Shown piece by piece: positions 1 to 64,000 of a DNA stretch of 64,000 bases. Origin of the DNA: Pyrenula massariospora (lineage: Eukaryota; Ascomycota; Eurotiomycetes; Pyrenulales; Pyrenulaceae); the NCBI GenBank assembly GCA_021030905.1, contig JAGFMI010000003.1, positions 2,170,001 through 2,234,000 on the forward strand, in the 5' to 3' direction. Below the pieces are notes generated by a model that saw only the letters and a program-made list of their open reading frames with translations, made no database searches and was not told the DNA's origin. The translations under genes and the position numbers were made by a program. The first letter of the stretch is position 1. Every line of letters starts with the position of its first letter.

Positions 1-226
1 CGAATTACCGATCTCAAGCATAAAGCCGTACAAATACGCAAACCCGAGTAAATAATTTCCGCTTTAGCAAGTCCAATCCCGACAGTATGAGAAATCGATG
101 TAATCAACCAGACAAGAGCAAACTCCAGAACTCCAAATTTCAAAAGTCTGAATCTTTGCCCCAGATTCCAAAATCCAGATCCAACTTGGACGCAATCGAG
201 AGCCATACCCTCGATTCACCAAATCT

Positions 227-1204
227 TCAAGCTTCAACCCCATCAACATACTCGATGCCCTGCTCCCCAGCATCCTGCCTCCAGAGCAGTATCCTCTCAT
301 AATCAAGCCAGTCCCTAAACTGACTTGGTCCTCGTTCATTCTCCTCCTCCTTCTCCTCTTCCTCTTCCGCCTCTTTCGTTACAAACCGCTTAGCAATCCC
401 TTGCTCCAACTCAAACTTATCCAACCGGCTCATCCTCTCCTTCTCCTCCTCCTCATCCTCGGTATCCGCCCACAACGCCTCCCACTCCTCCCTCTGCACC
501 CTCTTCCTCTCCAACTGCACCCTCCTCAATTCCATCGAATCCACCCTCCACAATCCCACCCCTCCATCTTGACTGCTCTCGCTGTCGCTCTCACCTCCCT
601 CCTTCTCCCCGGTTTTTTCCGCGCAGCCCTCGCCCTCGCCCTCGCTTTCACCTTCACTCTTCTTATCTCGGATGCTCGACCTCGAGCTCTCACTCTCCCC
701 TCCACCCTTTTCTTCTCGTCCTCGATCAACAAACCCCCCCACAACAGCCAACCCGGCCACCGCCCCCGCCATCCCGGGCGCATTCCTACACCTCCACACC
801 TCTCCTCCCCCTTCCCTCTGTCCCTGTGCCTCTAGTTCCCTGGCCTCCGCCGTCCCCGCGCGCGCCACCCGCACCACATACCGCTCTGTAGCTGCACATG
901 CACGTGCGCGGGTGGAGTGTTGGAGCGGGGGGTAGGGGTTGCGGCGGATTGTGCAGGGGGAGGGTATAAGGGGGGAGGGTTGGGTGGTGGTGAGGGTGGC
1001 GGTGTAGAGGGTGCGGGTTGGTGATGGGGGAAGGGGGAGGAGGGTGGGGAGGAGGGATGGGAGGGATCTTGGGGAGGGGGAGGTAGAGGAGGGAGTGAGC
1101 GGGGGTGAGGAGGCGGAAGAGGAGGTTAGGGAGGGGGTTGAGGGGATGGGGGAGCGGGAGATGGGGGAGCGGGAGGAGGGGGTGGGTTTTTGGTTGGTGG
1201 ACAT
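227..1204 (-). CDS. Hypothetical acidic, low-complexity protein
   Basis: Single-exon frame of 325 aa. I start it at the ATG at 1204 (MSTNQKPTPS...), because the open frame upstream reads like a leader rich in Pro, Tyr and His. The N-terminal third is Ser/Pro/Thr-rich and probably disordered. A weak Ala/Gly/Val hydrophobic patch (MAGAVAGLAVVGGF, near residue 175) could be a poor membrane segment. Runs of Glu/Gly/Ser follow, then a charged C-terminal part with likely helical Glu/Arg stretches. The last 40 residues (PSQFRDWLDYERILLWRQ) look the most protein-like and are probably the conserved part. I recognise no family. The coding strand is C-rich in the first half and G-rich in the second, so the frame could partly be kept open by composition. 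Confidence 0.55.
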   Translation of the reverse strand: MSTNQKPTPSSRSPISRSPIPSTPSLTSSSASSPPLTPSSTSPSPRSLPSLLPTLLPLPPSPTRTLYTATLTTTQPSPLIPSPCTIRRNPYPPLQHSTRARACAATERYVVRVARAGTAEARELEAQGQREGGGEVWRCRNAPGMAGAVAGLAVVGGFVDRGREEKGGGESESSRSSIRDKKSEGESEGEGEGCAEKTGEKEGGESDSESSQDGGVGLWRVDSMELRRVQLERKRVQREEWEALWADTEDEEEEKERMSRLDKFELEQGIAKRFVTKEAEEEEEKEEENERGPSQFRDWLDYERILLWRQDAGEQGIEYVDGVEA

Positions 1205-2201
1205 TTTTCGTGGTTTTATGTCGTGTAGTGGTGTGTGGTGTGTTGTGTGAGGAAGTGGCGGTGGCGTGGTATAAGGATAAAGTATTGGTATGGTGTGAGG
1301 ATAGAGTGGTGTATATTGTTTGTTTTTTGGTTGCTGGTTCGTCGGTGGTAGAGAGGCTGATATCCCACGAGCTGAGGTATGCGAGGTTATGCGTGTGTAG
1401 TGACCTTTGACGCGTGTTTCCTCAACGATAGAACTGGCGACAGCGACGATTTGCAGAGCACAGAACAGCACTCAGTAAGTCTCCGTGGAGCCAGAAGGCG
1501 TACGTAAATGCGTCCCTTCCAGGCGTAAGAACAAAACAAAAGTCTTCGACGAAGAAGCAGAAACGACGATGTAGAAAACAAAAAGAAACCAGGAACGACA
1601 ACCGCCAAAAACCAGCCCCTCTTAAGAGCCTCCCTCTCCAGCCCAAAAAATCCGTTTTTCCAAACAGAAAAACCTAACGACCGCACACACGGAAATCGTG
1701 CTCAGAAGAAAAACCCCTCACCCCAGCCACAGCCAAAGGGAAAACAGAGACAACAACAACGCGTGAGGAGCGCGTGTGGGATCGGACATCCATGTGTGGT
1801 AGGTGGGTGTGAACCATGGTACGGACTGGCTGGGGGTTGGCTGGGATAGGTTAGCAGGAGGACCATGTCCGAAATGGGATGGGGGATGGAAGGATGGGAA
1901 CTTTCGAGTCCGGAAATAATATGAGATAAAAAGTTGTGTTAAGAGTGGATGATTTATGGGGTGAGTCTGCAAGGCGATAGAGATATAATGCATAGGGTAG
2001 TGTCCGAGAGTCGGCGATGGACTTAAATTTGATCTGGCTGAGAACTCGAACACGACACCGTTCTGTGGTCATGTAGCCGGACGTATGTAGCCCTATAGTC
2101 GACTATTAAAGATTGCCAAGCTAAGCCAAGCCAAGTCACGTAGAGATAGCCTTGAATGTAATTTATACCGCTGTATAGAATCCAATACTATGGCAACTTC
2201 T
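1205..2201. other. Intergenic, no gene seen
   Basis: About 1 kb between the starts/ends of two minus-strand genes. Frames here are short or lack ATG starts and homology. It should hold the promoter of the 227-1204 gene and the 3' end of the RBM25-like gene. Confidence 0.5.
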
Positions 2202-4671
2202 TCAAGTCGACAAGCCGCGCTTCTCGGACTCGGAGAAGAAGATCACCATCCGCCACAGCTTCTTAACCAGCACCTCTGCCTCTTCATCCAAAGCCTAGTG
2301 ACCGTTAGTAGTAATTCCCAAATGAAAGCGAGAAGAATTACCCCTTCGAGCTCCGCAACCAAGTCCTGAGGACCTTCCTTCTTCCTTAAATGTCCTTCCA
2401 CCACATCAACTAGCATCTGTTCTTGCACGCCCAAATACTCAACGATTTTCTTCTCCACGAAAGGCTTCAGCTGCTCCGTAATGACTGCATCGTCGACAAA
2501 GTCCCATTTGACATCCCAACTCCACAAACCATCCTTGTCTGTTGGAATATCTGCTGCCAGCTGTCTGACAGCTTGCGCTCTTTCTTCTTCGGAGAGGCCA
2601 GCCGCCTCCGCAGCACTATCAAATTGGATTGGGACAAGTGTCCTCTTCTGCCCAGAGCTAGCTTCTTCCTCGTCTTCAAGTAGGCCTTCGGCTTCGGCAA
2701 CGGTACGGCGTTGCTGCGTCGCCGCCTGAGCTTTCTGAGCAGCGGCACCAAGAGACAGTTTGAACCGTGCGGGCTCCCGAGGTGCTTGTGTTTCCATTTC
2801 CTCGGCCTGTCGCGCCAGGAAGTCATCTGCCATGCCCTGTGCCTGCTGTCTCTGCTGATTGACACGGGCATTTTCTCTGGCTTCGACAGCCCTGTCTGTT
2901 TCGTCAAGTGCCGCTTCTCGACTGCGGAAGGAGGCACGGTTCCGAATCCACATGCTACGATCTTGATAATACTCTTCCACTCTTCGCGAGGCTTCGTTGT
3001 CGTCGTTCCATTCTCGTAATCGTTTCGCCATGGCCTCCTTCTCCTCACCTGCTCGTTCTGCCTCTTCTTGATCTCGTATCTTCTCTCGCTCGACTGCTGC
3101 TGTTCGCGACCGTTCCCTGTTAAGCCACCGTCTTTCCTGGTCAAGATACCTCTTCTCAAGTTCTGCTTGCTGTTTCTCGTTTCTTTTCCGCTCAAATTCC
3201 TCGTCGCTAAGTTCGCTGTCTTCGTCCTCACGGTCAATCGATCCTCCACCAGCACCATTGATGCCGGTCCCATTGACGAAGGTGACACCTTTCTGATAGT
3301 CACGAGGTATTTGCTGACCAAACCCCTTGGGTCCGGCCGGCGCGTTCGGTACACTACGATCACGAGGTCCAAGCGGTATACCATTTGCGCCTCCTGCAGG
3401 CCCACTTGGCGCAGATGGTGGAGGAGAAGCCAGTCGATTTATGGGTCCAGAGTTTCTTGCCCTCTCCATCGACTCAATCTCTTCTTCTCGCTTTAATCGC
3501 TCCATGTCTCTCCTATTACTCCGATCTCGGAATGCTGCAATCTCTTTAGCGACAGTCTCGCGCATTTCTACAGGTATATCTGAAAGCTCATCGTCGATGG
3601 TAATTGGTATAGTCACCACCTCAGCTGATGTGCCGTCAGTTTCGCCATTGGCCATAGTGGTGTCACCATCTTGATCGAGACCTGACATTTCGTCTTTCTG
3701 CATTGGTGCTGATGGATTTGCTAGATCAGCCAGGACAGCTTCTAAGGCACTTCGGGCGTGGTCTAACCGCATCTGAATATGTGCAGAATCTTGACCTCCA
3801 TTAGCTTCTTCCCATTGTTGTATATAGTTCACCGAGTGGTCATCGGCAACGAACTACAATGAGTTAGCAAGAGAAGAGAGTGCTGCACATATAACACCTA
3901 CCAAAAGCTTAGACTTCTCAACATCTTCTTTGGTGTCGCCATTTTCTTCAGTCTTAGGCAGCTGTCTCTTGATAGGTACTTCGACATCTTTCAGTACTTG
4001 AATCGCAGTACTGAGGCTTTCAGGGTCTTCGTACTCTGCTAAGCCGAACTTGCAAGGCTTGTTGTCGGCATCCATAGCTCTCGTCCATCGTCGTAGATTT
4101 CCTGCAGCTCTTAGGATCCTCTCAAGCCCCTCGTCTCCACCTGTGCCCTCGGTGATACCGCCAACGAAAATAGTCCGTATAATTTCTTCTTTCGTTGGAG
4201 GTTGTAAGGAGATCATGGTTTCCCTCCCGCCTTGTCGCTGGGAGTCGCTGCCTCCCATGCCAAGACCCGCTCTTCTTCCTCCATCCCGGTCTCTACCTCC
4301 GTCCATGGGAGTTGAGGGTTTGCCTGGACCGGAGGTGCCGAGACGTATGACAGGAGCGGAGAAGTTGATGTTAGGCATATTCGCAGGTGGTTGGAAGTTT
4401 GGAGGGAAGCCGCCACGTCCGGCTTGCGGTGTTTGTGCTTCTTGCATGCCCGGAGGAGCAGCTGTCCCAGGCGCGTTGAAACCTGGCGGAGGCCCTGAAG
4501 TTGATAAGCATAACAGGACACAACTTTGGACAACGACAACATACCCATGCCTGGCGGTGCACCAGGAAAGCCGCCATATTCTGGAGGGCGCGCGAAACCC
4601 GGAGCTTTGTCATGTCAGTAGCTACACAAGAGTAGACTGGAATTCCACTGACCTTGATATGGATTGTACAT
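2202..4671 (-). CDS. RBM25/Snu71-type splicing factor (RRM plus C-terminal PWI domain)
   Basis: Five exons: 4671-4653, 4604-4545, 4494-3902, 3853-2342, 2294-2202; 758 aa. The first exon is only 19 nt (MYNPYQ plus one base). The N-terminus is Pro/Gly-rich. An RRM-like fold lies at about residues 131-205 (RTIFVGGITEG as RNP2-like; FGLAEYEDPES as RNP1-like). A long Arg/Glu-rich charged region with probable coiled coil follows. The last 100 residues (DGLWSWDVKWDFVD ... KKLWRMVIFFSESEK) match a PWI domain; its last helix is supplied only by splicing out 2295-2341. RRM + RE-rich + PWI is the architecture of human RBM25 and yeast Snu71, which act with the U1 snRNP in 5' splice-site choice. The location should be nuclear. 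Family assignment is firm; the exact yeast orthologue is inferred. Confidence 0.9.
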
Positions 4672-6520
4672 AATGAGGACCGAAAATTTACCTGATTTGA
4701 GAGGGTGACATCGGGTGAGCGCGATTTGGGGAGCAAGAAGACGACAATGACGATAATCAGACTGGAGTACCGCAAGGAGATAATTAGTGTAGTATTTCAC
4801 GTCGACTGGAAGGCGCTGATTAGACGACAACGAGCTTGTCAACAGCTTGACCAAAACATTTGGCCCTGCTCTGCCCGCATCACTGCAGAGCCTTCTCCGG
4901 CGGGCTTGGCAAGGCTGCGACCTTCTTCGGCTTCAACTAAATTACCGGCTGCTCGGGATAATTTGGACGCTACGCTACTGTGTGATGGCACTCCTACATA
5001 TCCTACATGTTTTGCACCATCCCAGGCAGTTGAAGGAGGCCCTTTGGTCCTTTACAGGTATAGGTACACATTGGGCCAGGTCAGCAGCAAAAGTAATCTA
5101 AATTTCAGTGCCACACGCCGAGCGCTTGACGTAAGGAGAACATGGTGGGAAGTATCAGCCCAAGGTATGATAGGCTTAGATATGCATCTTACGGCGACGG
5201 CTCGTCTTAGAGTTATACACCACCGTCGGAAGCCTAGGCCAAGTCGAGATTGCCCCCCCAAGCGCTCCTGTGGCCACCGGTGCTGCCACACCCTGTGGCC
5301 TTGATTTTCTTTCGCATGTGTGACGATAACAGTGGAATGGACCAGCTTGTGTGACGCGCACCTGAACGACTTGTCCGCATTGACGGATCGTGCATCCAGC
5401 CTGTGCGCGCTAAGCTAAATATTACAAATTGCATGCGTATAAGACAGCTTTGGCGGTGCAATCAGGCGTGCAGCAAAGTCAGCTGGCATGTGGCATGATT
5501 CAGTCGAGCGATACTCTTTCGCACCATTTGTCGTGATTTACCCTTGCTGTGCTAGTCGCAGATATGATAGGCCGCGCCAGGGGGGGCGAGAGCCCGTTTC
5601 AGATAAGCTGGTCTGGCGTGCAGGGGTTATAGGCAGCAGATTAGTCGTGCTGGTGCAGAGATTTCACGGTGGCTGAAAGGCGAATACGTTATTACCAGCG
5701 AGGCGCCTAGGCTGATACGGGCACGAGTACCGGTGGTGACGAGAAAAGCCTGTTTGGGCTTTCGCTTCCCGCTATACCCGCCCGAGGCTCATCTATTGCT
5801 CACTTAAGAAGTGGGTCTGCTGGGCGCGCCCTATTCTCATTCGCGCTTTGCCTTTTGCCTAGGAAGGGCCCGGTATCATGTATGCGCTCCATTATGCTAT
5901 TACGCTTACCTCGACGCCAAACGCTATCTAAAACCTGCCCGTCTTATTACTGCTCCCTATCGCCCCCCCTCCCCCCCCCGGCTCTCTTCCGAAAATTCTG
6001 CCATCCCTCGCTTTCCCTCCGTGTTGGATAACAGCGCATCAGCAGCGACCGAGATTCCCACACAATAACCCGTCTCTACGGTTCCAACCCGCCGAAAGCC
6101 TTACCAAGGTCGACTTCGAGTCTTATTTGATGTGCAGCACCAGTCCCATTCCATCTGACCGATCAGCCTGAATACTGCGACACGCCGAAATACACTCAAT
6201 CAGGTAAGACCCGGCATTCTCATCCACCACCGACCTGCGCACATCACACGACACCGTTCATTGACTCCATGTTTACCAACGAGACAATTGCGATTTCCAT
6301 TATCAGATGTTTTATTGTAAATCCTGAAACTGTTATTTGACGTAACCCCAATTTGAGGTACCCGAGTCGGGGACAGGCCGAAGAAAGTCCTTTTGTTTAT
6401 TGCGAATACTGCGCCTTGCTGTTCAATGCAAAATCGTACTCTGCTCTTGATCTTCAGCCCTGCGTCTCCTATTCAATGTTTTATTACATGGACTTGACCT
6501 GATGATATTAATCAAATAAA
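4672..6520. other. Divergent intergenic region
   Basis: 1.85 kb between the RBM25-like gene (minus) and the large C2H2-like gene (plus), so it holds two promoters. A C-tract lies near 5965-5980 and CT-rich leader sequence at 5940-6120. No gene supported. Confidence 0.5.
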
Positions 6521-9500
6521 ATGGACGCTGAATTTCACTCAGGTTATCTGCGTATGGCTGTCCCTAAGGTTCACGGACCATCCCCGCCCTTGCGGCAAGT
6601 ACCAGATTCGCGTTACTCGTCCGGTACTATCAGGAACTCATCCCATACTGTCGAAAATGGTACATCTGACAGCGACATGTCAGCTTCTGTCTCCGAGATG
6701 GAACCTCATGATGCCCGTGATAGAGGCTTTCAACCCATAAATGGGCGCCTAGCTGAAATGAATGGTTCCATGCCGGTTCACTCTAGGCCCCAAGGTCCTC
6801 CGACACCTGTCCAAGAACCACCTCTGGCTACTCAGCACCGAATTTTACTCCGACTGGAAGAATTAGAACGACAGGACTGTGTAAGGTCCGAGGCCAGATC
6901 GCAATTGATCAACCGGCGCCAGCAGAGAGCCGAACAAATTCGAACTAAACGTGCGGAAGAAGACGAAGCTAGGCGACAGAGATACGCACAGGAAGATGAA
7001 CTGTTTGCCAGGAGTGAGCAAGACCTTGACGCTGAGGAGGCCGTAAGCTCGTTTTTTCCATTGAAATGTTCACACTGATCATAGACAGGAGCTTCGTCGA
7101 CAATTAAAACTCATCAAACGCGGACTGCCTCTTGACGGTCCATTACCTCCTCCGAGAGCAACATCATTCACAATCCCGCCATCTCCGTCTTCAAGTCAGT
7201 CTCCCTTGCCACCAAATCAGCCAATACGGTTCGATCCGTTTGCAAAGGAACCTCCTTATCATGCCCCACCCCCTGCCCATCAACCTCCGCCTAACAACTA
7301 CCAATCGCCTTATCGAGGGGAGCAATCTCCTTCTACTCCGTATCAAGGCGGCAATCCTTCTCGATACCCTGTTGAGCATGTTCGACCTCCGTCTGCTCCA
7401 TCTGGACCTCCCCCACCCCCGCTTCAACCGTCTGGATTTTCCGCAGTCAACCGATCTGGTTCAGGTTTTGCTCCAGTCAATCCTCCACCACAGCATCAGC
7501 CTCAGCCTGGTGTTGTCCCTGTGCCGAGTACTCCAGCCTACAACAATCCCTCAGCCCAACACTTCCAAACACACAAGCATTATTCTCCCATGAATCCGCC
7601 ACCTTCTCTGAACAAGCCACCAGTAGCACAACGTACGGAAACGCCACCATCGACGGGGAGCAAAAGAGAACGAGGCCCTTCCACTCATCCTTACATGTAC
7701 TCCGAGGCATTCGCCAAACGGCATGTGCATTGTGATCGCGAGGACCCTCCTGGGCGAGGCATTTGGCACCATGATGCAAGTAATACAGATAGGTACATAC
7801 GCTGCTGGCATGACAATTGTGGCCGCATGAATTGGAAGACTCTGCATGGATTCGCATGTCATATTGTGCGACACCATGATCTGCCAAAGGGTACCCTTCA
7901 GGGGATACAAGACGCGCTTGAAAAATATGGCGTCGTCATTGGAACCGAACCACCTCCAGCTCCAACACGGTCTGCCCCGCCTGTCTCGGCTCCTAAAACA
8001 GAATCGAAACCTCAAGCAAAGCCCGCTGACGATGACGATCCAATATACGGAACTTCTTACCGTATTCAAGGGTCGACTTCTGGCCCACATCAAGAAGAAT
8101 ACATTTATAGCTCTGATTCTGAGGCGGAAGAACTCCCATCTCAGGGGCACGTTGGGAAGCCAGGCGTTATCACGATTCCTCCACCCCAGAAAATTACTGC
8201 CAAACAGAAAAGAGCAGATCAAAAAGCGCGTTCAAATGAGAACACTTCCAAGGGGAGACATTCCGTTGGCGGGCCTCATTCTGCACACAGGACCTCATCC
8301 GTAGCAGAAGTGCCGTCAAATTTGATGTCCCCACAGCCTCCGAAAGTAATTTCAGATGTTCAAAATCATCAAGACTCACAGCCTTCTGCAGCACCAACAT
8401 CCTACTCTGTCCAATCTCACCCAATGCCGTCAGAGCTAACGTCCGCGACCCAGTCTGCTACGTTACCAAGCCTCAATTCAACATCAGAGGAGACCCTGAA
8501 GCTTGCACGCGCAGCTTTACAAGCTAATGATCAACGCTCACAAGAAGATGGCGATTACGTTCCATCGCAAGACGTAGGCGCAGAGTCAGAACCTGCAGGT
8601 CCTAGCGCTGTTCCCTCTACTATCGATCCTACACCACAGTCAACAGTGCCAGCAACCTCAACTGTGGAGAGCACTGCGCCGGTTGAGACTGTTCCCAGCA
8701 GCGTTGATGAAATTTCAGGAAGAGATCCCGGAGAAGGAGCTCCAGCCCCTCCTACCGCCTCGACGGCGACTGCAGCGACAGATTCTGTATCGTATCCACA
8801 AATATCTTCTGATCGACCAGCTACGCCACCACCAGATGACTCTACCGAAACTACGAAGACTGAACCTGTCAGTCCCTACAAAGCTCGCATCTCTGTTGAT
8901 GGGTTGGCACGTGACGCTGCTAAGCGGATGGAACGTCTAGATGAGGAAGATAGTGACTATTTTGAGTCACAGGAAGCTCACCTTCGATCAAGCGGGCGAT
9001 CTCCTCGTATGACCAAAAAGCCCGTTTTGGACGCTCTTGATACTCCTGGCGCTTCAATGGTGCCTGATAGTATGGATATTGACCCTCCTTCTCTACCACA
9101 GTCTGCTACTACTCCCTCGAAACGGGGCCATAAACGTCCTGCTACGGCCGACTCTTCCGAGAAACGCTTGAATGGCTCGCCTGTTAAGACTCGACGGACT
9201 GGCGGCAGCCTTGGGACTCGCATGGCGTCTCCGATATCCATTACCGATGATTCTGGACTGGAAAACACCAATTGGGGTGACAATAGATCAGGTAAGGTCG
9301 GTGCTGAAGATGGCCTCAATGACTCTATTCACATCGCCCGCAACACAGACCCGCGCTCCCCAAACGAGCCTCTACCTACCGTCACCGCCTCTAATAAAAC
9401 GGGAGCGAGTAAACCACGTCGATCGGCTGCAGTCGCTGCATCTGGAAAGTGGAGCAAGCTTCTCAGCCAGCCGAGGGCGTCGTCGACGAGAGCGGGGAAA

Positions 9501-9692
9501 GAAATGATTCTTGAAGAGATGAGCCCAGAGATAAGGGAGAAAGTAAGGAATCTCGCAGATGTATATCCTGAGAAAGGCGTGCAGGTCTGTCATGAGGCGA
9601 TTGTAAAATACAAGGGGGATTTTGATGCGGCTTTGGAGGGACTTCTTGACAAGGGCGAAAAGGGGACGAGAAGAACAAGGAGAGCTATATGA
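6521..9692 (+). CDS. Large hypothetical nuclear-type protein with C2H2-like zinc finger and CUE/UBA-like C-terminus
   Basis: Two exons (6521-7042, 7089-9692), 1041 aa. Residues 100-200 hold a charged coiled-coil segment (LRLEELERQDCVRSEARSQL onward), across which the intron falls. A Pro-rich disordered stretch follows. At about residues 385-440 there is a conserved-looking island: HVHCDREDPPGRGIWHH, then CWHDNC and, 13 residues on, HIVRHH, a C2H2-type finger (C-x4-C ... H-x3-H). A long Ser/Thr/Pro-rich region with basic patches (KKRxxR-type, GHKRP) follows. The last 60 residues (EIREKVRNLADVYPEKGVQ ... DAALEGLLDKG) have the spacing of a CUE/UBA three-helix domain. A role in chromatin or transcription is an inference from finger plus disorder; I cannot name the family. 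Confidence 0.8.
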
Positions 9693-10524
9693 TGAAGTTC
9701 GGGACAATGTTTGCTGCGTTGAGCAATACTAATTGCATGATTAATCCCCAAACCGCTCGTTGTTGAGAATGTTTGATTTTTGTGTTGCTGTATCCATTCC
9801 TATTTCTTTTCTACATGACTATTGTACCTAATTTATCCGTTGGCGTTGTGTTGGAGTTGATTTCAGGTTTCATACCAGGCGCGAGCAAGTTAATTTCGAT
9901 AATGAAGACTTCAACAGAACCATTTTGCTGGATCAAACAACAGTTTCAAAGATTTAGAGGAGCTAGCACAGGTCTTATTTGTATGCTTTATATTCACAGT
10001 ATGCTCTCCTTAGTCACTTAGCTGCATAGTACTCAACGCCGTATCAGAACTTGGCATGATTTATAGAAATACCTACTCCTAAAACTTATCAGTGACAATC
10101 AGACCTTCAACGTTCACCGCAATCCACAACCATACCTCGATATTGGCCGTATGTTTGATCTGCAAGTCTACTGCCCTATTCCGCCTAAAGTGCTCCTAGC
10201 CTGATTGAATATGCATGTCGTAAACTTGTCTACAATCTTCACAACACTGATCGTCGATGATGGACTTGTGAAACAACTCGGGAGGAGGCCGCACCTTGCC
10301 CCCATGTACAGAAATAGAGAGTTCCTCATCAATTCGGTCGTGGCGCGGGAAAGTTCCTGCAAGCCACCCCCGACATCGGCCGACTGCCGCGAGAATTTTC
10401 TCACGCCATTCACGATTTTTCAATTACTAACTTCACCAACGACACAGACACTCCGCTGGATACGGCCTGGTCAAACCGGAAGTACCGAAGACAGTGAAAT
10501 GTGCGCGGGTCTTCGACGGAAAGT
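9693..10524. other. Intergenic, 3' UTR and promoter
   Basis: AT-rich after 9720, consistent with a terminator region, then promoter of the membrane protein gene. Frames found here have no convincing protein character. Confidence 0.5.
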
Positions 10525-11515
10525 ATGGCTTTAGACAAGACTACGAGAGATCCGAAGCTCTCACAGTCTCTCCCTACCGGGCCGCAAGACCAAGCTTCTC
10601 TTTCCTCAAAGTCCTTTCCTTCTGCAGACTCTTTCAAAACTCTCAATTCTGACCCCTCTACACCTACTCCTCAATGGAACAGCAGACACCTCGGTCTCCG
10701 CTTCGCCGCCGACGCGGCCTCTGCCGTGAGCGCGTCGTCTCTCATCGCACCACTCATCTGCCTGATCGATAGGTGTGCCCACCATCCACCCTCTCAACAA
10801 CTCCAGCTAACCCATCCCTCCCTCTAGATCTATCGTCGAAAAAGCCGCCACCAACACCCCCTTCTTCACCTGCTTCCGCCGCGCCCTCCACACCCTCCGC
10901 AAACCCCACCACTTCCTCACCTCCAAACCCTTCCTCCTCATCCTCACCCTCTACACCTCCACCTACCTAACCGCCAACACCCTCGATACCCTCACCTCCA
11001 CCATAACCCCCTCCCCCGCCCCCACCGTACACTCGGGCCCCACCAAATTCCTCGGCGTCTCCGCCGTCAACATGTCCCTCTGCGTGTACAAGGACTCCCA
11101 ATTCGCACGCCTCTTCGGCAACCCCACCGCCGCCGCCACCGCCCGCCTCCCGCTCCCCTCGTACCTCCTCTTCGCGCTCCGCGACAGCCTCACCATCCTC
11201 GCCTCCTTCAACCTCCCCCCGCTCCTATCCCCGCGCCTCGCGCCCCTCGCGGAGAACGTCAAGACGCGGAATAACATAGCGCAGTTTGTCACGCCGGCCG
11301 CGATGCAGATCGTGAGCACCCCGTTCCATTTGCTCGGGCTGGATCTGTATAATCGGCAGGCGAAGGGGGTGGGGTGGGGGAGCAGGTGGGCAAGGGTGCG
11401 CAGGGATTGGGGGGTGAGCGCGCTGGCGCGGATGGGGAGGATCGTGCCGGCGTTTGGGGTGGGTGGGGTGGTGAATCGGGAGGTGAGGGGAGCGTTGATG
11501 GGGAGGTTGGTGTGA
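10525..11515 (+). CDS. Predicted fungal integral membrane protein, possibly mitochondrial
   Basis: Two exons (10525-10772, 10828-11515), 311 aa. The donor is AG|GTGTGC and the acceptor CCCTCTAG, which joins LIDR to SIVEKAATNT. The N-terminal 70 residues are polar and Ser-rich. Hydrophobic segments follow at about 68-85 (LGLRFAADAASAVSASSLIA), 110-130 (FLLILTLYTSTYLTAN), around 190 (LRDSLTILASFNLPPLL) and later (VTPAAMQIVSTPFHLLGL). The motif VNMSLCVYKDSQFARLFG looks conserved. It reads like an uncharacterised fungal family of multi-pass organelle proteins; mitochondrial location is only an inference from the weakly amphipathic, Ser/Arg-containing segments. The 3' half is strongly G-rich on the coding strand. 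Confidence 0.75.
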
Positions 11516-12656
11516 GTGAATACGTCGAAGGGAAATTAAGATAAAGAGGGGGGACTAATCGATATTTGAAATTTTGGGGGCAAGGAGCTCATGATAGGAT
11601 AGGGTTGGAAAAAGCGTATCATTAATTGACTGTTATTGCGCTCGAGCGAACTCGGCGAAAAAGCATGCATTGCGTTTTTGGGAAGAGAAATATGGTAGGA
11701 AAGGGGCGCAGATAGACAGGAACAAGCGTCAACTTTTTACTTTCTACGGCGGAAAAGGATCTCAAGGCACATCCAGAGTGGAAGCTATTGGAAAATGTTT
11801 TTGGAAAGATGGCTAACAGCACCGGACACTGCATTGCATTGAGCATCAGCAGCATTGGCATTAGCATTTATTCCCATCCTAGAGTACTCTATAGATATAT
11901 AGATCGCAATCACATCTCTTCTACCACCGGTCTGTTCATATATACATAGAGGACAAGCACCTTAAGTAGGTCACACAGCACTATTCATCTAAATCAGATC
12001 CATACCAGTTGGCAGCATGCCATACGGTGCGGCGCTCCGTGCGAAGCAGGGTTGGGAAGATATGGTGTGTAAGGTGGTATTCTTATTGCGTACTTTTTCT
12101 TGGATGTTGCGCTTCGTTTTGTTCCGTTGGGAGACGTATCGTACAGGGAGGCAGGCGGTGGCAGGACATTTTCCCCTTATGTACCTAGGTCCCTTGGTGT
12201 CCCTGTTCCTGAAGCTATATACGTCAGTACATACATATATGCGTATCCGCGCTGGAAGTGCTCGAGCCCCACGCGTGTGCCGATGCCATCCATTTCTCTC
12301 TCCAGCACCTCCCTTGACCCCGTTCTGTTCTGTTCCCATGCATTGCGATTCATGTTAGAGTGATGCGGTGAGTTTTTGCAGATCGAGATACGAGCTCGAA
12401 GGATTAGAGCTTGCTGGCCATGCTGGATCTGGAGCGTCTGTGGCTGCTCGGCTCTGTGTGTGTAGCGTGGATGTTGTGGTGACGGTTGGTGAAAGGGTTT
12501 GGAGCTGGGAGGGGAAGGGAAGTAGGTCAGGTCAGATCCGAGAATCAGACCTCTGGTCGAGATATAGTAGCCCTTTGCATTCACCATTTGTCCAGTGCCG
12601 CACCGGAGGATGTCTGGCTGGGTGTCTGTCATCAGCGCACCAATCCAAATCCACAC
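11516..12656. other. Convergent intergenic region
   Basis: 3' regions of the membrane protein gene (plus) and the 14-3-3-like gene (minus). AT-rich stretch at 11880-11960. No gene seen. Confidence 0.5.
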
Positions 12657-13763
12657 TCAAATCGGATTCTCCATCCCAGGACTCGGCACCGCGGGCCTCA
12701 CCACCCCCTCCCCATTCCCATTCCCATTCCCATTCCGCGGCGGCGACACCCTCTGCCGCCCATTCCCAGCAGCAGCAGCACTCGACACCAAGACCGGATT
12801 CCCCACACCGCCGCCGCCGAGACCCCTCTTCATCATCCTCCCCAACAACCCCACCAGCTCCGCCGCGTCCTCGAAGCTCTCGTCGTCCATGCCCTCCTGC
12901 GCGTTGTACACGTCCGCGATGGTCTGCTTGGCCAGGCGCCTCGACATCTCCGCGTCGTGCAGGCAATCGTAAATATACGCGACGTACTCGAGTTTGACGC
13001 TAAGGCGGATGGGGTGGGAGCCGGGGAGCAGGGATTCGGCCAGTAAGGCCGCGGTTTGGAAGCAGGAAGTGGCCGTGGGAATGTAGTCGATGGCGGGGAG
13101 GAGGAAGGTTGCTGTGGGGCGGGGGGCTGGGAGGGGGAGGCCCGGGGGAGAGGAGACGGGTCCGCCGGTGAGGATGCTGCGGGAGAGGCCGGCGGAGGGG
13201 GTGGGCGTGCGGCCGATGGAGGAACGTTCTGAGGGGAGGGGTTTGGATTTGGTGATGTTGAGGCGGTCCGGGGTGAGGTTGTCGGTTAGGTTAGATATTG
13301 GGGAGGTGACAGCGGCGGCGGCGGAGGGGGTGATGGAGGGGTGGTTGTGGAAGAGGACGAAGATGTGGTAGAAGGAGGCGCGGAGTTTGTAAGAGAGGAC
13401 TTTGAGTTCGGTGTAGGGGTCCACCATGGGGAGTATGAATTGTTCCAAGACGTTCAGGCCTTCCCGGGAGAGCCAGATGATGTGGTGGTAGAGCTGTTGA
13501 ACGCTTTTGGTGTCTCTTGTTGGGTCGAGACGGCGCATTTTTCTGGCGCGAACTAGCTTCCGGGAGAGTAACACTGAGAGGCCGAGAATCTTATAGAGCA
13601 TTGACGAGAGTAATGGGTTCTCATTGCCTGTGTTCTTGGCGAAATGGCCAAGAAACTTTTGATCAATATCTGATGAGGCCATCCAAAGTGTGAATAGAGC
13701 TGGGTCATCCGCGAGGAGTAACTGGCGTGCCCTCTCTGTTAGCTTTTGTGACGTTCGCGCCAT
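12657..13763 (-). CDS. Divergent 14-3-3-like protein
   Basis: Single exon, 368 aa. The start at 13763 (MARTSQKLTERARQLL) agrees with the family N-terminus (helix 1). Residues 45-75 (NPLLSSMLYKILGLSVLLSR) align with the helix 3 region (LLSVAYKNVVGARR). Residues 124-138 (SYKLRASFYHIFVLF) align with the MKGDYYRYLAEF region. Residues 250-312 (HPIRLSVKLEYVAYIYDCL, RRLAKQTIADVY, EDAAELVGLLGRMMKRG) align with helices 7-9. An 85-residue Ser/Pro/Thr-rich insertion (about 141-225) sits between the two halves, and a Gly/Asn-rich tail (GNGNGNGN, from a hexanucleotide repeat) replaces the usual acidic tail. By eye the phosphoserine-binding residues are replaced (see findings). True 14-3-3 proteins are about 250 aa. 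Family membership is quite sure; function is unknown. Confidence 0.82.
   Translation of the reverse strand: MARTSQKLTERARQLLLADDPALFTLWMASSDIDQKFLGHFAKNTGNENPLLSSMLYKILGLSVLLSRKLVRARKMRRLDPTRDTKSVQQLYHHIIWLSREGLNVLEQFILPMVDPYTELKVLSYKLRASFYHIFVLFHNHPSITPSAAAAVTSPISNLTDNLTPDRLNITKSKPLPSERSSIGRTPTPSAGLSRSILTGGPVSSPPGLPLPAPRPTATFLLPAIDYIPTATSCFQTAALLAESLLPGSHPIRLSVKLEYVAYIYDCLHDAEMSRRLAKQTIADVYNAQEGMDDESFEDAAELVGLLGRMMKRGLGGGGVGNPVLVSSAAAAGNGRQRVSPPRNGNGNGNGEGVVRPAVPSPGMENPI
12711..12734. repeat. (CCCATT)4 inside the 14-3-3-like gene
   Basis: Four exact hexanucleotide copies; read on the minus strand they code the GNGNGNGN tail. Change in copy number would keep the frame. Confidence 0.9.
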
Positions 13764-14392
13764 GTTGACTATGATGATAATTGATTAAGTCAATTGAACT
13801 TTTAAGTCAATCAGGTAATGAAACCATGTGCAACAGAGAATTCAAACACGATTATGAAATGGTCTTTAGATGTGAAAAATGAGTTGAGTCAGGTGAGCGT
13901 ACATATATATTGGACCCATGTCAGGATGAAACGCGGAACGGGCGCTTACCTGGCTAGTGTCGAGTTTCCGTCACGCACGGCGCTAAACGATGCCACTCGG
14001 ATTGGGTTTTTGTCTAAAGTGTTCCAGTTGTCCTAGTATTTGCAGTTCAATACCTAGATATAGGTTGAAGCGGTTCTGAGGTGAAGGAGGGGGTCAACTC
14101 CGTGGTAGCTGCCCCTGAATGCACGTGACCTCTAAAATCCGACGACACAAATTTCCGAACACTTAGACAGTACAAGTTTGGTAAAAGTCCTGGGAGTTGT
14201 GTGGTGGGTGCGTCAATTGGTGTTTTAGGGTATCGCTGGTCGAATTTGTAGAGCTTGATTGACAGTAAGCCGTGAGCGCAAAGCGGTAGCAAGTTTAACG
14301 TGAGGCGTCGGGAACTTTTTATGTACCAAGTCGTGTCTCTTGAATGAGATTGATGCAATAGAAAAAACGCCGTCAATAACCCTGTAATACCA
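13764..14392. other. Promoter region between 14-3-3-like gene and small candidate gene
   Basis: About 630 bp, divergent layout if the small gene is real. No other feature supported. Confidence 0.4.
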
Positions 14393-14683
14393 ATGCCAGT
14401 TGAGAATAAAATGTAAAGCCCTCGGGTATCACTGAAGAAAATCAGACCCTAATCAGACAGTCAGCATGCGCAAGTGACAACGGGGAAGGAAGAAACTATT
14501 CTGCTCAGAACTGAGAATGATAGTGCAGATGTACCTTTTGATCAAACAGCACAGTCACTAGACAAAAGCCACCAATTCGCCAAAGCAACTATTGTCCGCC
14601 CGAATAAGGATGTAGACGTTGCCGGGGATCACACCGGGTCTCTGGGAACAAATGAAAAGTTTCTGCACCAGAGCCAGGCATAG
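14393..14683 (+). CDS. Candidate small two-exon gene, 80 aa, unknown
   Basis: Proposed exons 14393-14412 and 14461-14683. The donor AT|GTAAAG and the acceptor AATCAGACAG, with a CTAAT branch sequence 13 nt before the acceptor, give a normal 48-bp fungal intron. The product starts MPVENKIQHAQ and ends KFLHQSQA. The body is hydrophilic (ENDSADVPFDQTAQSL, KDVDVAGDHTGSLG) and reads more like protein than the surrounding frames, without obvious low complexity. No family recognised, no signal peptide or membrane segment. The alternative is a chance open frame; the clean intron is the main support. Confidence 0.4.
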
Positions 14684-17551
14684 GATTCATTCTCAACGTA
14701 GGATGTTATGGCAAAGACACGGTAGTGTGAACGATGAGGGGGTTATGGCGGAGGAGAGATGGTGATGTCGGACAAGGAGAAAAAGGTACGACAGACTCTC
14801 CACGATCACACATCCCCGTTAGTCGATGAGACGCGACGAACAGCTCATCATCTTCGAAACGGAGGAGCTTGACGCTCCGCAAAGCAACTGAAAAGAAAGA
14901 GAAACTTGGGTACGTCGTGAAGCGTTGAGGGAGGTCGACAATAACTCCACTTTTTTGACAATGGGCTCCTTTTTTTAAAGTTGTGTGGGACGACGAGGTC
15001 TACTCTAACCTCATACGCCGGTCTGAAAGGCAAGGGGCTCTTGCTGCGGTAAAGACTACCGTCGACAGCCAGTCTCCCAGGCTTGCGATGCAGGAGATGC
15101 ATAAATCATACGTGTCAGAGCTGGAGTTCTTTTCTCCCCGGCCGAGTTAGCGAGCTTATCCTTGTTGACGGCCTAGACCACTGAGCCTATCTCGGCCCTT
15201 GCACCATGTTGAAGTGGAGCGGAAAGTGGTATTTCCTCGAAGGCGGATAAGCCGGGCGCCGGGAAAGGATGAGAGCAAGCAAAGAGTTTCGTTCTATTTC
15301 TCGCCATTGAGACGATCTTCGTTGTGGCGACGCCGCCGTCGGTTAAGACGTGGACCCTTTTGGGCGGCTGCCAGCGTGGCAGGCGGCCGGGCTCGAGCTA
15401 GTCCAAGATACAAATCATCTCTCCATGGTATCAGTGCCTGGCCACCTGGCAGCAGCCCGACACAATCTCCGAACAGCCTGAAAGATCCGAGCGAGGCGTC
15501 TATGAGCTCATATGGGCGATCAGACAGCCACGAAAACATTGTACGAATCGTCGCCAGAAACGAACGCTCCTCGGACACTGAAGATAGGGATCTGGAGCTC
15601 TTGCGACCAGCTGTAATGCACCCCGTAAAATCCCCGACTGGCCTCAACCCTAGTCTCGACTTCCGCCGCGGCATCTCGATCCCTGCCTGTCGTCTCCAAT
15701 TTTAGCCGATGCTCTGCAGCAGGGCCGTTTCGCCCATCCTGAAGCTGTGGTGTTGATGATGATCTCGACACATCTGCATGTCGGCAAGAGCGAGTTTCTT
15801 TTGATAGACTCCGCGTATCGCTGCATCTTGTGGCCAATCGTGTGCAAAGCTTCCAGTACCTCTTGCGGCAGCAGAGCCTTTTTGTACTCATACGAGCATA
15901 CCTTGAACGCGATTAAGTCAGAGCGGGCCAAATTAACTGAAGAGCGGTGAGCTCTCCGCTACAATATCCTGAGACAAGCGGGCGGCCATCATGACAGATG
16001 GAGATGGCCAAGTCATGACCGCGGGAAGAGACGTCAAAACACGAGTTTGGCATATGCCTTGCTTTTGCATTGCATCGTTCCGTTGTCAGATCCCCGGCAT
16101 GCAAATCTTTCTCTTTTGGCCATACTGCTCCGGCGCCACATAATTGCTTGCCCATCTACTCTGAGTAATGCCTGGTTTGCAGAAGCCGAAAGTACCAAGA
16201 TTTCTGTTAAGTTATCTAGAGTAAATTGGCGTTGGCTGACCAGGGAGAGATTTGCGACAAAGCAAGAGATCTAACATTCCCTTGAAGTTGCTTGTGTCCC
16301 TAGTACGTGACTGCATATAATATTCCGGTCAAGAAACCCTGCAATTTCCCGTTTCTTTCCAACTTCTGTGTTTAAGTTCTACATGCAAGGTCCATTTCTG
16401 CCATTTCAAGCTCTGCAATTACTTTATAACAATCACGATTACAACACCTCCTTCTTTGTAGACTAGAGCCCCAGGCTAGATACAGAACCAAGTAAACAAC
16501 TATGCAGCCACAATCACGATTTATTAGGCAAGCGTCTGAGTGAGCGGCAGTGACTGCGCTCCACTGGAAACAGATCTCACTTTAGCAACCCGACTACCAA
16601 GTTCGGCCATCATCTGAAAAGTCTATGAAGACGTCCACTAGTCTCATCTCAATTATCAGGTAACTCGAGAGCAGAGGAAAATGTCGTTCCTTAGATATGT
16701 CACCTAATTAATCCTCATGTACGTGCTCGTTTTTCAGCAGGAGGAGACGCACATGAATCATTAGATAGGGTAGCAGCGTTATGTGAAACCTTTTTCGGGT
16801 ATGGTGATTTTCAATCTTTAAAACTACGCTCGGATGTCTTACCATATAGGAGACCGTTGATGATGTTTGGGAGGAGTCTCGTGACCTGGCCGTTCTTAAG
16901 GAAGCCGTAAGCATGGCGACTTGAAGCAGCGAGGCTGACATGAGGACCCATTTATTTCTCAGCCTCGTGCGCAGGATTTGAAGGAGTTCCAGTCTCTCGT
17001 AAATGGGCGCAGCTGGAGCGTCAGTTGACAGCAGACGGGAAGTGCGCCTTCATCGCACGTGTAGATGCATTTGCAGCTTATTCGCCGGCCGACTAAATGT
17101 GGACTCGGGTTGAGAGTCAGATGCGCGGCCACTGCACTCTGGCTGAATCAGACCACGAGATCAGCCTCCGTGCTTCCACCTGTCTTCAGAGCATCGAGCA
17201 GATTCCTTCTTTGAATGCTATCGTTTATCAACGTATAATTTTCGAAGCACAATTATTCCTCTCGCGGCCGACCCCAGGAATCTGCAGCCCGAGTTAATTA
17301 AAGAGGAGGCTCCACCCAAGCCTGCGGCCCGGCGATAGTCCCCTGGCTCGCCGCCTGTACCTGATCGACAACACGCGACCGCACTGGAAAAGTGACGTCG
17401 CAGCTCCAACATTTTTAAAGGTACCTTTTTCCACAACAACCTCAAGGCTGTGAGAGCGCCAGCAAATTCAGACGACTGGCGTGCCGGTTGAGATTCTCTC
17501 CGGGCATGCGACCACGAAACCATCATCAGACATAGCGGCCGATTGTCTGGC
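14684..17551. other. Gene-poor 2.9 kb upstream of PPN1
   Basis: No confident gene. A cluster of overlapping minus-strand frames at 15294-15931 looks partly protein-like (see findings). The rest is short frames. PPN1 promoter elements should lie in the last few hundred bases; none recognised. Confidence 0.4.
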
Positions 17552-19681
17552 ATGGCCCGGCTCTTCTCAGCTCTGCTGCTATGCTTGGCAGGCAGCTTAG
17601 CGACGCCAGTACATCAGGAACCTTTGGGGACATTCAGCTTCCAGAATGGCGAAGACACACGTATTTCCGTACATAAACATCCGAAGGAGCCTCGGAAATT
17701 GCAAGGGCGATTTCTTCACATCACAGGTATGCATCCTTTCAGGGCACTGCTCCTTGGTTCTAAAGAGTGTTCCGTGAAGACCACTACTAATTGAATTCTA
17801 GACATCCACCCAGACCCGTACTACAAAGCACATACCGATCCTGACGACGCATGCCATTATGGCAAAGGTTCAGCTGGATTCTACGGCGCAGAAGCTACCG
17901 ATTGCGACACTCCAATGGCATTGGTGAACGCTACATTCAAATGGATAGACGACAATCTCAAAGACAAGATTGATTTCGTGATCTGGACCGGCGACTCAGC
18001 TCGTCATGATAGCGACGAGCGCAAGCCTCGCAAGGAGCATGAGGTTGTACATCTCAACGAAATTATTGTAGAAAAATTCGTCGAGGTCTTTGGCAAACCG
18101 GACAACATTGGCGATGACGACCCTACTAACGATTTCGTCATCCCCATCGTCCCGACATATGGAAATAACGATATACTCCCGCACAATATCTTCAAACCGG
18201 GGTCAAACAGGTGGACTAAGCGCTATCTTCAGATCTGGGAGAAGTTCATTCCTGAAGCGCAGCGTCATACCTTTGACAGAGGTGGATGGTTTTTCGTCGA
18301 AGTCATTCCAAACCAGCTTGCCGTCTTTAGCCTCAACACATTGTACTTCTTCGACTCCAATGCAGCAGTGGATGGATGTAACGAGAAGTCACAACCCGGA
18401 TATGAACATATGGAATGGTTGAGGATCCAATTGCAGCTTCTTCGCAATCGGGGCATGAAGGCCATTATGATTGGACATGTTCCTCCAGCCAGGACAGAGA
18501 GCAAGCAGAGCTGGGACGAGACATGCTGGCAAAAGTATACTCTCTGGATGAAGCAATACCGTGATGTGGTAGTTGGAGGTGCTTACGGTCACATGAACAT
18601 CGACCACTTCATGCTACAAGATTCTGACGAGCTGGAAAAATACTATATCAACGGAAAGACTCAGGTTCACAATGCTGACCTCTTGATAACCGGGAATGAA
18701 CTGACGACAAGAGAACCCATGTTCGGTGTCCAGGCAGGTGCAAACTACCTCCGTTCCTTGCGCGAGGAGTGGTCCGGACTTCCGAACCTTCCGGATTTCG
18801 AAGTCATGCGAGAACTTGAATTGATGAAGAAACACAAAAAGTCAAAGGACAAGCAAAAGGAGTTACTCGACGCGATTGGCGGTCAATGGGCAGAACGATT
18901 CAGCCTCTCTCTCGTCTCACCGAGCGTCGTTCCAAACTACTTTCCTACGTTACGAGTCATCGAATACAATGTCAGCAGTCTCGAGGATTCTACTGTTGGG
19001 CCCGGTCTCAGTGAGCCCGAGCAATTTTCTTTCACTTCATGTGACGGAGAGATCAAGGACAGCGACGATGAAGCCGTCCTCCAGCATGACAGTAAGACCA
19101 GTAAAAAGAAGCACAAGAAGAAGAAGAACAAGAAGAAGAACAAGAAGAAGAAACCAAAGTTCAAAGTCCCGAAAGCTCCTTCCAAATCCACTCCACCAGG
19201 GCCGGCTTACTCTCCGCAGTCTCTAACTTGGCTCTCTTACACCCAATACTATGCCAATCTAACGCATATCAACAATGAAGTGAAAGATGCGAAGAGCGAG
19301 CCAAGAGACTTCAAATATGAGGTTGAGTACGACACAAAGACGGATCACAGATACAAGTTAGATGATCTAACCGTCCGAAGTTATCTAGACCTGGCACTAA
19401 GAATCGGCAAGAAAGGCCAAGCAGGAAAGTCAAATCTTAGGAACCTAGAAGATGAAGATCTCGAAGAAGAAGGTGGATTGACCCAAGAGGTGGAGACTGT
19501 ACCCTGCGATTCCAAAGACGACAGGAATGATGACGAGCTAGACGCTTCAAAACACAAGAAGAAAAAGAAGAAGCATAAGAAGAAGAAAGACCACAAAATT
19601 AATAAATTGTGGGCGACTTTTGTACAGCGGGCGTTTGTTGGAACTAAGACTGAAGACGAGATTGAGGAGTCGTTCGGTTAA
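17552..19681 (+). CDS. PPN1: Endopolyphosphatase Ppn1 (vacuolar metallophosphatase)
   Basis: Two exons (17552-17726, 17802-19681), 684 aa. The N-terminus (ARLFSALLLCLAGSLATP) is a signal peptide or signal anchor, as expected for delivery to the vacuole. Calcineurin-like phosphoesterase motifs appear in order: D59-I-H61 (in DIHPDPYY, created exactly at the splice junction), GDSARHD near residue 122, GNND near 179, GHVPP, and GHMNIDH. This is the Ppn1 set, and the long inserts match that family rather than acid sphingomyelinases. The enzyme cleaves inorganic polyphosphate internally. The C-terminal third has two Lys-rich clusters (KKKHKKKKNKKKNKKKK and another near residue 655), which could bind polyphosphate or membranes. 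The assignment is firm. Confidence 0.93.
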
Positions 19682-20476
19682 TGTCTGTAATAGGACGGAT
19701 CTTCCTGCTAGATTTTGCATTTGACTTCTGTCTGCATTTAGCGAGCGTTTCGGAATTGGACAGGAAAGCAAGGGGCTGCTGGACTACATCGGTATGGTCA
19801 TCTTTAGAGTTAGTGTTGAGACAGGTTCATCGAGCTGCAAATATGCATACGACACGTTTGTGTAAAAAAATCTTGCCCTTGTCCGAATACTTCCTTTTCA
19901 AATTTTGGTCTTCAGTCTTAGCAGAGAAGGATCTCCTATGCGTTTCAAATCGTGGTTTGTGAGACTGTGTTAAGACGAGATCGCAAGACTCCTTAACGGC
20001 ACCGGAGCCTAAAAGGGGCTTTTAAAGGTGACTAAACGTCGGATGATTTCCTTTAAATACTCCTATTAAATATATATACTCGCGAACGGTAATTGTGAGA
20101 GCCACTTATGTCCTACCTCGGTCAAATGCAAGATTTTGTTCCCCTCACACCCTTTTCCCCTTGGACTGCGGGGTGGTCACCGAAGATGTCATACGAGGCT
20201 GTGAAGAAAGTGCCTCTTGAAGCAGACTTCTAGATAAAGATCTGCTTGTTTAATAATCTGAAACCCAGACATTGGATCTGTCAAGCGAATCTAACGGTAC
20301 TTAGCGACTGAAAGGTAGGTGAGAACAGTTGACAACATCTCCAAATCATTGGGCACCTTCACTCAGCACATACCATCTCTTCTCCTTTCTCAAGCTTTCC
20401 AAAGCTCAATTATCATGGATGGTAAGATATTCAAAGCTAAGGGGCTGCCATCAGGAAAGAACAATAAATACAAACC
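19682..20476. other. Intergenic, no gene seen
   Basis: 3' region of PPN1 and promoter of the DUF3237 gene. AT-rich at 20050-20080 (TATATATA-like). Confidence 0.4.
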
Positions 20477-21511
20477 ATGCCAGACTACCCAAGCCTCGAG
20501 CCCGCGTTTACTGTCAAGGTTAGTCGTCAGATATCTATCTTGCCATGACCAGGAAAAAGCTCCTCTCATAAGACCTAATATATTGATCATGTGTCTTCTA
20601 ATTAGGTTGAAATTGACGCCCCTATTGCCATCGGTGCGTACATTCTCTAGATTTCTGGCACGCCTTGTCCGAGTCTGAACCGGTCTGACCCCTATGTCAC
20701 TACTCAGGGGCTGGTCTCAGGGGCAATGCACTGACTGTTGCGGTGTGTACCTCTTTCTTCTTTCCCTATTATTAATCCGTCTCGTACCTGGCTCCTATTC
20801 GCGTTCCTCTTCCATCTATCCCTCTTTGTCTCCTTCGAAACCACCGAGCTGACCAGTATAGCCGATGACGGGCGGCTCCGTCAAATCTGAGCCCTCTTTC
20901 TCTCCCGCCATCGATGCCAAATGGAAGGGCGTGGGAAATGATTACATCCACAATGATCCCGATGGCAAGCGGATGCGGTTGAACGCTCATTCAACGGTTG
21001 AGTAAGTCTTCCTCGTGACTCGATTAACCGACGACGAAGAGAAAAACAAGCGGTCTAAGTTGAGTACTGATTTTGAGTCATTATCGGTGAAGGACTAACG
21101 ACGGCGCGGTACGTATTCCTTGCTTTTTACTTTGGTATAATAGCTGATAGATGTGCTATAGTTGATCTACATGAACTACACTGGGTAGGTCCCCCGTTCC
21201 CCATCTTTCCCCATCCCAAGCATCGACCTTATCAACTCTCGTACCAGCGTCGTCGATCTTACACCGGGCGTCATGGCCGTTCTTGGTGGCGGACCAGATG
21301 CGAAAACAACGGAATTTGGGGGATCTTGTAAGTCTTGACCCCATTACTTTTGGATGGAACTGATGAGGTAGTTACCCATTTCACATTTGAGACGGGCAGC
21401 GAGAAGTATAAGGCGTTGGAGAGTGGCGTATTTGTCGCGGGAGGTAGATTTGTGGTCGAGGCGGGAAAGCCGGTTGTCGTTGAATATCGAGTCAGTCGGG
21501 CTAAGTGGTAG
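20477..21511 (+). CDS. DUF3237 family protein, eight small exons
   Basis: Exons 20477-20518, 20606-20633, 20708-20742, 20862-21001, 21094-21109, 21162-21184, 21248-21327 and 21372-21511; 504 nt, 167 aa. All junctions are GT..AG. The product starts MPDYPSLEPAFTVKVEIDAP and ends VEYRVSRAKW. Motifs typical of DUF3237 beta-barrels are present: an N-terminal strand ending in PIAIGAGLRGN, VAPMTGGSVK, then RLNAHSTVETNDGALIYMNY and THFTFETGSEKYKALESGVF, with VEYRV at the end. The family's biochemical function is unknown. Exon 5 is only 16 nt and is needed to keep the conserved TNDGALIYM strand. No single exon gives a long frame, so simple open-frame searches miss this gene. Confidence 0.83.
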
Positions 21512-22237
21512 GAAGTGGAAAATGGGATAACAAGTGTGATTAAAGGTCACGGATGGACGCGACAGGGAAAGGTACCGTGCATACGACTACCCAGTATTTA
21601 CTAGGAGAGTCGCTCAAACTGAGGTTTGGACCTGACAGCAATCCGAGCCTCTGAACTTGGACTCCATAATGTCTGTATGCAAATAAGTGATAAATGTTGC
21701 AATCTTTTTCTTCCTTATCTGATTAGTGACATAGATTTGTGAGGTACGATCTCGCCGCAAGCCAAGTTTCTGAGACTAGGATTTCGTATCCTTTTACGGA
21801 CGTTGCGGACTCCCAAAGAAAACAAGACTCTTCTCCACAACTGTGCTCGACATTAGACCTCGCGGATAGGATTTGCTTTTTCAGAGGGCTCCAATACCAT
21901 TTTCTGAAACACAACTCTTGTCCAAAAATCCTTTTTAAAATCGCACCATCGGAGCAAGAGAAGACCGACGTTGATTTCGAGGTCCAGAAATCTCTCATTA
22001 AAAAACAGCGCACTTGATCATTCCTGCACCTACGCTCTTTTCCTAAGTATAGATTGCTATGACGCCGTCAATTACACCGACGTACGGATAGCAGCACGAA
22101 CTTCGAAAGCATTTCTTCTAAATCCTCCACATGGCCGTCAGCAACATCGTCGAAATTTCCAACTCATAACATCCATCCCACACCTCCTTCAACAACCCCA
22201 CTCTCTACACACACACACACCCTCCCAAGCCCACGCA
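21512..22237. other. Intergenic, no gene seen
   Basis: 3' end of the DUF3237 gene and promoter of the PSI protein gene. A short CA repeat (ACACACACACAC) at about 22208-22220. Confidence 0.4.
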
Positions 22238-22717
22238 ATGCCCTGGCAAACCCCCCTCCACACCTGCTGGCGCCACCAATCCTGCCCCTCCTGCCTCTCC
22301 GTCCCGGGCCCCGACCACTGCTCCTGGTGCCCCGTCTCCGGCACCTGCGTCCCCAACGATGCGCGCATTCCGCTCCTCGCACCCATTCTGCGCGAGGATA
22401 TCTGTCCGCTGGCGTGGCGGGAACGGCTGGAGCTGAGGAGCGGCGGGCTGGGGTGTCGGGTGAGTACGTATTCGTTTTTGACGGGGTGGGCGTGTGTGGT
22501 GGGGACGTTGGGGACGTTGGGGGTGGGGTGGGGGGCTTGGAGGGGGGGGAAGTGGGTGGGGAGGAAGTGGAGGGGGAGGGGGGAGGGGTGGTGGAGGGTG
22601 AGGTGGAGGGGGGGGAGGTGGAGGGGGGGGAGGAAGGAGGAGCAGATGGGAGGGGGAGGGGAGGGGAGGGAGGAACAGGAGAGGAGGGCAGAAGAAGAGA
22701 GGCCGCTGCTTGGGTGA
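22238..22717 (+). CDS. PSI-domain membrane protein
   Basis: Single exon, 159 aa, starting MPWQTPLHTCWRHQSCPSC. Eight cysteines in the first 90 residues (CWRHQSCPSC, CSWCPVSGTCVPN, ICPLAWRERLELR, LGCRVS) follow the plexin-semaphorin-integrin (PSI) pattern seen in fungal membrane proteins of this type. A transmembrane segment follows (SFLTGWACVVGTLGTLGVGW, about residues 80-105). The rest is a basic Arg/Gly/Trp tail from an extremely G-rich stretch and ends EERPLLG. No clear signal peptide precedes the PSI domain, so an upstream exon is possible. The antisense poly-Pro frames here are composition artefacts. Confidence 0.7.
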   Translation: MPWQTPLHTCWRHQSCPSCLSVPGPDHCSWCPVSGTCVPNDARIPLLAPILREDICPLAWRERLELRSGGLGCRVSTYSFLTGWACVVGTLGTLGVGWGAWRGGKWVGRKWRGRGEGWWRVRWRGGRWRGGRKEEQMGGGGEGREEQERRAEEERPLLG

Positions 22718-23695
22718 TGATGCATTTGGGATGTTCAAACCTTACTACGACGCTCAATGTGTCAACAACAGGGACTCGGACCATATACAGGAAAGGCATG
22801 CAGAGATTGACTCTGTCGACAACCTGTCTGAGCCGCATTCCCCAACGATTAGTCCTTCACCCTTCCCTCTTCGATACGACAAAGTCCTCCAAAGATCCTC
22901 GAAAGTCAATGACCTTCGGCCACCTGCCCATCCACATCGAAATAGACTGTTTTCGAACCAAAGTCACAGACTTCCAGCACCCTCCATCACTAGATATCAT
23001 ACCAACTCAAATTCAACCAAAGCACCATTCCACCATCGGTCACATCATCCATCTCGATCCCTCCGTTGCCCCTCAAAACCAAGACATCACGCGAACTCCC
23101 ATTCCTCCATCTCAATCCAAAGATCGGCCAAAGGGGACCGACATATCGTTATTTCGACCGTCTAATCCACCTCACACGGCATTACCGAACGAGTTAGAAT
23201 ACCATGCAGCCTGAACAATTCAATTTACCACCTCCTCCTTGGAGGGAACGAGACGAGCCAGCACGAAACCCACACACCCACCTTCTCCCATCCTACCCAG
23301 GATTGACTCGCGGCCTGCCTGCCTCCACCACTTTGTGTACAGCACATACACAAATACTAGTTAGACCCTGATCTAAACCTGGTTGATGAATGAATTCCTT
23401 TTTACATTTATTTAGCCAGCTAGAGCGTACTGTCCATCCAGCATCGGGCTGGGTGATACTCGATCGATCCGATCTCCGGGGTATATGTGTATGTATGTAT
23501 AAAAGCATCCGAAAAAGCCTGCACCCTGCACTCGATCTCCATCCCATATCCCTCCCCTCCTTCCCTCTCCTTTCCTCTCATCAGCCCGCACGCCCACCCC
23601 CTTCCTTTTGTGACGCAAGCATCCACGCAATGCAAAGAACCAACCCGCTCCGAAATGCTCGAGAGAAGAAAGTCGAAGAAAACCTAATTCTCATC
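22718..23695. other. Convergent intergenic region
   Basis: 3' regions of the PSI gene (plus) and the MFS gene (minus). Plus-strand frames of 150-295 codons overlap here, in two different frames; they lack homology and run on from the G-rich tail, so I do not call them. Confidence 0.4.
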
Positions 23696-25726
23696 TCACG
23701 CCGCTCCCGCCATCAAATTCCGCCCCTTAACCGTCTTCCACTCAAACAGCGCACACGTCACAAACGCCAACCCCCCCACCGCAATCGGAAGGATAAACGT
23801 CCGCGTCACCGCCACATCGTACGCCTGCAGCACGCCCTGCAGCAACCTTGGCGGCGTCACCTCCTTGACGTGCGTCGCGCCCGCGGCGATCACCAGCTTC
23901 GGGTCCAGCCCTGGCGCGCGCTTCGGTATCTCTTTCGTCAGGCTATTGGTGAAGATGTTCTGGGCAATCGACACCGAGATGGCCCCGCCGAGCGTGTTGA
24001 AAAACACCGCGATCGCGTTCCCCGTGGGCATGTCGCGCTTGCTGAGCACGACCTGCACCGCGATGAAGGGGATCTGGATGCAGGCGCCAGCGCCCGCGCC
24101 GGCGAGGATCTGGTAGCCGATCCAGCGGCCCGCGTTCGAATTCACTTGAAGCGTATAAAGGAGGCCGGAGCCGACGACGTAGACGGCGGAGCCGGCGTAG
24201 AGGAAGGGGACGTAGGGGCCGATGGCGGTGATGGAGCCGCCGACGACGATGCTGGCGATGGTGTTGGAGATGAGGAAGGGGACGGTGCGGATGCCCGAGG
24301 CTTCGGCGGTGGTGCCTTTGACGGCTTGGAAGTAGAAGGGGAGGTAGTAGATTTGGCTGGTGAGGTTAGGTTGGTTGTGGGAGGGGAGAGGGTGAGAGGG
24401 GGCTTACGTGTAAATGGCCATTGCGACGAAGGCGGAGAAGAGGGCGCAGGCAAGGACTGTGCGTTGCCCGATGAGGATGTGGGGCGGAAGGGTTGCCGTT
24501 GGTCCTCGCTTGATTTGGACGATGATGAAAGCAATGATGATCAGACCGAAGCCGAGGAGCGTGCCCCATACTTTGGAGTTGTGCCAGGGGTAGACGGATC
24601 CTCCCCATTGAAGAGCCAGGAGAAGACAGACTATTGCGCAAATCAGGAGGAAGGCGCCGAGAATATCGATCTGGGCAATCTTCTCCTTTAGTGACAGCTT
24701 GCTCTCTTTCCGTTTGGGGTTCTTGAAGAAGAAGAAAACAGAGGCTATAGCGATGCCTCCAACAGGAAGGTTGATCCAGAAACACCATCGCCAGGTAAGT
24801 CTGTCCGTGAAAGCACCTCCTAGGATTGGGCCAACGATGCTAGAAATACCAAACATGCTTGACAAGAGTGCAATGTAGATTGCACGTTTCCTTAAGGTAA
24901 CAGTATATCCAATAATGGTCATGCTGCCCGAGAACAATGCAGAAGCACCAACTCCAGCAAGCGCACGACCTCCGATGAGCATGTTCGAGTCTTTTGCTGC
25001 TGCACAAACGACAGATCCAGCTTCAAAGAGAACAAGGGCGAGAATGTAGGTCCATTTCACGTTGAAGTATGTATAGATTTTCCCGAACGACGGTTGTAGA
25101 GAGGTAGTGGTCAGGAGGTACGCGGAGCCGTACCAGCCGACGTCGTTGAGAGAATCAAAGACTGTTGTTATTTTAGGGATCGCCGTAGCAATGATGGTGT
25201 TGTCGAGGGCGACAACGAAGGTTGAAACGCAAAGACCGAATGTAAGGATCCAGAGGGGCAATCCATGTGGATATTTTGATTCGTCGTCAACGCCCGCTTC
25301 TGAAGCTTGTGTGTCGTGAGTTTCCGTCGGCTCTAATTCCCTTGAACCTGTCCGTTCTGCTTCCGAGATTTCTTTGTTCTGGACATCCTCTTCCTTCACT
25401 TGTTCTGGCTCCTTCTCGTCGGCGGTTGGGGTGGCCTCCACGGGCGTTGTAGCTCGCATGCTTGCTGTAGGCGATTTCTGCACAGGAACCTTCTCATCGG
25501 CAATGACGTCTGTTGACGATTCATCTGCGCGGCTGTCACGATTGCTCTCATGATGGTCGACGTTTGCTTCTTTGCCCAGCTCTTTCGCCGTCAAATCTTG
25601 AGAATCTGTGATTGGGTTTGAACGTTCCGTGGGCTTGGAATCTTCTTTGGTTGGCTCCTGCACGTCACTAGCGGGAGCCTCCAGGGACGATGCCTGCGCC
25701 CGCCGTCGTTGAAACGGCAGCCTCAT
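23696..25726 (-). CDS. MFS exporter, DHA2 (14-TMS) toxin/drug efflux type
   Basis: Two exons (25726-24408 and 24356-23696), 659 aa. The first 150 residues are a cytosolic, acidic, Ser/Thr-rich extension. The transporter begins near residue 155 (PLWILTFGLCVSTFVVALDN). It carries DHA2 hallmarks: LDNTIIATAIPKI (motif D1-like), LNDVGWYGSAYLL, GGRALAGVGASALFSG (motif C region) and GAFTDRLTWRWCFWINLPVGG. Splicing joins AIYT to QIYYLPFYFQAVKGT. The C-terminus ends FEWKTVKGRNLMAGAA. The family exports toxins and drugs in exchange for protons at the plasma membrane. The substrate is unknown, and no adjacent biosynthetic backbone gene (PKS or NRPS) is in the window. Confidence 0.92.
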
Positions 25727-26656
25727 GGTAGAAACTTCTTGTCATTAAAATTAAAGATCTGAAGCTACAAAACGTGTCGCTGTTGATGTGCAAATATCGA
25801 CCTTTTGTAAAATGTTTCGTTTCGTGAGTCCATTGAAATTCTAGCCTGCACCTGCCTTTCCCCTGCACTGAACGGATCCGGGCTCTGGGGTGCATCCTCG
25901 TAGCGAGATGCACCCGTCTACGGAACATTGAGCTGCCGAATGATAGTGTGCCCCCCATAGGCGAAAAATCGATCAAACAACGGCGTTACCGTCCACTCAC
26001 AGAACGTAAACTACGAGCATATCTGTTGACAGGGCCAGCGCAAGAGTGCCCCAAAACGGCCTAAAGGGGTCCCTGATCTTATTGGCCCCGTCTAACTCGT
26101 AAAATTCGCATCGTCTTTGCCTTTGCACTTAGGGTAGATCTCCCTACCGGCGCTATCCACTAAAGGGTCAATTTTGTGCATTTTCCATGCAGATCCTGCA
26201 TAATCTCTGATTCAACATCCGCGGTCTCGGGACCGGGATCGTCAAGCAGACCATTCATTATCGTCTTCTCCCTTTCAAAGCTCTGGAAGACAACATCGCC
26301 CGCCGAGGCTATTCTGCAGATCTCCCCTGGTCGAGCGTAACGGATCAGTCTCTATAATGTCAATGCGCGGGTCTTGAGAGATCACTTGTGCGTCCTAACC
26401 TTCAAAAGGACCTTTTCTATTATCTTCAACAATTATACAATAACGACAACAGGATTGCGCGAATACACCGATGACCTGCTGGCGACCATTTTAGCATTAA
26501 ATAAATGAGGTAATAGACATTGTCATGGATTCTCATGTCATTTGAGAGGGGTATTTATTTTTAAAGCCGAGAAGATTCCTGACGCCTCTGTAGCCGAAAA
26601 ATGCTGATTCACGAGTCATACCACCCAGCCAAGCGAAAAAACTACAACATAAATGT
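25727..26656. other. MFS promoter region
   Basis: 930 bp between the MFS start and the stop of the Mtp18-like gene. No open frame of note. Confidence 0.4.
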
Positions 26657-27692
26657 CTACAGCTCTTTCTTTATCTTTAACTCCTCTTTCACCCCGTGCT
26701 TCTCTCCCACAGCGTTCTCTCCGCCGATGGCCCTGAACCCATTGTAAAATAGCCACTCAATGCCTTCTTCCACCGGTTTGTCGAACATATACGGAAGTGC
26801 AGGCACCGCCGCTAGGCCAAGCTATGACACTCGTTAGCATCCCTTTTCGTTGCATGATGAGTCTACCATCATAGATTTGTACTCACTCCTATTGGTCCCC
26901 AAGTTCTAATCGCATTGTTTCCACTCTTTTTCAGCGCTCGTCCAGAATATTTGACGATGCTGTGTATCGTAAAAGCCGGCAGTCCCATACTTGCGACACT
27001 CTGGAATAGCGCTCTCTGCACCATCACCGTTCGCCAATCCTCCAGTGCCGGTACTCTCCCCCTTTCCACCTGCCCTTCTGGTGCCCTGCCCTCGCTCAAT
27101 AACCTCCCATCCTTCCCCGGTTTTGGTGCAGCAACAACACTTTGGGTCGCATTCCGATATTCTTCCGTCGCTGGCGCAAGGATCTTTCGATTCCGACAAT
27201 ACGCCTTGTAGCCCTCATGGCTGACGTCTCCAATCAAGTATGCCCATGACACGGCGTAGGCCGAGCGGACGAGGTAAGGGTGTGCAACAGGACGGAAGGA
27301 TTCACCAATATCAGAGGTATAGGCGACGTAGCGGTGGGCGCTGAGGAGGATGGTACGGGCACGAGAGGCGTAGGCAGCATAGCGGTAGTTGGTGGTGGTA
27401 GAATCGTAGCCGCTGTGAAAGTGTCAACGAGGTACAAGGAGGGGTCCTGGACTGCCTCCAACGAGACAGAGAGCTGCTGAATGAAAAGGGATGCATCGAA
27501 GGAAACGCAAACGTGGACGTACTCTCCTTCGTAGAGCTGATCCCATACGCTATCTTCTCTGTCAACGAGTTTCTGAAGGTCGTGCGGGAGTCTTTGGCGG
27601 GGAACTGGTTCAGGGTCTGTAGAGGAGTGTCCGGTTGCGGCAGGTTTCTGAGGTTCTTCCTCGGTCTTCTTGCCGCCCCAGCCCCATGCCAT
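26657..27692 (-). CDS. Mitochondrial fission process protein 1 homologue (MTFP1/Mtp18)
   Basis: Three exons (27692-27523, 27412-26887, 26821-26657), 286 aa. The product starts MAWGWGGKKTEEEPQKP. The core matches the Mtp18 family: YDSTTTNYRYAAYASRART, TSDIGESFRPVAHPYLVRS, AYAVSWAYLIGDVSHEGYKA, ALFQSVASMGLPAFTIHS and WGPIGLGLAAVPALPYMFDK. Splicing of the last intron (26822-26886) is required for the PYMFDKPVE hallmark. The family lies in the mitochondrial inner membrane and affects fission and inner-membrane integrity. It is head-to-head with the ATP synthase subunit k gene, start codons 313 bp apart. Confidence 0.9.
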
Positions 27693-28005
27693 GATTAAAT
27701 GCGTTCACCTCCGTCGAAGATGGAGTTGATGAGTAGCATTCGCGTAAGGGGCGTCGACGAGGTTTAAACGTGGTGCCTGGGCACGCGAGTTGCACCAGGT
27801 TCGGGGCACCTCGGTAGTCACACTTAGAGGAACTCCGGGGCTGCCGTCATTTTGGAGCTCGCGCTAGGAGGAATTCGGGGTTAGGACAAGGGACAGCTTC
27901 AAGCTTGGATTTCTGAAGCTGAGCTTCGACAACCACATCCAATTGACACCTTTGATCACTCTCAACCTCCCTACTAGACGGCCTGCTCCTCAAAGCTCCG
28001 CCAAA
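27693..28005. promoter_or_regulatory. Shared divergent promoter, Mtp18-like / ATP19
   Basis: A 313-bp space between two divergent start codons, both for mitochondrial inner-membrane proteins. A CCAAT motif lies at 27939-27943, about 65 bp before the ATP19 start. No TATA box stands out. Shared control is inferred from layout only. Confidence 0.5.
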
Positions 28006-28357
28006 ATGGTTGCCACGTACACTATCGCGGGCCGACAGGTTGGATCACATATTGTGAGTAAATAGCTATCATCCCCGACCTTTTCACGAAGTACTTTGGG
28101 AGCGCTCAGCAGCTAAACTCGACATTCTTTGTAGCTCGCCATGGCTACGTTAGGCACAATGTTCGTTGGAAGCTGGGCGGCAACGAGAGGGGGAGAGAAG
28201 AAGAGAGAGCAGGGTCCACCAATAAATGCAACAAGCAAAGACGAGGAAAATTTCATACAGTATGGCTATGCCTTTCATTCCTCGCAGCAGTCTCTGATAA
28301 CTCGACAGGGAATTCATAAAGAGTGCAGAAGCAGAAGAGAAGAAGGCAAAGCATTGA
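28006..28357 (+). CDS. ATP19: F1Fo-ATP synthase subunit k (Atp19)
   Basis: Three exons (28006-28053, 28135-28259, 28309-28357), 73 aa. The start MVATYTIAGRQVGSHILAMA matches fungal subunit k closely, with the membrane helix LAMATLGTMFVGSWAATRGG and the PPINATSKDEENFI segment, and ends KKAKH. Subunit k is a small inner-membrane protein of the Fo sector associated with ATP synthase dimers. Neither the start region nor the end lies in one frame with the middle, so it is found only by joining exons. Length and motifs are typical. Confidence 0.9.
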
Positions 28358-28513
28358 GTACGCTCTTATGTGTACTTTGAATGGCAGGGGGGACAATGAG
28401 GTTCTAGAGTGACTTCAAAATCAATTCCTACAAATCAAAGACGTCCTATATCGTTGATCAAGCCATTGAGCGTCGCATAAACGTCAAGTCAGAGAATCCA
28501 GTCATTGTCAAAG

Positions 28514-29761
28514 TCATTTTCTTCCCGGCTGACCAACAGCCATTTTCGTGTCTCCTAGCACCATTAAGCCTTCAGGATCTACCGGTCGCCCTATCCTTAC
28601 CATGCCCACATTTTTAACCAGATCCATGACGATGCTGAATAGTGTTGCGACCGTACTTTCATCTGTCTCTGCTCTGCAGATAGAGCGAGGATAGTTCTTT
28701 TCGTCTTTCAGAATTTTGTCGATTGCTGCAATTGACGGCTCTGTTCCTTCTTGCTTGATTAACTCTTGAACTCTAGCAAGTCTGAAAGGAGAGTCGGGGA
28801 ACGCCATTTTAGACTCTACAACGTCCTGAGGCTTGATGTAGTGATTTGTATGTGTCACCACTCCGTTTTCCATTGACAACGGGACGATGCCGTTGGCGCT
28901 GCATTCAAGTCCAATGCCTCCGGTCTTATCGGCGACGAGAATATGGCAAGCTGAAGCAACACCTGCGTCCTGCAGTTTTGCAACGGCAGCCTCTCGAGAT
29001 GGACTTTCGAGAACTGTCCGCAAGGCGAGGTGACATGGCAGCCGCTGAAAGTCCACCCCTTTCGCTTTGAGAGCATTGAGTGTGACTCCAACTCCGGATG
29101 AGTTGAAGCCGATTTTCCCAATGATTCCGGCCTCTGTTACCATATATATAGTTGGTTTGTCTGTTTGGTAAATGCTCATACGGATCAGGTTTTCCTTTTG
29201 TTCATGTTGCCACTGATAAAGTCAGCATTGGTCATGAGACTCGCCTCGTTACTAACATCCCAATTCTGTGCTAGAAAACTTGTGTTGCCTTCCTGTGACT
29301 TCCAAGAGAAAGCCGTACAGCCATCGTCGAACATGCCGTATGCAATCTCCGTGCGGACGTTGAGCGCGAGGATATCCTCAAAGCCGTGACCTGAAGCCTC
29401 TGCCACACCTGTGTCATATGAGACTGGGCCAAGATTTGCTCTCGTTATAGATACAAGAGCATAGGATGCTATGTGAACACGGGAAGAGAGGGAGGATGAC
29501 CTTGGATTTCATCTATATAAGCCGGCCATTTGTCCGCGAGCAATGGCATGAATTTCTGGGCAACTTTGCACACCTCTGGCCATTCGAGAGAAGTCTTCTC
29601 TTTAAAAAGACCTCTGTAGAATTTGAGGCTTCTTTGTATCAAAACTTTCGCAGCCTCTCCATGCTGCAGGCCGATCTACTGGCGCTTAGACAAGCATCTT
29701 GAGGAGCGTTGGCACAGCATACCTCGCGTGGAGAACCTTTGCAATCCACGGCGATCATCAT
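28514..29761 (-). CDS. Acyl-CoA:6-aminopenicillanate acyltransferase-like (peptidase C45) protein
   Basis: Four exons (29761-29723, 29675-29501, 29408-29257, 29212-28514), 354 aa, against about 357 for PenDE. The start MMIAVDCKGSPREIGLQHG matches the PenDE N-terminus. The autocatalytic site G-C-T is DDGCTAF with Cys102 (PenDE Cys103). AQNWDWQHEQKENLIRM, ITEAGIIGKIGFNSSGVGV-like and THTNHYI segments, then ENYPRSICR-like and VRIGRPVDPEG near the end, complete the family pattern. C45 proteins are Ntn-hydrolases that self-cleave before the Cys. Homologues are common in fungi without penicillin, so substrate and pathway are open. The protein ends QPGRK, not in a PTS1 such as PenDE's ARL. Confidence 0.9.
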
Positions 29762-30001
29762 ACAACAAGTCAAGAGATCCGTAAGTAGATGTATCAGAAA
29801 GTAAGGAGTCGAGAGGAACGATTAATAGGATGGAAGCTGATAATTGAAGTTGGCAAAAGAGTCTGGATTTGGCAAGTGGCGTTGGTTTCTCGGCGTCGTT
29901 CAGCCTGATTGAAGTCTCGATCCCAATTAGAAACACATCTTTTACCTTACAATCTCACCTCCCCCCATTCCCCCAGCTACTTGTAGTTGAGAGCAATCTC
30001 C
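29762..30001. promoter_or_regulatory. Shared divergent promoter, C45 acyltransferase / PPT2
   Basis: The 240 bp between the two start codons contain a CCAAT motif at 29923-29927 and a GATAA at about 29849. The layout suggests joint control; nothing else is proven. Confidence 0.4.
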
Positions 30002-30451
30002 ATGACAATCAAAGCTTTTCCCTTCCCCATCAGAATTGGCACAGACATTGTCCATATACCTCGCATACACCGGGTGATCACTTCAAATCACGGCCGATAC
30101 ATCCAACGATTTACAAGAAGAATTCTGCACGCCTCGGAACTAAGACATCTTGAAGAGAGATTTCCGAATTACCTAGATCGAATATTAACGCACTCTGATG
30201 AACGCCTAAGTGGCGTTTCTCGCTGGCTTGCCGGACGCTTTGCAGCTAAAGAAGCTGCACGAAAAGCACTCGGAGCTCGTATTCTCAGCTGGAAAGAAGC
30301 CCGAGTGCAAATATTACCAGATGGTAGCCCAGAGCTGATCTGTGCAATTGTTCGGGGGAATGGAGTATTTGAAGAACAGCAAGCAAGGCTTTCCATCTCA
30401 CACGATGGCGACTACGCAATGGCTATGGTGCTAGCTGTTCCCATGAAATAA
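30002..30451 (+). CDS. PPT2: 4'-phosphopantetheinyl transferase, AcpS type (mitochondrial Ppt2)
   Basis: Single exon, 149 aa, starting MTIKAFPFPIRIGTDIVHIP. The AcpS motifs are GTDIVHIPRI (metal-binding Asp) near the N-terminus, WLAGRFAAKEAARKAL (Glu and Lys of the catalytic motif), and LSISHDGDYAMAMVLA near the end. AcpS-type enzymes move phosphopantetheine from CoA to the Ser of acyl carrier protein; in fungi the short AcpS form (Ppt2) serves the mitochondrial ACP. The Sfp-type enzyme that activates PKS and NRPS is a different, larger protein. The first 12 residues could be part of a targeting peptide. Confidence 0.9.
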   Translation: MTIKAFPFPIRIGTDIVHIPRIHRVITSNHGRYIQRFTRRILHASELRHLEERFPNYLDRILTHSDERLSGVSRWLAGRFAAKEAARKALGARILSWKEARVQILPDGSPELICAIVRGNGVFEEQQARLSISHDGDYAMAMVLAVPMK

Positions 30452-32036
30452 ATCAACACAACCGGAAGGCCTGGAGCCTCTATTTGTTACTGCGACGACC
30501 ATTTTCACAAACCAAGCTTTGTGCAGCACAGCTTTTGATGCCCTCAAAATCATTGAGGAGGATTTTGGCCAACATGCGATTAGAAGCCGGCTTTGTCTAC
30601 AGGTGTCATACTCGGTTATGGTAGGAGTTTCCAGATTTGATAGGCTTTACGAAGCACGTTTGCGGCGTCTTTTCATCCGCTAGGTGTGCCGCCATTGCAA
30701 ACAGCTAAAGATAGGATTTGTTCTGCAACAATAAGTTGCGTCTCGCAAACGGATCTAATGGCTGAGTGTTCGTGAATTTTGCCAAGTCTCGTTGGCTGTC
30801 GCAATAAACAAGCCTTGTGGAACTTTTCGGGCGATATCCTAAGCTTTATGGCTTTGCTGGGCACGCATGTGAGATTAGCGATGCCCTTAGCTTTAAGGGC
30901 CTAAGCGCCGCCTTCGATCTACCAAAGGCGCATTCTTCTAACAGTCAATTTCTGGTCATTCTTTGCCGAACATTCAATCCGCATCTCCCCAAATGGCGAA
31001 TCTTAGCAATGGGGAAAAATAATGGCTCTGGTTTCAAGCCACAGGCGACCGTTGTATTGATCGCGAGCGTTTGTTGGGGCTAGCCTACTTAAGCGTGGAG
31101 ACGGCCGACCATGGCGGGCTCTTTGGAAAGTGATGCGACCTCTTCCACGATATGGTTCTATTTCAGTGACTTTCTTAAGCTCTAAACTTCAGAAATCCCT
31201 GCTCCGTCAGAGCTATTCAATTGTCTATTCGTGTTACAACAGTGTTCGGGTCCATGGGATACCATTCTTGTGGAAAGCAAGCTTTCTAAGCTTCGCCCCC
31301 GCGTGTCCACCTCCTGCCCACATATGCCGAAGGAATCTGGCGGCGGATCATAACAGGGGCATAGACATGCGGGGGAAGGCCGGAGCCATCTAACTTGACT
31401 GCCTAAGAAATCTTCATCGGTTAGGATGCTGCAGCTCCAGGATTCGGAAGCATCGGACGGGTGCTTGCGGCGCGTTGACTTCTTTGTTGATCCATCAGAG
31501 AAGCCAATCTTGTCAAACCTATTCCTTCAACAGGGGTCTCCGGAGCCTCTACCTCCAACTAGATCAATGACCCGTTAGGGCCACCCATCGAACATATCCC
31601 CTGTCTCTCGAGTCTCCGCCGATTAATTCAGGCCCACGGCTCTGGGCAGACCAGGTCCACCATGCACGTCTGCCGGGGTTCCTATTCCAACCCCAGCCGT
31701 GCGAACGGCGTTGATAAAATGGAGCTGACCACCATGAGGTCTCCCTCCTGCCCTTCCCAGACAAACACGCCCTTCAGGCGGGGAGCTGGTAACACGTTCT
31801 GTTGACTTCTGAACCCTTTCCTTTCCTTCTTAACAAAGGCTTCCAACCTCAAGCCCTTCGCGGAGAAAGTAAAGCTCTCAGGCCGTTGGTGGCAAAGCAG
31901 TCTGGGAGAACGGCTCTCTGAAGTTAAGATTGACTAAAATTGCTACAAACCTTCCTTTCCTTGTTTCTCGGAAAGAAAGTCGTGAACGTGGTATTCCAGC
32001 GCCATCAAAGTACTAAAGCATCTTGCATCCGCAAGA
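30452..32036. other. Intergenic 1.6 kb, no gene seen
   Basis: Between PPT2 and the FNT gene, both plus. Only short frames without family features. Confidence 0.4.
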
Positions 32037-33200
32037 ATGACGTCGATAAACGTGAATGCGTATACACCGGGGGAGGTCATTGAGATGGTCAGCAGAGCTG
32101 GGGTGAAGAAAGGCAACATGCATCCGATCAAAGTCTTCCTAAGCTCAGTCTCTGCTGGATGTCTCCTCTCCTTTGCTGCAGCGACATCACTTAGCATCAA
32201 CTCCTCTCCATGGTATCAAGATAACGCCCAAGGTCTCATCCGTGCTCTTGGCGCGCTGGCTTTCCCTTACGGTTTAGTAATGATCGTCTTGACTGGTGCG
32301 GATCTGTGTACGGGGACATTCATGGTATGGCACGCTCGGAAGGGGGCTCACTCGAGCATTTGACTAATAGCGATCAGTACACAACGGTGTCCGTCCTCCA
32401 ACGCCGACTGTCGATATACAAAATGCTCCTGCATTGGTTCATAACTTTTTGGGGCAATCTGGCGGGCTCGCTCTTCATGGTTGCGATCATATTTGGGTGT
32501 ATGCCTATTAGCCATTGATAATCCTCGAACGCAACAAGCTGACTATTCCCAGACGGTGGAGTTTTTGACTCCTCACCATATAAGAAGGAAACACAAACAT
32601 TTACCACGAAAAAGCAAATTACACCGGACTGGCATATGATATTCCTCCGCGGCATCGGGTGCAACTGGCTCGTCTGTCTGGCCTGCTTCTTTGGGATGCA
32701 AGGGCGTGACTTGACATCCAAGATTCTTGGTATCTGGTCGCCGATTTTTGCTTTCGTTAGCTTGGGACTTGACCACGTTGTTGCAAACGTATGTCAATTA
32801 ATTCGCTTTTTCATGGACTTGTACTAAAAGGAAGCAGATGTTCTTCATTCCGATGGGTATTTGGGTCAAGACACCAGGTCTCACTGTGGGTCTCTATATC
32901 TGGAAAGGCATTGTGAGTCATTTCCTGCCGAGAATAATTTTCTTCCCTCCAATATGTCTCAACCTAGATCTAACATGTCCATAGATCCCCGCCGGCATCG
33001 GAAACATCATTGGTGGCGCAATCTTTTGTGGTGGCTATTACTGGCTGATGTACCTATGGGGCGAGGAACCGATTGCCATCGATGGAGTGCACTACGAACC
33101 TATGCATGACTTGAAGGCGAATGGCGGGTTTCACTTGAGGAGTAAGAAGGACATGGAGGGCGGTGATGCAGTGACGAGGTCTATTGAAGTCGGTTCATGA
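32037..33200 (+). CDS. Formate/nitrite transporter (FNT family)
   Basis: Five exons (32037-32324, 32378-32498, 32553-32788, 32838-32912, 32985-33200), 311 aa. It begins with NVNAYTPGEVIEMVSRAGVK, the usual soluble start. Six membrane segments follow, with VFLSSVSAGCLLSFAAA, LTGADLCTGTFMYTTV, LLHWFITFWGNLAGSLF, LRGIGCNWLVCLACFFG and IPAGIGNIIGGAIFCGGYYW, the inverted-repeat hallmarks of FNT channels. The end ERVGS-like tail reads TRSIEVGS. The family carries formate, nitrite or hydrosulfide. For intron 2 only the donor at 32499 (GTATGC) keeps the frame; an overlapping GTGTAT two bases upstream does not. Substrate is not decidable here. Confidence 0.92.
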
Positions 33201-34417
33201 TTGACACGGATCATGGTGTTGAAGGTAGCGTGGTATGGAGGACTTGGGAAGGTGTGGATACTAAGTTTCTACCGGACTATCGTGCAGACTCCTTCAAGAG
33301 ACAACATACTTCTTTCACGCATCCTAAAAAGAAGTCCAGACAAGGTCTCTTCTATCTTTTGCCGTTCCTTGATGACAGATACCTTGGAATTACCCGTGGC
33401 CAGGGAAGCCATCTCTGTGTAGCGGAATTTCTTCGCCTGGGCCCACATTCTCACTCTAAGCTACTTGATATCCCGAATTCGTAATTTATCTGAGAGAGCA
33501 TATTGCGCCCACAGACTCTTGCAAATACAGCCACTGCTCCAAAAAGAGAAGGGCAGTGACTCGCTATTAAAACCAGGGAACGTCGGCTAAAGCTTTTTCC
33601 CTCAGCACCTTTCATGGACGAAACATGTCACTCGACCCGTAGCGGCAGCAAAGAGAACCCATCTGTTGATCGAATCATTTTGAACCCTATTCTTTGATGT
33701 ACAGCAATAGAATTTAAGAGTCCTACTACTCGGTGGCGAGCCTTCCGAGACGACGGCTGTTCTTAGCCTGGAGGACTTTCCAGTCTCAACACCACGACTA
33801 GGATCAGCGTGCTTCTGACAATTATATCTGAGAACTTTTAGTAATTCACACCGAGGCAACACTCTTCTCTGAACAACTGAATGGTCCTACCCCGATTTCA
33901 CCTGTTAACACAACTGTCCCACATCTGACGCAAGAGCAACCTTCAAATGAGAAACGCGTCCCCACAGCGCAGCGTTTCAGTTCCTCCCCACCAAGTCCAA
34001 TAAACATTTCTTGCCTCATTACACAATACGAAGCTCCTCCTATCAAAACCCTCGTTCTCCACGCGTGCCAACGTTCTAGACTGCATGTCTTGCTTCAGAG
34101 CCTAGATCGCACCAATAACCCATCAGGCAGATGATGCGCCTCCAACGAACCCCACCACCACCCTCGTCATAGGGGCGTTGGCGGGGCAGACATGTAGAAC
34201 TGGACGGGGGTCTGACGTCAAGCCACACGTTGAAGAGGGTATATGAGGAGCCTAGCCACAGTTGATAGAAATCAAGTTTTGGATCTTATAGCAAAAGAAA
34301 AACATCAGGAGAGCATACAAATAGTGCTGCTCGAATTACAGTACTCTTGGAAAAGCACCGATCCCTGACAGGTCTTTTAACTACAACGAACCAAATACTA
34401 TCCATACAACTCGAACC
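33201..34417. other. Intergenic 1.2 kb, no gene seen
   Basis: 3' region of the FNT gene and promoter of the Gly-rich repeat gene. Nothing else supported. Confidence 0.4.
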
Positions 34418-34991
34418 ATGTCTGACCAGCAGCAGAAGGAACAGAAGGGTGAGTCGTTTCTGAAGATATATCTGGTTAACGTTTCACTACGTGCCGTCGA
34501 GCGATGGTGCCGAATGTAGATTTGAGTTACTTTTATCCATCCACATCACAACCTTACGTCTCTTTCTCCCTGTTTACCTCTATCAATTGCACCGTTTCTG
34601 ACGTACCGTTTGTCTTTTCGTTTCCCACCTTGTCACAACAAGTCATACTAACCTGCCTATTCCCAGGCTTCCTCGGCGGTGTAGCAGGCGGTGTCGGTGA
34701 TACCGTCGGTGGACTTGGGAAAGGCGTCGGCAGCACCGTTGGAGGTGTTGGGAAAGGCCTCGGAGACACAGTTGGTGGTGTCGGCAAAGGTACCGAGCCC
34801 TTGCAATCTTTCTTCAAATGCTTACCCTATAAGGTCTTGGTGACACTGTCGGGGCAGGCACAAAGGGTGTCGGGGATACAGTTGGTGGTGTTACCGAAGG
34901 TGTCGGGAACACCGTGTCCAAGGGAGCAGAAGGTGCGCAGAATACATTTGGGGGAAAGAAGCAGACTGGGGATAACCCGCTGGGTCTGTGA
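34418..34991 (+). CDS. Small Gly-rich 11-residue-repeat protein
   Basis: Three exons (34418-34448, 34667-34789, 34834-34991), 103 aa. It starts MSDQQQKEQKGFLGGVAGG. The body is about seven imperfect repeats of GVGDTVGGVGKG type (11 residues each), ending GGKKQTGDNPLGL. No signal peptide or cysteines. Regular Gly, Val and Thr spacing recalls LEA-like or glycine-zipper helices, which in fungi are linked with stress or conidia, but I cannot assign a family. A 218-bp first intron follows a 31-nt first exon. Confidence 0.75.
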
Positions 34992-35938
34992 AGGGAATAT
35001 GGAGTAGAGGAGAGCATCGAGAGGTGGGAGATGCCAGAGCTATTCGCAAGCCTACTGGAAGAATAGTTGTATTAATGCCGAGTTTGGTCAGATAGTGGAC
35101 CTTTTCTTCGTTTGAATTAATTGGCCTGCGCGTATTGTGATCACACCTCATCGCTCATGACTCATCAACATCGGTGGCTGCCTAAGTGAATGTGATGCGT
35201 CGCTAGCCAATGTTATTTCGTGCATACATGGGAATGTGTGCTCACTATATTCCTGAAACGTAAAGAGTTCTATGGAATATGGCCGATAGCACCAGGAACC
35301 TCCAGGCGACACCCACTATCTCTACTCTCATGCCCGATATCTCCACCTGATCTATCCTAGTAGTTCTCGAAGGATTGTTGTCTGCATTCGACTATATTCC
35401 CCACTTCTCTTTGTAAAGTCTCCGCATCTTTCTCTGTAACAGACCGCTCTGGCCGCTCTGGCCGGTTTGATCTTCACCATTCACATACTCCCCAGCCTGA
35501 CCCTACGCTGCTTTTGCAGGCTTAATCATTCAACACAAGCGGACTTTGCTCGGCTTACTCATTCCCTTGCATTCATCAAGCACCATGTTCAAGCAAAAAG
35601 AAATGTTTCCGAATAGATTAGCCCGAGTCTGTCAAAGTATCTATCCTAGGATTTCTACTGTCTCATATAATGTAACTGCCGTCCTCATTTCATTGGCCAT
35701 CCTTTCCAGCTTGCCTTCTTGCTTTACATGGTCAGAACTTAGTTCACACCCCCCTTATGTAATTCAAGCTTCTCTTGACTTCAATATAAGAGAAAGCCTC
35801 CGTCACGAAAGCTCACGATTAAAACCTAACTTTCCTTGCTTTCCTCTCTCATTTCGCTACGAACCTAGAATCGCAATCTTGACTTCCAATCTATACAATC
35901 CTATACCCCAGTAAATCACCCATCAACATCAACCCACG
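34992..35938. other. Amidase promoter and leader
   Basis: About 950 bp. A plus-strand frame of about 110 codons from the ATG at 35584 ends at 35914, 24 bases before the amidase ATG. It has a possible hydrophobic stretch (NVTAVLISLAILSSLPSC) but no homology; leader sequence is more likely. Confidence 0.35.
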
Positions 35939-37875
35939 ATGTCTTCCTGGCAAGACCTCGCAGCCAAAAAGCGCGACTCAATCCTCTCTTCCTTCCCCTC
36001 CTCCTTTCCCCGCCTCTCCCCCATCCCCTCCCCCCTCCCGCGAGACGTCAACCCAACAATCGAATCCTACCTCACCCCCCTCGACCTCACAATCACCAAC
36101 TCCACCGTCCCCACCCTCCTCGCCAACCTCCACTCCGCCACCTGGTCCGCCGAAACCGTCCTAACCGCCTTCTCCAAACGCGCCCTCCTCGCCCACCAAC
36201 TCACCAACTGCCTGCACGAATCCTTCTACCCCACCGCCCTCGCCCACGCCCGCTCCCTCGACGCCCACCTCTCCGCCACCCACGCCCCGCTCGGCCCCCT
36301 CCACGGCCTCCCCGTCAGCCTCAAAGACCAATTCCACGTCGCCGGCGTGGACACCACCATCGGGCACGTCGCTTATATCGACCAGCCCGCCGCGCGCGAC
36401 AGCACCCTCGCCACTGTGCTCCGCAACGCGGGCGCCGTGCTGTACGTCAAGACGTCCGTCCCGCAGGCTAGCATGTCGGGCGAGACGTTTAACAACATCA
36501 TCGACTACACGTGGAACCCCGCCAACACCCTCTTGTCCGCCGGCGGCAGTTCCGGCGGCGAAGGGGCGCTGATCGCAGCCCGGGGGAGCCCGTTGGGGGT
36601 GGGCACGGACATCGGGGCCAGCGTGCGGGTGCCGGCTGCGTTTAATGGGCTGTGGGGGGTGAAGCCGAGCAGAGGAAGAGTGCCGTTTAGGGGGGTGAGG
36701 GATTTTAGCGAGGGGGTGGGGACGACGGGGTTTAGTCCGGGGATGATGGCGAAGGGGTTGGAGGGGGTGAGGGTGGGGTTGAGGGCGGTGGTGGAGGGGC
36801 GGCCGTGGGAGTGGGATCCGAATTGTGTCAACTTGGGGTGGAGGGAGGAGATGGGGGAGGAGGTGAGGAGGAGGGCTGGGGAGGGGGGGTTGGCGTTTGG
36901 GGTGGTTTGGTGGGATGGGATGGTGAGGACGCACCCCCCGGTGAAGAGGGCGATGAGGATGGTGGTTGATGCGTTGAGGCGGGAGGGGCATGAGGTGGGT
37001 CAAACAAGCATATTCCATTTTCGCCTACCGTTGCAAACTGGGACTGCTAACTTGCGATCTCCATCCAGGTCATCGAATGGGACCCCCCCAACGACCTCCT
37101 CAAAACCCTCCACAACATCGCCGTAAGCCCCCCTCCCCCCTCCATCCCTATCCTCCAAACCCCCTAACCAACCCCCCTACCTACAAGCTCAAATCCTGGT
37201 CCTACGACACCCACCCCTACACCACCGCCTTCTCCCTCTCTGGCGAGCCCCCCAACCCCTCCTCCTTCGCCTCCCGCTCCTCCTCCTCCACCCCCTCCCC
37301 CCAACCCACCGCTGCCTCCGTCGTCTCCAACAACGCCGCCCTCCTCCACGCCCAGCACGCCTACCTCGACTACTGGAACGCCTCCGCCTCCCGCATCGCG
37401 TCCGGCAAAAAACCCGTCGACGCGGTGCTCTGCCCCCTGGCGCCCTTCGCCGCGGCGCGGAGGGGCTTGTTCACGCACCTGGGCTACTCGGCGTGGGTGA
37501 ACGCGCTGGACTGGTCCGCGCTGGCGGTGCCGGTGACGACGGCGGATAAGGGGGTTGACGTGGTGGATGGGAGTGAAGGGCAGGCGGTGAGCGAGGTGGA
37601 TAAGACGATCTGGGAAAGCTGTAAGTTTGGTTTTTTTTGGCATTCTTGGGTACTTTCCTTGTTGTTCTAGTTTTTCCTTTCTCTTTGATGATTCTAGTAA
37701 TTTACGCACCCTGCTGACGAGGCATACTGGCATAGATGACGCAGAGATGTATCATGGCACGCCTGTGGGCATCCAGCTCGTGGGCAGGAAGTTTGAGGAG
37801 GAAAAGATTTTGGCGGTCGGTGAGGTGGTTGAGAACGCGCTGAATGCTATCAAGGAGAATGCTTCAAAGCTCTGA
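35939..37875 (+). CDS. Amidase signature (AS) family hydrolase
   Basis: Four exons (35939-36994, 37069-37122, 37188-37620, 37736-37875), 560 aa. The Ser-cisSer-Lys triad is visible: Lys129 in VSLKDQF, Ser204 in GGSSGGEGAL, Ser228 in TDIGASVRVP. The distances of 75 and 24 residues equal those in FAAH (142, 217, 241). The usual DIGGS reads DIGAS here. The C-terminal exon gives MYHGTPVGIQLVGRKFEEEK, the family end. These enzymes hydrolyse amides, for example acetamide or fatty acid amides; substrate unknown. The closest fungal relatives are probably acetamidase-like cytosolic enzymes. Two C-to-G composition switches occur inside this one gene. Confidence 0.92.
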
Positions 37876-37923
37876 TAAGGGCCATCTATTCACTAGTGCC
37901 TTTGAGTCTATTTTACAATTCCC

Positions 37924-39350
37924 TTAAAGTTTCGACGATCCCTTTGGACGTTCCAGACTTTTGATCTCGTTCTGGTAGTTTTTGACCAACTGCCTGATTG
38001 CTAGATCAAATAAGACATCCTGCGATGCATCAATTCAGTATTTTGTGCGGATAAAGTTTAGGCAAAGATGTCTTACCTCAGAGCCGCCTGGTATTCTTGC
38101 TCCTGGCACCTCACGGTATATTTCTTGTGAATGTTAGTCTCAGTTAGTTTCACAAAACGAGGTCTGAGCATACTTTCAACGATCTCCCCCACGCCGGTCC
38201 TGGTATATCCATTGCCACCAAATAGAATGACAGCACACTGCGCACACTCATTCAGCACCAACCCTGCCTTCGCTTTCAACATTGCCGTTAGCCCTCCCAA
38301 CTTGATATCCGCCTGCTCCTTTGACAGTTTGGACATCTGGTAGACGAATTGGTCAACCCAAGCCTGCAAACTTTCTAATTCAGCTGCCGACTTTGCTAAT
38401 CGATGCCTTACAACTGGCTGCTCCATTAGCGTCTTCCCAAACGCCTCTCGCTTCAAGCAGTATTCGAATGCGGTAGACAACGCCACGCGAGACGCCCTGG
38501 TCACACCGATCGCGATAGTCAGCCGCTCGTGGTTGAAGTTTGTCATGATATATCGCATGCCTTGTCCTTCTGTGCCAATGAGGTTCTCCACAGGAACTTT
38601 AACCTCATCTAACTCGATGAATGTCGTACCCGCAGAGATCTGACCGGCGACTTTGATCCGACGCATTGTGACGCCTGGGTGACCTTTCAAAGGTACTACG
38701 AGCATGCTCAGACCTGAGGGGCCGGGGCCTCCCGTTCTCACGGCCATAGCAGACACGTCAGCCCAGTAGGCGTTTGTGATCCACTTCTTTGTCCCATTTA
38801 CAATGTAGAATTTTCCGTCCGGAGTCTTGCGTGCGGTCGTCGAGATATTTGCAACGTCACTGCCCGCGTCTGGCTCCGTGATCGCAATGCACGTCCGCTT
38901 CTTGCCCGTCAGGAGATCTGGGAGGAATTTCTTTTGCAGCGCTAGGTTTCCAAACTTATAAAGAGGAGCCACTGCGAAAGCCATGCCTGTTGTCACGCTT
39001 CCGACGGGCCCTGCGAGACCCGTTCGTGCCGTCTCGTCGGCGTAGATGCCTGTATGGAGGTAGTCCCACCCTTCGATTTTTGTTCCGAGAATATCGTGAA
39101 TGCCCAGTTTCTTCAGCCAGGCCACGGGTAAGGGCGGAGGAAGAGCCGGGATCAACATGTTGGCTTTGACGAACGTATCCCAGAGGTGGGAGGGGACGGT
39201 CTCAGCTGTTTCCCATTCCATTGCGTAGGGAATGACATGCTCATCAACGAAAGCTCGACATGCTTTTTGCCAGCGAAGATGAGATTCGTTGTAATAGGGA
39301 GAGGGAAGAGAAGAAAGGTAAGGCGGTTCTGACAGAGGGACTGGTGCCAT
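37924..39350 (-). CDS. Acyl-CoA dehydrogenase with C-terminal SKL (peroxisomal)
   Basis: Three exons (39350-38174, 38123-38077, 38019-37924), 439 aa. The first ATG in frame is at 39350 (MAPVPLSEPP). Family motifs: CIAITEPDAGSDVANI (flavin and substrate region), KWITNAYWADVSAMAVRTG, and ILFGGNGYTRTGVGEIVE. Splicing at 38173/38124 and 38076/38020 restores the conserved IYREVPGARIPGGSEDVLFD segment, and the protein ends KGSSKL. SKL is a canonical PTS1, so it should work in the peroxisome. It would transfer electrons from an acyl-CoA to FAD. Without splicing the protein would end YQAALR and lack both segments. Confidence 0.92.
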
Positions 39351-40043
39351 TCTGAACGTGTTCACAGGAGCAGAGCAAGGTTGGAAGATGAGACCTCAGT
39401 GAAGGGAAGCGGTGCGGAAAGTAAACGAGCTGCCTGACAAAGAGAAGAGAAGGGAAGAGAAGACTTGGAAACGCAATGAGACCGACTTGCTCATCAACCT
39501 TTCCAGTAATTGTTACATCTATGCAACCGTTTATCACCTCAAAGGCGGTGTCGCTCGCGGTGCCTGTGCAAGCTTACGGTGCAATACGATTGAACGAGAC
39601 TGCTCGGCCCTCGGCCTGGAGAGCTTCCCCCGCAAAAACCGCCGAATCACGTGAGATAAGTCCCCGGACGATCACGTGTGCGGAGAAAGCTCACTGTCCA
39701 TTTCCAACCACCACATTTTCCCCTTTGACGTGGATCCAATCCATTCGAAAAACTACCCAGCCTCTGTTCCTCCGAAACGATGAGGCTGGGAGTAATTTTC
39801 CCGGCGGTGCGGATCATGACCACAGAGCGACCAACAGTCAAAATGGCTTTGTCTCCCAGCTTCGACAACGAGCTCCAAAACCTCCTGGCTATCAACACCA
39901 GTCTATTTACAAAATCATCCCAAAGACTTCTCGAACCACCTTGAAAGACTTGTTCAGCTAGCGTCTACAACAACAAAAAGTCCAATCGCCTTTGGAAAGA
40001 ACACTTCATCCAGTCTCAAAAACTCTTCCCACCGCTATCAATC
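39351..40043. promoter_or_regulatory. Divergent promoter region, acyl-CoA dehydrogenase / hypothetical gene
   Basis: 693 bp between divergent starts. It contains two ATCACGTG/ACGTG-type E-box or G-box-like sites, at about 39648-39653 and 39674-39679. Frames present are shadows without homology. Confidence 0.4.
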
Positions 40044-40661
40044 ATGGCATGGGTCCGTGAAAAACGCCCCCCTCGCCAACAACCAACCCATATCGCTGAA
40101 TCCGACACTTTCCTCACCGCCCTGCAATACTTCTCTGGCCGCCTCCCACCGGCTGTCCCGGCACCCGACCCAAACCATGTGATCTACTCCAAACCACATC
40201 CCGTCCGCAAAGGTCGTCCCCTCCTCGCCATCGAAGCACCCCCTCCCCGTACGTCGCCCAGAGACCGCTCCGCCTCGCCCAAGAAACACGCACAGAAGCG
40301 AGTGCAGAGCGAGCGGCACGCGCCGAGACGGCGGATGTACGAAGACAATGATGATGACGGGAGCGTCATCGAAGTACCTCGAAGAAGCGAGAGGGGGGGA
40401 GATCATGAGGAGGTGATTGCACGCGCGGTGGAGAGGGCGATGGATCGGTACGCGAGGGAGTCCTCTGCGGCGCCGTTGCGGCACACGACATCTTCGTCCT
40501 ATGCTGCCTCGGTACCGAGATCGAGAGCGTCGAGGGTGCCGAATGAGGAGCTGTGGTGGAATTCTGGGAGGCAGCGGACGAGGGAGGGTGGTGGTAGGGC
40601 CGCAGGGGGTGCGCAGGGGAGGTGGGGGAATGCGACGAGTGCATTGCCGGGGCTGTCTTGA
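40044..40661 (+). CDS. Hypothetical basic, disordered protein
   Basis: Single exon, 205 aa, starting MAWVREKRPPRQQPTHIAES. The first 65 residues look conserved (FLTALQYFSGRLPPAV, NHVIYSKPHPVRKGRP). The middle is rich in Arg, Ser and Pro with basic clusters (RRRM) and an acidic EDNDDDG stretch, then an amphipathic EEVIARAVERAMDRYA helix. The end is Gly/Arg-rich. Similar short orphan-type proteins are common in Pezizomycotina; no function is known to me. The composition flips from C-rich to G-rich within the frame. Confidence 0.6.
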   Translation: MAWVREKRPPRQQPTHIAESDTFLTALQYFSGRLPPAVPAPDPNHVIYSKPHPVRKGRPLLAIEAPPPRTSPRDRSASPKKHAQKRVQSERHAPRRRMYEDNDDDGSVIEVPRRSERGGDHEEVIARAVERAMDRYARESSAAPLRHTTSSSYAASVPRSRASRVPNEELWWNSGRQRTREGGGRAAGGAQGRWGNATSALPGLS

Positions 40662-43600
40662 GGTGATGGAGAGCGGATGAGGATTGCGACCTAACCGACA
40701 ACTTGTCGCTGTTTTCGGGATTCAATGTTGTTGTTCACAATAGATGGCGCGGGGCCAGCATTTCTGGGTTTGGGTTTGGATTTGGATTTGGGCTTGTACA
40801 ACGGCGTCAAGCCATGTTCGGAGGGGGGGAATCCGCCATAAAGCAGCTGGGATAGTTCAAAGTTTCAATTCACGGCCAGTTTCTACACTTATTCATACAC
40901 TCCTGTACACCATCTAGATATCTAGCCCTAGCCACACCCCATTACGTCCCTCACCAAATCCAAATGCCACCTCGAACAATCCCTTTAAGCACCATATCCT
41001 CAATGCCCCATCAATCCCCTATCTACAGTACATACCTACACAATAAGCCCACACTCACTCACACCAATCCAAAGCACGGCACGGTAGCCAGCCCCTTTCC
41101 TCGTCTCTACCTCACTCTCTTCTCCCATCCCCTCTCATCCCATTGCATTGCTCACCGTATATTCCCCCGCCCTCGCCAGCGCTGCCAGCACAAAGGCACA
41201 CACGCCCTCCACCTACCTACCTACCTACCTACCTATTTATCCCCACCCGCCTCGCGCTGCCTATAGCAATAGCAATACTAACAGCAATAGCAACACGGTC
41301 CCCATTCCCTTTCTCTTTTTCATTCCCATTCTCATCCCGCGTGACGTAACGTGACGGGGCTCGCGCGCTATCTAGGCCAGAGTGCCATTTCTGATCTTGT
41401 GCTGTGCCAGGGTGGAGGACAGGTCAGGTCAGATATGGGGCCGGACGAGTTGAGTTGAAATTAACGGCCAGGTTGGGGGGGAAAGGAGTACGTGCGTACG
41501 TGCGTACATAGGTGATATCTATCCCGCGGACAGGGGCTTGGGGTAGGTCTTTGCTGGGCGGACGGACGAAGCTGGGGCTTCGCGTGCTTGAGTGCTGTTC
41601 TTGATTTTTACACGTACATGGGTTTGGAGAAATGACGAGTGCGTGTAGAACTGTTTTGGACAGGGACGAGATTAGGGTAAGGGTAGGGAGAATAGGAAAG
41701 GAGCAGACTCGTAGTTGGGAGAGGGGTTCCTTCTGTGGAAAGACAGCAATTGATAAAGACGGGGCTTGTCACGCTTGCATGAGTTCATATAGAGTAGTGC
41801 TCTGGGAAGGCAAAGAAACTTAGATCCATAACGCTTCAAAATATTTAGAGATAGGAGCTCTGCCTGTGAGTAACATGTAGGCTTTCGGCGTAGACTGGTT
41901 TGTTTCCTGCCCCCGGCGCGCCGTGATCAAGAGGCGAGGAGGCCGCGGACATGTCATCTGTATCACAAACTTGCGATGTATGCTGTGTCGCCGCTGCTAA
42001 CCACAAGTCACATAGACAAATATTGGATTTTTTAGATTAGCCTGATCATATCAAGAACAAGGTCCGACCGTCAAGGATTCGCCTAAGGCCACAGTCCTTG
42101 AATCACGAGGAGAGATTGCTGACATCTTGGGGCCTAACCCCCTTTCGCGTCTTTTGGTAGTTGTTGCCTGAGATAGTAATCATGATGGATAATACCTTCA
42201 TCGAGAGACCAAGAAAATAGAACTTCATTTCCAATCTTGGCTCCAATAATCTGACGATACGAACAAGACCGCCAAGGCCGCCGATCTTTCATAGTCATCA
42301 TGGGCCGCAAATGATGGCGTGGGTCATGGCTCAGGCCCTCTGTCGATCTCTGTTGGGGAAAAAGAACGTGCGGAAGAGTCCGGAGTGGCAGCTTTCTGCC
42401 TCCTTTGGGCGAAGTCGGGTGATCTTGTTGTCAATTCGAGGACAGTGGGTCCTTGATGACGGGCGAGCAATAGCATCGATGTTCAACAGTACCTTGTATG
42501 TCCTTGTAGGCGAAATGAGGCATCGGCGGCGTAGAGAGGTATTTTGCGTAAGAGCAATCTCGCTTGTCGCCCACTGTTGCTTCTTAGGAAGACAAAACTT
42601 GCAACATTTACCTACCTTCACAATTGGCACCTTTGACATAGCTCAGAAAAACAAAAGCCTTGCAGGAGTCGATCATGAAATGTTTGCATGGATCGGCTTC
42701 ACCAAAATGCGCATGCAGCTGTGAGGCTGCTTGTACATGAAGGCGGTGGCGAAAGTCTCCAGGTGGGCTGATTTGTTGTGGTTGACCTTTAGGGTTATAC
42801 TAATGATCATCGCCTCGTGTAGGAAGCGATCTTGGCGGCGTCCTGCGCACGGCAGGCTGCTAGAATGCACGCAGGGAAGGCCAATGCGAGCATGGGCGAC
42901 AAAAGGAATCGCATTTGAGCATTTTGAGCGAATCAGAATAATGGCCGGTCCTAGAGAGGAGACGATGGACGATGGTGCATTTTGTCTAGACAGTACAAGA
43001 GCAAGATAGGCGCGCAGGCGGCAGGTGCCTTTCAATAGTGCGCTTGGGGTCCGGATCCTGAAATAGCAGCACATGAACCATTCCGCACTAGCAAATGACG
43101 ACAAATGATGGGGAAAAGCGTGGACGCAGGTGATGAAGATGACAAGGTCTAGATGCTGATGATCATGCGGACATCGCAGCAGATGCAGCACTGCCTCTAC
43201 AACACCAAGCATTGTCTCATGGAAGGGCCTTATGAGGCTCCGGGGATCCATTGCGGAAGTAGGCGATCCTGTAAGCTGAATATTGGTGCAAGCGGAGCCT
43301 CATGTTGGAGTTTGGTTAGCTAGCGACTACCGACCGATGAACGGTTCTGCGGTCAGCACCCGAGCTGACCACAGGTGAGACAGGCGTGATATGAACTTCG
43401 TGATGCTTGGCAGAATACATCGAGACACAGTTCCTTTACCAGCGGATCGAGGTGGAAGAAGAAAGTACACACGTCAGTCGCGTGTGGTGTAGCGGATGTG
43501 TTTTGTGTGGTACCGCCATCGCCATGCCGATACTTCAGCCCCGTTGTGCAATCGTAGCTAGCTTTGAAAATGGTTAAGATTATTGCGTGGCTTGCCATGT

Positions 43601-46600
43601 TAGTCAGGCAGTGAGAATTGTACGTACGCAATGACGAACATTCTACATTACATCAAGTGTCGGCTGTTTGCAGCGTTCGTGATGATCATTAAAGCTCCAT
43701 GTGCGGTTGTGATGATTCCGAAACGAGCGACAGCCCGCCAGACAAGGAAAGCCATGATCGCTCGAGCTCAAAACGGATGTCTCGGACTGAATAGACTCTT
43801 GAAGGCGGGTGAAAAGAGAAGGCGAGCGGCGAGAAACAAGGCTGAAGCTTAAAAAGCCTGGAGTTGGACGGTACCTTTCTAGGCAGTGCGGGGCCATGGT
43901 GTTTGAGTTGTTGATGCTATATTTGTAGATCTTTACAACAGCGTCAGCCAACGGTACGGGAGGATGATCGGGAAGCCGACCACGCGTCTATTTCATGTAA
44001 TTTATCTTGTGTTGTGTTCATTGCCTTTTAGAAGGGGTTGTAATTTTTGCACCAAAGTCAATTCAATGACAAATGCCGATCATGTCGGACGAGGGCGAGA
44101 AACAGCGAGTTTTGGGTATGGCTTGGAGGTCTGAAACGCCTGGCGCCGTTCTCTATTACCTTAGCCATGTTCCACCCGCAATCTCAGATGGGCTTGGACC
44201 CTCTTTGCGTCGAACTGCTGTTCCTGTCCAACATGTCCATGACGTTCATCTCCCTCGTGCGACCAGTTGAACGACCGCTCTCTATCATTCGATCTGCAGC
44301 TGCCGTTGCAGGCCTTTGCATATCTACATGGAAGAGCAAGTGATCAATGAGAATCCAAGTAAAAATGCCGCATGGGAGGCCAACGGATGCAACGTGCTGC
44401 AAGTCACAGCCGGGGACGATTGGCTTGAAGCAGGAGTCAGGAGGGCACGTGTGCGACAAGGTCATATTTCCTTTTCTGGGCACCCATTTGCCGCACTTGT
44501 CCTCAAGGTTCTCGAGGGGGAAGATGTTTATGGACATGAGACTTGACAGCGTACACCAATCTAGTAGAACCTTTGAATTTAGGAAACTCTCCTGCAAAAG
44601 CACCCCTTCACAGAGCCAGCTTCTATTGGGATCGTTTGAAAGCAGCTCAACGGCCTCTCGTGATACAGCCCAAGGGGCGGTGAGAAAATTACAAGTTGTA
44701 CACCGCGCTTGATTGGTGCTTTGGTATCATCTTGACCAGGGCCATCTGTGCTGCGGTATGTCGCTGCGAAAGGCACTACGGAGAGGCAATGTTTTGGCAG
44801 TGTCTTAATTGTGAGGCATAAGAAACCCGAACGGCGTCCGTTAGATCTGGCGCGATTTACGGCGCCATAAGGAGAAACAAAATATTCATGCGGCACCGCA
44901 CGGTTTCCCCGCCTATCTGTGGAGTAATAGTTGTCAGTATCCGCCAGAAGAGGATATCTCTTCAACACTTGCTGTGCCTCGTCCTACTCCTCCTCCGTAC
45001 TTTGGAGCCGGCGTGCAATTTATCGGTAGCGCAAGCGCTGGCCACTGGGCTGGCCCAGATCCATGCAAGTCGCCGGGGAGTCGACGGCCGCGCTGCTGAT
45101 AGAGTGTGCCATGGTCGCATGCAATTTATCGATAGCGCCCAGCCTACAATTCCTCCGAACAGCCGTTCCTTGCGCGGGAAGCACTGGGCACTGCCTGTCG
45201 CTGACCGTGGAAGATTATGGAAGACTACCATCAGGACGATGTGCGAGAAGTCCCATCAGGCACATCGGCGTATAGCATGTACATAAATATTATTCACAGC
45301 CTCCTCGCGGGATGGAGCGTGTACCATTTTTAATCGGGCCTGATCGCGGTGAAGGTGCTACGGAAGGGGGACAAACCAGTGAGAGAGGGTGGCGCAGCGT
45401 ATAGCCGTGGGAGGGCTTTTGTAATGACGCTTTCCTCGATCTTTCCCAACGGCACCTTCCCGACGGTAAATTGCTTTTTGGCCAGGCACCCGAGCCAGCG
45501 TTTGCGTGCATCGGCCACGTTTCCGCGCTGCCCGTGAAATTAGCCCGACGAGGTTCCGTGACGGCGGCCGGCTGGTAATGACCGGTTATTGCCTGACCGT
45601 GCCTGGGTGCCCCATGGCTCGCTAACCGTCCCCTCCACCACCACCCTGGTCCCCTGCAGCACAGGACTGGCGCTATTCCCCCCCGGGCTGCTCGCCTTTC
45701 CCTCCCCCGGCCAGCTCAGAGCTCCCTTGACAATCGCACCAGTCGCCTGCTGTTGGTGGATTCGTCCCCTTCCCACCTGTCGACCCGCCCAAATCTCTCC
45801 AAGCCTCGTTCCCCCGTTAGTCCACTCTCTTCCTACCCTGGCCCCGTTCATGCTGTCTCCTTTGCCGTCTCTCGCCGTTGAAACCTCTTCTTCCTACCTC
45901 GCCAACTCCTCACCTCACCGTCGCCTAGCCGTACACTTCGTCGCCGTGGTCGCTACCCTTCTCTACGCCGACCGATAACCTCTCCAGACTGACACAATTT
46001 TGCGGCCGCTATTTTCCCGACGACCTCTCCTTCATCTTCGACGAAAAGGCACATACGATTTCTCACAAGCGGCCTTACCTTCCACAGTTACATTCGAGGG
46101 GCTCGTTGCAGATTCCACCACATTCATTACCATCTCCTCGGTCCCTGTATCTGCATTCTCTGCTGTCTCAGCATTACGCTCGTTTGCAGTCGGCCTTCGC
46201 AAAAATATTTGGAGTGACGAACCGACCCCTTGCGTCGAAAAACATCGCGTGTGCGTCGGCAACACGGCAAGAGGGTCATTTGGTTCGGATATCGTGAAAG
46301 GGAGTTCCTTTGTTGGAGATATCGGGGTGTTGTGGTCAAGAGCAGTGGGACAAAGCAGCCAGCCGAGTTTTCGCCAATGAGGTTCTGAGTCGGATTGGTC
46401 TTGTTCGGAGTAGAAAGAGACGCTGGCCTTTGACAGTGACTATTTTGAGCTCTGGGAAAGTCTTGAATCCGTCCGACACCAAAGGCGACCTGCGACTAAA
46501 CCGAACGTGCTCCGTCCGTCCTGTACCGTGAAGGTTACTTGACAAGCATTCGGCATTGCTCTAAATTCACATCGCGAAACACCTTCATATTCTTTAGCAT

Positions 46601-46893
46601 TGGGATCATTTGATTCCCGTTCATTCCTTTTAACGATATTTATCATTCTTTGCCTGCTTGGCCAACTAGGTAAGGCATCATCTGATTGCTTTGGGCGAAA
46701 AGCCGGTTGATAAAACTATTACTAATTCAACATTCAGAAGTTGAAGACATTGTCTAGACTAGCTCTATCCACTCGTTTACATTTGAAAATTGTATGCCTC
46801 TGGAAAATTGTGTCCTTGTGATTTAAGAGACTAAAAACGAATAGGATTAGACATCATTAATTACAACTCCCGAAACAGACTCTTACCGACATC
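40662..46893. other. 6.2-kb gene-poor region upstream of MSB2
   Basis: The largest gene-free stretch in the window. Frames up to 192 codons exist (e.g. minus 42673-43251) but show no family features and overlap frames on the other strand. It holds an (ACCT)6 microsatellite at 41211-41234 and a 19-bp near-perfect direct repeat at 45014/45120. CT-rich sequence around 45600-46080 is like a transcription start/leader zone. Probably the long regulatory region of MSB2, possibly with noncoding transcripts. Confidence 0.45.
41211..41234. repeat. (ACCT)6 microsatellite
   Basis: Six exact tandem copies of a four-base unit, with related CAATAG repeats just downstream (41266-41300). Confidence 0.9.
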
Positions 46894-49800
46894 ATGAGGT
46901 TGTCTCTAATTACGTTATGTGTCGCTTCGGCGGTTGTCTCATCAGCAAAAGGTGCTCCTCAGCCAAGAGAACAGACTGCGAGACCAAAGTATTACTTTCC
47001 CCGGATAGTCAAGAAACAGAATTGGAACAGTTCGACCACAACGGAGTCTATAACCTCCCAGTCTTCTACCCAGGACTCATCTACCCAGGATTCATCGACT
47101 CAGGATTCATCGACAACTGACTCCATCACAACACGATCAGACCCCACGTCCTTGACCTCCTTTCTGTCGTCTCTGTTTAGTAGTAGTGACAGCATTACAA
47201 ACACCATTGCCGAGTCCTCTTCTGTATCTGATGGATCAAGTTCTGGCACTACAACGGATGTCATACCAGTCACAACTACTATAGACACTCCTCCAGGGTC
47301 GACACCTTCCGCCACGCCTGGCTCAAGTGGAGGCGATTCGAGCTCTGGCGGTGTTTCCATCTCAGACTCGGTTTCGGTCACTCTTCCATCCGGCACAGGA
47401 GATACTTCCATCCCAGTGATAATACCAACCGGCACAGGAGAACCTGGTAGCTCTACTGCCGTAACCATTCCGCCTGGAACAACCTCACCACCCGACTCTA
47501 GCAGCTCAAATGGGGCATCAGATAGCTCGAGCGGAGCTTCTGGAAGCTCGAGTGGAGGTGATTCTGGTAGCCTTTCCGGTACTGGTATTATCCCGACTAT
47601 CATCCCCACGGGGACTGATAGCTCCACTGGTGATAGCTCCACTGGTGATAGCTCCACTGGTGTGTCAGACAGCTCAAGTGGAGGAATCTCGATTTCTGGA
47701 ACAGGTAGTGTAACGTTGCCGACAATCATTCCTACAGGTCCTACAGATACTGGTCCTTCGAATACTGGCCCTACAGATACTGGTCCTTCGAATACTGGCC
47801 CTTCAGAGACTGGCCCTTCAAACACTGGCCCTTCAGAAACAGGTCCATCAAACACGGGTCCAACAGAAACCGGCCCTTCAAATACAGGTCCTTCGAACAC
47901 TGGCCCTTCGGGCACTGGCCCATCGAACACAGGTCCATCAGGGACAGGTCCTTCAGAAACAGGCCCATCAAACACTGGTCCGTCAGAGACTGGTCCTTCA
48001 AATACAGGCCCTTCGAATACAGGTCCCTCAGAGACTGGCCCGTCCAACACTGGTCCATCGAATACAGGTCCGTCAGAAACAGGTCCATCAAATACAGGGC
48101 CCTCACAAACAGGTCCTTCGGAAACAGGGCCCTCGCAGACAGGTCCATCAGAGACCGGCCCGTCTCAGACAGGTCCGTCACAAACCGGTCCCTCGCAGAC
48201 AGTTCCAACAGAGACGGGGCCATCACAAACGGGCCCGTCAGAGTCAAATGGTTCCACTGGAGGCTTTCCTACAACTGTCATACCAGGTACTACACCGACA
48301 GAAACACCAACTCAGACGCAACCTACAGATACTGGAGTGGGATCAACGCCTGGTCAATCAAGCGACACATCGACAGGGATCACGATTGGACTATCAACTA
48401 TTATTGGATCAACAGACACTGGCTCGTCATCTGGCTTTCAATCTACCACGTTTGGAATCTTCCCCACAGACACGTCAACACCGAATCCCATTTCGTCAAT
48501 CATTTCCAGTATCTTCTCTGGAAGTGACAGCACACCTCCCATCACAATCATTCCTGGAAGCACGAGCACACCCGTGTCTGGGTCGCCGACTGATGGTTCA
48601 TCTTCTCAGCCATCCATAACCGATGTCTCCTCGATCCTGTCTTCCATCATATCATCCATTGTCTCCGGGACAGACACCGGCACTGTGACTATCCCGATAC
48701 CAACAGACTCAAGTACTGTTGTGTCAGGCACTGGTCCGTCCGGAAGTACAGTAGTGACCTCGCCGACAGACACCACACTACCCGGCTCAGGCTCAACTAT
48801 CATTAGTGGGACAGGAAGTGAAACCGCAACGGTTCCTACCAGTACTGGGACTGGAGCTACCGAATCCACCGGAAGTCCTGGTTCTACTGAACCTACCGGC
48901 TCAACTGGGTCAGTCACTAGTACCGCAACCGGTGGAACAGGCTCTAGCTCTGGCGTGACCGACAGTGGTACTACGAATACGCAAACAACTGGACCGAGTG
49001 GTACGGAGACTGGTGCCTCTTCGACTGGTACTATTGTTCCGGGAAGCACAGCAACCGCAAATGGGACGAGCACTGGAGCTGTTCCCGGTAGTACCGAATC
49101 TGCTTCTACAGGAACGGCGACAGGAGCCAGCTCTACCGGAACGAATACTGTGGTACCGCCGGTCAGCACAGGCACAGAATCATCGAACACTATGCCGCAC
49201 ACGATCTTACCGACTGGATCGAACACCGAAACTTCACAATCAATACCAACAAGCATTGTGATTGCTCCGTCTCCCACCAGACCCAATGGACCAGATGACT
49301 CGACAATGCCTAGCAGCATACCCAAGATCATCTTACAAGATGGGAACGCTCCGACCGCCCCACCAAATACGACCCTGATCCAGATCGGCTTCGACTACAG
49401 CCTCAACTACGACTTTGTAGTCTCCAGCATGACAGCTGTCTCACAAATCTTCACCTTCCTCCCCATGGGTGTCGCCCACGGCCTCGATATTGACATAAAA
49501 GATGTCCTGATCTCCAATCTCGCTCCCTACGACAACTCCAAGAAAACTCGGTACATTGCGACCGTTGCCAAAGCCTATGTCGCAACCGACCTGATCGACG
49601 CCCTCTCGCTAGCCCTCCACACCCGCCGCTCAGAACTCTACAGCAGTCCTAACCCCTCCGTCAGAACGCTAACAAGCTACATCGACCCCTCGATCCCGCT
49701 CCTCGGCGGCCTGACGCTCGACGGCTCCGGCCTCCCCAACAACAACGCCCAGAACGGCGGAGACAACAATGATAACGCCAATAACGGTGCACCTCTGGGT

Positions 49801-50187
49801 GGATCGTCCGACGAGAGCAAGGGTGTTCGCCCTAGCTCCGTCGGCATCGCGGTTGGCTGTGTTGCGGGTGCCGCAGTTTACGGCGCGGCCATGTTCTTCG
49901 TCGCGAGACGGTATCGGCGCAGACGTAGCCAGCACAGGCGCTCAAGCAGCATGATCAACACCGATGACATGCGGCAACGAGGCGATGGCGCCGCGGGCAT
50001 CATGACAGCGCTCATGTCTGGGGGCCGGTCGCATGACGAAGGGGGTAGCGGAGGCGGGTACCGGAGCACGACGCCGAACAATGGGCGCGGCTCTCGGAAC
50101 TCGAGGAATAGTGGACGGAGTGGGAGCGCGAGGACGCAGTTTATCAGTGCGCCCGTCATGGCGGAGAATTCGCTGGGATGGAATTAA
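46894..50187 (+). CDS. MSB2: Signalling mucin Msb2 homologue
   Basis: Single exon, 1097 aa. Signal peptide at residues 1-20 ([20 protein letters not shown]). Residues about 45-800 are Ser/Thr/Gly/Pro-rich, expected to be heavily O-glycosylated, and include 34 copies of a five-residue TGPSN/E/Q-type repeat (about 281-450). The segment 808-940 ([56 protein letters not shown]) matches the extracellular Hkr1/Msb2 homology domain. One membrane helix follows at about 983-1005 ([20 protein letters not shown]), then [12 protein letters not shown] and a tail of about 90 residues. Msb2 is a plasma-membrane sensor upstream of the Kss1/Fus3-type MAPK path for surface sensing and filamentous growth. The assignment rests on the homology domain. 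Confidence 0.88.
47734..48243 (+). repeat. 15-bp minisatellite in MSB2
   Basis: Thirty-four tandem copies of a 15-bp unit coding TGPS plus N, E, Q, G or D; 510 bp, no frame break. The unit shows silent and replacement changes, so it is an older array that still expands in register. Variants [10 protein letters not shown] and a TVPTE are scattered. The reverse strand is also open here only because of the repeat. Confidence 0.95.
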
Positions 50188-51922
50188 GAGGTGGAGATGT
50201 GATGTGTTTGTGTTGTACAGCGGGCATGCATTTAGCGCCTTCGCTTTTTTTTTTGTTCTTTGTTGGATTGATTGAGTGACGATACCCCCGACGCCCGACC
50301 TGCAGTGTGTCTTATCTCACACCGATCTACGACATGTCTACATGACAGCTACTTGATTTTTCTTTAGTTTTTGTTGTCTTTAAACTTCGATATCCCCCCC
50401 ATTTGTTGGACAGTGATGGATTTGAACTGGAGAAAAGCTTTTGAATTAGCTTGGATGTTTGCTGAAGGGGTTTGCATCATCCCGCGCTTGTGGGGATGTG
50501 AGAGAGTGAACGAAAGAAAGAGGCGGATGGATGTCGGGGTGGCAGATTTGTAAATATACTACATCATACCTACCTACATTGCAGCGTGGAAGCTGTTACC
50601 ATAGAGTGAAGTGGCGCTGTGTATGGGAGTTGTAATGAATCCAGGAGACGCTTTTCTACTTTACTTTTGATTCTTTTTTTGGAGTTCCTGTAAGACTATG
50701 TGCTATGACGGTAAACTGGTCCCTTTACGATAACAGGCTCTATCCAAACCAAACCTGCTATCCTACCAACATCACTTACCCCTTCCCATCATTTTCGTCC
50801 ATTCAAAACCCCTTTTCATTCTTTTGATAGCCACTCTATTCCCATGCCCTCTTTCCCCCCACCCCAAAACCCTCAACATCAAGCCCAGCCCACGCACGAA
50901 GGGACCCCGTATAATCCAACGACAATGTATAACCGCTTAGAAAAAAACATCACAGCTGCACCGGCCGGGCACGCCTGCTCCTGCTCTTCCTCGCGCTGTG
51001 TACGACATGCCGTGTCATGGCATGATATGGCAAATAGACATGGTTCCCGCCTCACCCTTGGGATAGGCAGGAAGCGTTGTGACGGTCTGGCAAGGGGCTT
51101 TGGGAACAGTCTGATATAAGATCCTTATGATAGACAGCCTGGGATTGGCAGTTTGTGATGGGTCTGGTTGCAGAAATTTTGGGAGGGGTCTGATATGGGA
51201 GTTTTATGAGAGTGGTATGGGAATTTGGTGGTAGTATCGTCTTGGCGTGTGGATTGGGATGGGATGGATGGGAGAAGACCGGGGTGTGGGTGTGGGTGTG
51301 GGTGTGGAGGAATGTTTAGTAGATACATACACAGTGGAATGGAATGAACACGGCGGCTTGACATGATATGGGCGGGTCAGAGTAACACTCTGCGCTTTTT
51401 ACTTTGTTTGAGAAAAAGGGCTTTTCCATACACCCACGCTCCAATCTGCTTCCTTCGCAAAGACCCAATCTCAATCCGATCTGGTCCGTACGATCCATCC
51501 CATCTCGCAGTCCTGCCAAATGGTAACCACTCCCTAACCCCATACCTCTTTCTCCCTGCCCTCATATAACGAGAAGAGAACGAGAACGTGTCCAGTCGGC
51601 GATCTGAACACGAACATGAACTCCTGTTCATTCCTCCCTCTTCCTTCCAGGGCACACTATGTGCGCGCGTGTGTGCTTTGATCCACTGGTTGAGATAAAC
51701 ATCAAACCTAGCTGATGATAAAAAAAAAGCCAAAAAGCTTCAAGTAGAGAAATGGCATCGCGCATACCATCCCCACGCCCCCTTTCAGCCACCCATAACA
51801 AAACGCCGTCTTCGTTATGCGCGCAATGCGAGCTAAAAAAAAATGAGGTGAGTAGCGAAAGGGGACTCGTCACGTCGTGAGGGTATCTGTGTTAGTGTTG
51901 GGCGAAAGTCGTAAGAACGTCG
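50188..51922. other. Convergent intergenic region
   Basis: 3' regions of MSB2 (plus) and the RING gene (minus). Holds a (GGGTGT)4-type G-rich repeat at 51281-51307 with quadruplex potential. No gene supported. Confidence 0.45.
51281..51307. repeat. GGGTGT tandem repeat
   Basis: Four copies of GGGTGT in 27 bp, preceded by GGGATGGGATGGATGGG; four or more G-runs in a short span could fold as a G-quadruplex. Confidence 0.75.
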
Positions 51923-54554
51923 TCATAAAGCTGGCTGGGTCTGTTGCTCTGATCGCTGTTGTTGTGATTGTGATTGTGAAGACTGCTGCTCCTTTGCCCG
52001 GTCATCGACGCCCAGGCCGCGGCACAGAGGACAGGAATTACGTCCTGTGGTGAGCCACTGGGGATTTTGTTATTACTATCTCGTTTCGACAATTTCCGGG
52101 TAGACTTACCTCGTCAATACACTCCCGATGATACAAATGCTGGCACTGTCCTAACTGCCTCACCTCCTCGGCAGGTTCGTAGTCGCAAAGACATATCAGG
52201 CATCGCTCGCCGACGATAACGCCGGCAGTCGATTGGCCGGCCGTGGTGGAAGTAGCAATGAGAGAACCGTCTTGGGATCTTGTGAGCCGGAAGATACCAC
52301 CTGCCGAGTTGACGTCGGCTTGTGTTGCGACGGGAGGCTTGACAGGGCCAAGAAGTGTGGAAAGGAGTTGCATGTCTTCGTAAGAGGGGTTCTGATATGG
52401 ATCAGCAATGTTCCACCAAAAAGAAAAGGATAGACAGCTTACGTCAGTGAACAAGCTCGGCATGGTGAATGCAGGATGGTCAGGAGAAACGCTAGTCCCA
52501 ACAACATAGATGAGCCAGCTTCGACCGGGTGGTGTAGCACTCTCGTCTGGACCAACAACGCCATTACGGCGAGTTGCGCCGGAGCTGAGCTCTGGCCTTC
52601 TTGCAAATTCCGAGTCGCTTCGCCGTCGTTGCCTTGCCCCACCGGTTGGGGAAGCACGAAGATTTTCGGAGGTAAAGTCTGGGCCTGTAGATGGGTCTTC
52701 TTCAAGGTATGGGAGGAGGGATGGGTGGCCGGCTGAGGATGGACGACGGATAGGCGTTGTAGCGCCAGAACGACCGGGTTCTGCGGGTGTTGATGGTGGT
52801 GGGATGGGTCCAGGAGGGCTTTCTGAGAGAACCACGGGGATGTTGGGGCTGGGGTTGCTGAATAATGACGAATCGGGTCGGCTGTTTGTGCTTCTTGTTC
52901 GGTGATGTCTCTGACTTTCATATTGCATGGGAAAAGAATCGAAATTGTTCAGGGATCTTCTCCGAAAAGAGCCATGGGAGCGTCCATCGGATCGTCGGAG
53001 CAAGGCACCTTGAGTGTTTCCCCTCAGTAAATTCGATGGTGGTAGGAATGGTAAATTTAATAATGTGTCCAAGCCTTGACCAAGATCGCCGCCGCTAGCA
53101 GATTCTAAATCATTTGGTTGATTTGGCATAGACCGTACACCGACAACGACTAGAGTGACGGACCTCTCCCGCATTTCTTCACGGTCCCCCGCCAACCGGT
53201 CAGCGTCCGTATGCTCAGGACCCATTGGAGATTCCATTGGCGTCCTGGCACCAGAGCTGGTATTATCATTTGAGGCAGGATCCTCAGGATTCGGGAATTG
53301 GAAAACTCTCAGAAAATTTACTGGTCCCTGATTGCCCTGATCCAAACCGGCCGGATTGTCAGAAGTCCCGTTTGCGTGAGCGGTTGCAGCTTCCTGGAGT
53401 GTTTGGACGAATGTATTTAGGTTTCCATCAAATCCTTCAGCCGCAATTGGTTGTAAGTTTGACAATCCTCCAGAAAGTTGAGCCGCAACAGCTGCAGCTG
53501 CAAGACGTAATACTTGCGATAATTGAGGTTGATCGCTTCGGCGAATAAGACGGGTAGAGGTCCGAGATCGCAAGGAGTGAAATCGACGGAAACCACGAGA
53601 GGAATTTGAAGGTCTGGAAGAGATTGATGCCGAAGGTGACAGTATGTTCCTCCCTTCAACGCCTGTATCATCTAACTCGTGGGGTGGATCGTCAAAATCT
53701 AGACGGTGGTCAACCGATGAAAGAGGAGGGATAAGGTGGTCAGCATCTTCAGTAGATACAATTGCGGAATGCCCATTCGAAGGTCTTTCCGATAGCATAT
53801 TTGGAAGGATCGATAGGGAATGACGTCTGATGCTAAGGCGAGCCTGTCGTCGCCACGAACCTCTGGACGGCGTATCGAGAGGATCACGGCGTGAGGAAGT
53901 CCTGGAGAAAGACTCCGGATGCTGAGGAGTCTGAGTTCCAGGTGTAGCTCGTGCTCTTGAGAAGGAAGATGATGTTGGTATAAAGGAGTGCTGTCTGAAA
54001 CTGCTCCGTAAGGATGGAAAGCGGCTGCTGCTGCTTGTGGAAAATCTCGAGGCAAGTCCTGATCGATGAGCCCGACCTTCTGCAGATGTTTCTTCTCCGC
54101 TGCTAAGCAAATTACGAACTACAGAGGTTGGTAGTAGTCTCGAGCCTAATCTTGACATTGTAGAGGGTGTTCGTGGCGTTGGTAGGGCGGCTATGTGTGT
54201 GATGGGAGCATCCCGCATTCCCAGCTCTTCCATGTTGACTAATGGTCGCTCTTCTTGCTCATACACGATTCCGTCGGAGTCAGAAGAATGCTCAACCCCT
54301 GGTTCTAACCGGATGGAATGGGAAGAGAATTGTCGTCTAAAAGTGCCGTATGCATTGCTACGTCGTTGTCTATTTGGAGACGAAGTTGTAGCTCTTGAAA
54401 GGGAGGCGAGAGGGCTCTGGCTACGATTCCTTGCGAGCCTTGAATGCGTCTGTTCGTCTGGGATTGTCCTAGAACGGTCCGAAACAAGTTCAGAGAAACG
54501 TCGTGAGTCTCGTTGAAGGAATTCCTGCCGCTGGGTCGATGTGGAGTTTCCCAT
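51923..54554 (-). CDS. RING-H2 protein with likely N-myristoylation
   Basis: Exons 54554-52443, 52391-52110 and 52057-51923; 842 aa. The start is taken at the ATG at 54554, giving MGNSTSTQRQEF; MGxxxS/T is an N-myristoylation consensus. Residues 20-700 are Ser/Arg-rich and disordered. The C-terminus is a RING-H2: CLICLCDYEP, then CQHLYHRECIDEWL and CPLCRG, the second half coming from the last exon, followed by a Gln/Ser tail ending QTQPAL. E3 ubiquitin ligase activity at a membrane is inferred. The 51-bp intron 52392-52442 is in frame and lacks a stop, so splice-variant proteins of 842 and 859 aa are possible. Confidence 0.85.
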
Positions 54555-55140
54555 GGTTGCGGCTAACCCCAATCGAGATGAATTGGTGGGCTCTTTCAAT
54601 AAGCAGAGGATCTGCTTAGGTGGAAAGTGGTGGTCTGCATTTGGCGGATAGCGAGCACCAGGGCGAGGGTTGTCCCAGGATATCGAAGGGTCGCAGGCGT
54701 GCCACAGGCTACAGTCATCAGAGGACGAGAAGACTGGGAGAATGCGGAGGTGAGAGGGTCTGTGCAGGAAGGTCTGGATGAAGACGGTGAAAGGGTTTCG
54801 AGTAATATGCGGTCAAGTGAGCTATGTTATTCAGTCTGCCTGTCCAGCCTTAGGTGGTGTTTCGCATTATGCTGATAAGTCACTGGCGCCACGATTCGGA
54901 GCTAGTGGCCGGTCCAGACATTGAAAGGCCTGGCCGGCCAATAACACCACTGCATCACCCTCAACCTGCTCTCTTCTCATACACTTGCACATCACCAGTG
55001 GATGAAGGCGCCGTCTCGGGGACCGACTGCTTACAATCTCCAGCCACAGTGTGCCCGCTGACCAGCTTCGGCCGCATTGTACACTCTCCAGTCATCCACA
55101 ATTGCAACAGGTCCGACAAGTAAACCAGAGTTCGCTCACA
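54555..55140. promoter_or_regulatory. Divergent promoter, RING gene / Rrn11-like gene
   Basis: Both start codons face away from this stretch. A GGCCGGCC site lies at about 54931-54938. No core element recognised. Confidence 0.4.
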
Positions 55141-55263
55141 ATGTCTCAACGGGCTCCGAAACTCTCGACGAACCTCCATGATTTATCGAAGGGCTTAATA
55201 TTCCTCCCTCGATATTCTCTCACCTCAGTCGGCAGCAATCTTTTCCTTCTGTACAAAGGCTAA
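55141..55263 (+). CDS. Upstream ORF (40 aa) before the Rrn11-like gene
   Basis: An ATG-initiated frame (MSQRAPKLSTNLHDLSK...) that ends in TAA at 55261-55263, eight bases before the main ATG at 55272. Such tight uORFs often dampen translation. It could also be a coding exon of another model, but I found no splice pair that joins it in frame. Confidence 0.35.
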   Translation: MSQRAPKLSTNLHDLSKGLIFLPRYSLTSVGSNLFLLYKG

Positions 55264-55271
55264 GCTTCAGT

Positions 55272-56441
55272 ATGTATTTCCAGGTTCCTATAAACAAATC
55301 AAGACCAGCACCTACCAGCCAGAAACATGACGAAGTGAATCGAAAGCGCAAACGGAAAGAGCTTGAAGAGAACAATAGTCTTGACGAGAATCGTCCATAT
55401 TCAGATAACGAAAGTCCTCCCGTTGGGCCCTCGCACATTCCCAATGTCCACCAGATTCCCATCTTAACACCTGACGATATTGCTCAATACAGAGTTGCGG
55501 GACAGCCCTTGACTCAACCGTTACCAGCTGCGCTCTTCCCTCACACTGACAGAAGCCTCAAGAGAAAAGACTCGAAGCAACAGCGATATAGTAAAGAACC
55601 ACCGCTGTTTTCTGGATCTGGTTGCGGAAATAAACGGAATCTACGTCAGCATGATGTGAGTATTCTGACAACTATTCTGCATCGCTGTCTATTACAACGG
55701 GACTTTTCTAGAGCACGACGAGCTCTTGGTCTGGTCATGCGGACCGATATGCGTGGTCGTGCATTTGATCTACGGACTGGTTCGCTTTGGGGAATAGGGG
55801 CTGAGATATTGATGCGCGATGATCAGAATCCTTCATGTGATCTTCCCGGCATTCTCCTGGACCGCGATAAGGATGAAGATGTGAATGATGTCGGTGTGCT
55901 CTCTACTCCAGAAATAAAGCGGCGAAACCTGGAGATGGCCAAACGGTATTTGGAAAGTTTGTCGGTACAATATGCTCATCACAGTGCACATCCCCAAGTT
56001 ACAAGCGCCGTGGATTTCAAACTAGCCTCGATGGAACTTTGGGTCTATTTCTTACAGGACCAAGTGAAACGAATTGATCGGGCACCGATGCTTGACCCTT
56101 CGGACAGGAACGATATGTTCATTCCTGAGCAGCCCGATGACCAGCTTTCCGAGCAAGCAAGGTATGACGAAGTGGCTGACATCTTGAAGGAACTGCGCGA
56201 AATGTTACGCGAATTTGAAACTCTTATGCAAGCACCTACGTACTCGAATCGTCTTGGGTACCTCAGACTCTACATCATGGTAATCCGGTGGAAGGGTGAC
56301 TTGTGCCGAGATCTGTCAAGTCGATCCATGTCCGATGCAAACTCATCTATCTGGAACGAAGATGTATTGGAGCAAGAAGCGGTTGAAAGCCGGGAGAAAG
56401 CGGACGAGGTCTGGAGCAGGATAGACCAGCTTTCCCGTTAA
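55272..56441 (+). CDS. RNA polymerase I core factor subunit, Rrn11/TAF1A-like
   Basis: Single exon, 389 aa, starting MYFQVPINKSRPAPTSQ. The first 120 residues are charged with a nuclear localisation-type cluster (RKRKRKELEE). The middle contains TPR-like helices (ILTTILHRCLLQRDFSRARR then LGLVMRTDMRGR), WGIGAEILMRD, and a second pair around RNLEMAKRYLESLSVQYAHH. This is the pattern of fungal Rrn11, the TAF1A counterpart in the core factor that recruits Pol I to the rDNA promoter. The similarity is by eye and moderate; a generic TPR protein is the alternative. Confidence 0.65.
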   Translation: MYFQVPINKSRPAPTSQKHDEVNRKRKRKELEENNSLDENRPYSDNESPPVGPSHIPNVHQIPILTPDDIAQYRVAGQPLTQPLPAALFPHTDRSLKRKDSKQQRYSKEPPLFSGSGCGNKRNLRQHDVSILTTILHRCLLQRDFSRARRALGLVMRTDMRGRAFDLRTGSLWGIGAEILMRDDQNPSCDLPGILLDRDKDEDVNDVGVLSTPEIKRRNLEMAKRYLESLSVQYAHHSAHPQVTSAVDFKLASMELWVYFLQDQVKRIDRAPMLDPSDRNDMFIPEQPDDQLSEQARYDEVADILKELREMLREFETLMQAPTYSNRLGYLRLYIMVIRWKGDLCRDLSSRSMSDANSSIWNEDVLEQEAVESREKADEVWSRIDQLSR

Positions 56442-59251
56442 GGCAATCCATTCATAGCAACAAACAGATATTTTCTTGAAGGTCTAGACCTTCATCGACT
56501 TCGACCCATGGAAGCGCTGGATATGCAGGGCTATCAGGCACCAGACGTCATGTTATAGAGAAAACCTCAATGTGCCTACATATAATTAACAGCGGCTGAA
56601 ATTCTAGCGTTCGATATTTGCAAGGAGCGGACAATGTCCGACTTGTTGTACAGATCTTGTCAGCGAGACGCTGCCTCATGAACATCTGAAAGCGCCGAAT
56701 AAAGGCCAAATGTAGTGAAGAGCTTCCCCCGATATCACTAGAAAAGCGGTTGGTCAAACCCGGTGCAAGCTGCAAGCCACGCAAACCGCTCAAGGTAGGG
56801 GCTCATCCGGTCTGGGATTTTGCCGTTTCTCCCATGAGCTTCTATGAATTGTTCCCGGGCCGGAATGAAATCACGCGCGCCCTACGAAATCGTGCAGTAA
56901 GGCTTATATCCTGCTAATGAGAAGAAATATTGTCCATGCATGTAAACGCCTTTTTTAGGCCGAACGGCTCGTCGACGGAGATGACCAAGTCCTTGTGGCA
57001 CTTTACGAGTTTGAGCGGATGCGCGTAACGCGAGTGATAATTTCTGGAGGGTGTGCTCATTGCTCAGAATGGTCAGCGCGAAAGAGGCGTTTGAGCCAGA
57101 TGAGATTGGAGCATGCAGATTCGTCATCGGCGATTTCCTTCAGGATCGATCATGCCGTTTTCAGATGGGGCTTCTCAGAGCGGGCGGCGGGAGAGAATGA
57201 GCCGTTGCTGGAGTTCTAGTTCTGGTGGTGAGCCATTGCCTTTTAGTGCCACGGCAAGCCTGATGTGCCGCGGTGATTGGGCGACTCGAAACAAGATGGT
57301 ATAGAGGATGCTGGCTATAGCCGGGGATGGAGTGCATAGTTCGTACAGCACTACGATGTCCAGCCTGTCCGCTTTCTGTCTTTGTCCACCCGGTAGAGTG
57401 GGAAGACCATGAGGTAAAGGCTGAAAAGGGAGCACAATGGGCAGACCCATCAAGGGCCGACATTGCAGGAGGAGCTGTCAGTCCACCAACCGCACCAGCC
57501 TCTTCGTCCGGATCGTAGGGATAGGATGTTTCCGATTCGTAGTCGAGACGGAGGCTTGACGCGCCTTGAAGATTAGGCTATCCGGAAAGCCTGGTGCGCA
57601 CGGAACAGACCCCAGACTTGTCGCTCTGCCAGTGCGTCTTTGCAGTATAGTCGCAGGCAGTTCGTCGACCTTTTTGCAACTATTGACGAAAGGTGATCCA
57701 CCCCGATCCCGGGAATCCAGACGGCCCAGTCTCATAGAGGGAGCTGTCAAAGTCGTTGGCTTGCATCGGACCTAGCTCTTGGGTTAGGGTAGCGGGGGGG
57801 TGGTGGAAGTGGAATGCAGAATCGCGTTGACTCCCTAGATGAGGATCCTGGGAGCATCACATCTTGATTTCTTGAGGCGGAGGGCGTTTGTGCGCCCGAG
57901 CCTATCGACTCCATCCGTCATTGACCCCCCTCACTGGAGACGCTCCTCTCCAACTTGATCATCACCATTCGAACAGATCCAGCAACAGGATCACTGAGAA
58001 GCTCCTGATCAAGGTCCCTCGCCGCGCTCCGTCCCGCCATGCATCCCTTCTGACGTATGAACTTCAATCTGCCTAGGTATGATGCCCCATCTAGCTTGGG
58101 ATTCCCCCCATGCCCACACCTAGACCTCTTCAACATCGATCTACCTTCTCCCCTCACTTTGCTTCATCTAACGTCCTGATAGACCGTGCGCTGTTGCAGA
58201 ATTGAAGTCTTGCATGCTGTCGGCCCGCTCCCTTGTGGCTTGAGTCTCTGCGCTTGTTCGAGCTGATCTGCGACTCCCGTCTCAATTGCCAGCATCGCCA
58301 CTCTTTACCCAAACATCCCTCGATGGCTACCTGCAGAACCTGACCTTTGGATCAAGGCCGCATCTTGAATCCTTGCGTTACCTCAACCTCGACTTTCCTC
58401 CCTACCGGCCCTGCATTAACCCCTGACACATCAGGATACGTATTTGTTCAACCTTTCCGAGATCGTCGCTGATGGAATTTTCGGGATAACACCTCGGACA
58501 CGTCTGGACCTTAAACCTTGTTCATTTCAGAATCCGTTATAATACGACGTTCCATCACCTTATATAGCGACTGAGGTCTATTGGGATTTATTCGCTCGCT
58601 GTTCGGCATCTCATTCTGAACTCCCAAAGTTCTCTCTACAACCTGTTCGCATTTCAGGTTCAAGCTCGCCCAGCTATCCTAAAGACCGAAGGACCACATC
58701 AAATCCTTCAATCCCCTAGGTTTTATACTACTGGGGGATCTAGGTCAGCGGGCTGTCTGCCTTCGGGCTAAGCAGATTCTGCAAACCTCTTAAAATTTCT
58801 GGTGACCCACTTGACAGCGGTGACCTTAAGCGTGTGGGACCCATACCTTGAACTTACAAAAGACATCAGAGACGTCTCTTACTTTTTGAGAGCTTTGCTG
58901 CTCCTGGAGCCAACCAACATTATCAGAAAGCTCAGTTTACCACACGGGCGACGAAAGACGCGAGAATTCACAAAAGCACAGCCCTCAAAAACAATTTGCC
59001 ATCATTGTGCTGCATTCCTTCTGGCTTGATCTCGTCCTGTGGTCGATCATGAAAATACGACTCGTTGCGTCCGATCAATAAGTGGGGCCGCTCATCGAGA
59101 CCGTGTGTGGCGTCTTTAGGTGCATATCACTGTCTCGTAACTTTCAGAGGCACCTCAACTCTATCGCCTGATTCCAGACCATTAATCGTCACCGCTAGAA
59201 GCAATCAGCTGTGGAAAGGAAATTAAGGCGGCTGCGCCAAGCTCTAGAACG
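56442..59251. other. 2.8-kb gene-poor region upstream of the Zn2Cys6 gene
   Basis: Frames are under 100 codons and unconvincing. CT-rich sequence at 58240-58700 suggests a long leader for the transcription factor. Confidence 0.4.
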
Positions 59252-61533
59252 ATGGCGGACCAATTCTTCTCCTTCGAGGCCACCATGTCGGATGTATCAA
59301 ATGCTCCAACTACTTATTATGACCCCAGCAGGCTAATCCAAATGGCCAAAACATCTAATCCTCAAGAATATTCGGATGCCCTTGCTTTTTGGAATCGCCC
59401 AGAGCCAGCTCGACCGATTTATGATACTGCTGAAGGAATGAATGCCCGTCCTACCATAGTTCCCATTACAGAACACGTTAAACATAGGCGGACAAGAAGT
59501 GGTTGTCTTACTTGTAGAAGTCGTCGCGTAAAATGCGACGAGGTGAGGCTGCCCTGTGAATTATTCTCATCCTTACTTACACTAACTTATTTCTAGGCAA
59601 GACCAATCTGCGATCGCTGCAAAAAGGGTAGCAGAGATTGCGTCTATCCCGAGCCCCCGGGTTCTGGTAAGGCAGCAAGCCGGTTAAAGACTGCTTCGAA
59701 GGAGCAGCAGGAAAGTTCCTCGTCTGATGAACACGATGAAGATACAAAGCTTGAGACTATTGTCGATGAGGAGCAGGAGAGTCCAACTGCAGCATCAAAA
59801 TCAAGGTCTGCGCAACCAGGGAAAGGTAAAACAGCGTCGCGAAAACAGAGCATGCAGTCCATGCAACGGAAGCGAGGATACCGACATACTTCTGAGTCGT
59901 CATCCACAAGTAAAGACAAAAGCCAGTCACCCTCAACTGATGCCTCTGGAACGTTCTCTGGATCTCAGACTCCCGCGTCTTCTTTACCTACCTTGTCGTC
60001 TGTAACCAGTACCCCCACAAAGGAGCGTCAGATCAATTCAGCGAGGTGGTCACATTTGAAACCTTCTTTACAAAAACTCCTTCACTTTCATGAGAGCGAG
60101 CTAAGCTTCTACCATTATTTCCTCAAGACCGACTTTAACGATTTTATCCATACCACATTCTTGGACATAGCTGTTTCACATGAGCCACTTCTATACGCAG
60201 TTGCGGGATTTGCGGCCTACCATCGGACATTGCGGGAACCGAGTGGTGCCTTGAAAGATTTCTTAAGCTATTATAGTCGGTCAATGACCTTGTTACGTGA
60301 AAGTCTCCAGGACAAGCAAAAAAATAATGAGGCCACTCTATTGACCATTTTGCAACTAGCTACCTTTGAGGTAAAAGGTCGACTCTTGGTCTGACTCTCT
60401 CGCTGACAGAAATATAGGAATACCTTGGTGACTGGATAAATCTGGCTGGGCATCATCGTGCTGCACATCACATGCTTCTGGAACTGTACAGTCCCGACAA
60501 CATAATGGCCACCGAAACAAGCCGACAGATATTAGCCTGGCATTCACGCTTTGATGTTGTAGTCGGCCTTCTTGCTGGGAGCGAGACAACGCTTGGGATG
60601 GACTGGTATACCGCTTGCAAGAGATGGCACGATGAAGAGGTAGACAGAGATCCTTTCGACGTCGAAAGCAGACTCGCTTCGTTTGTTTCGAATTACCGAG
60701 TCATGGGCCGAGATATGGCCGTGGTTTTCGGTCAACTCTCCCAGGGCAAGATTTCTATGGACGAATTCATGAACGAGAACCAGCGGATTGCCCAACTTAT
60801 CGTCGACATGAAAGAGAACCTCCAAGCTCTGAACGGCGACGAGCAACGGGTAACCTTTTTTCCCGACGCTCATCCTCTAGGTCCCGATGACATTGTTAAC
60901 CCCTACGTTCCAGGCGGCCTTTTCCGAGAGCCGCTTTTCACGCTTAACTACATGTGGAGTGATTGGTACGCAATGTCATTGATGCACTCTTATCAGCTTT
61001 CAACTGTCCTGCAACGGCCTATTTCCCCAGAATTAGAAACGTTTGCCTTGGAGCAATGTCGAATATTCGAAGCCATGGACCTATGGCCTGAGAGCCCAAA
61101 AGGGGCTACCTTGGGTGCTCATGCTAGTCTTGGAATTGCATGCGTCTTTTTGCCTAAAGACCAGCGGCATACCATGTGGGCACGTAGAAAGCTCGTAAAG
61201 CTCGAACAGCTGGGGTAAGAAGCATCTCATTAAATTCAAACTGTTATCCAGGTATTGACTTTTGCTAGATACATCTTCCCGACGACATTTCGAACAAGAA
61301 TGGCCGAGATGTGGCGTGATCCCTTGGTCAAAGACTGGTGGCTGCCCGACGGCGAAGGATATAATCCGCTACTACAGAGCATCCGAGCCTTCACTGAGGA
61401 ACGTGCCAATACTCAGGGCACTGCGGCGCAACCTCTGGACCACAAATCAGAAGATTTGCGCGACATGAAAGCGATCTTTTCGAAGCTCAACATTGACGAT
61501 AGCCCGAGGAGCTCGAGCTCCCCTGGCAGCTAA
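59252..61533 (+). CDS. Zn(II)2Cys6 fungal transcription factor
   Basis: Four exons (59252-59542, 59597-60370, 60418-61214, 61269-61533), 708 aa. The zinc cluster is at about residues 85-112: CLTCRSRRVKCDE then, across intron 1, ARPICDRCKKGSRDC, spacing C-x2-C-x6-C-x6-C-x2-C-x6-C. A Ser/Lys-rich linker follows. The rest is a fungal transcription-factor regulatory domain (LLYAVAGFAAYHRTL, EATLLTILQLATFEEYLGDW, AHHMLLELYSP, ALEQCRIFEAMDLW). The length is typical. The target genes are unknown. The gene has about 2.8 kb of gene-free DNA upstream. Confidence 0.92.
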
Positions 61534-62859
61534 TGAAAATATGGTTGGACGGGCTGACTTGTTTAGCAATTACTCTGCTTTTAGGCACGGCCTTGGACAC
61601 AATGTTTCCTTGGCAGCTGCAAATTTGAGATGGGGAAATCTGGTGGTTGGACTGAAATTCTTTTGCGACATTGCTTTTAGGCATACGCCTTGGACACAAC
61701 GTCCCGGGCCAGCAGCAACGTAAGGGGGAGTAGTAGCGCACGGCGTTATCGGGTTCAGCTTTTTGCCCTGGAGGGAAAACAGGACATGGTAGACAAACAA
61801 AGGTTTAGGAGGTGAGGGATCATATCATGTACATTACTCAAACAACAACCTGGGGCTGGGGTGGACAGGGAGGTGGTACCTACCTACCTCTAGGTAGAAG
61901 ACCCTACATACGTGCACATATGGGACGGGCAAGGTTCGGATTTTGCTCGGTATTCGGAAAGTGTCTATGTGTGCTTGACTCAATTGAAATTATCAGCCCG
62001 CTATCATTCGCTGTCTAGATTAAGTCGCCGAAAGCTGCGTGCCGATCTGTGACATTCCACATTCAGAGTGGACTGCCACGAAGTTACGGATCCAGGGAGG
62101 TGTCTCCGCTGTTCTTGTCCTGTGCTTGTCTGTCTGTCTATCTAGACCATGGACACTACACTATACTTGTTGACGTGATACCTGCATACTAACTCGCCTA
62201 CCTATCTATCTACGGCTTTGCCCGCCTCCCACCTCCTTCTGATGCACACCGAACATGCTATTTCATACAATACTTGAAGTTGGGCATGAGAGAGAGAGTA
62301 ACGAAGCGACGAGCCCTGTGACTTGACCTGAGAAGGGGGGGGGGGCAGAGGTTATGGGTAGCCTGCCAATCATGGTTAAGAGTGGGTGAATGAGATGGAG
62401 GGGGAGGGAAAAGGAGAGAAGAGGGGAGGAGAGGGGAGGGAGGAAGAGAAGGGATGGGAGTTAGGATGTATGTGGATAACAGTCTAGCTTATAGATATGA
62501 TGGGCAGCGGAAGGAAGGGTAGGCGGTCTTTCGGTCGTGTGGGAAGAAAGTGGATAAAGGGGGCGATATGGTTTATTTGTTTACATAGGTGTATATATAT
62601 ATGAAGAAATATCCGTGACCTATGCAAAATTCCTACGGAAGCCATCCATCCACTCGCTCAAGCTAATCGCCTGACGCCATACAAAGATAAGGCACATTTG
62701 CCAACGCCGTGTATGATGCTGTTGCTATATGACTCGAATAGAGAGCTTTTGGCATGCTACAGCCTAAAGCATATACCAACGCTTTCACCAATGCCATGCG
62801 GCTAAATCCTCCTCTTACAAAAACGCTCCGCTCGAAACGACGCAAGATCTGCACAGGTA
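61534..62859. other. Convergent intergenic region
   Basis: 3' ends of the Zn2Cys6 gene and ATG15. Holds a diverged direct repeat (61576-61621 and 61672-61719), an 11-base G run at 62335-62345, and a purine tract at 62395-62460. No gene seen. Confidence 0.5.
61576..61719. repeat. Imperfect direct repeat, two copies
   Basis: Both copies contain GCTTTTAGGCA, then CCTTGGACACAA(T/C)GT and a CAGC(T/A)GCAA-like end; starts are 96 bp apart. A local duplication, since diverged. Confidence 0.7.
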
Positions 62860-64000
62860 TCACAAGTCCTCGACCTCCGCCTTTGGTCTACCGACGCAGA
62901 TCAGGCCAAAGAAGATCCGCCGGGAGCATCGATCCGCGTGCGACGGCTCCGGCGACGGCGGCGTTGAGGTGGAAGTTCTGGTCGCCGTCGTAGTGTCTGT
63001 CTTGTCGCGACAACCGAACCAGCCTGGAGTGTGGCATGACGTTGTGCTGCTGTCGCCGCTGGTGGTAGAGGAGGGAGGGGTGGGTCGAGTGGCTGTTGTG
63101 ATGGTAGGGACCGGCATGGTCCGCAGCGATGAGGGAGATGGGGAAGAGGTGGAGGTCGTGGTGGTCGTAGTTGGGTCATTGCAGCCAAACCAGCCTGGCG
63201 TCTCGCAGGTCGAAGTACTGGTCGTGCTAGAGGAGGTAGTTGTCGTTTCAGAAGCGGTGGTCTCATCTCTGCAACCCCACCACCCAGGTGTCTTGCATGT
63301 CGTGGTTCGAGTGGATGAGGTGGTGGTGCTTGAGCTGGAAGACGTTGTAGTCTCCGTACCGTTGCTTTCGAAGTACTTCCAGTTGAAGCAATCCACACAC
63401 TCCGTGTCAGGCTTGCATTCGGCCAGGTCATCATATGCAAGAATGACGTTATCGATTACATTGTGGACTTTGTGATTTCCGATGCCAGAGCGCCAATTCT
63501 TATCGTTGACAGTATCGTATATGCATTCAAAACCAGTGTGACATTGGGATTCCATAGCGTAGCCACCGAGAGTACAGGACGCTGTTGCCCCGTTACACGT
63601 TCCCATGAATATTGGATCGGCGGTATGGCCAAAGTGGTAGGCCCCTGTGAACTGTCGAGTTTGGGGACGGGATGGGTCAATGTCGGGTGGGGCAGGGAGT
63701 CCAAGTCGGGATGCTGCAAGAGCCTCACCAGGAGCTTCGAAGGTGACAACAGGGAGACCAAAAGTCATACCGAGAAGGCTCGTGACGGCACCGCCGAGGG
63801 AGTGCCCTGTAAGCCAGACTTGGGAGTTTGGGTAGAGCGCAGTGACATTGGTATAGAGCTCGATAGCCGCTCGGTAGTATCGGTTCTCATTTTTGAGTGC
63901 TTTGACCAAACACGTCTGGTTGCAGGTATAGGTAGAAGAGTAGCAATCACAGACTTGCCGCCAGAAGTACTGGCCACCTTGAGCACAGCAGCAACTAAAG
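62860..64000 (-). CDS. ATG15: Autophagy lipase Atg15 (5' part beyond the window)
   Basis: Open from the right edge (first whole codon at 63999) to the stop at 62860; only the C-terminal 379 aa are present. It includes [35 protein letters not shown], then the lipase elbow [17 protein letters not shown] with the nucleophile Ser, [24 protein letters not shown] and [12 protein letters not shown]. This is the Atg15 pattern; the enzyme breaks down autophagic and multivesicular-body membranes in the vacuole. The Ser/Thr-rich tail contains three repeats of the C-x-TPGWxGC-x-D type ([30 protein letters not shown]), and ends KAEVEDL. Confidence 0.92.

Follow-up and report, generated by a model that had tools for sequence, protein, structure and literature searches.

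GC-rich islands that switch from C-rich to G-rich near gene 3′ ends in Pyrenula massariospora, a possible footprint of strand-aware repair

What process gives a fungal genome short GC-rich islands within which one strand turns from very C-rich to very G-rich? Many such islands, lying chiefly near gene ends, are found in the ascomycete Pyrenula massariospora, of whose 37.8-Mb genome we analyzed 254 kb: a contiguous 64-kb stretch (the window) and 19 further stretches of 10 kb. Switches were located with a matched filter, defined as G minus C per base over the 300 bp to the right of a point, minus the same quantity over the 300 bp to its left. An earlier note on the window had listed nine switch points, and each of the nine has a detected C-to-G peak no more than 100 bp away (Table 1). 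Two of them (24050 and 49850) are weak, however, and the list omitted three stronger switches (51057, 41391, and 62273) along with five more C-to-G peaks with filter values of 0.30–0.37. In simulated controls, generated 20 times at 64 kb from a first-order Markov model, no peak of either sign reached 0.4 (maximum 0.26, minimum −0.32).

Table 1. C-to-G islands in the 64-kb window, with the switch position previously claimed, the matched-filter value and the coding context.
Island	Strand	Switch	Claimed earlier	Filter	Coding context
537..1237	.	887	880	0.95 (strongest in window)	Inside ORF 227-1471 (-), no Pfam match
10900..11600	.	11250	11290	0.71	ORF 10811-11512 (+), no Pfam match
12639..13339	.	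12989	12980	0.64	14-3-3-like gene (-), PF00244 E 8.5e-9; ~330 nt upstream of stop
22041..22741	.	22391	22420	0.86	Within + ORF matching PSI (plexin repeat), PF01437 E 8.8e-6
23750..24450	.	near 24100	24050	0.34 (weak)	Adjoins MFS gene 24404-25726 (-), MFS_1 E 1.9e-35
36191..36891	.	36541	36520	0.59	Mid-ORF in amidase 35939-37126 (+), PF01425 E 2e-78; amino-acid shift present
37047..37747	.	37397	37430	0.60	3′ part of amidase gene; amidase C-terminal match E 9.3e-4, below Pfam cut-off
39949..40649	.	40299	40330	0.50	ORFs on both strands, none with Pfam match
41041..41741	.	41391	absent	0.53
49430..50130	.	~49750-49850 (peak 49751)	49850	0.32 (weak)	Near 3′ end of MSB2-like + ORF 46894-50187; peak 404-432 nt upstream of stop
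50707..51407	.	51057	absent	0.54	No ORF of at least 150 aa at site
61923..62623	.	62273	absent	0.46

Between its 300-bp arms, the strongest island passes from C 0.52/G 0.13 to C 0.06/G 0.62. Three other loci match this island at 70–76% over ~90–170 bp; the matches look compositional, and an origin as a mobile element or shared repeat is considered unlikely. All three loci contain a C-to-G switch.

Peaks of the opposite sign also exist, with 30 C-to-G and 20 G-to-C peaks at a filter value of at least 0.4 across the 254 kb. When a centre GC of at least 0.60 is also required, the counts become 21 and 0, in line with the earlier expectation that C-to-G switches would outnumber the reverse in high-GC islands, and this one-sidedness holds in the 190 kb outside the window (14 and 0). 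GC peaks picked blind to skew (GC at least 0.62, 214 kb) carry a C-to-G switch in 33 of 39 cases (P = 1.4e-5), and those with a change above 0.4 comprise 23 C-to-G switches and 3 contrary ones. The G-to-C peaks of at least 0.4 have a mean GC of 0.48 and sit beside islands. In the first 214 kb, none of 17 lies 900 bp or more from any C-to-G peak at a threshold of 0.4, and 7 of 30 do so at 0.3; stretches L023–L026 hold five C-to-G and three G-to-C peaks, each of the latter within 850 bp of a C-to-G peak. The islands are also clustered, with eight neighbour pairs closer than 1300 bp against 2.9 expected (P = 0.002).

Constant polarity irrespective of gene direction had previously been taken as evidence against transcription-linked skew, with a direction that followed gene orientation named as a possible refutation. 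On the opposite strand such a switch again runs from C to G, so gene orientation has no way of affecting its direction. The constancy is thus automatic, the refuting outcome could never occur, and the strand argument is uninformative about transcription. The accompanying proposal that the process is mirror-symmetric about a centre is supported by the data.

GC content falls from ~.63 at the centre, where CpG is raised, to ~.50 at ±475 bp. The skewed arms extend ~400–700 bp, with mean skew near zero by ~475 bp from the switch and values beyond 0.8 in the best islands. Synonymous sites reveal two components: a symmetric, GC-raising core that favours G and C over A and T within ~±200 nt of the switch, and a strand-asymmetric part that extends ±400 nt or more. 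In the outer flanks, C is favoured and G disfavoured on the top strand to the left, the right side is the mirror image, and A and T are balanced. At two-fold sites in 14 ORFs, the symmetric component is 0.84–0.98 from −200 to +100 nt, 0.39 at +100 to +200 nt, and −0.13 to +0.27 farther out, with one exception (+0.65 at +400 to +500 nt, 46 codons). The asymmetric component measured 100–500 nt out at the same sites is 0.92–1.64 in the 5′ arm, where the coding strand is C-rich, and 0.75–1.07 in the 3′ arm, its sign flipping at the switch. Four-fold sites show a larger symmetric component than two-fold sites, so this two-parameter description is incomplete.

Four-fold sites at −400 to −300 nt (n = 264; A.18, C.59, G.06, T.17) resemble the control composition after one and the same factor has increased C and decreased G. 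Across the flank at that distance, C/(C+T) is.79 but G/(A+G) is.18. With modest power, no A/T skew was detected in the arms (four-fold T/(A+T) of.500, n = 190, and.569, n = 102, against.531 in controls), so the shift is not explained by any single mutation type. A homopolymer or slippage origin was rejected, since neither base depends on runs in its own arm (observed/expected CC 0.95 and CCC 0.85 in the C arm, GG 0.99 and GGG 0.98 in the G arm). Imperfect short tandem runs are present in the G-rich arms, and AA in the C arm (1.28, background 1.10) and TT in the G arm (1.21, background 1.09) are somewhat raised. Cytosine deamination or RIP was rejected because either would decrease C and GC. 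Enrichment of 6-mers and 8-mers among 22 centres gave no convincing shared motif, and under the settings used only one inverted repeat was reported in the window, a 33-nt pair at 73%. When eight islands were folded and compared with arm-wise shuffles, z ranged from −2.36 to +0.75 (seven of eight negative, mean ~−1.2). Selection for a hairpin or palindrome is considered an unlikely origin, because almost the entire fold energy is reproduced by the shuffles and the remaining excess is mild.

The bias was previously thought to act through silent positions. Third positions do respond most, yet the shift extends to the other two codon positions and to amino acids. In the amidase and a phosphoesterase, composition lies beyond that of all scored homologs in both arms and in opposite directions per arm; a DUF3402 protein reaches only z = −1.7 and +1.6. 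Sites that differ between the window amidase and its Pyrenula homolog support an independent shift in two segments and are neutral in the 5′ arm; the last segment, which aligned differently between MAFFT runs, was dropped. The island process seems strong enough to change proteins, and its bias appears to work against protein constraint. Skew also continues past stop codons: non-coding DNA up to 400 nt from the switch has G.334 and C.153 (1187 nt, 13 ORFs), as against G.230 and C.288 farther away.

The islands were also said to be independent of genes, and here the data point the other way, with islands lying preferentially near gene 3′ ends. The largest switch falls in the last third of 21 of 35 ORFs of at least 400 aa and in the first third of four. 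The last third also holds it in 19 of 32 when three ORFs from stretches L008–L010 are removed, and in 8 of the 12 long ORFs with a switch of at least 0.3. For the most negative (G-to-C) point the corresponding last-third count is 18 of the 35, as expected of an island's right edge, and the test thus places the structure as a whole toward the 3′ end and is non-specific for the C-to-G point. Of 30 islands, 19 lie in ORFs of at least 220 aa, and a test of their relative position gave a P of only 0.03; short ORFs are unreliable for such a test because they can arise from skewed DNA that lacks stop codons. The 3′ trend was not visible in nine check-set ORFs without a strong island. In Pfam-matched ORFs the switch lies ~180–640 nt upstream of the ORF end, inside the coding sequence, and weak switches are seen at many gene ends.

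The shape of the islands looks like a footprint of strand-aware DNA repair or gene conversion. The symmetric spreading process invoked earlier had two suggested forms; of these, breaks with resection and biased repair fit best, and bidirectional replication is less likely given arms of ~400–700 bp and a symmetric GC-raising core. The sequence patterns are best read as arising at breaks close to the 3′ ends of genes, through either strand-resolved biased gene conversion or biased repair synthesis. More specifically, we propose, with a probability of about 0.48, that each island may record, over evolutionary time, DNA breaks that recurrently initiate recombination near a gene 3′ end and are repaired with a strand-dependent bias. 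The island centre would be a cluster of meiotic double-strand breaks, and 5′ resection would leave as the 3′-ended strand the top strand on the left and the bottom strand on the right. In the heteroduplex of this recipient strand with newly copied donor DNA, repair would favour C on the recipient and G on the new strand, either through mismatch repair acting mainly on G-containing mismatches in the donor's favour or through a GC-restoring pathway that protects recipient C, not G. Over many generations, and in opposition to protein constraint, the left side would gain C and the right side G. Profile matches, which speak to presence only, include one SPO11-type TP6A_N (E 3.9e-10) and a MAT alpha box (E 1e-19) among meiotic machinery, and six MutS_V, two UDG, and five HhH-GPD among repair genes.

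Known systems share parts of this pattern. As in GC-biased gene conversion at hotspots, the islands show a local GC peak at selectively weak sites with raised central CpG, and both coding and non-coding sites are affected, synonymous sites most. Classical GC-biased conversion, however, favours G and C alike and leaves no strand skew, whereas the island flanks favour one of the two on each strand. According to Hinch et al. (2023; PMC7615360), human meiotic hotspots show no mutational strand asymmetry in the central ±100 bp and asymmetry in the flanks, and thus share with the islands a symmetric centre and mirror-image asymmetric flanks. The human flanks reach ~±2 kb, as against ~±0.5 kb here, and lose C (and A) on the 3′-ended strand, where the fungal islands gained C (PMC7615360). 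For mouse conversion data, Li et al. (2019; PMC6715734) propose, in the portion available, two strand-aware pathways of heteroduplex repair and suggest that the GC-biased pathway might be confined to either G or C on the recipient. Such a scheme would predict skew as in the islands, whose sign corresponds to C, although in that portion the proposal rests on conversion tracts, without a link to compositional skew (PMC6715734).

Several observations count against the break reading. First, in Zymoseptoria, filamentous ascomycetes in which many recombination hotspots fall inside exons, biased conversion is described as extremely weak or absent, and the available text does not mention "skew" (Stukenbrock and Dutheil, PMC5844332). 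Second, the island switches lie inside coding sequence. In other organisms, gene-end hotspots are associated with nucleosome-free regions beyond the coding sequence. Finally, the weak switches at many gene ends leave room for a gene-linked cause that has nothing to do with recombination.

An unlikely alternative, though the best placed of the rivals, is mutagenic repair synthesis at the same breaks, in which an error-prone polymerase or unbalanced nucleotide pools refill the resected strand, so that the new strand (bottom on the left, top on the right) gains G and loses C and the bias lies in mutation, not transmission. Its geometry is identical, strand-asymmetric mutation is documented for the resected flanks of human hotspots (PMC7615360), and a base-specific pool bias would likewise shift C and G without A/T skew. 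The sign is nevertheless opposite to that reported in humans, where C>N and A>N on the 3′-ended strand would deplete C on the left (PMC7615360). The explanation also needs equal bias in transitions and transversions and a second process for the GC-raising core, and the strong displacement of amino acids and of first and second codon positions favours a bias acting at fixation.

Transcription-linked asymmetry at gene 3′ ends, by divergent transcription (a sense and an antisense promoter) or R-loops at the switch with G-rich outgoing transcripts, appears improbable, even though the islands follow gene 3′ ends and a divergent centre would give the same self-complementary pattern, to which the strand argument discussed above is no obstacle. 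GC skew at CpG-island promoters and gene ends is linked to R-loops and shares with the islands a G-rich coding strand near gene ends; to our knowledge, it has no paired C-rich arm of similar strength. Transcription-associated mutation comprises A>G and C>T on the coding strand, with an expected T/A skew and no GC rise, and the asymmetry it leaves is defined by coding-strand G>C together with T>A. In the islands, by contrast, the 5′ arm has a C-rich coding strand, the T/A shift at four-fold sites is significant in neither arm (n = 190 and 102), and GC rises to ~0.63 at the centre. The two arms are moreover similar in strength, the 5′ perhaps the stronger, yet mRNA runs in one direction only.

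A local replication origin at each switch, with a G-rich leading strand on both sides, would match the C-to-G polarity, left to right, of bacterial origins, but is very improbable: skew fades within ~450–700 bp, far below fork travel and without constant sign on that scale, islands are often ~1 kb apart, and the symmetric GC core is unexplained. Least probable is selection on mRNA or protein (a 3′ hairpin of the C-rich and G-rich arms, codon choice, or C-terminal composition), which could draw on the complementary composition of the arms and the mild pairing excess in eight islands, since that excess is small next to composition's own effect, the bias continues past stop codons, and amino acids are pushed away from family composition, one way in one arm and the opposite way in the other.

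The islands would also mislead gene finding here through long spurious antisense ORFs, and codon statistics and selection tests in P. massariospora are also liable to be misled. Even if the origin is mutational or transcriptional, we know of no stronger local strand asymmetry elsewhere. Returning to break and repair, we suggest more tentatively, again from base composition, that biased gene conversion in this lineage may be strand-resolved, with repair preferring C on the recipient (3′-ended) strand and each recurrent break site writing a C-to-G switch. If so, breaks would be concentrated inside gene 3′ ends, break sites could be read from a single haploid sequence by base composition alone, and the GC-biased pathway would act on recipient C, settling what the mouse study left undecided. 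Composition would then reveal which strand repair trusts.

Islands in which a C-rich left arm gives way to a G-rich right arm were examined in the window (G000:C27:2170001-2234000) and elsewhere in the assembly (37.83 Mb, 33 contigs), using a matched filter that subtracts the skew of the left 300 bp from that of the right 300 bp. The sample comprised the window and nineteen 10-kb stretches (L005-L007, L011-L018, L019-L022, and L023-L026), placed at round coordinates blind to sequence, with L005 and L006 flanking the window. It totals 254 kb, although some early counts cover the first 214 kb only. Three further stretches, L008-L010, surround loci similar to the island with its switch at 887 and were excluded from polarity counts; three of their ORFs entered the codon analysis and three the long-ORF test. 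The window proteins are fungal in type, with the amidase best matching that of Pyrenula ochraceoflavens (64% identity; Eurotiomycetes, Pyrenulales). Repeats in the window and a methylase locus elsewhere are tabulated.

Repeat features of the window and a DNA methylase locus elsewhere in the genome
Feature	Position	Context
Tandem array, 15-nt period (also fitted at 30 and 45)	window 47616-48318	within MSB2-like plus-strand ORF
33-nt repeat family	window 34687-34901	in plus-strand ORF
C5 DNA methylase locus	G000:C10:498353-499299	two matches, one locus

The filter recovered all nine C-to-G switches reported in the earlier note within 100 bp, two of them weakly, and found three others that outscore those two. 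At a threshold of 0.4 the 254 kb hold 30 C-to-G peaks, and the 190 kb beyond the window account for 20 of these; extrapolation gives roughly 4,000 genome-wide. G-to-C peaks at this threshold number 20 (mean centre GC 0.48), and none of the 17 in the first 214 kb lies at least 900 bp from any C-to-G peak. Where centre GC is at least 0.60, C-to-G peaks outnumber G-to-C peaks 21 to 0 (254 kb), and the one-sidedness is kept across arm widths of 150–600 bp, with a sole contrary peak (1 vs. 24; 150 bp, threshold 0.4). When GC peaks were chosen blind to skew, 33 of 39 were C-to-G, and Markov sequence gave no peaks of such strength. The islands cluster about 0.6–1.2 kb apart with abutting arms (eight pairs under 1300 bp vs. 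2.9 expected), as in L019, L013, L014, L016, and L025 and the window pairs 36541/37397 and 40299/41391. CpG is above expectation at island centres and below it in the flanks. Among open-licence texts on GC skew and strand asymmetry, judged by titles and abstract openings, no description of such islands was found.

The nature of the bias was analyzed in 14 ORFs, namely 13 with a Pfam match (one below its cut-off) and the MSB2-like frame. The gene-sense 5′ arm has C.64/G.13 at third positions and the 3′ arm has C.17/G.59, compared with C.26/G.21 for parts of these ORFs over 700 nt distant; first and second positions shift in the same direction. Two-fold sites are the most telling evidence on the type of bias: C/(C+T) reaches.85 in the 5′ arm, where G/(A+G) drops to.35 (controls.49 for both), and in the 3′ arm G/(A+G) climbs to.80 with C/(C+T) down to.40. 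Resolved by distance, a GC-raising component lies mostly within about ±200 nt of the switch, and a strand-asymmetric component, whose sign flips at the switch, extends ±400 nt or more. No A/T imbalance was detected in the arms, within the power of the test, and no run-dependence of C and G was found in their own arms. G-enrichment near the switch runs on beyond stop codons, and arm-to-arm pairing shows a mild excess over shuffles. Four-fold sites in the control codons of these ORFs are G-poor (G.17 vs. A.27, C.25, T.30), which makes the codon usage of the background asymmetric between strands as well.

The bias also reaches proteins, whose amino acids were given a G-minus-C score from codon positions one and two and set against the 120 homologs listed for each search. 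The amidase lies below all 120 homologs listed in its 5′ arm (z −5.9) and above all 120 in its 3′ arm (z +5.4); the metallophosphoesterase lies below 114 of 114 scored among 120 listed (z −5.6) and above all 120 (z +7.0), respectively, and DUF3402 shifts weakly in the same directions (z −1.7 and +1.6). Of the homologs listed, the P. ochraceoflavens amidase is the most extreme in two segments, the 3′ arm and the one preceding the 5′ arm. At columns differing from P. massariospora it remains shifted in these two segments, beyond 111 and 114 of 119 homologs; at such columns its 5′ arm is neutral, and a fourth segment was excluded for unstable alignment. These alignments suggest an amino-acid shift common to the P. 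ochraceoflavens lineage.

A Pfam scan of 49 ORFs gave a match at E ≤ 0.001 in 22 and none in 27. By such matches, islands lie in plus-strand genes (amidase, PSI, metallophosphoesterase, L27, amino-acid transporter, MUS81-like) and minus-strand genes (14-3-3-like, DUF3402, FYVE-RING, two ABC transporters, SAGA-Tad1). The shared polarity that the earlier note held against a transcription-linked skew is thus observed, but it carries no weight as a strand argument, since the reverse complement of a C-to-G switch is again C-to-G and polarity is independent of gene orientation whatever the cause. Unlike polarity, island position can bear the mark of gene orientation. In 63 closed ORFs of at least 220 aa (first 214 kb), mean coding-strand skew is −0.16 at a distance of 650 nt upstream of the stop and rises to +0.30 by 50 nt upstream; ORFs of this class are in part unreliable, since stop codons are missing from skewed DNA. 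The rise persists in 48 ORFs without a strong island (−0.10 to +0.23) and in 13 check-set ORFs (about −0.16 to +0.20). The window and L005-L026 contain 35 closed ORFs of at least 400 aa, of which 21 have their largest C-to-G switch in the last third, 10 in the middle third, and 4 in the first third (P 0.0018); these switches are mostly weak, with 12 of 35 reaching 0.3. In ORFs of at least 600 aa the largest switch falls in the last third in 15 of 17. The G-to-C minimum, too, falls there in 18 of the 35. The 15-nt-period array in the MSB2-like gene, long and mucin-like in look, lies outside that gene's skew island. The coding strand is also C-rich near nominal starts (first ATG, unannotated, ORFs of at least 220 aa), with skew about −0.19 at −50, similar to the promoter CG skew of Leptosphaeria, which is described in PMC3411245 as peaking just upstream of start codons, a different place from the islands here.

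A double-strand break with resection would leave a symmetric centre bordered by asymmetries that mirror each other. At human hotspots (PMC7615360), new mutations lack strand asymmetry in the central ±100 bp, while forward-strand C>N and A>N and their reverse-strand complements mark the flanks; to the left of the break the single-stranded DNA is the forward strand, and to the right it is the reverse strand. That account predicts a loss of C on the left, whereas here C is enriched there; the opposite sign rules out single-stranded DNA damage of that kind as the driver. For mouse, Li et al. (2019; PMC6715734) proposed two strand-aware heteroduplex pathways and noted that the GC-biased pathway might target only one of recipient G and recipient C. 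If such a pathway acted on recipient C, or if G were favoured on the newly copied strand, the left would become C-rich and the right G-rich, and this predicted composition is the pattern found. We tentatively prefer conversion over mutation because transitions and transversions behave similarly, the core is GC-raising, and the force acts on amino acids. Domain matches in the genome include one SPO11-type domain, a MAT alpha box, six MutS_V, two UDG, and five HhH-GPD, and the C5 DNA methylase locus is possibly relevant to RIP or CpG methylation. The former matches make meiosis and the relevant repair classes plausible in P. massariospora.
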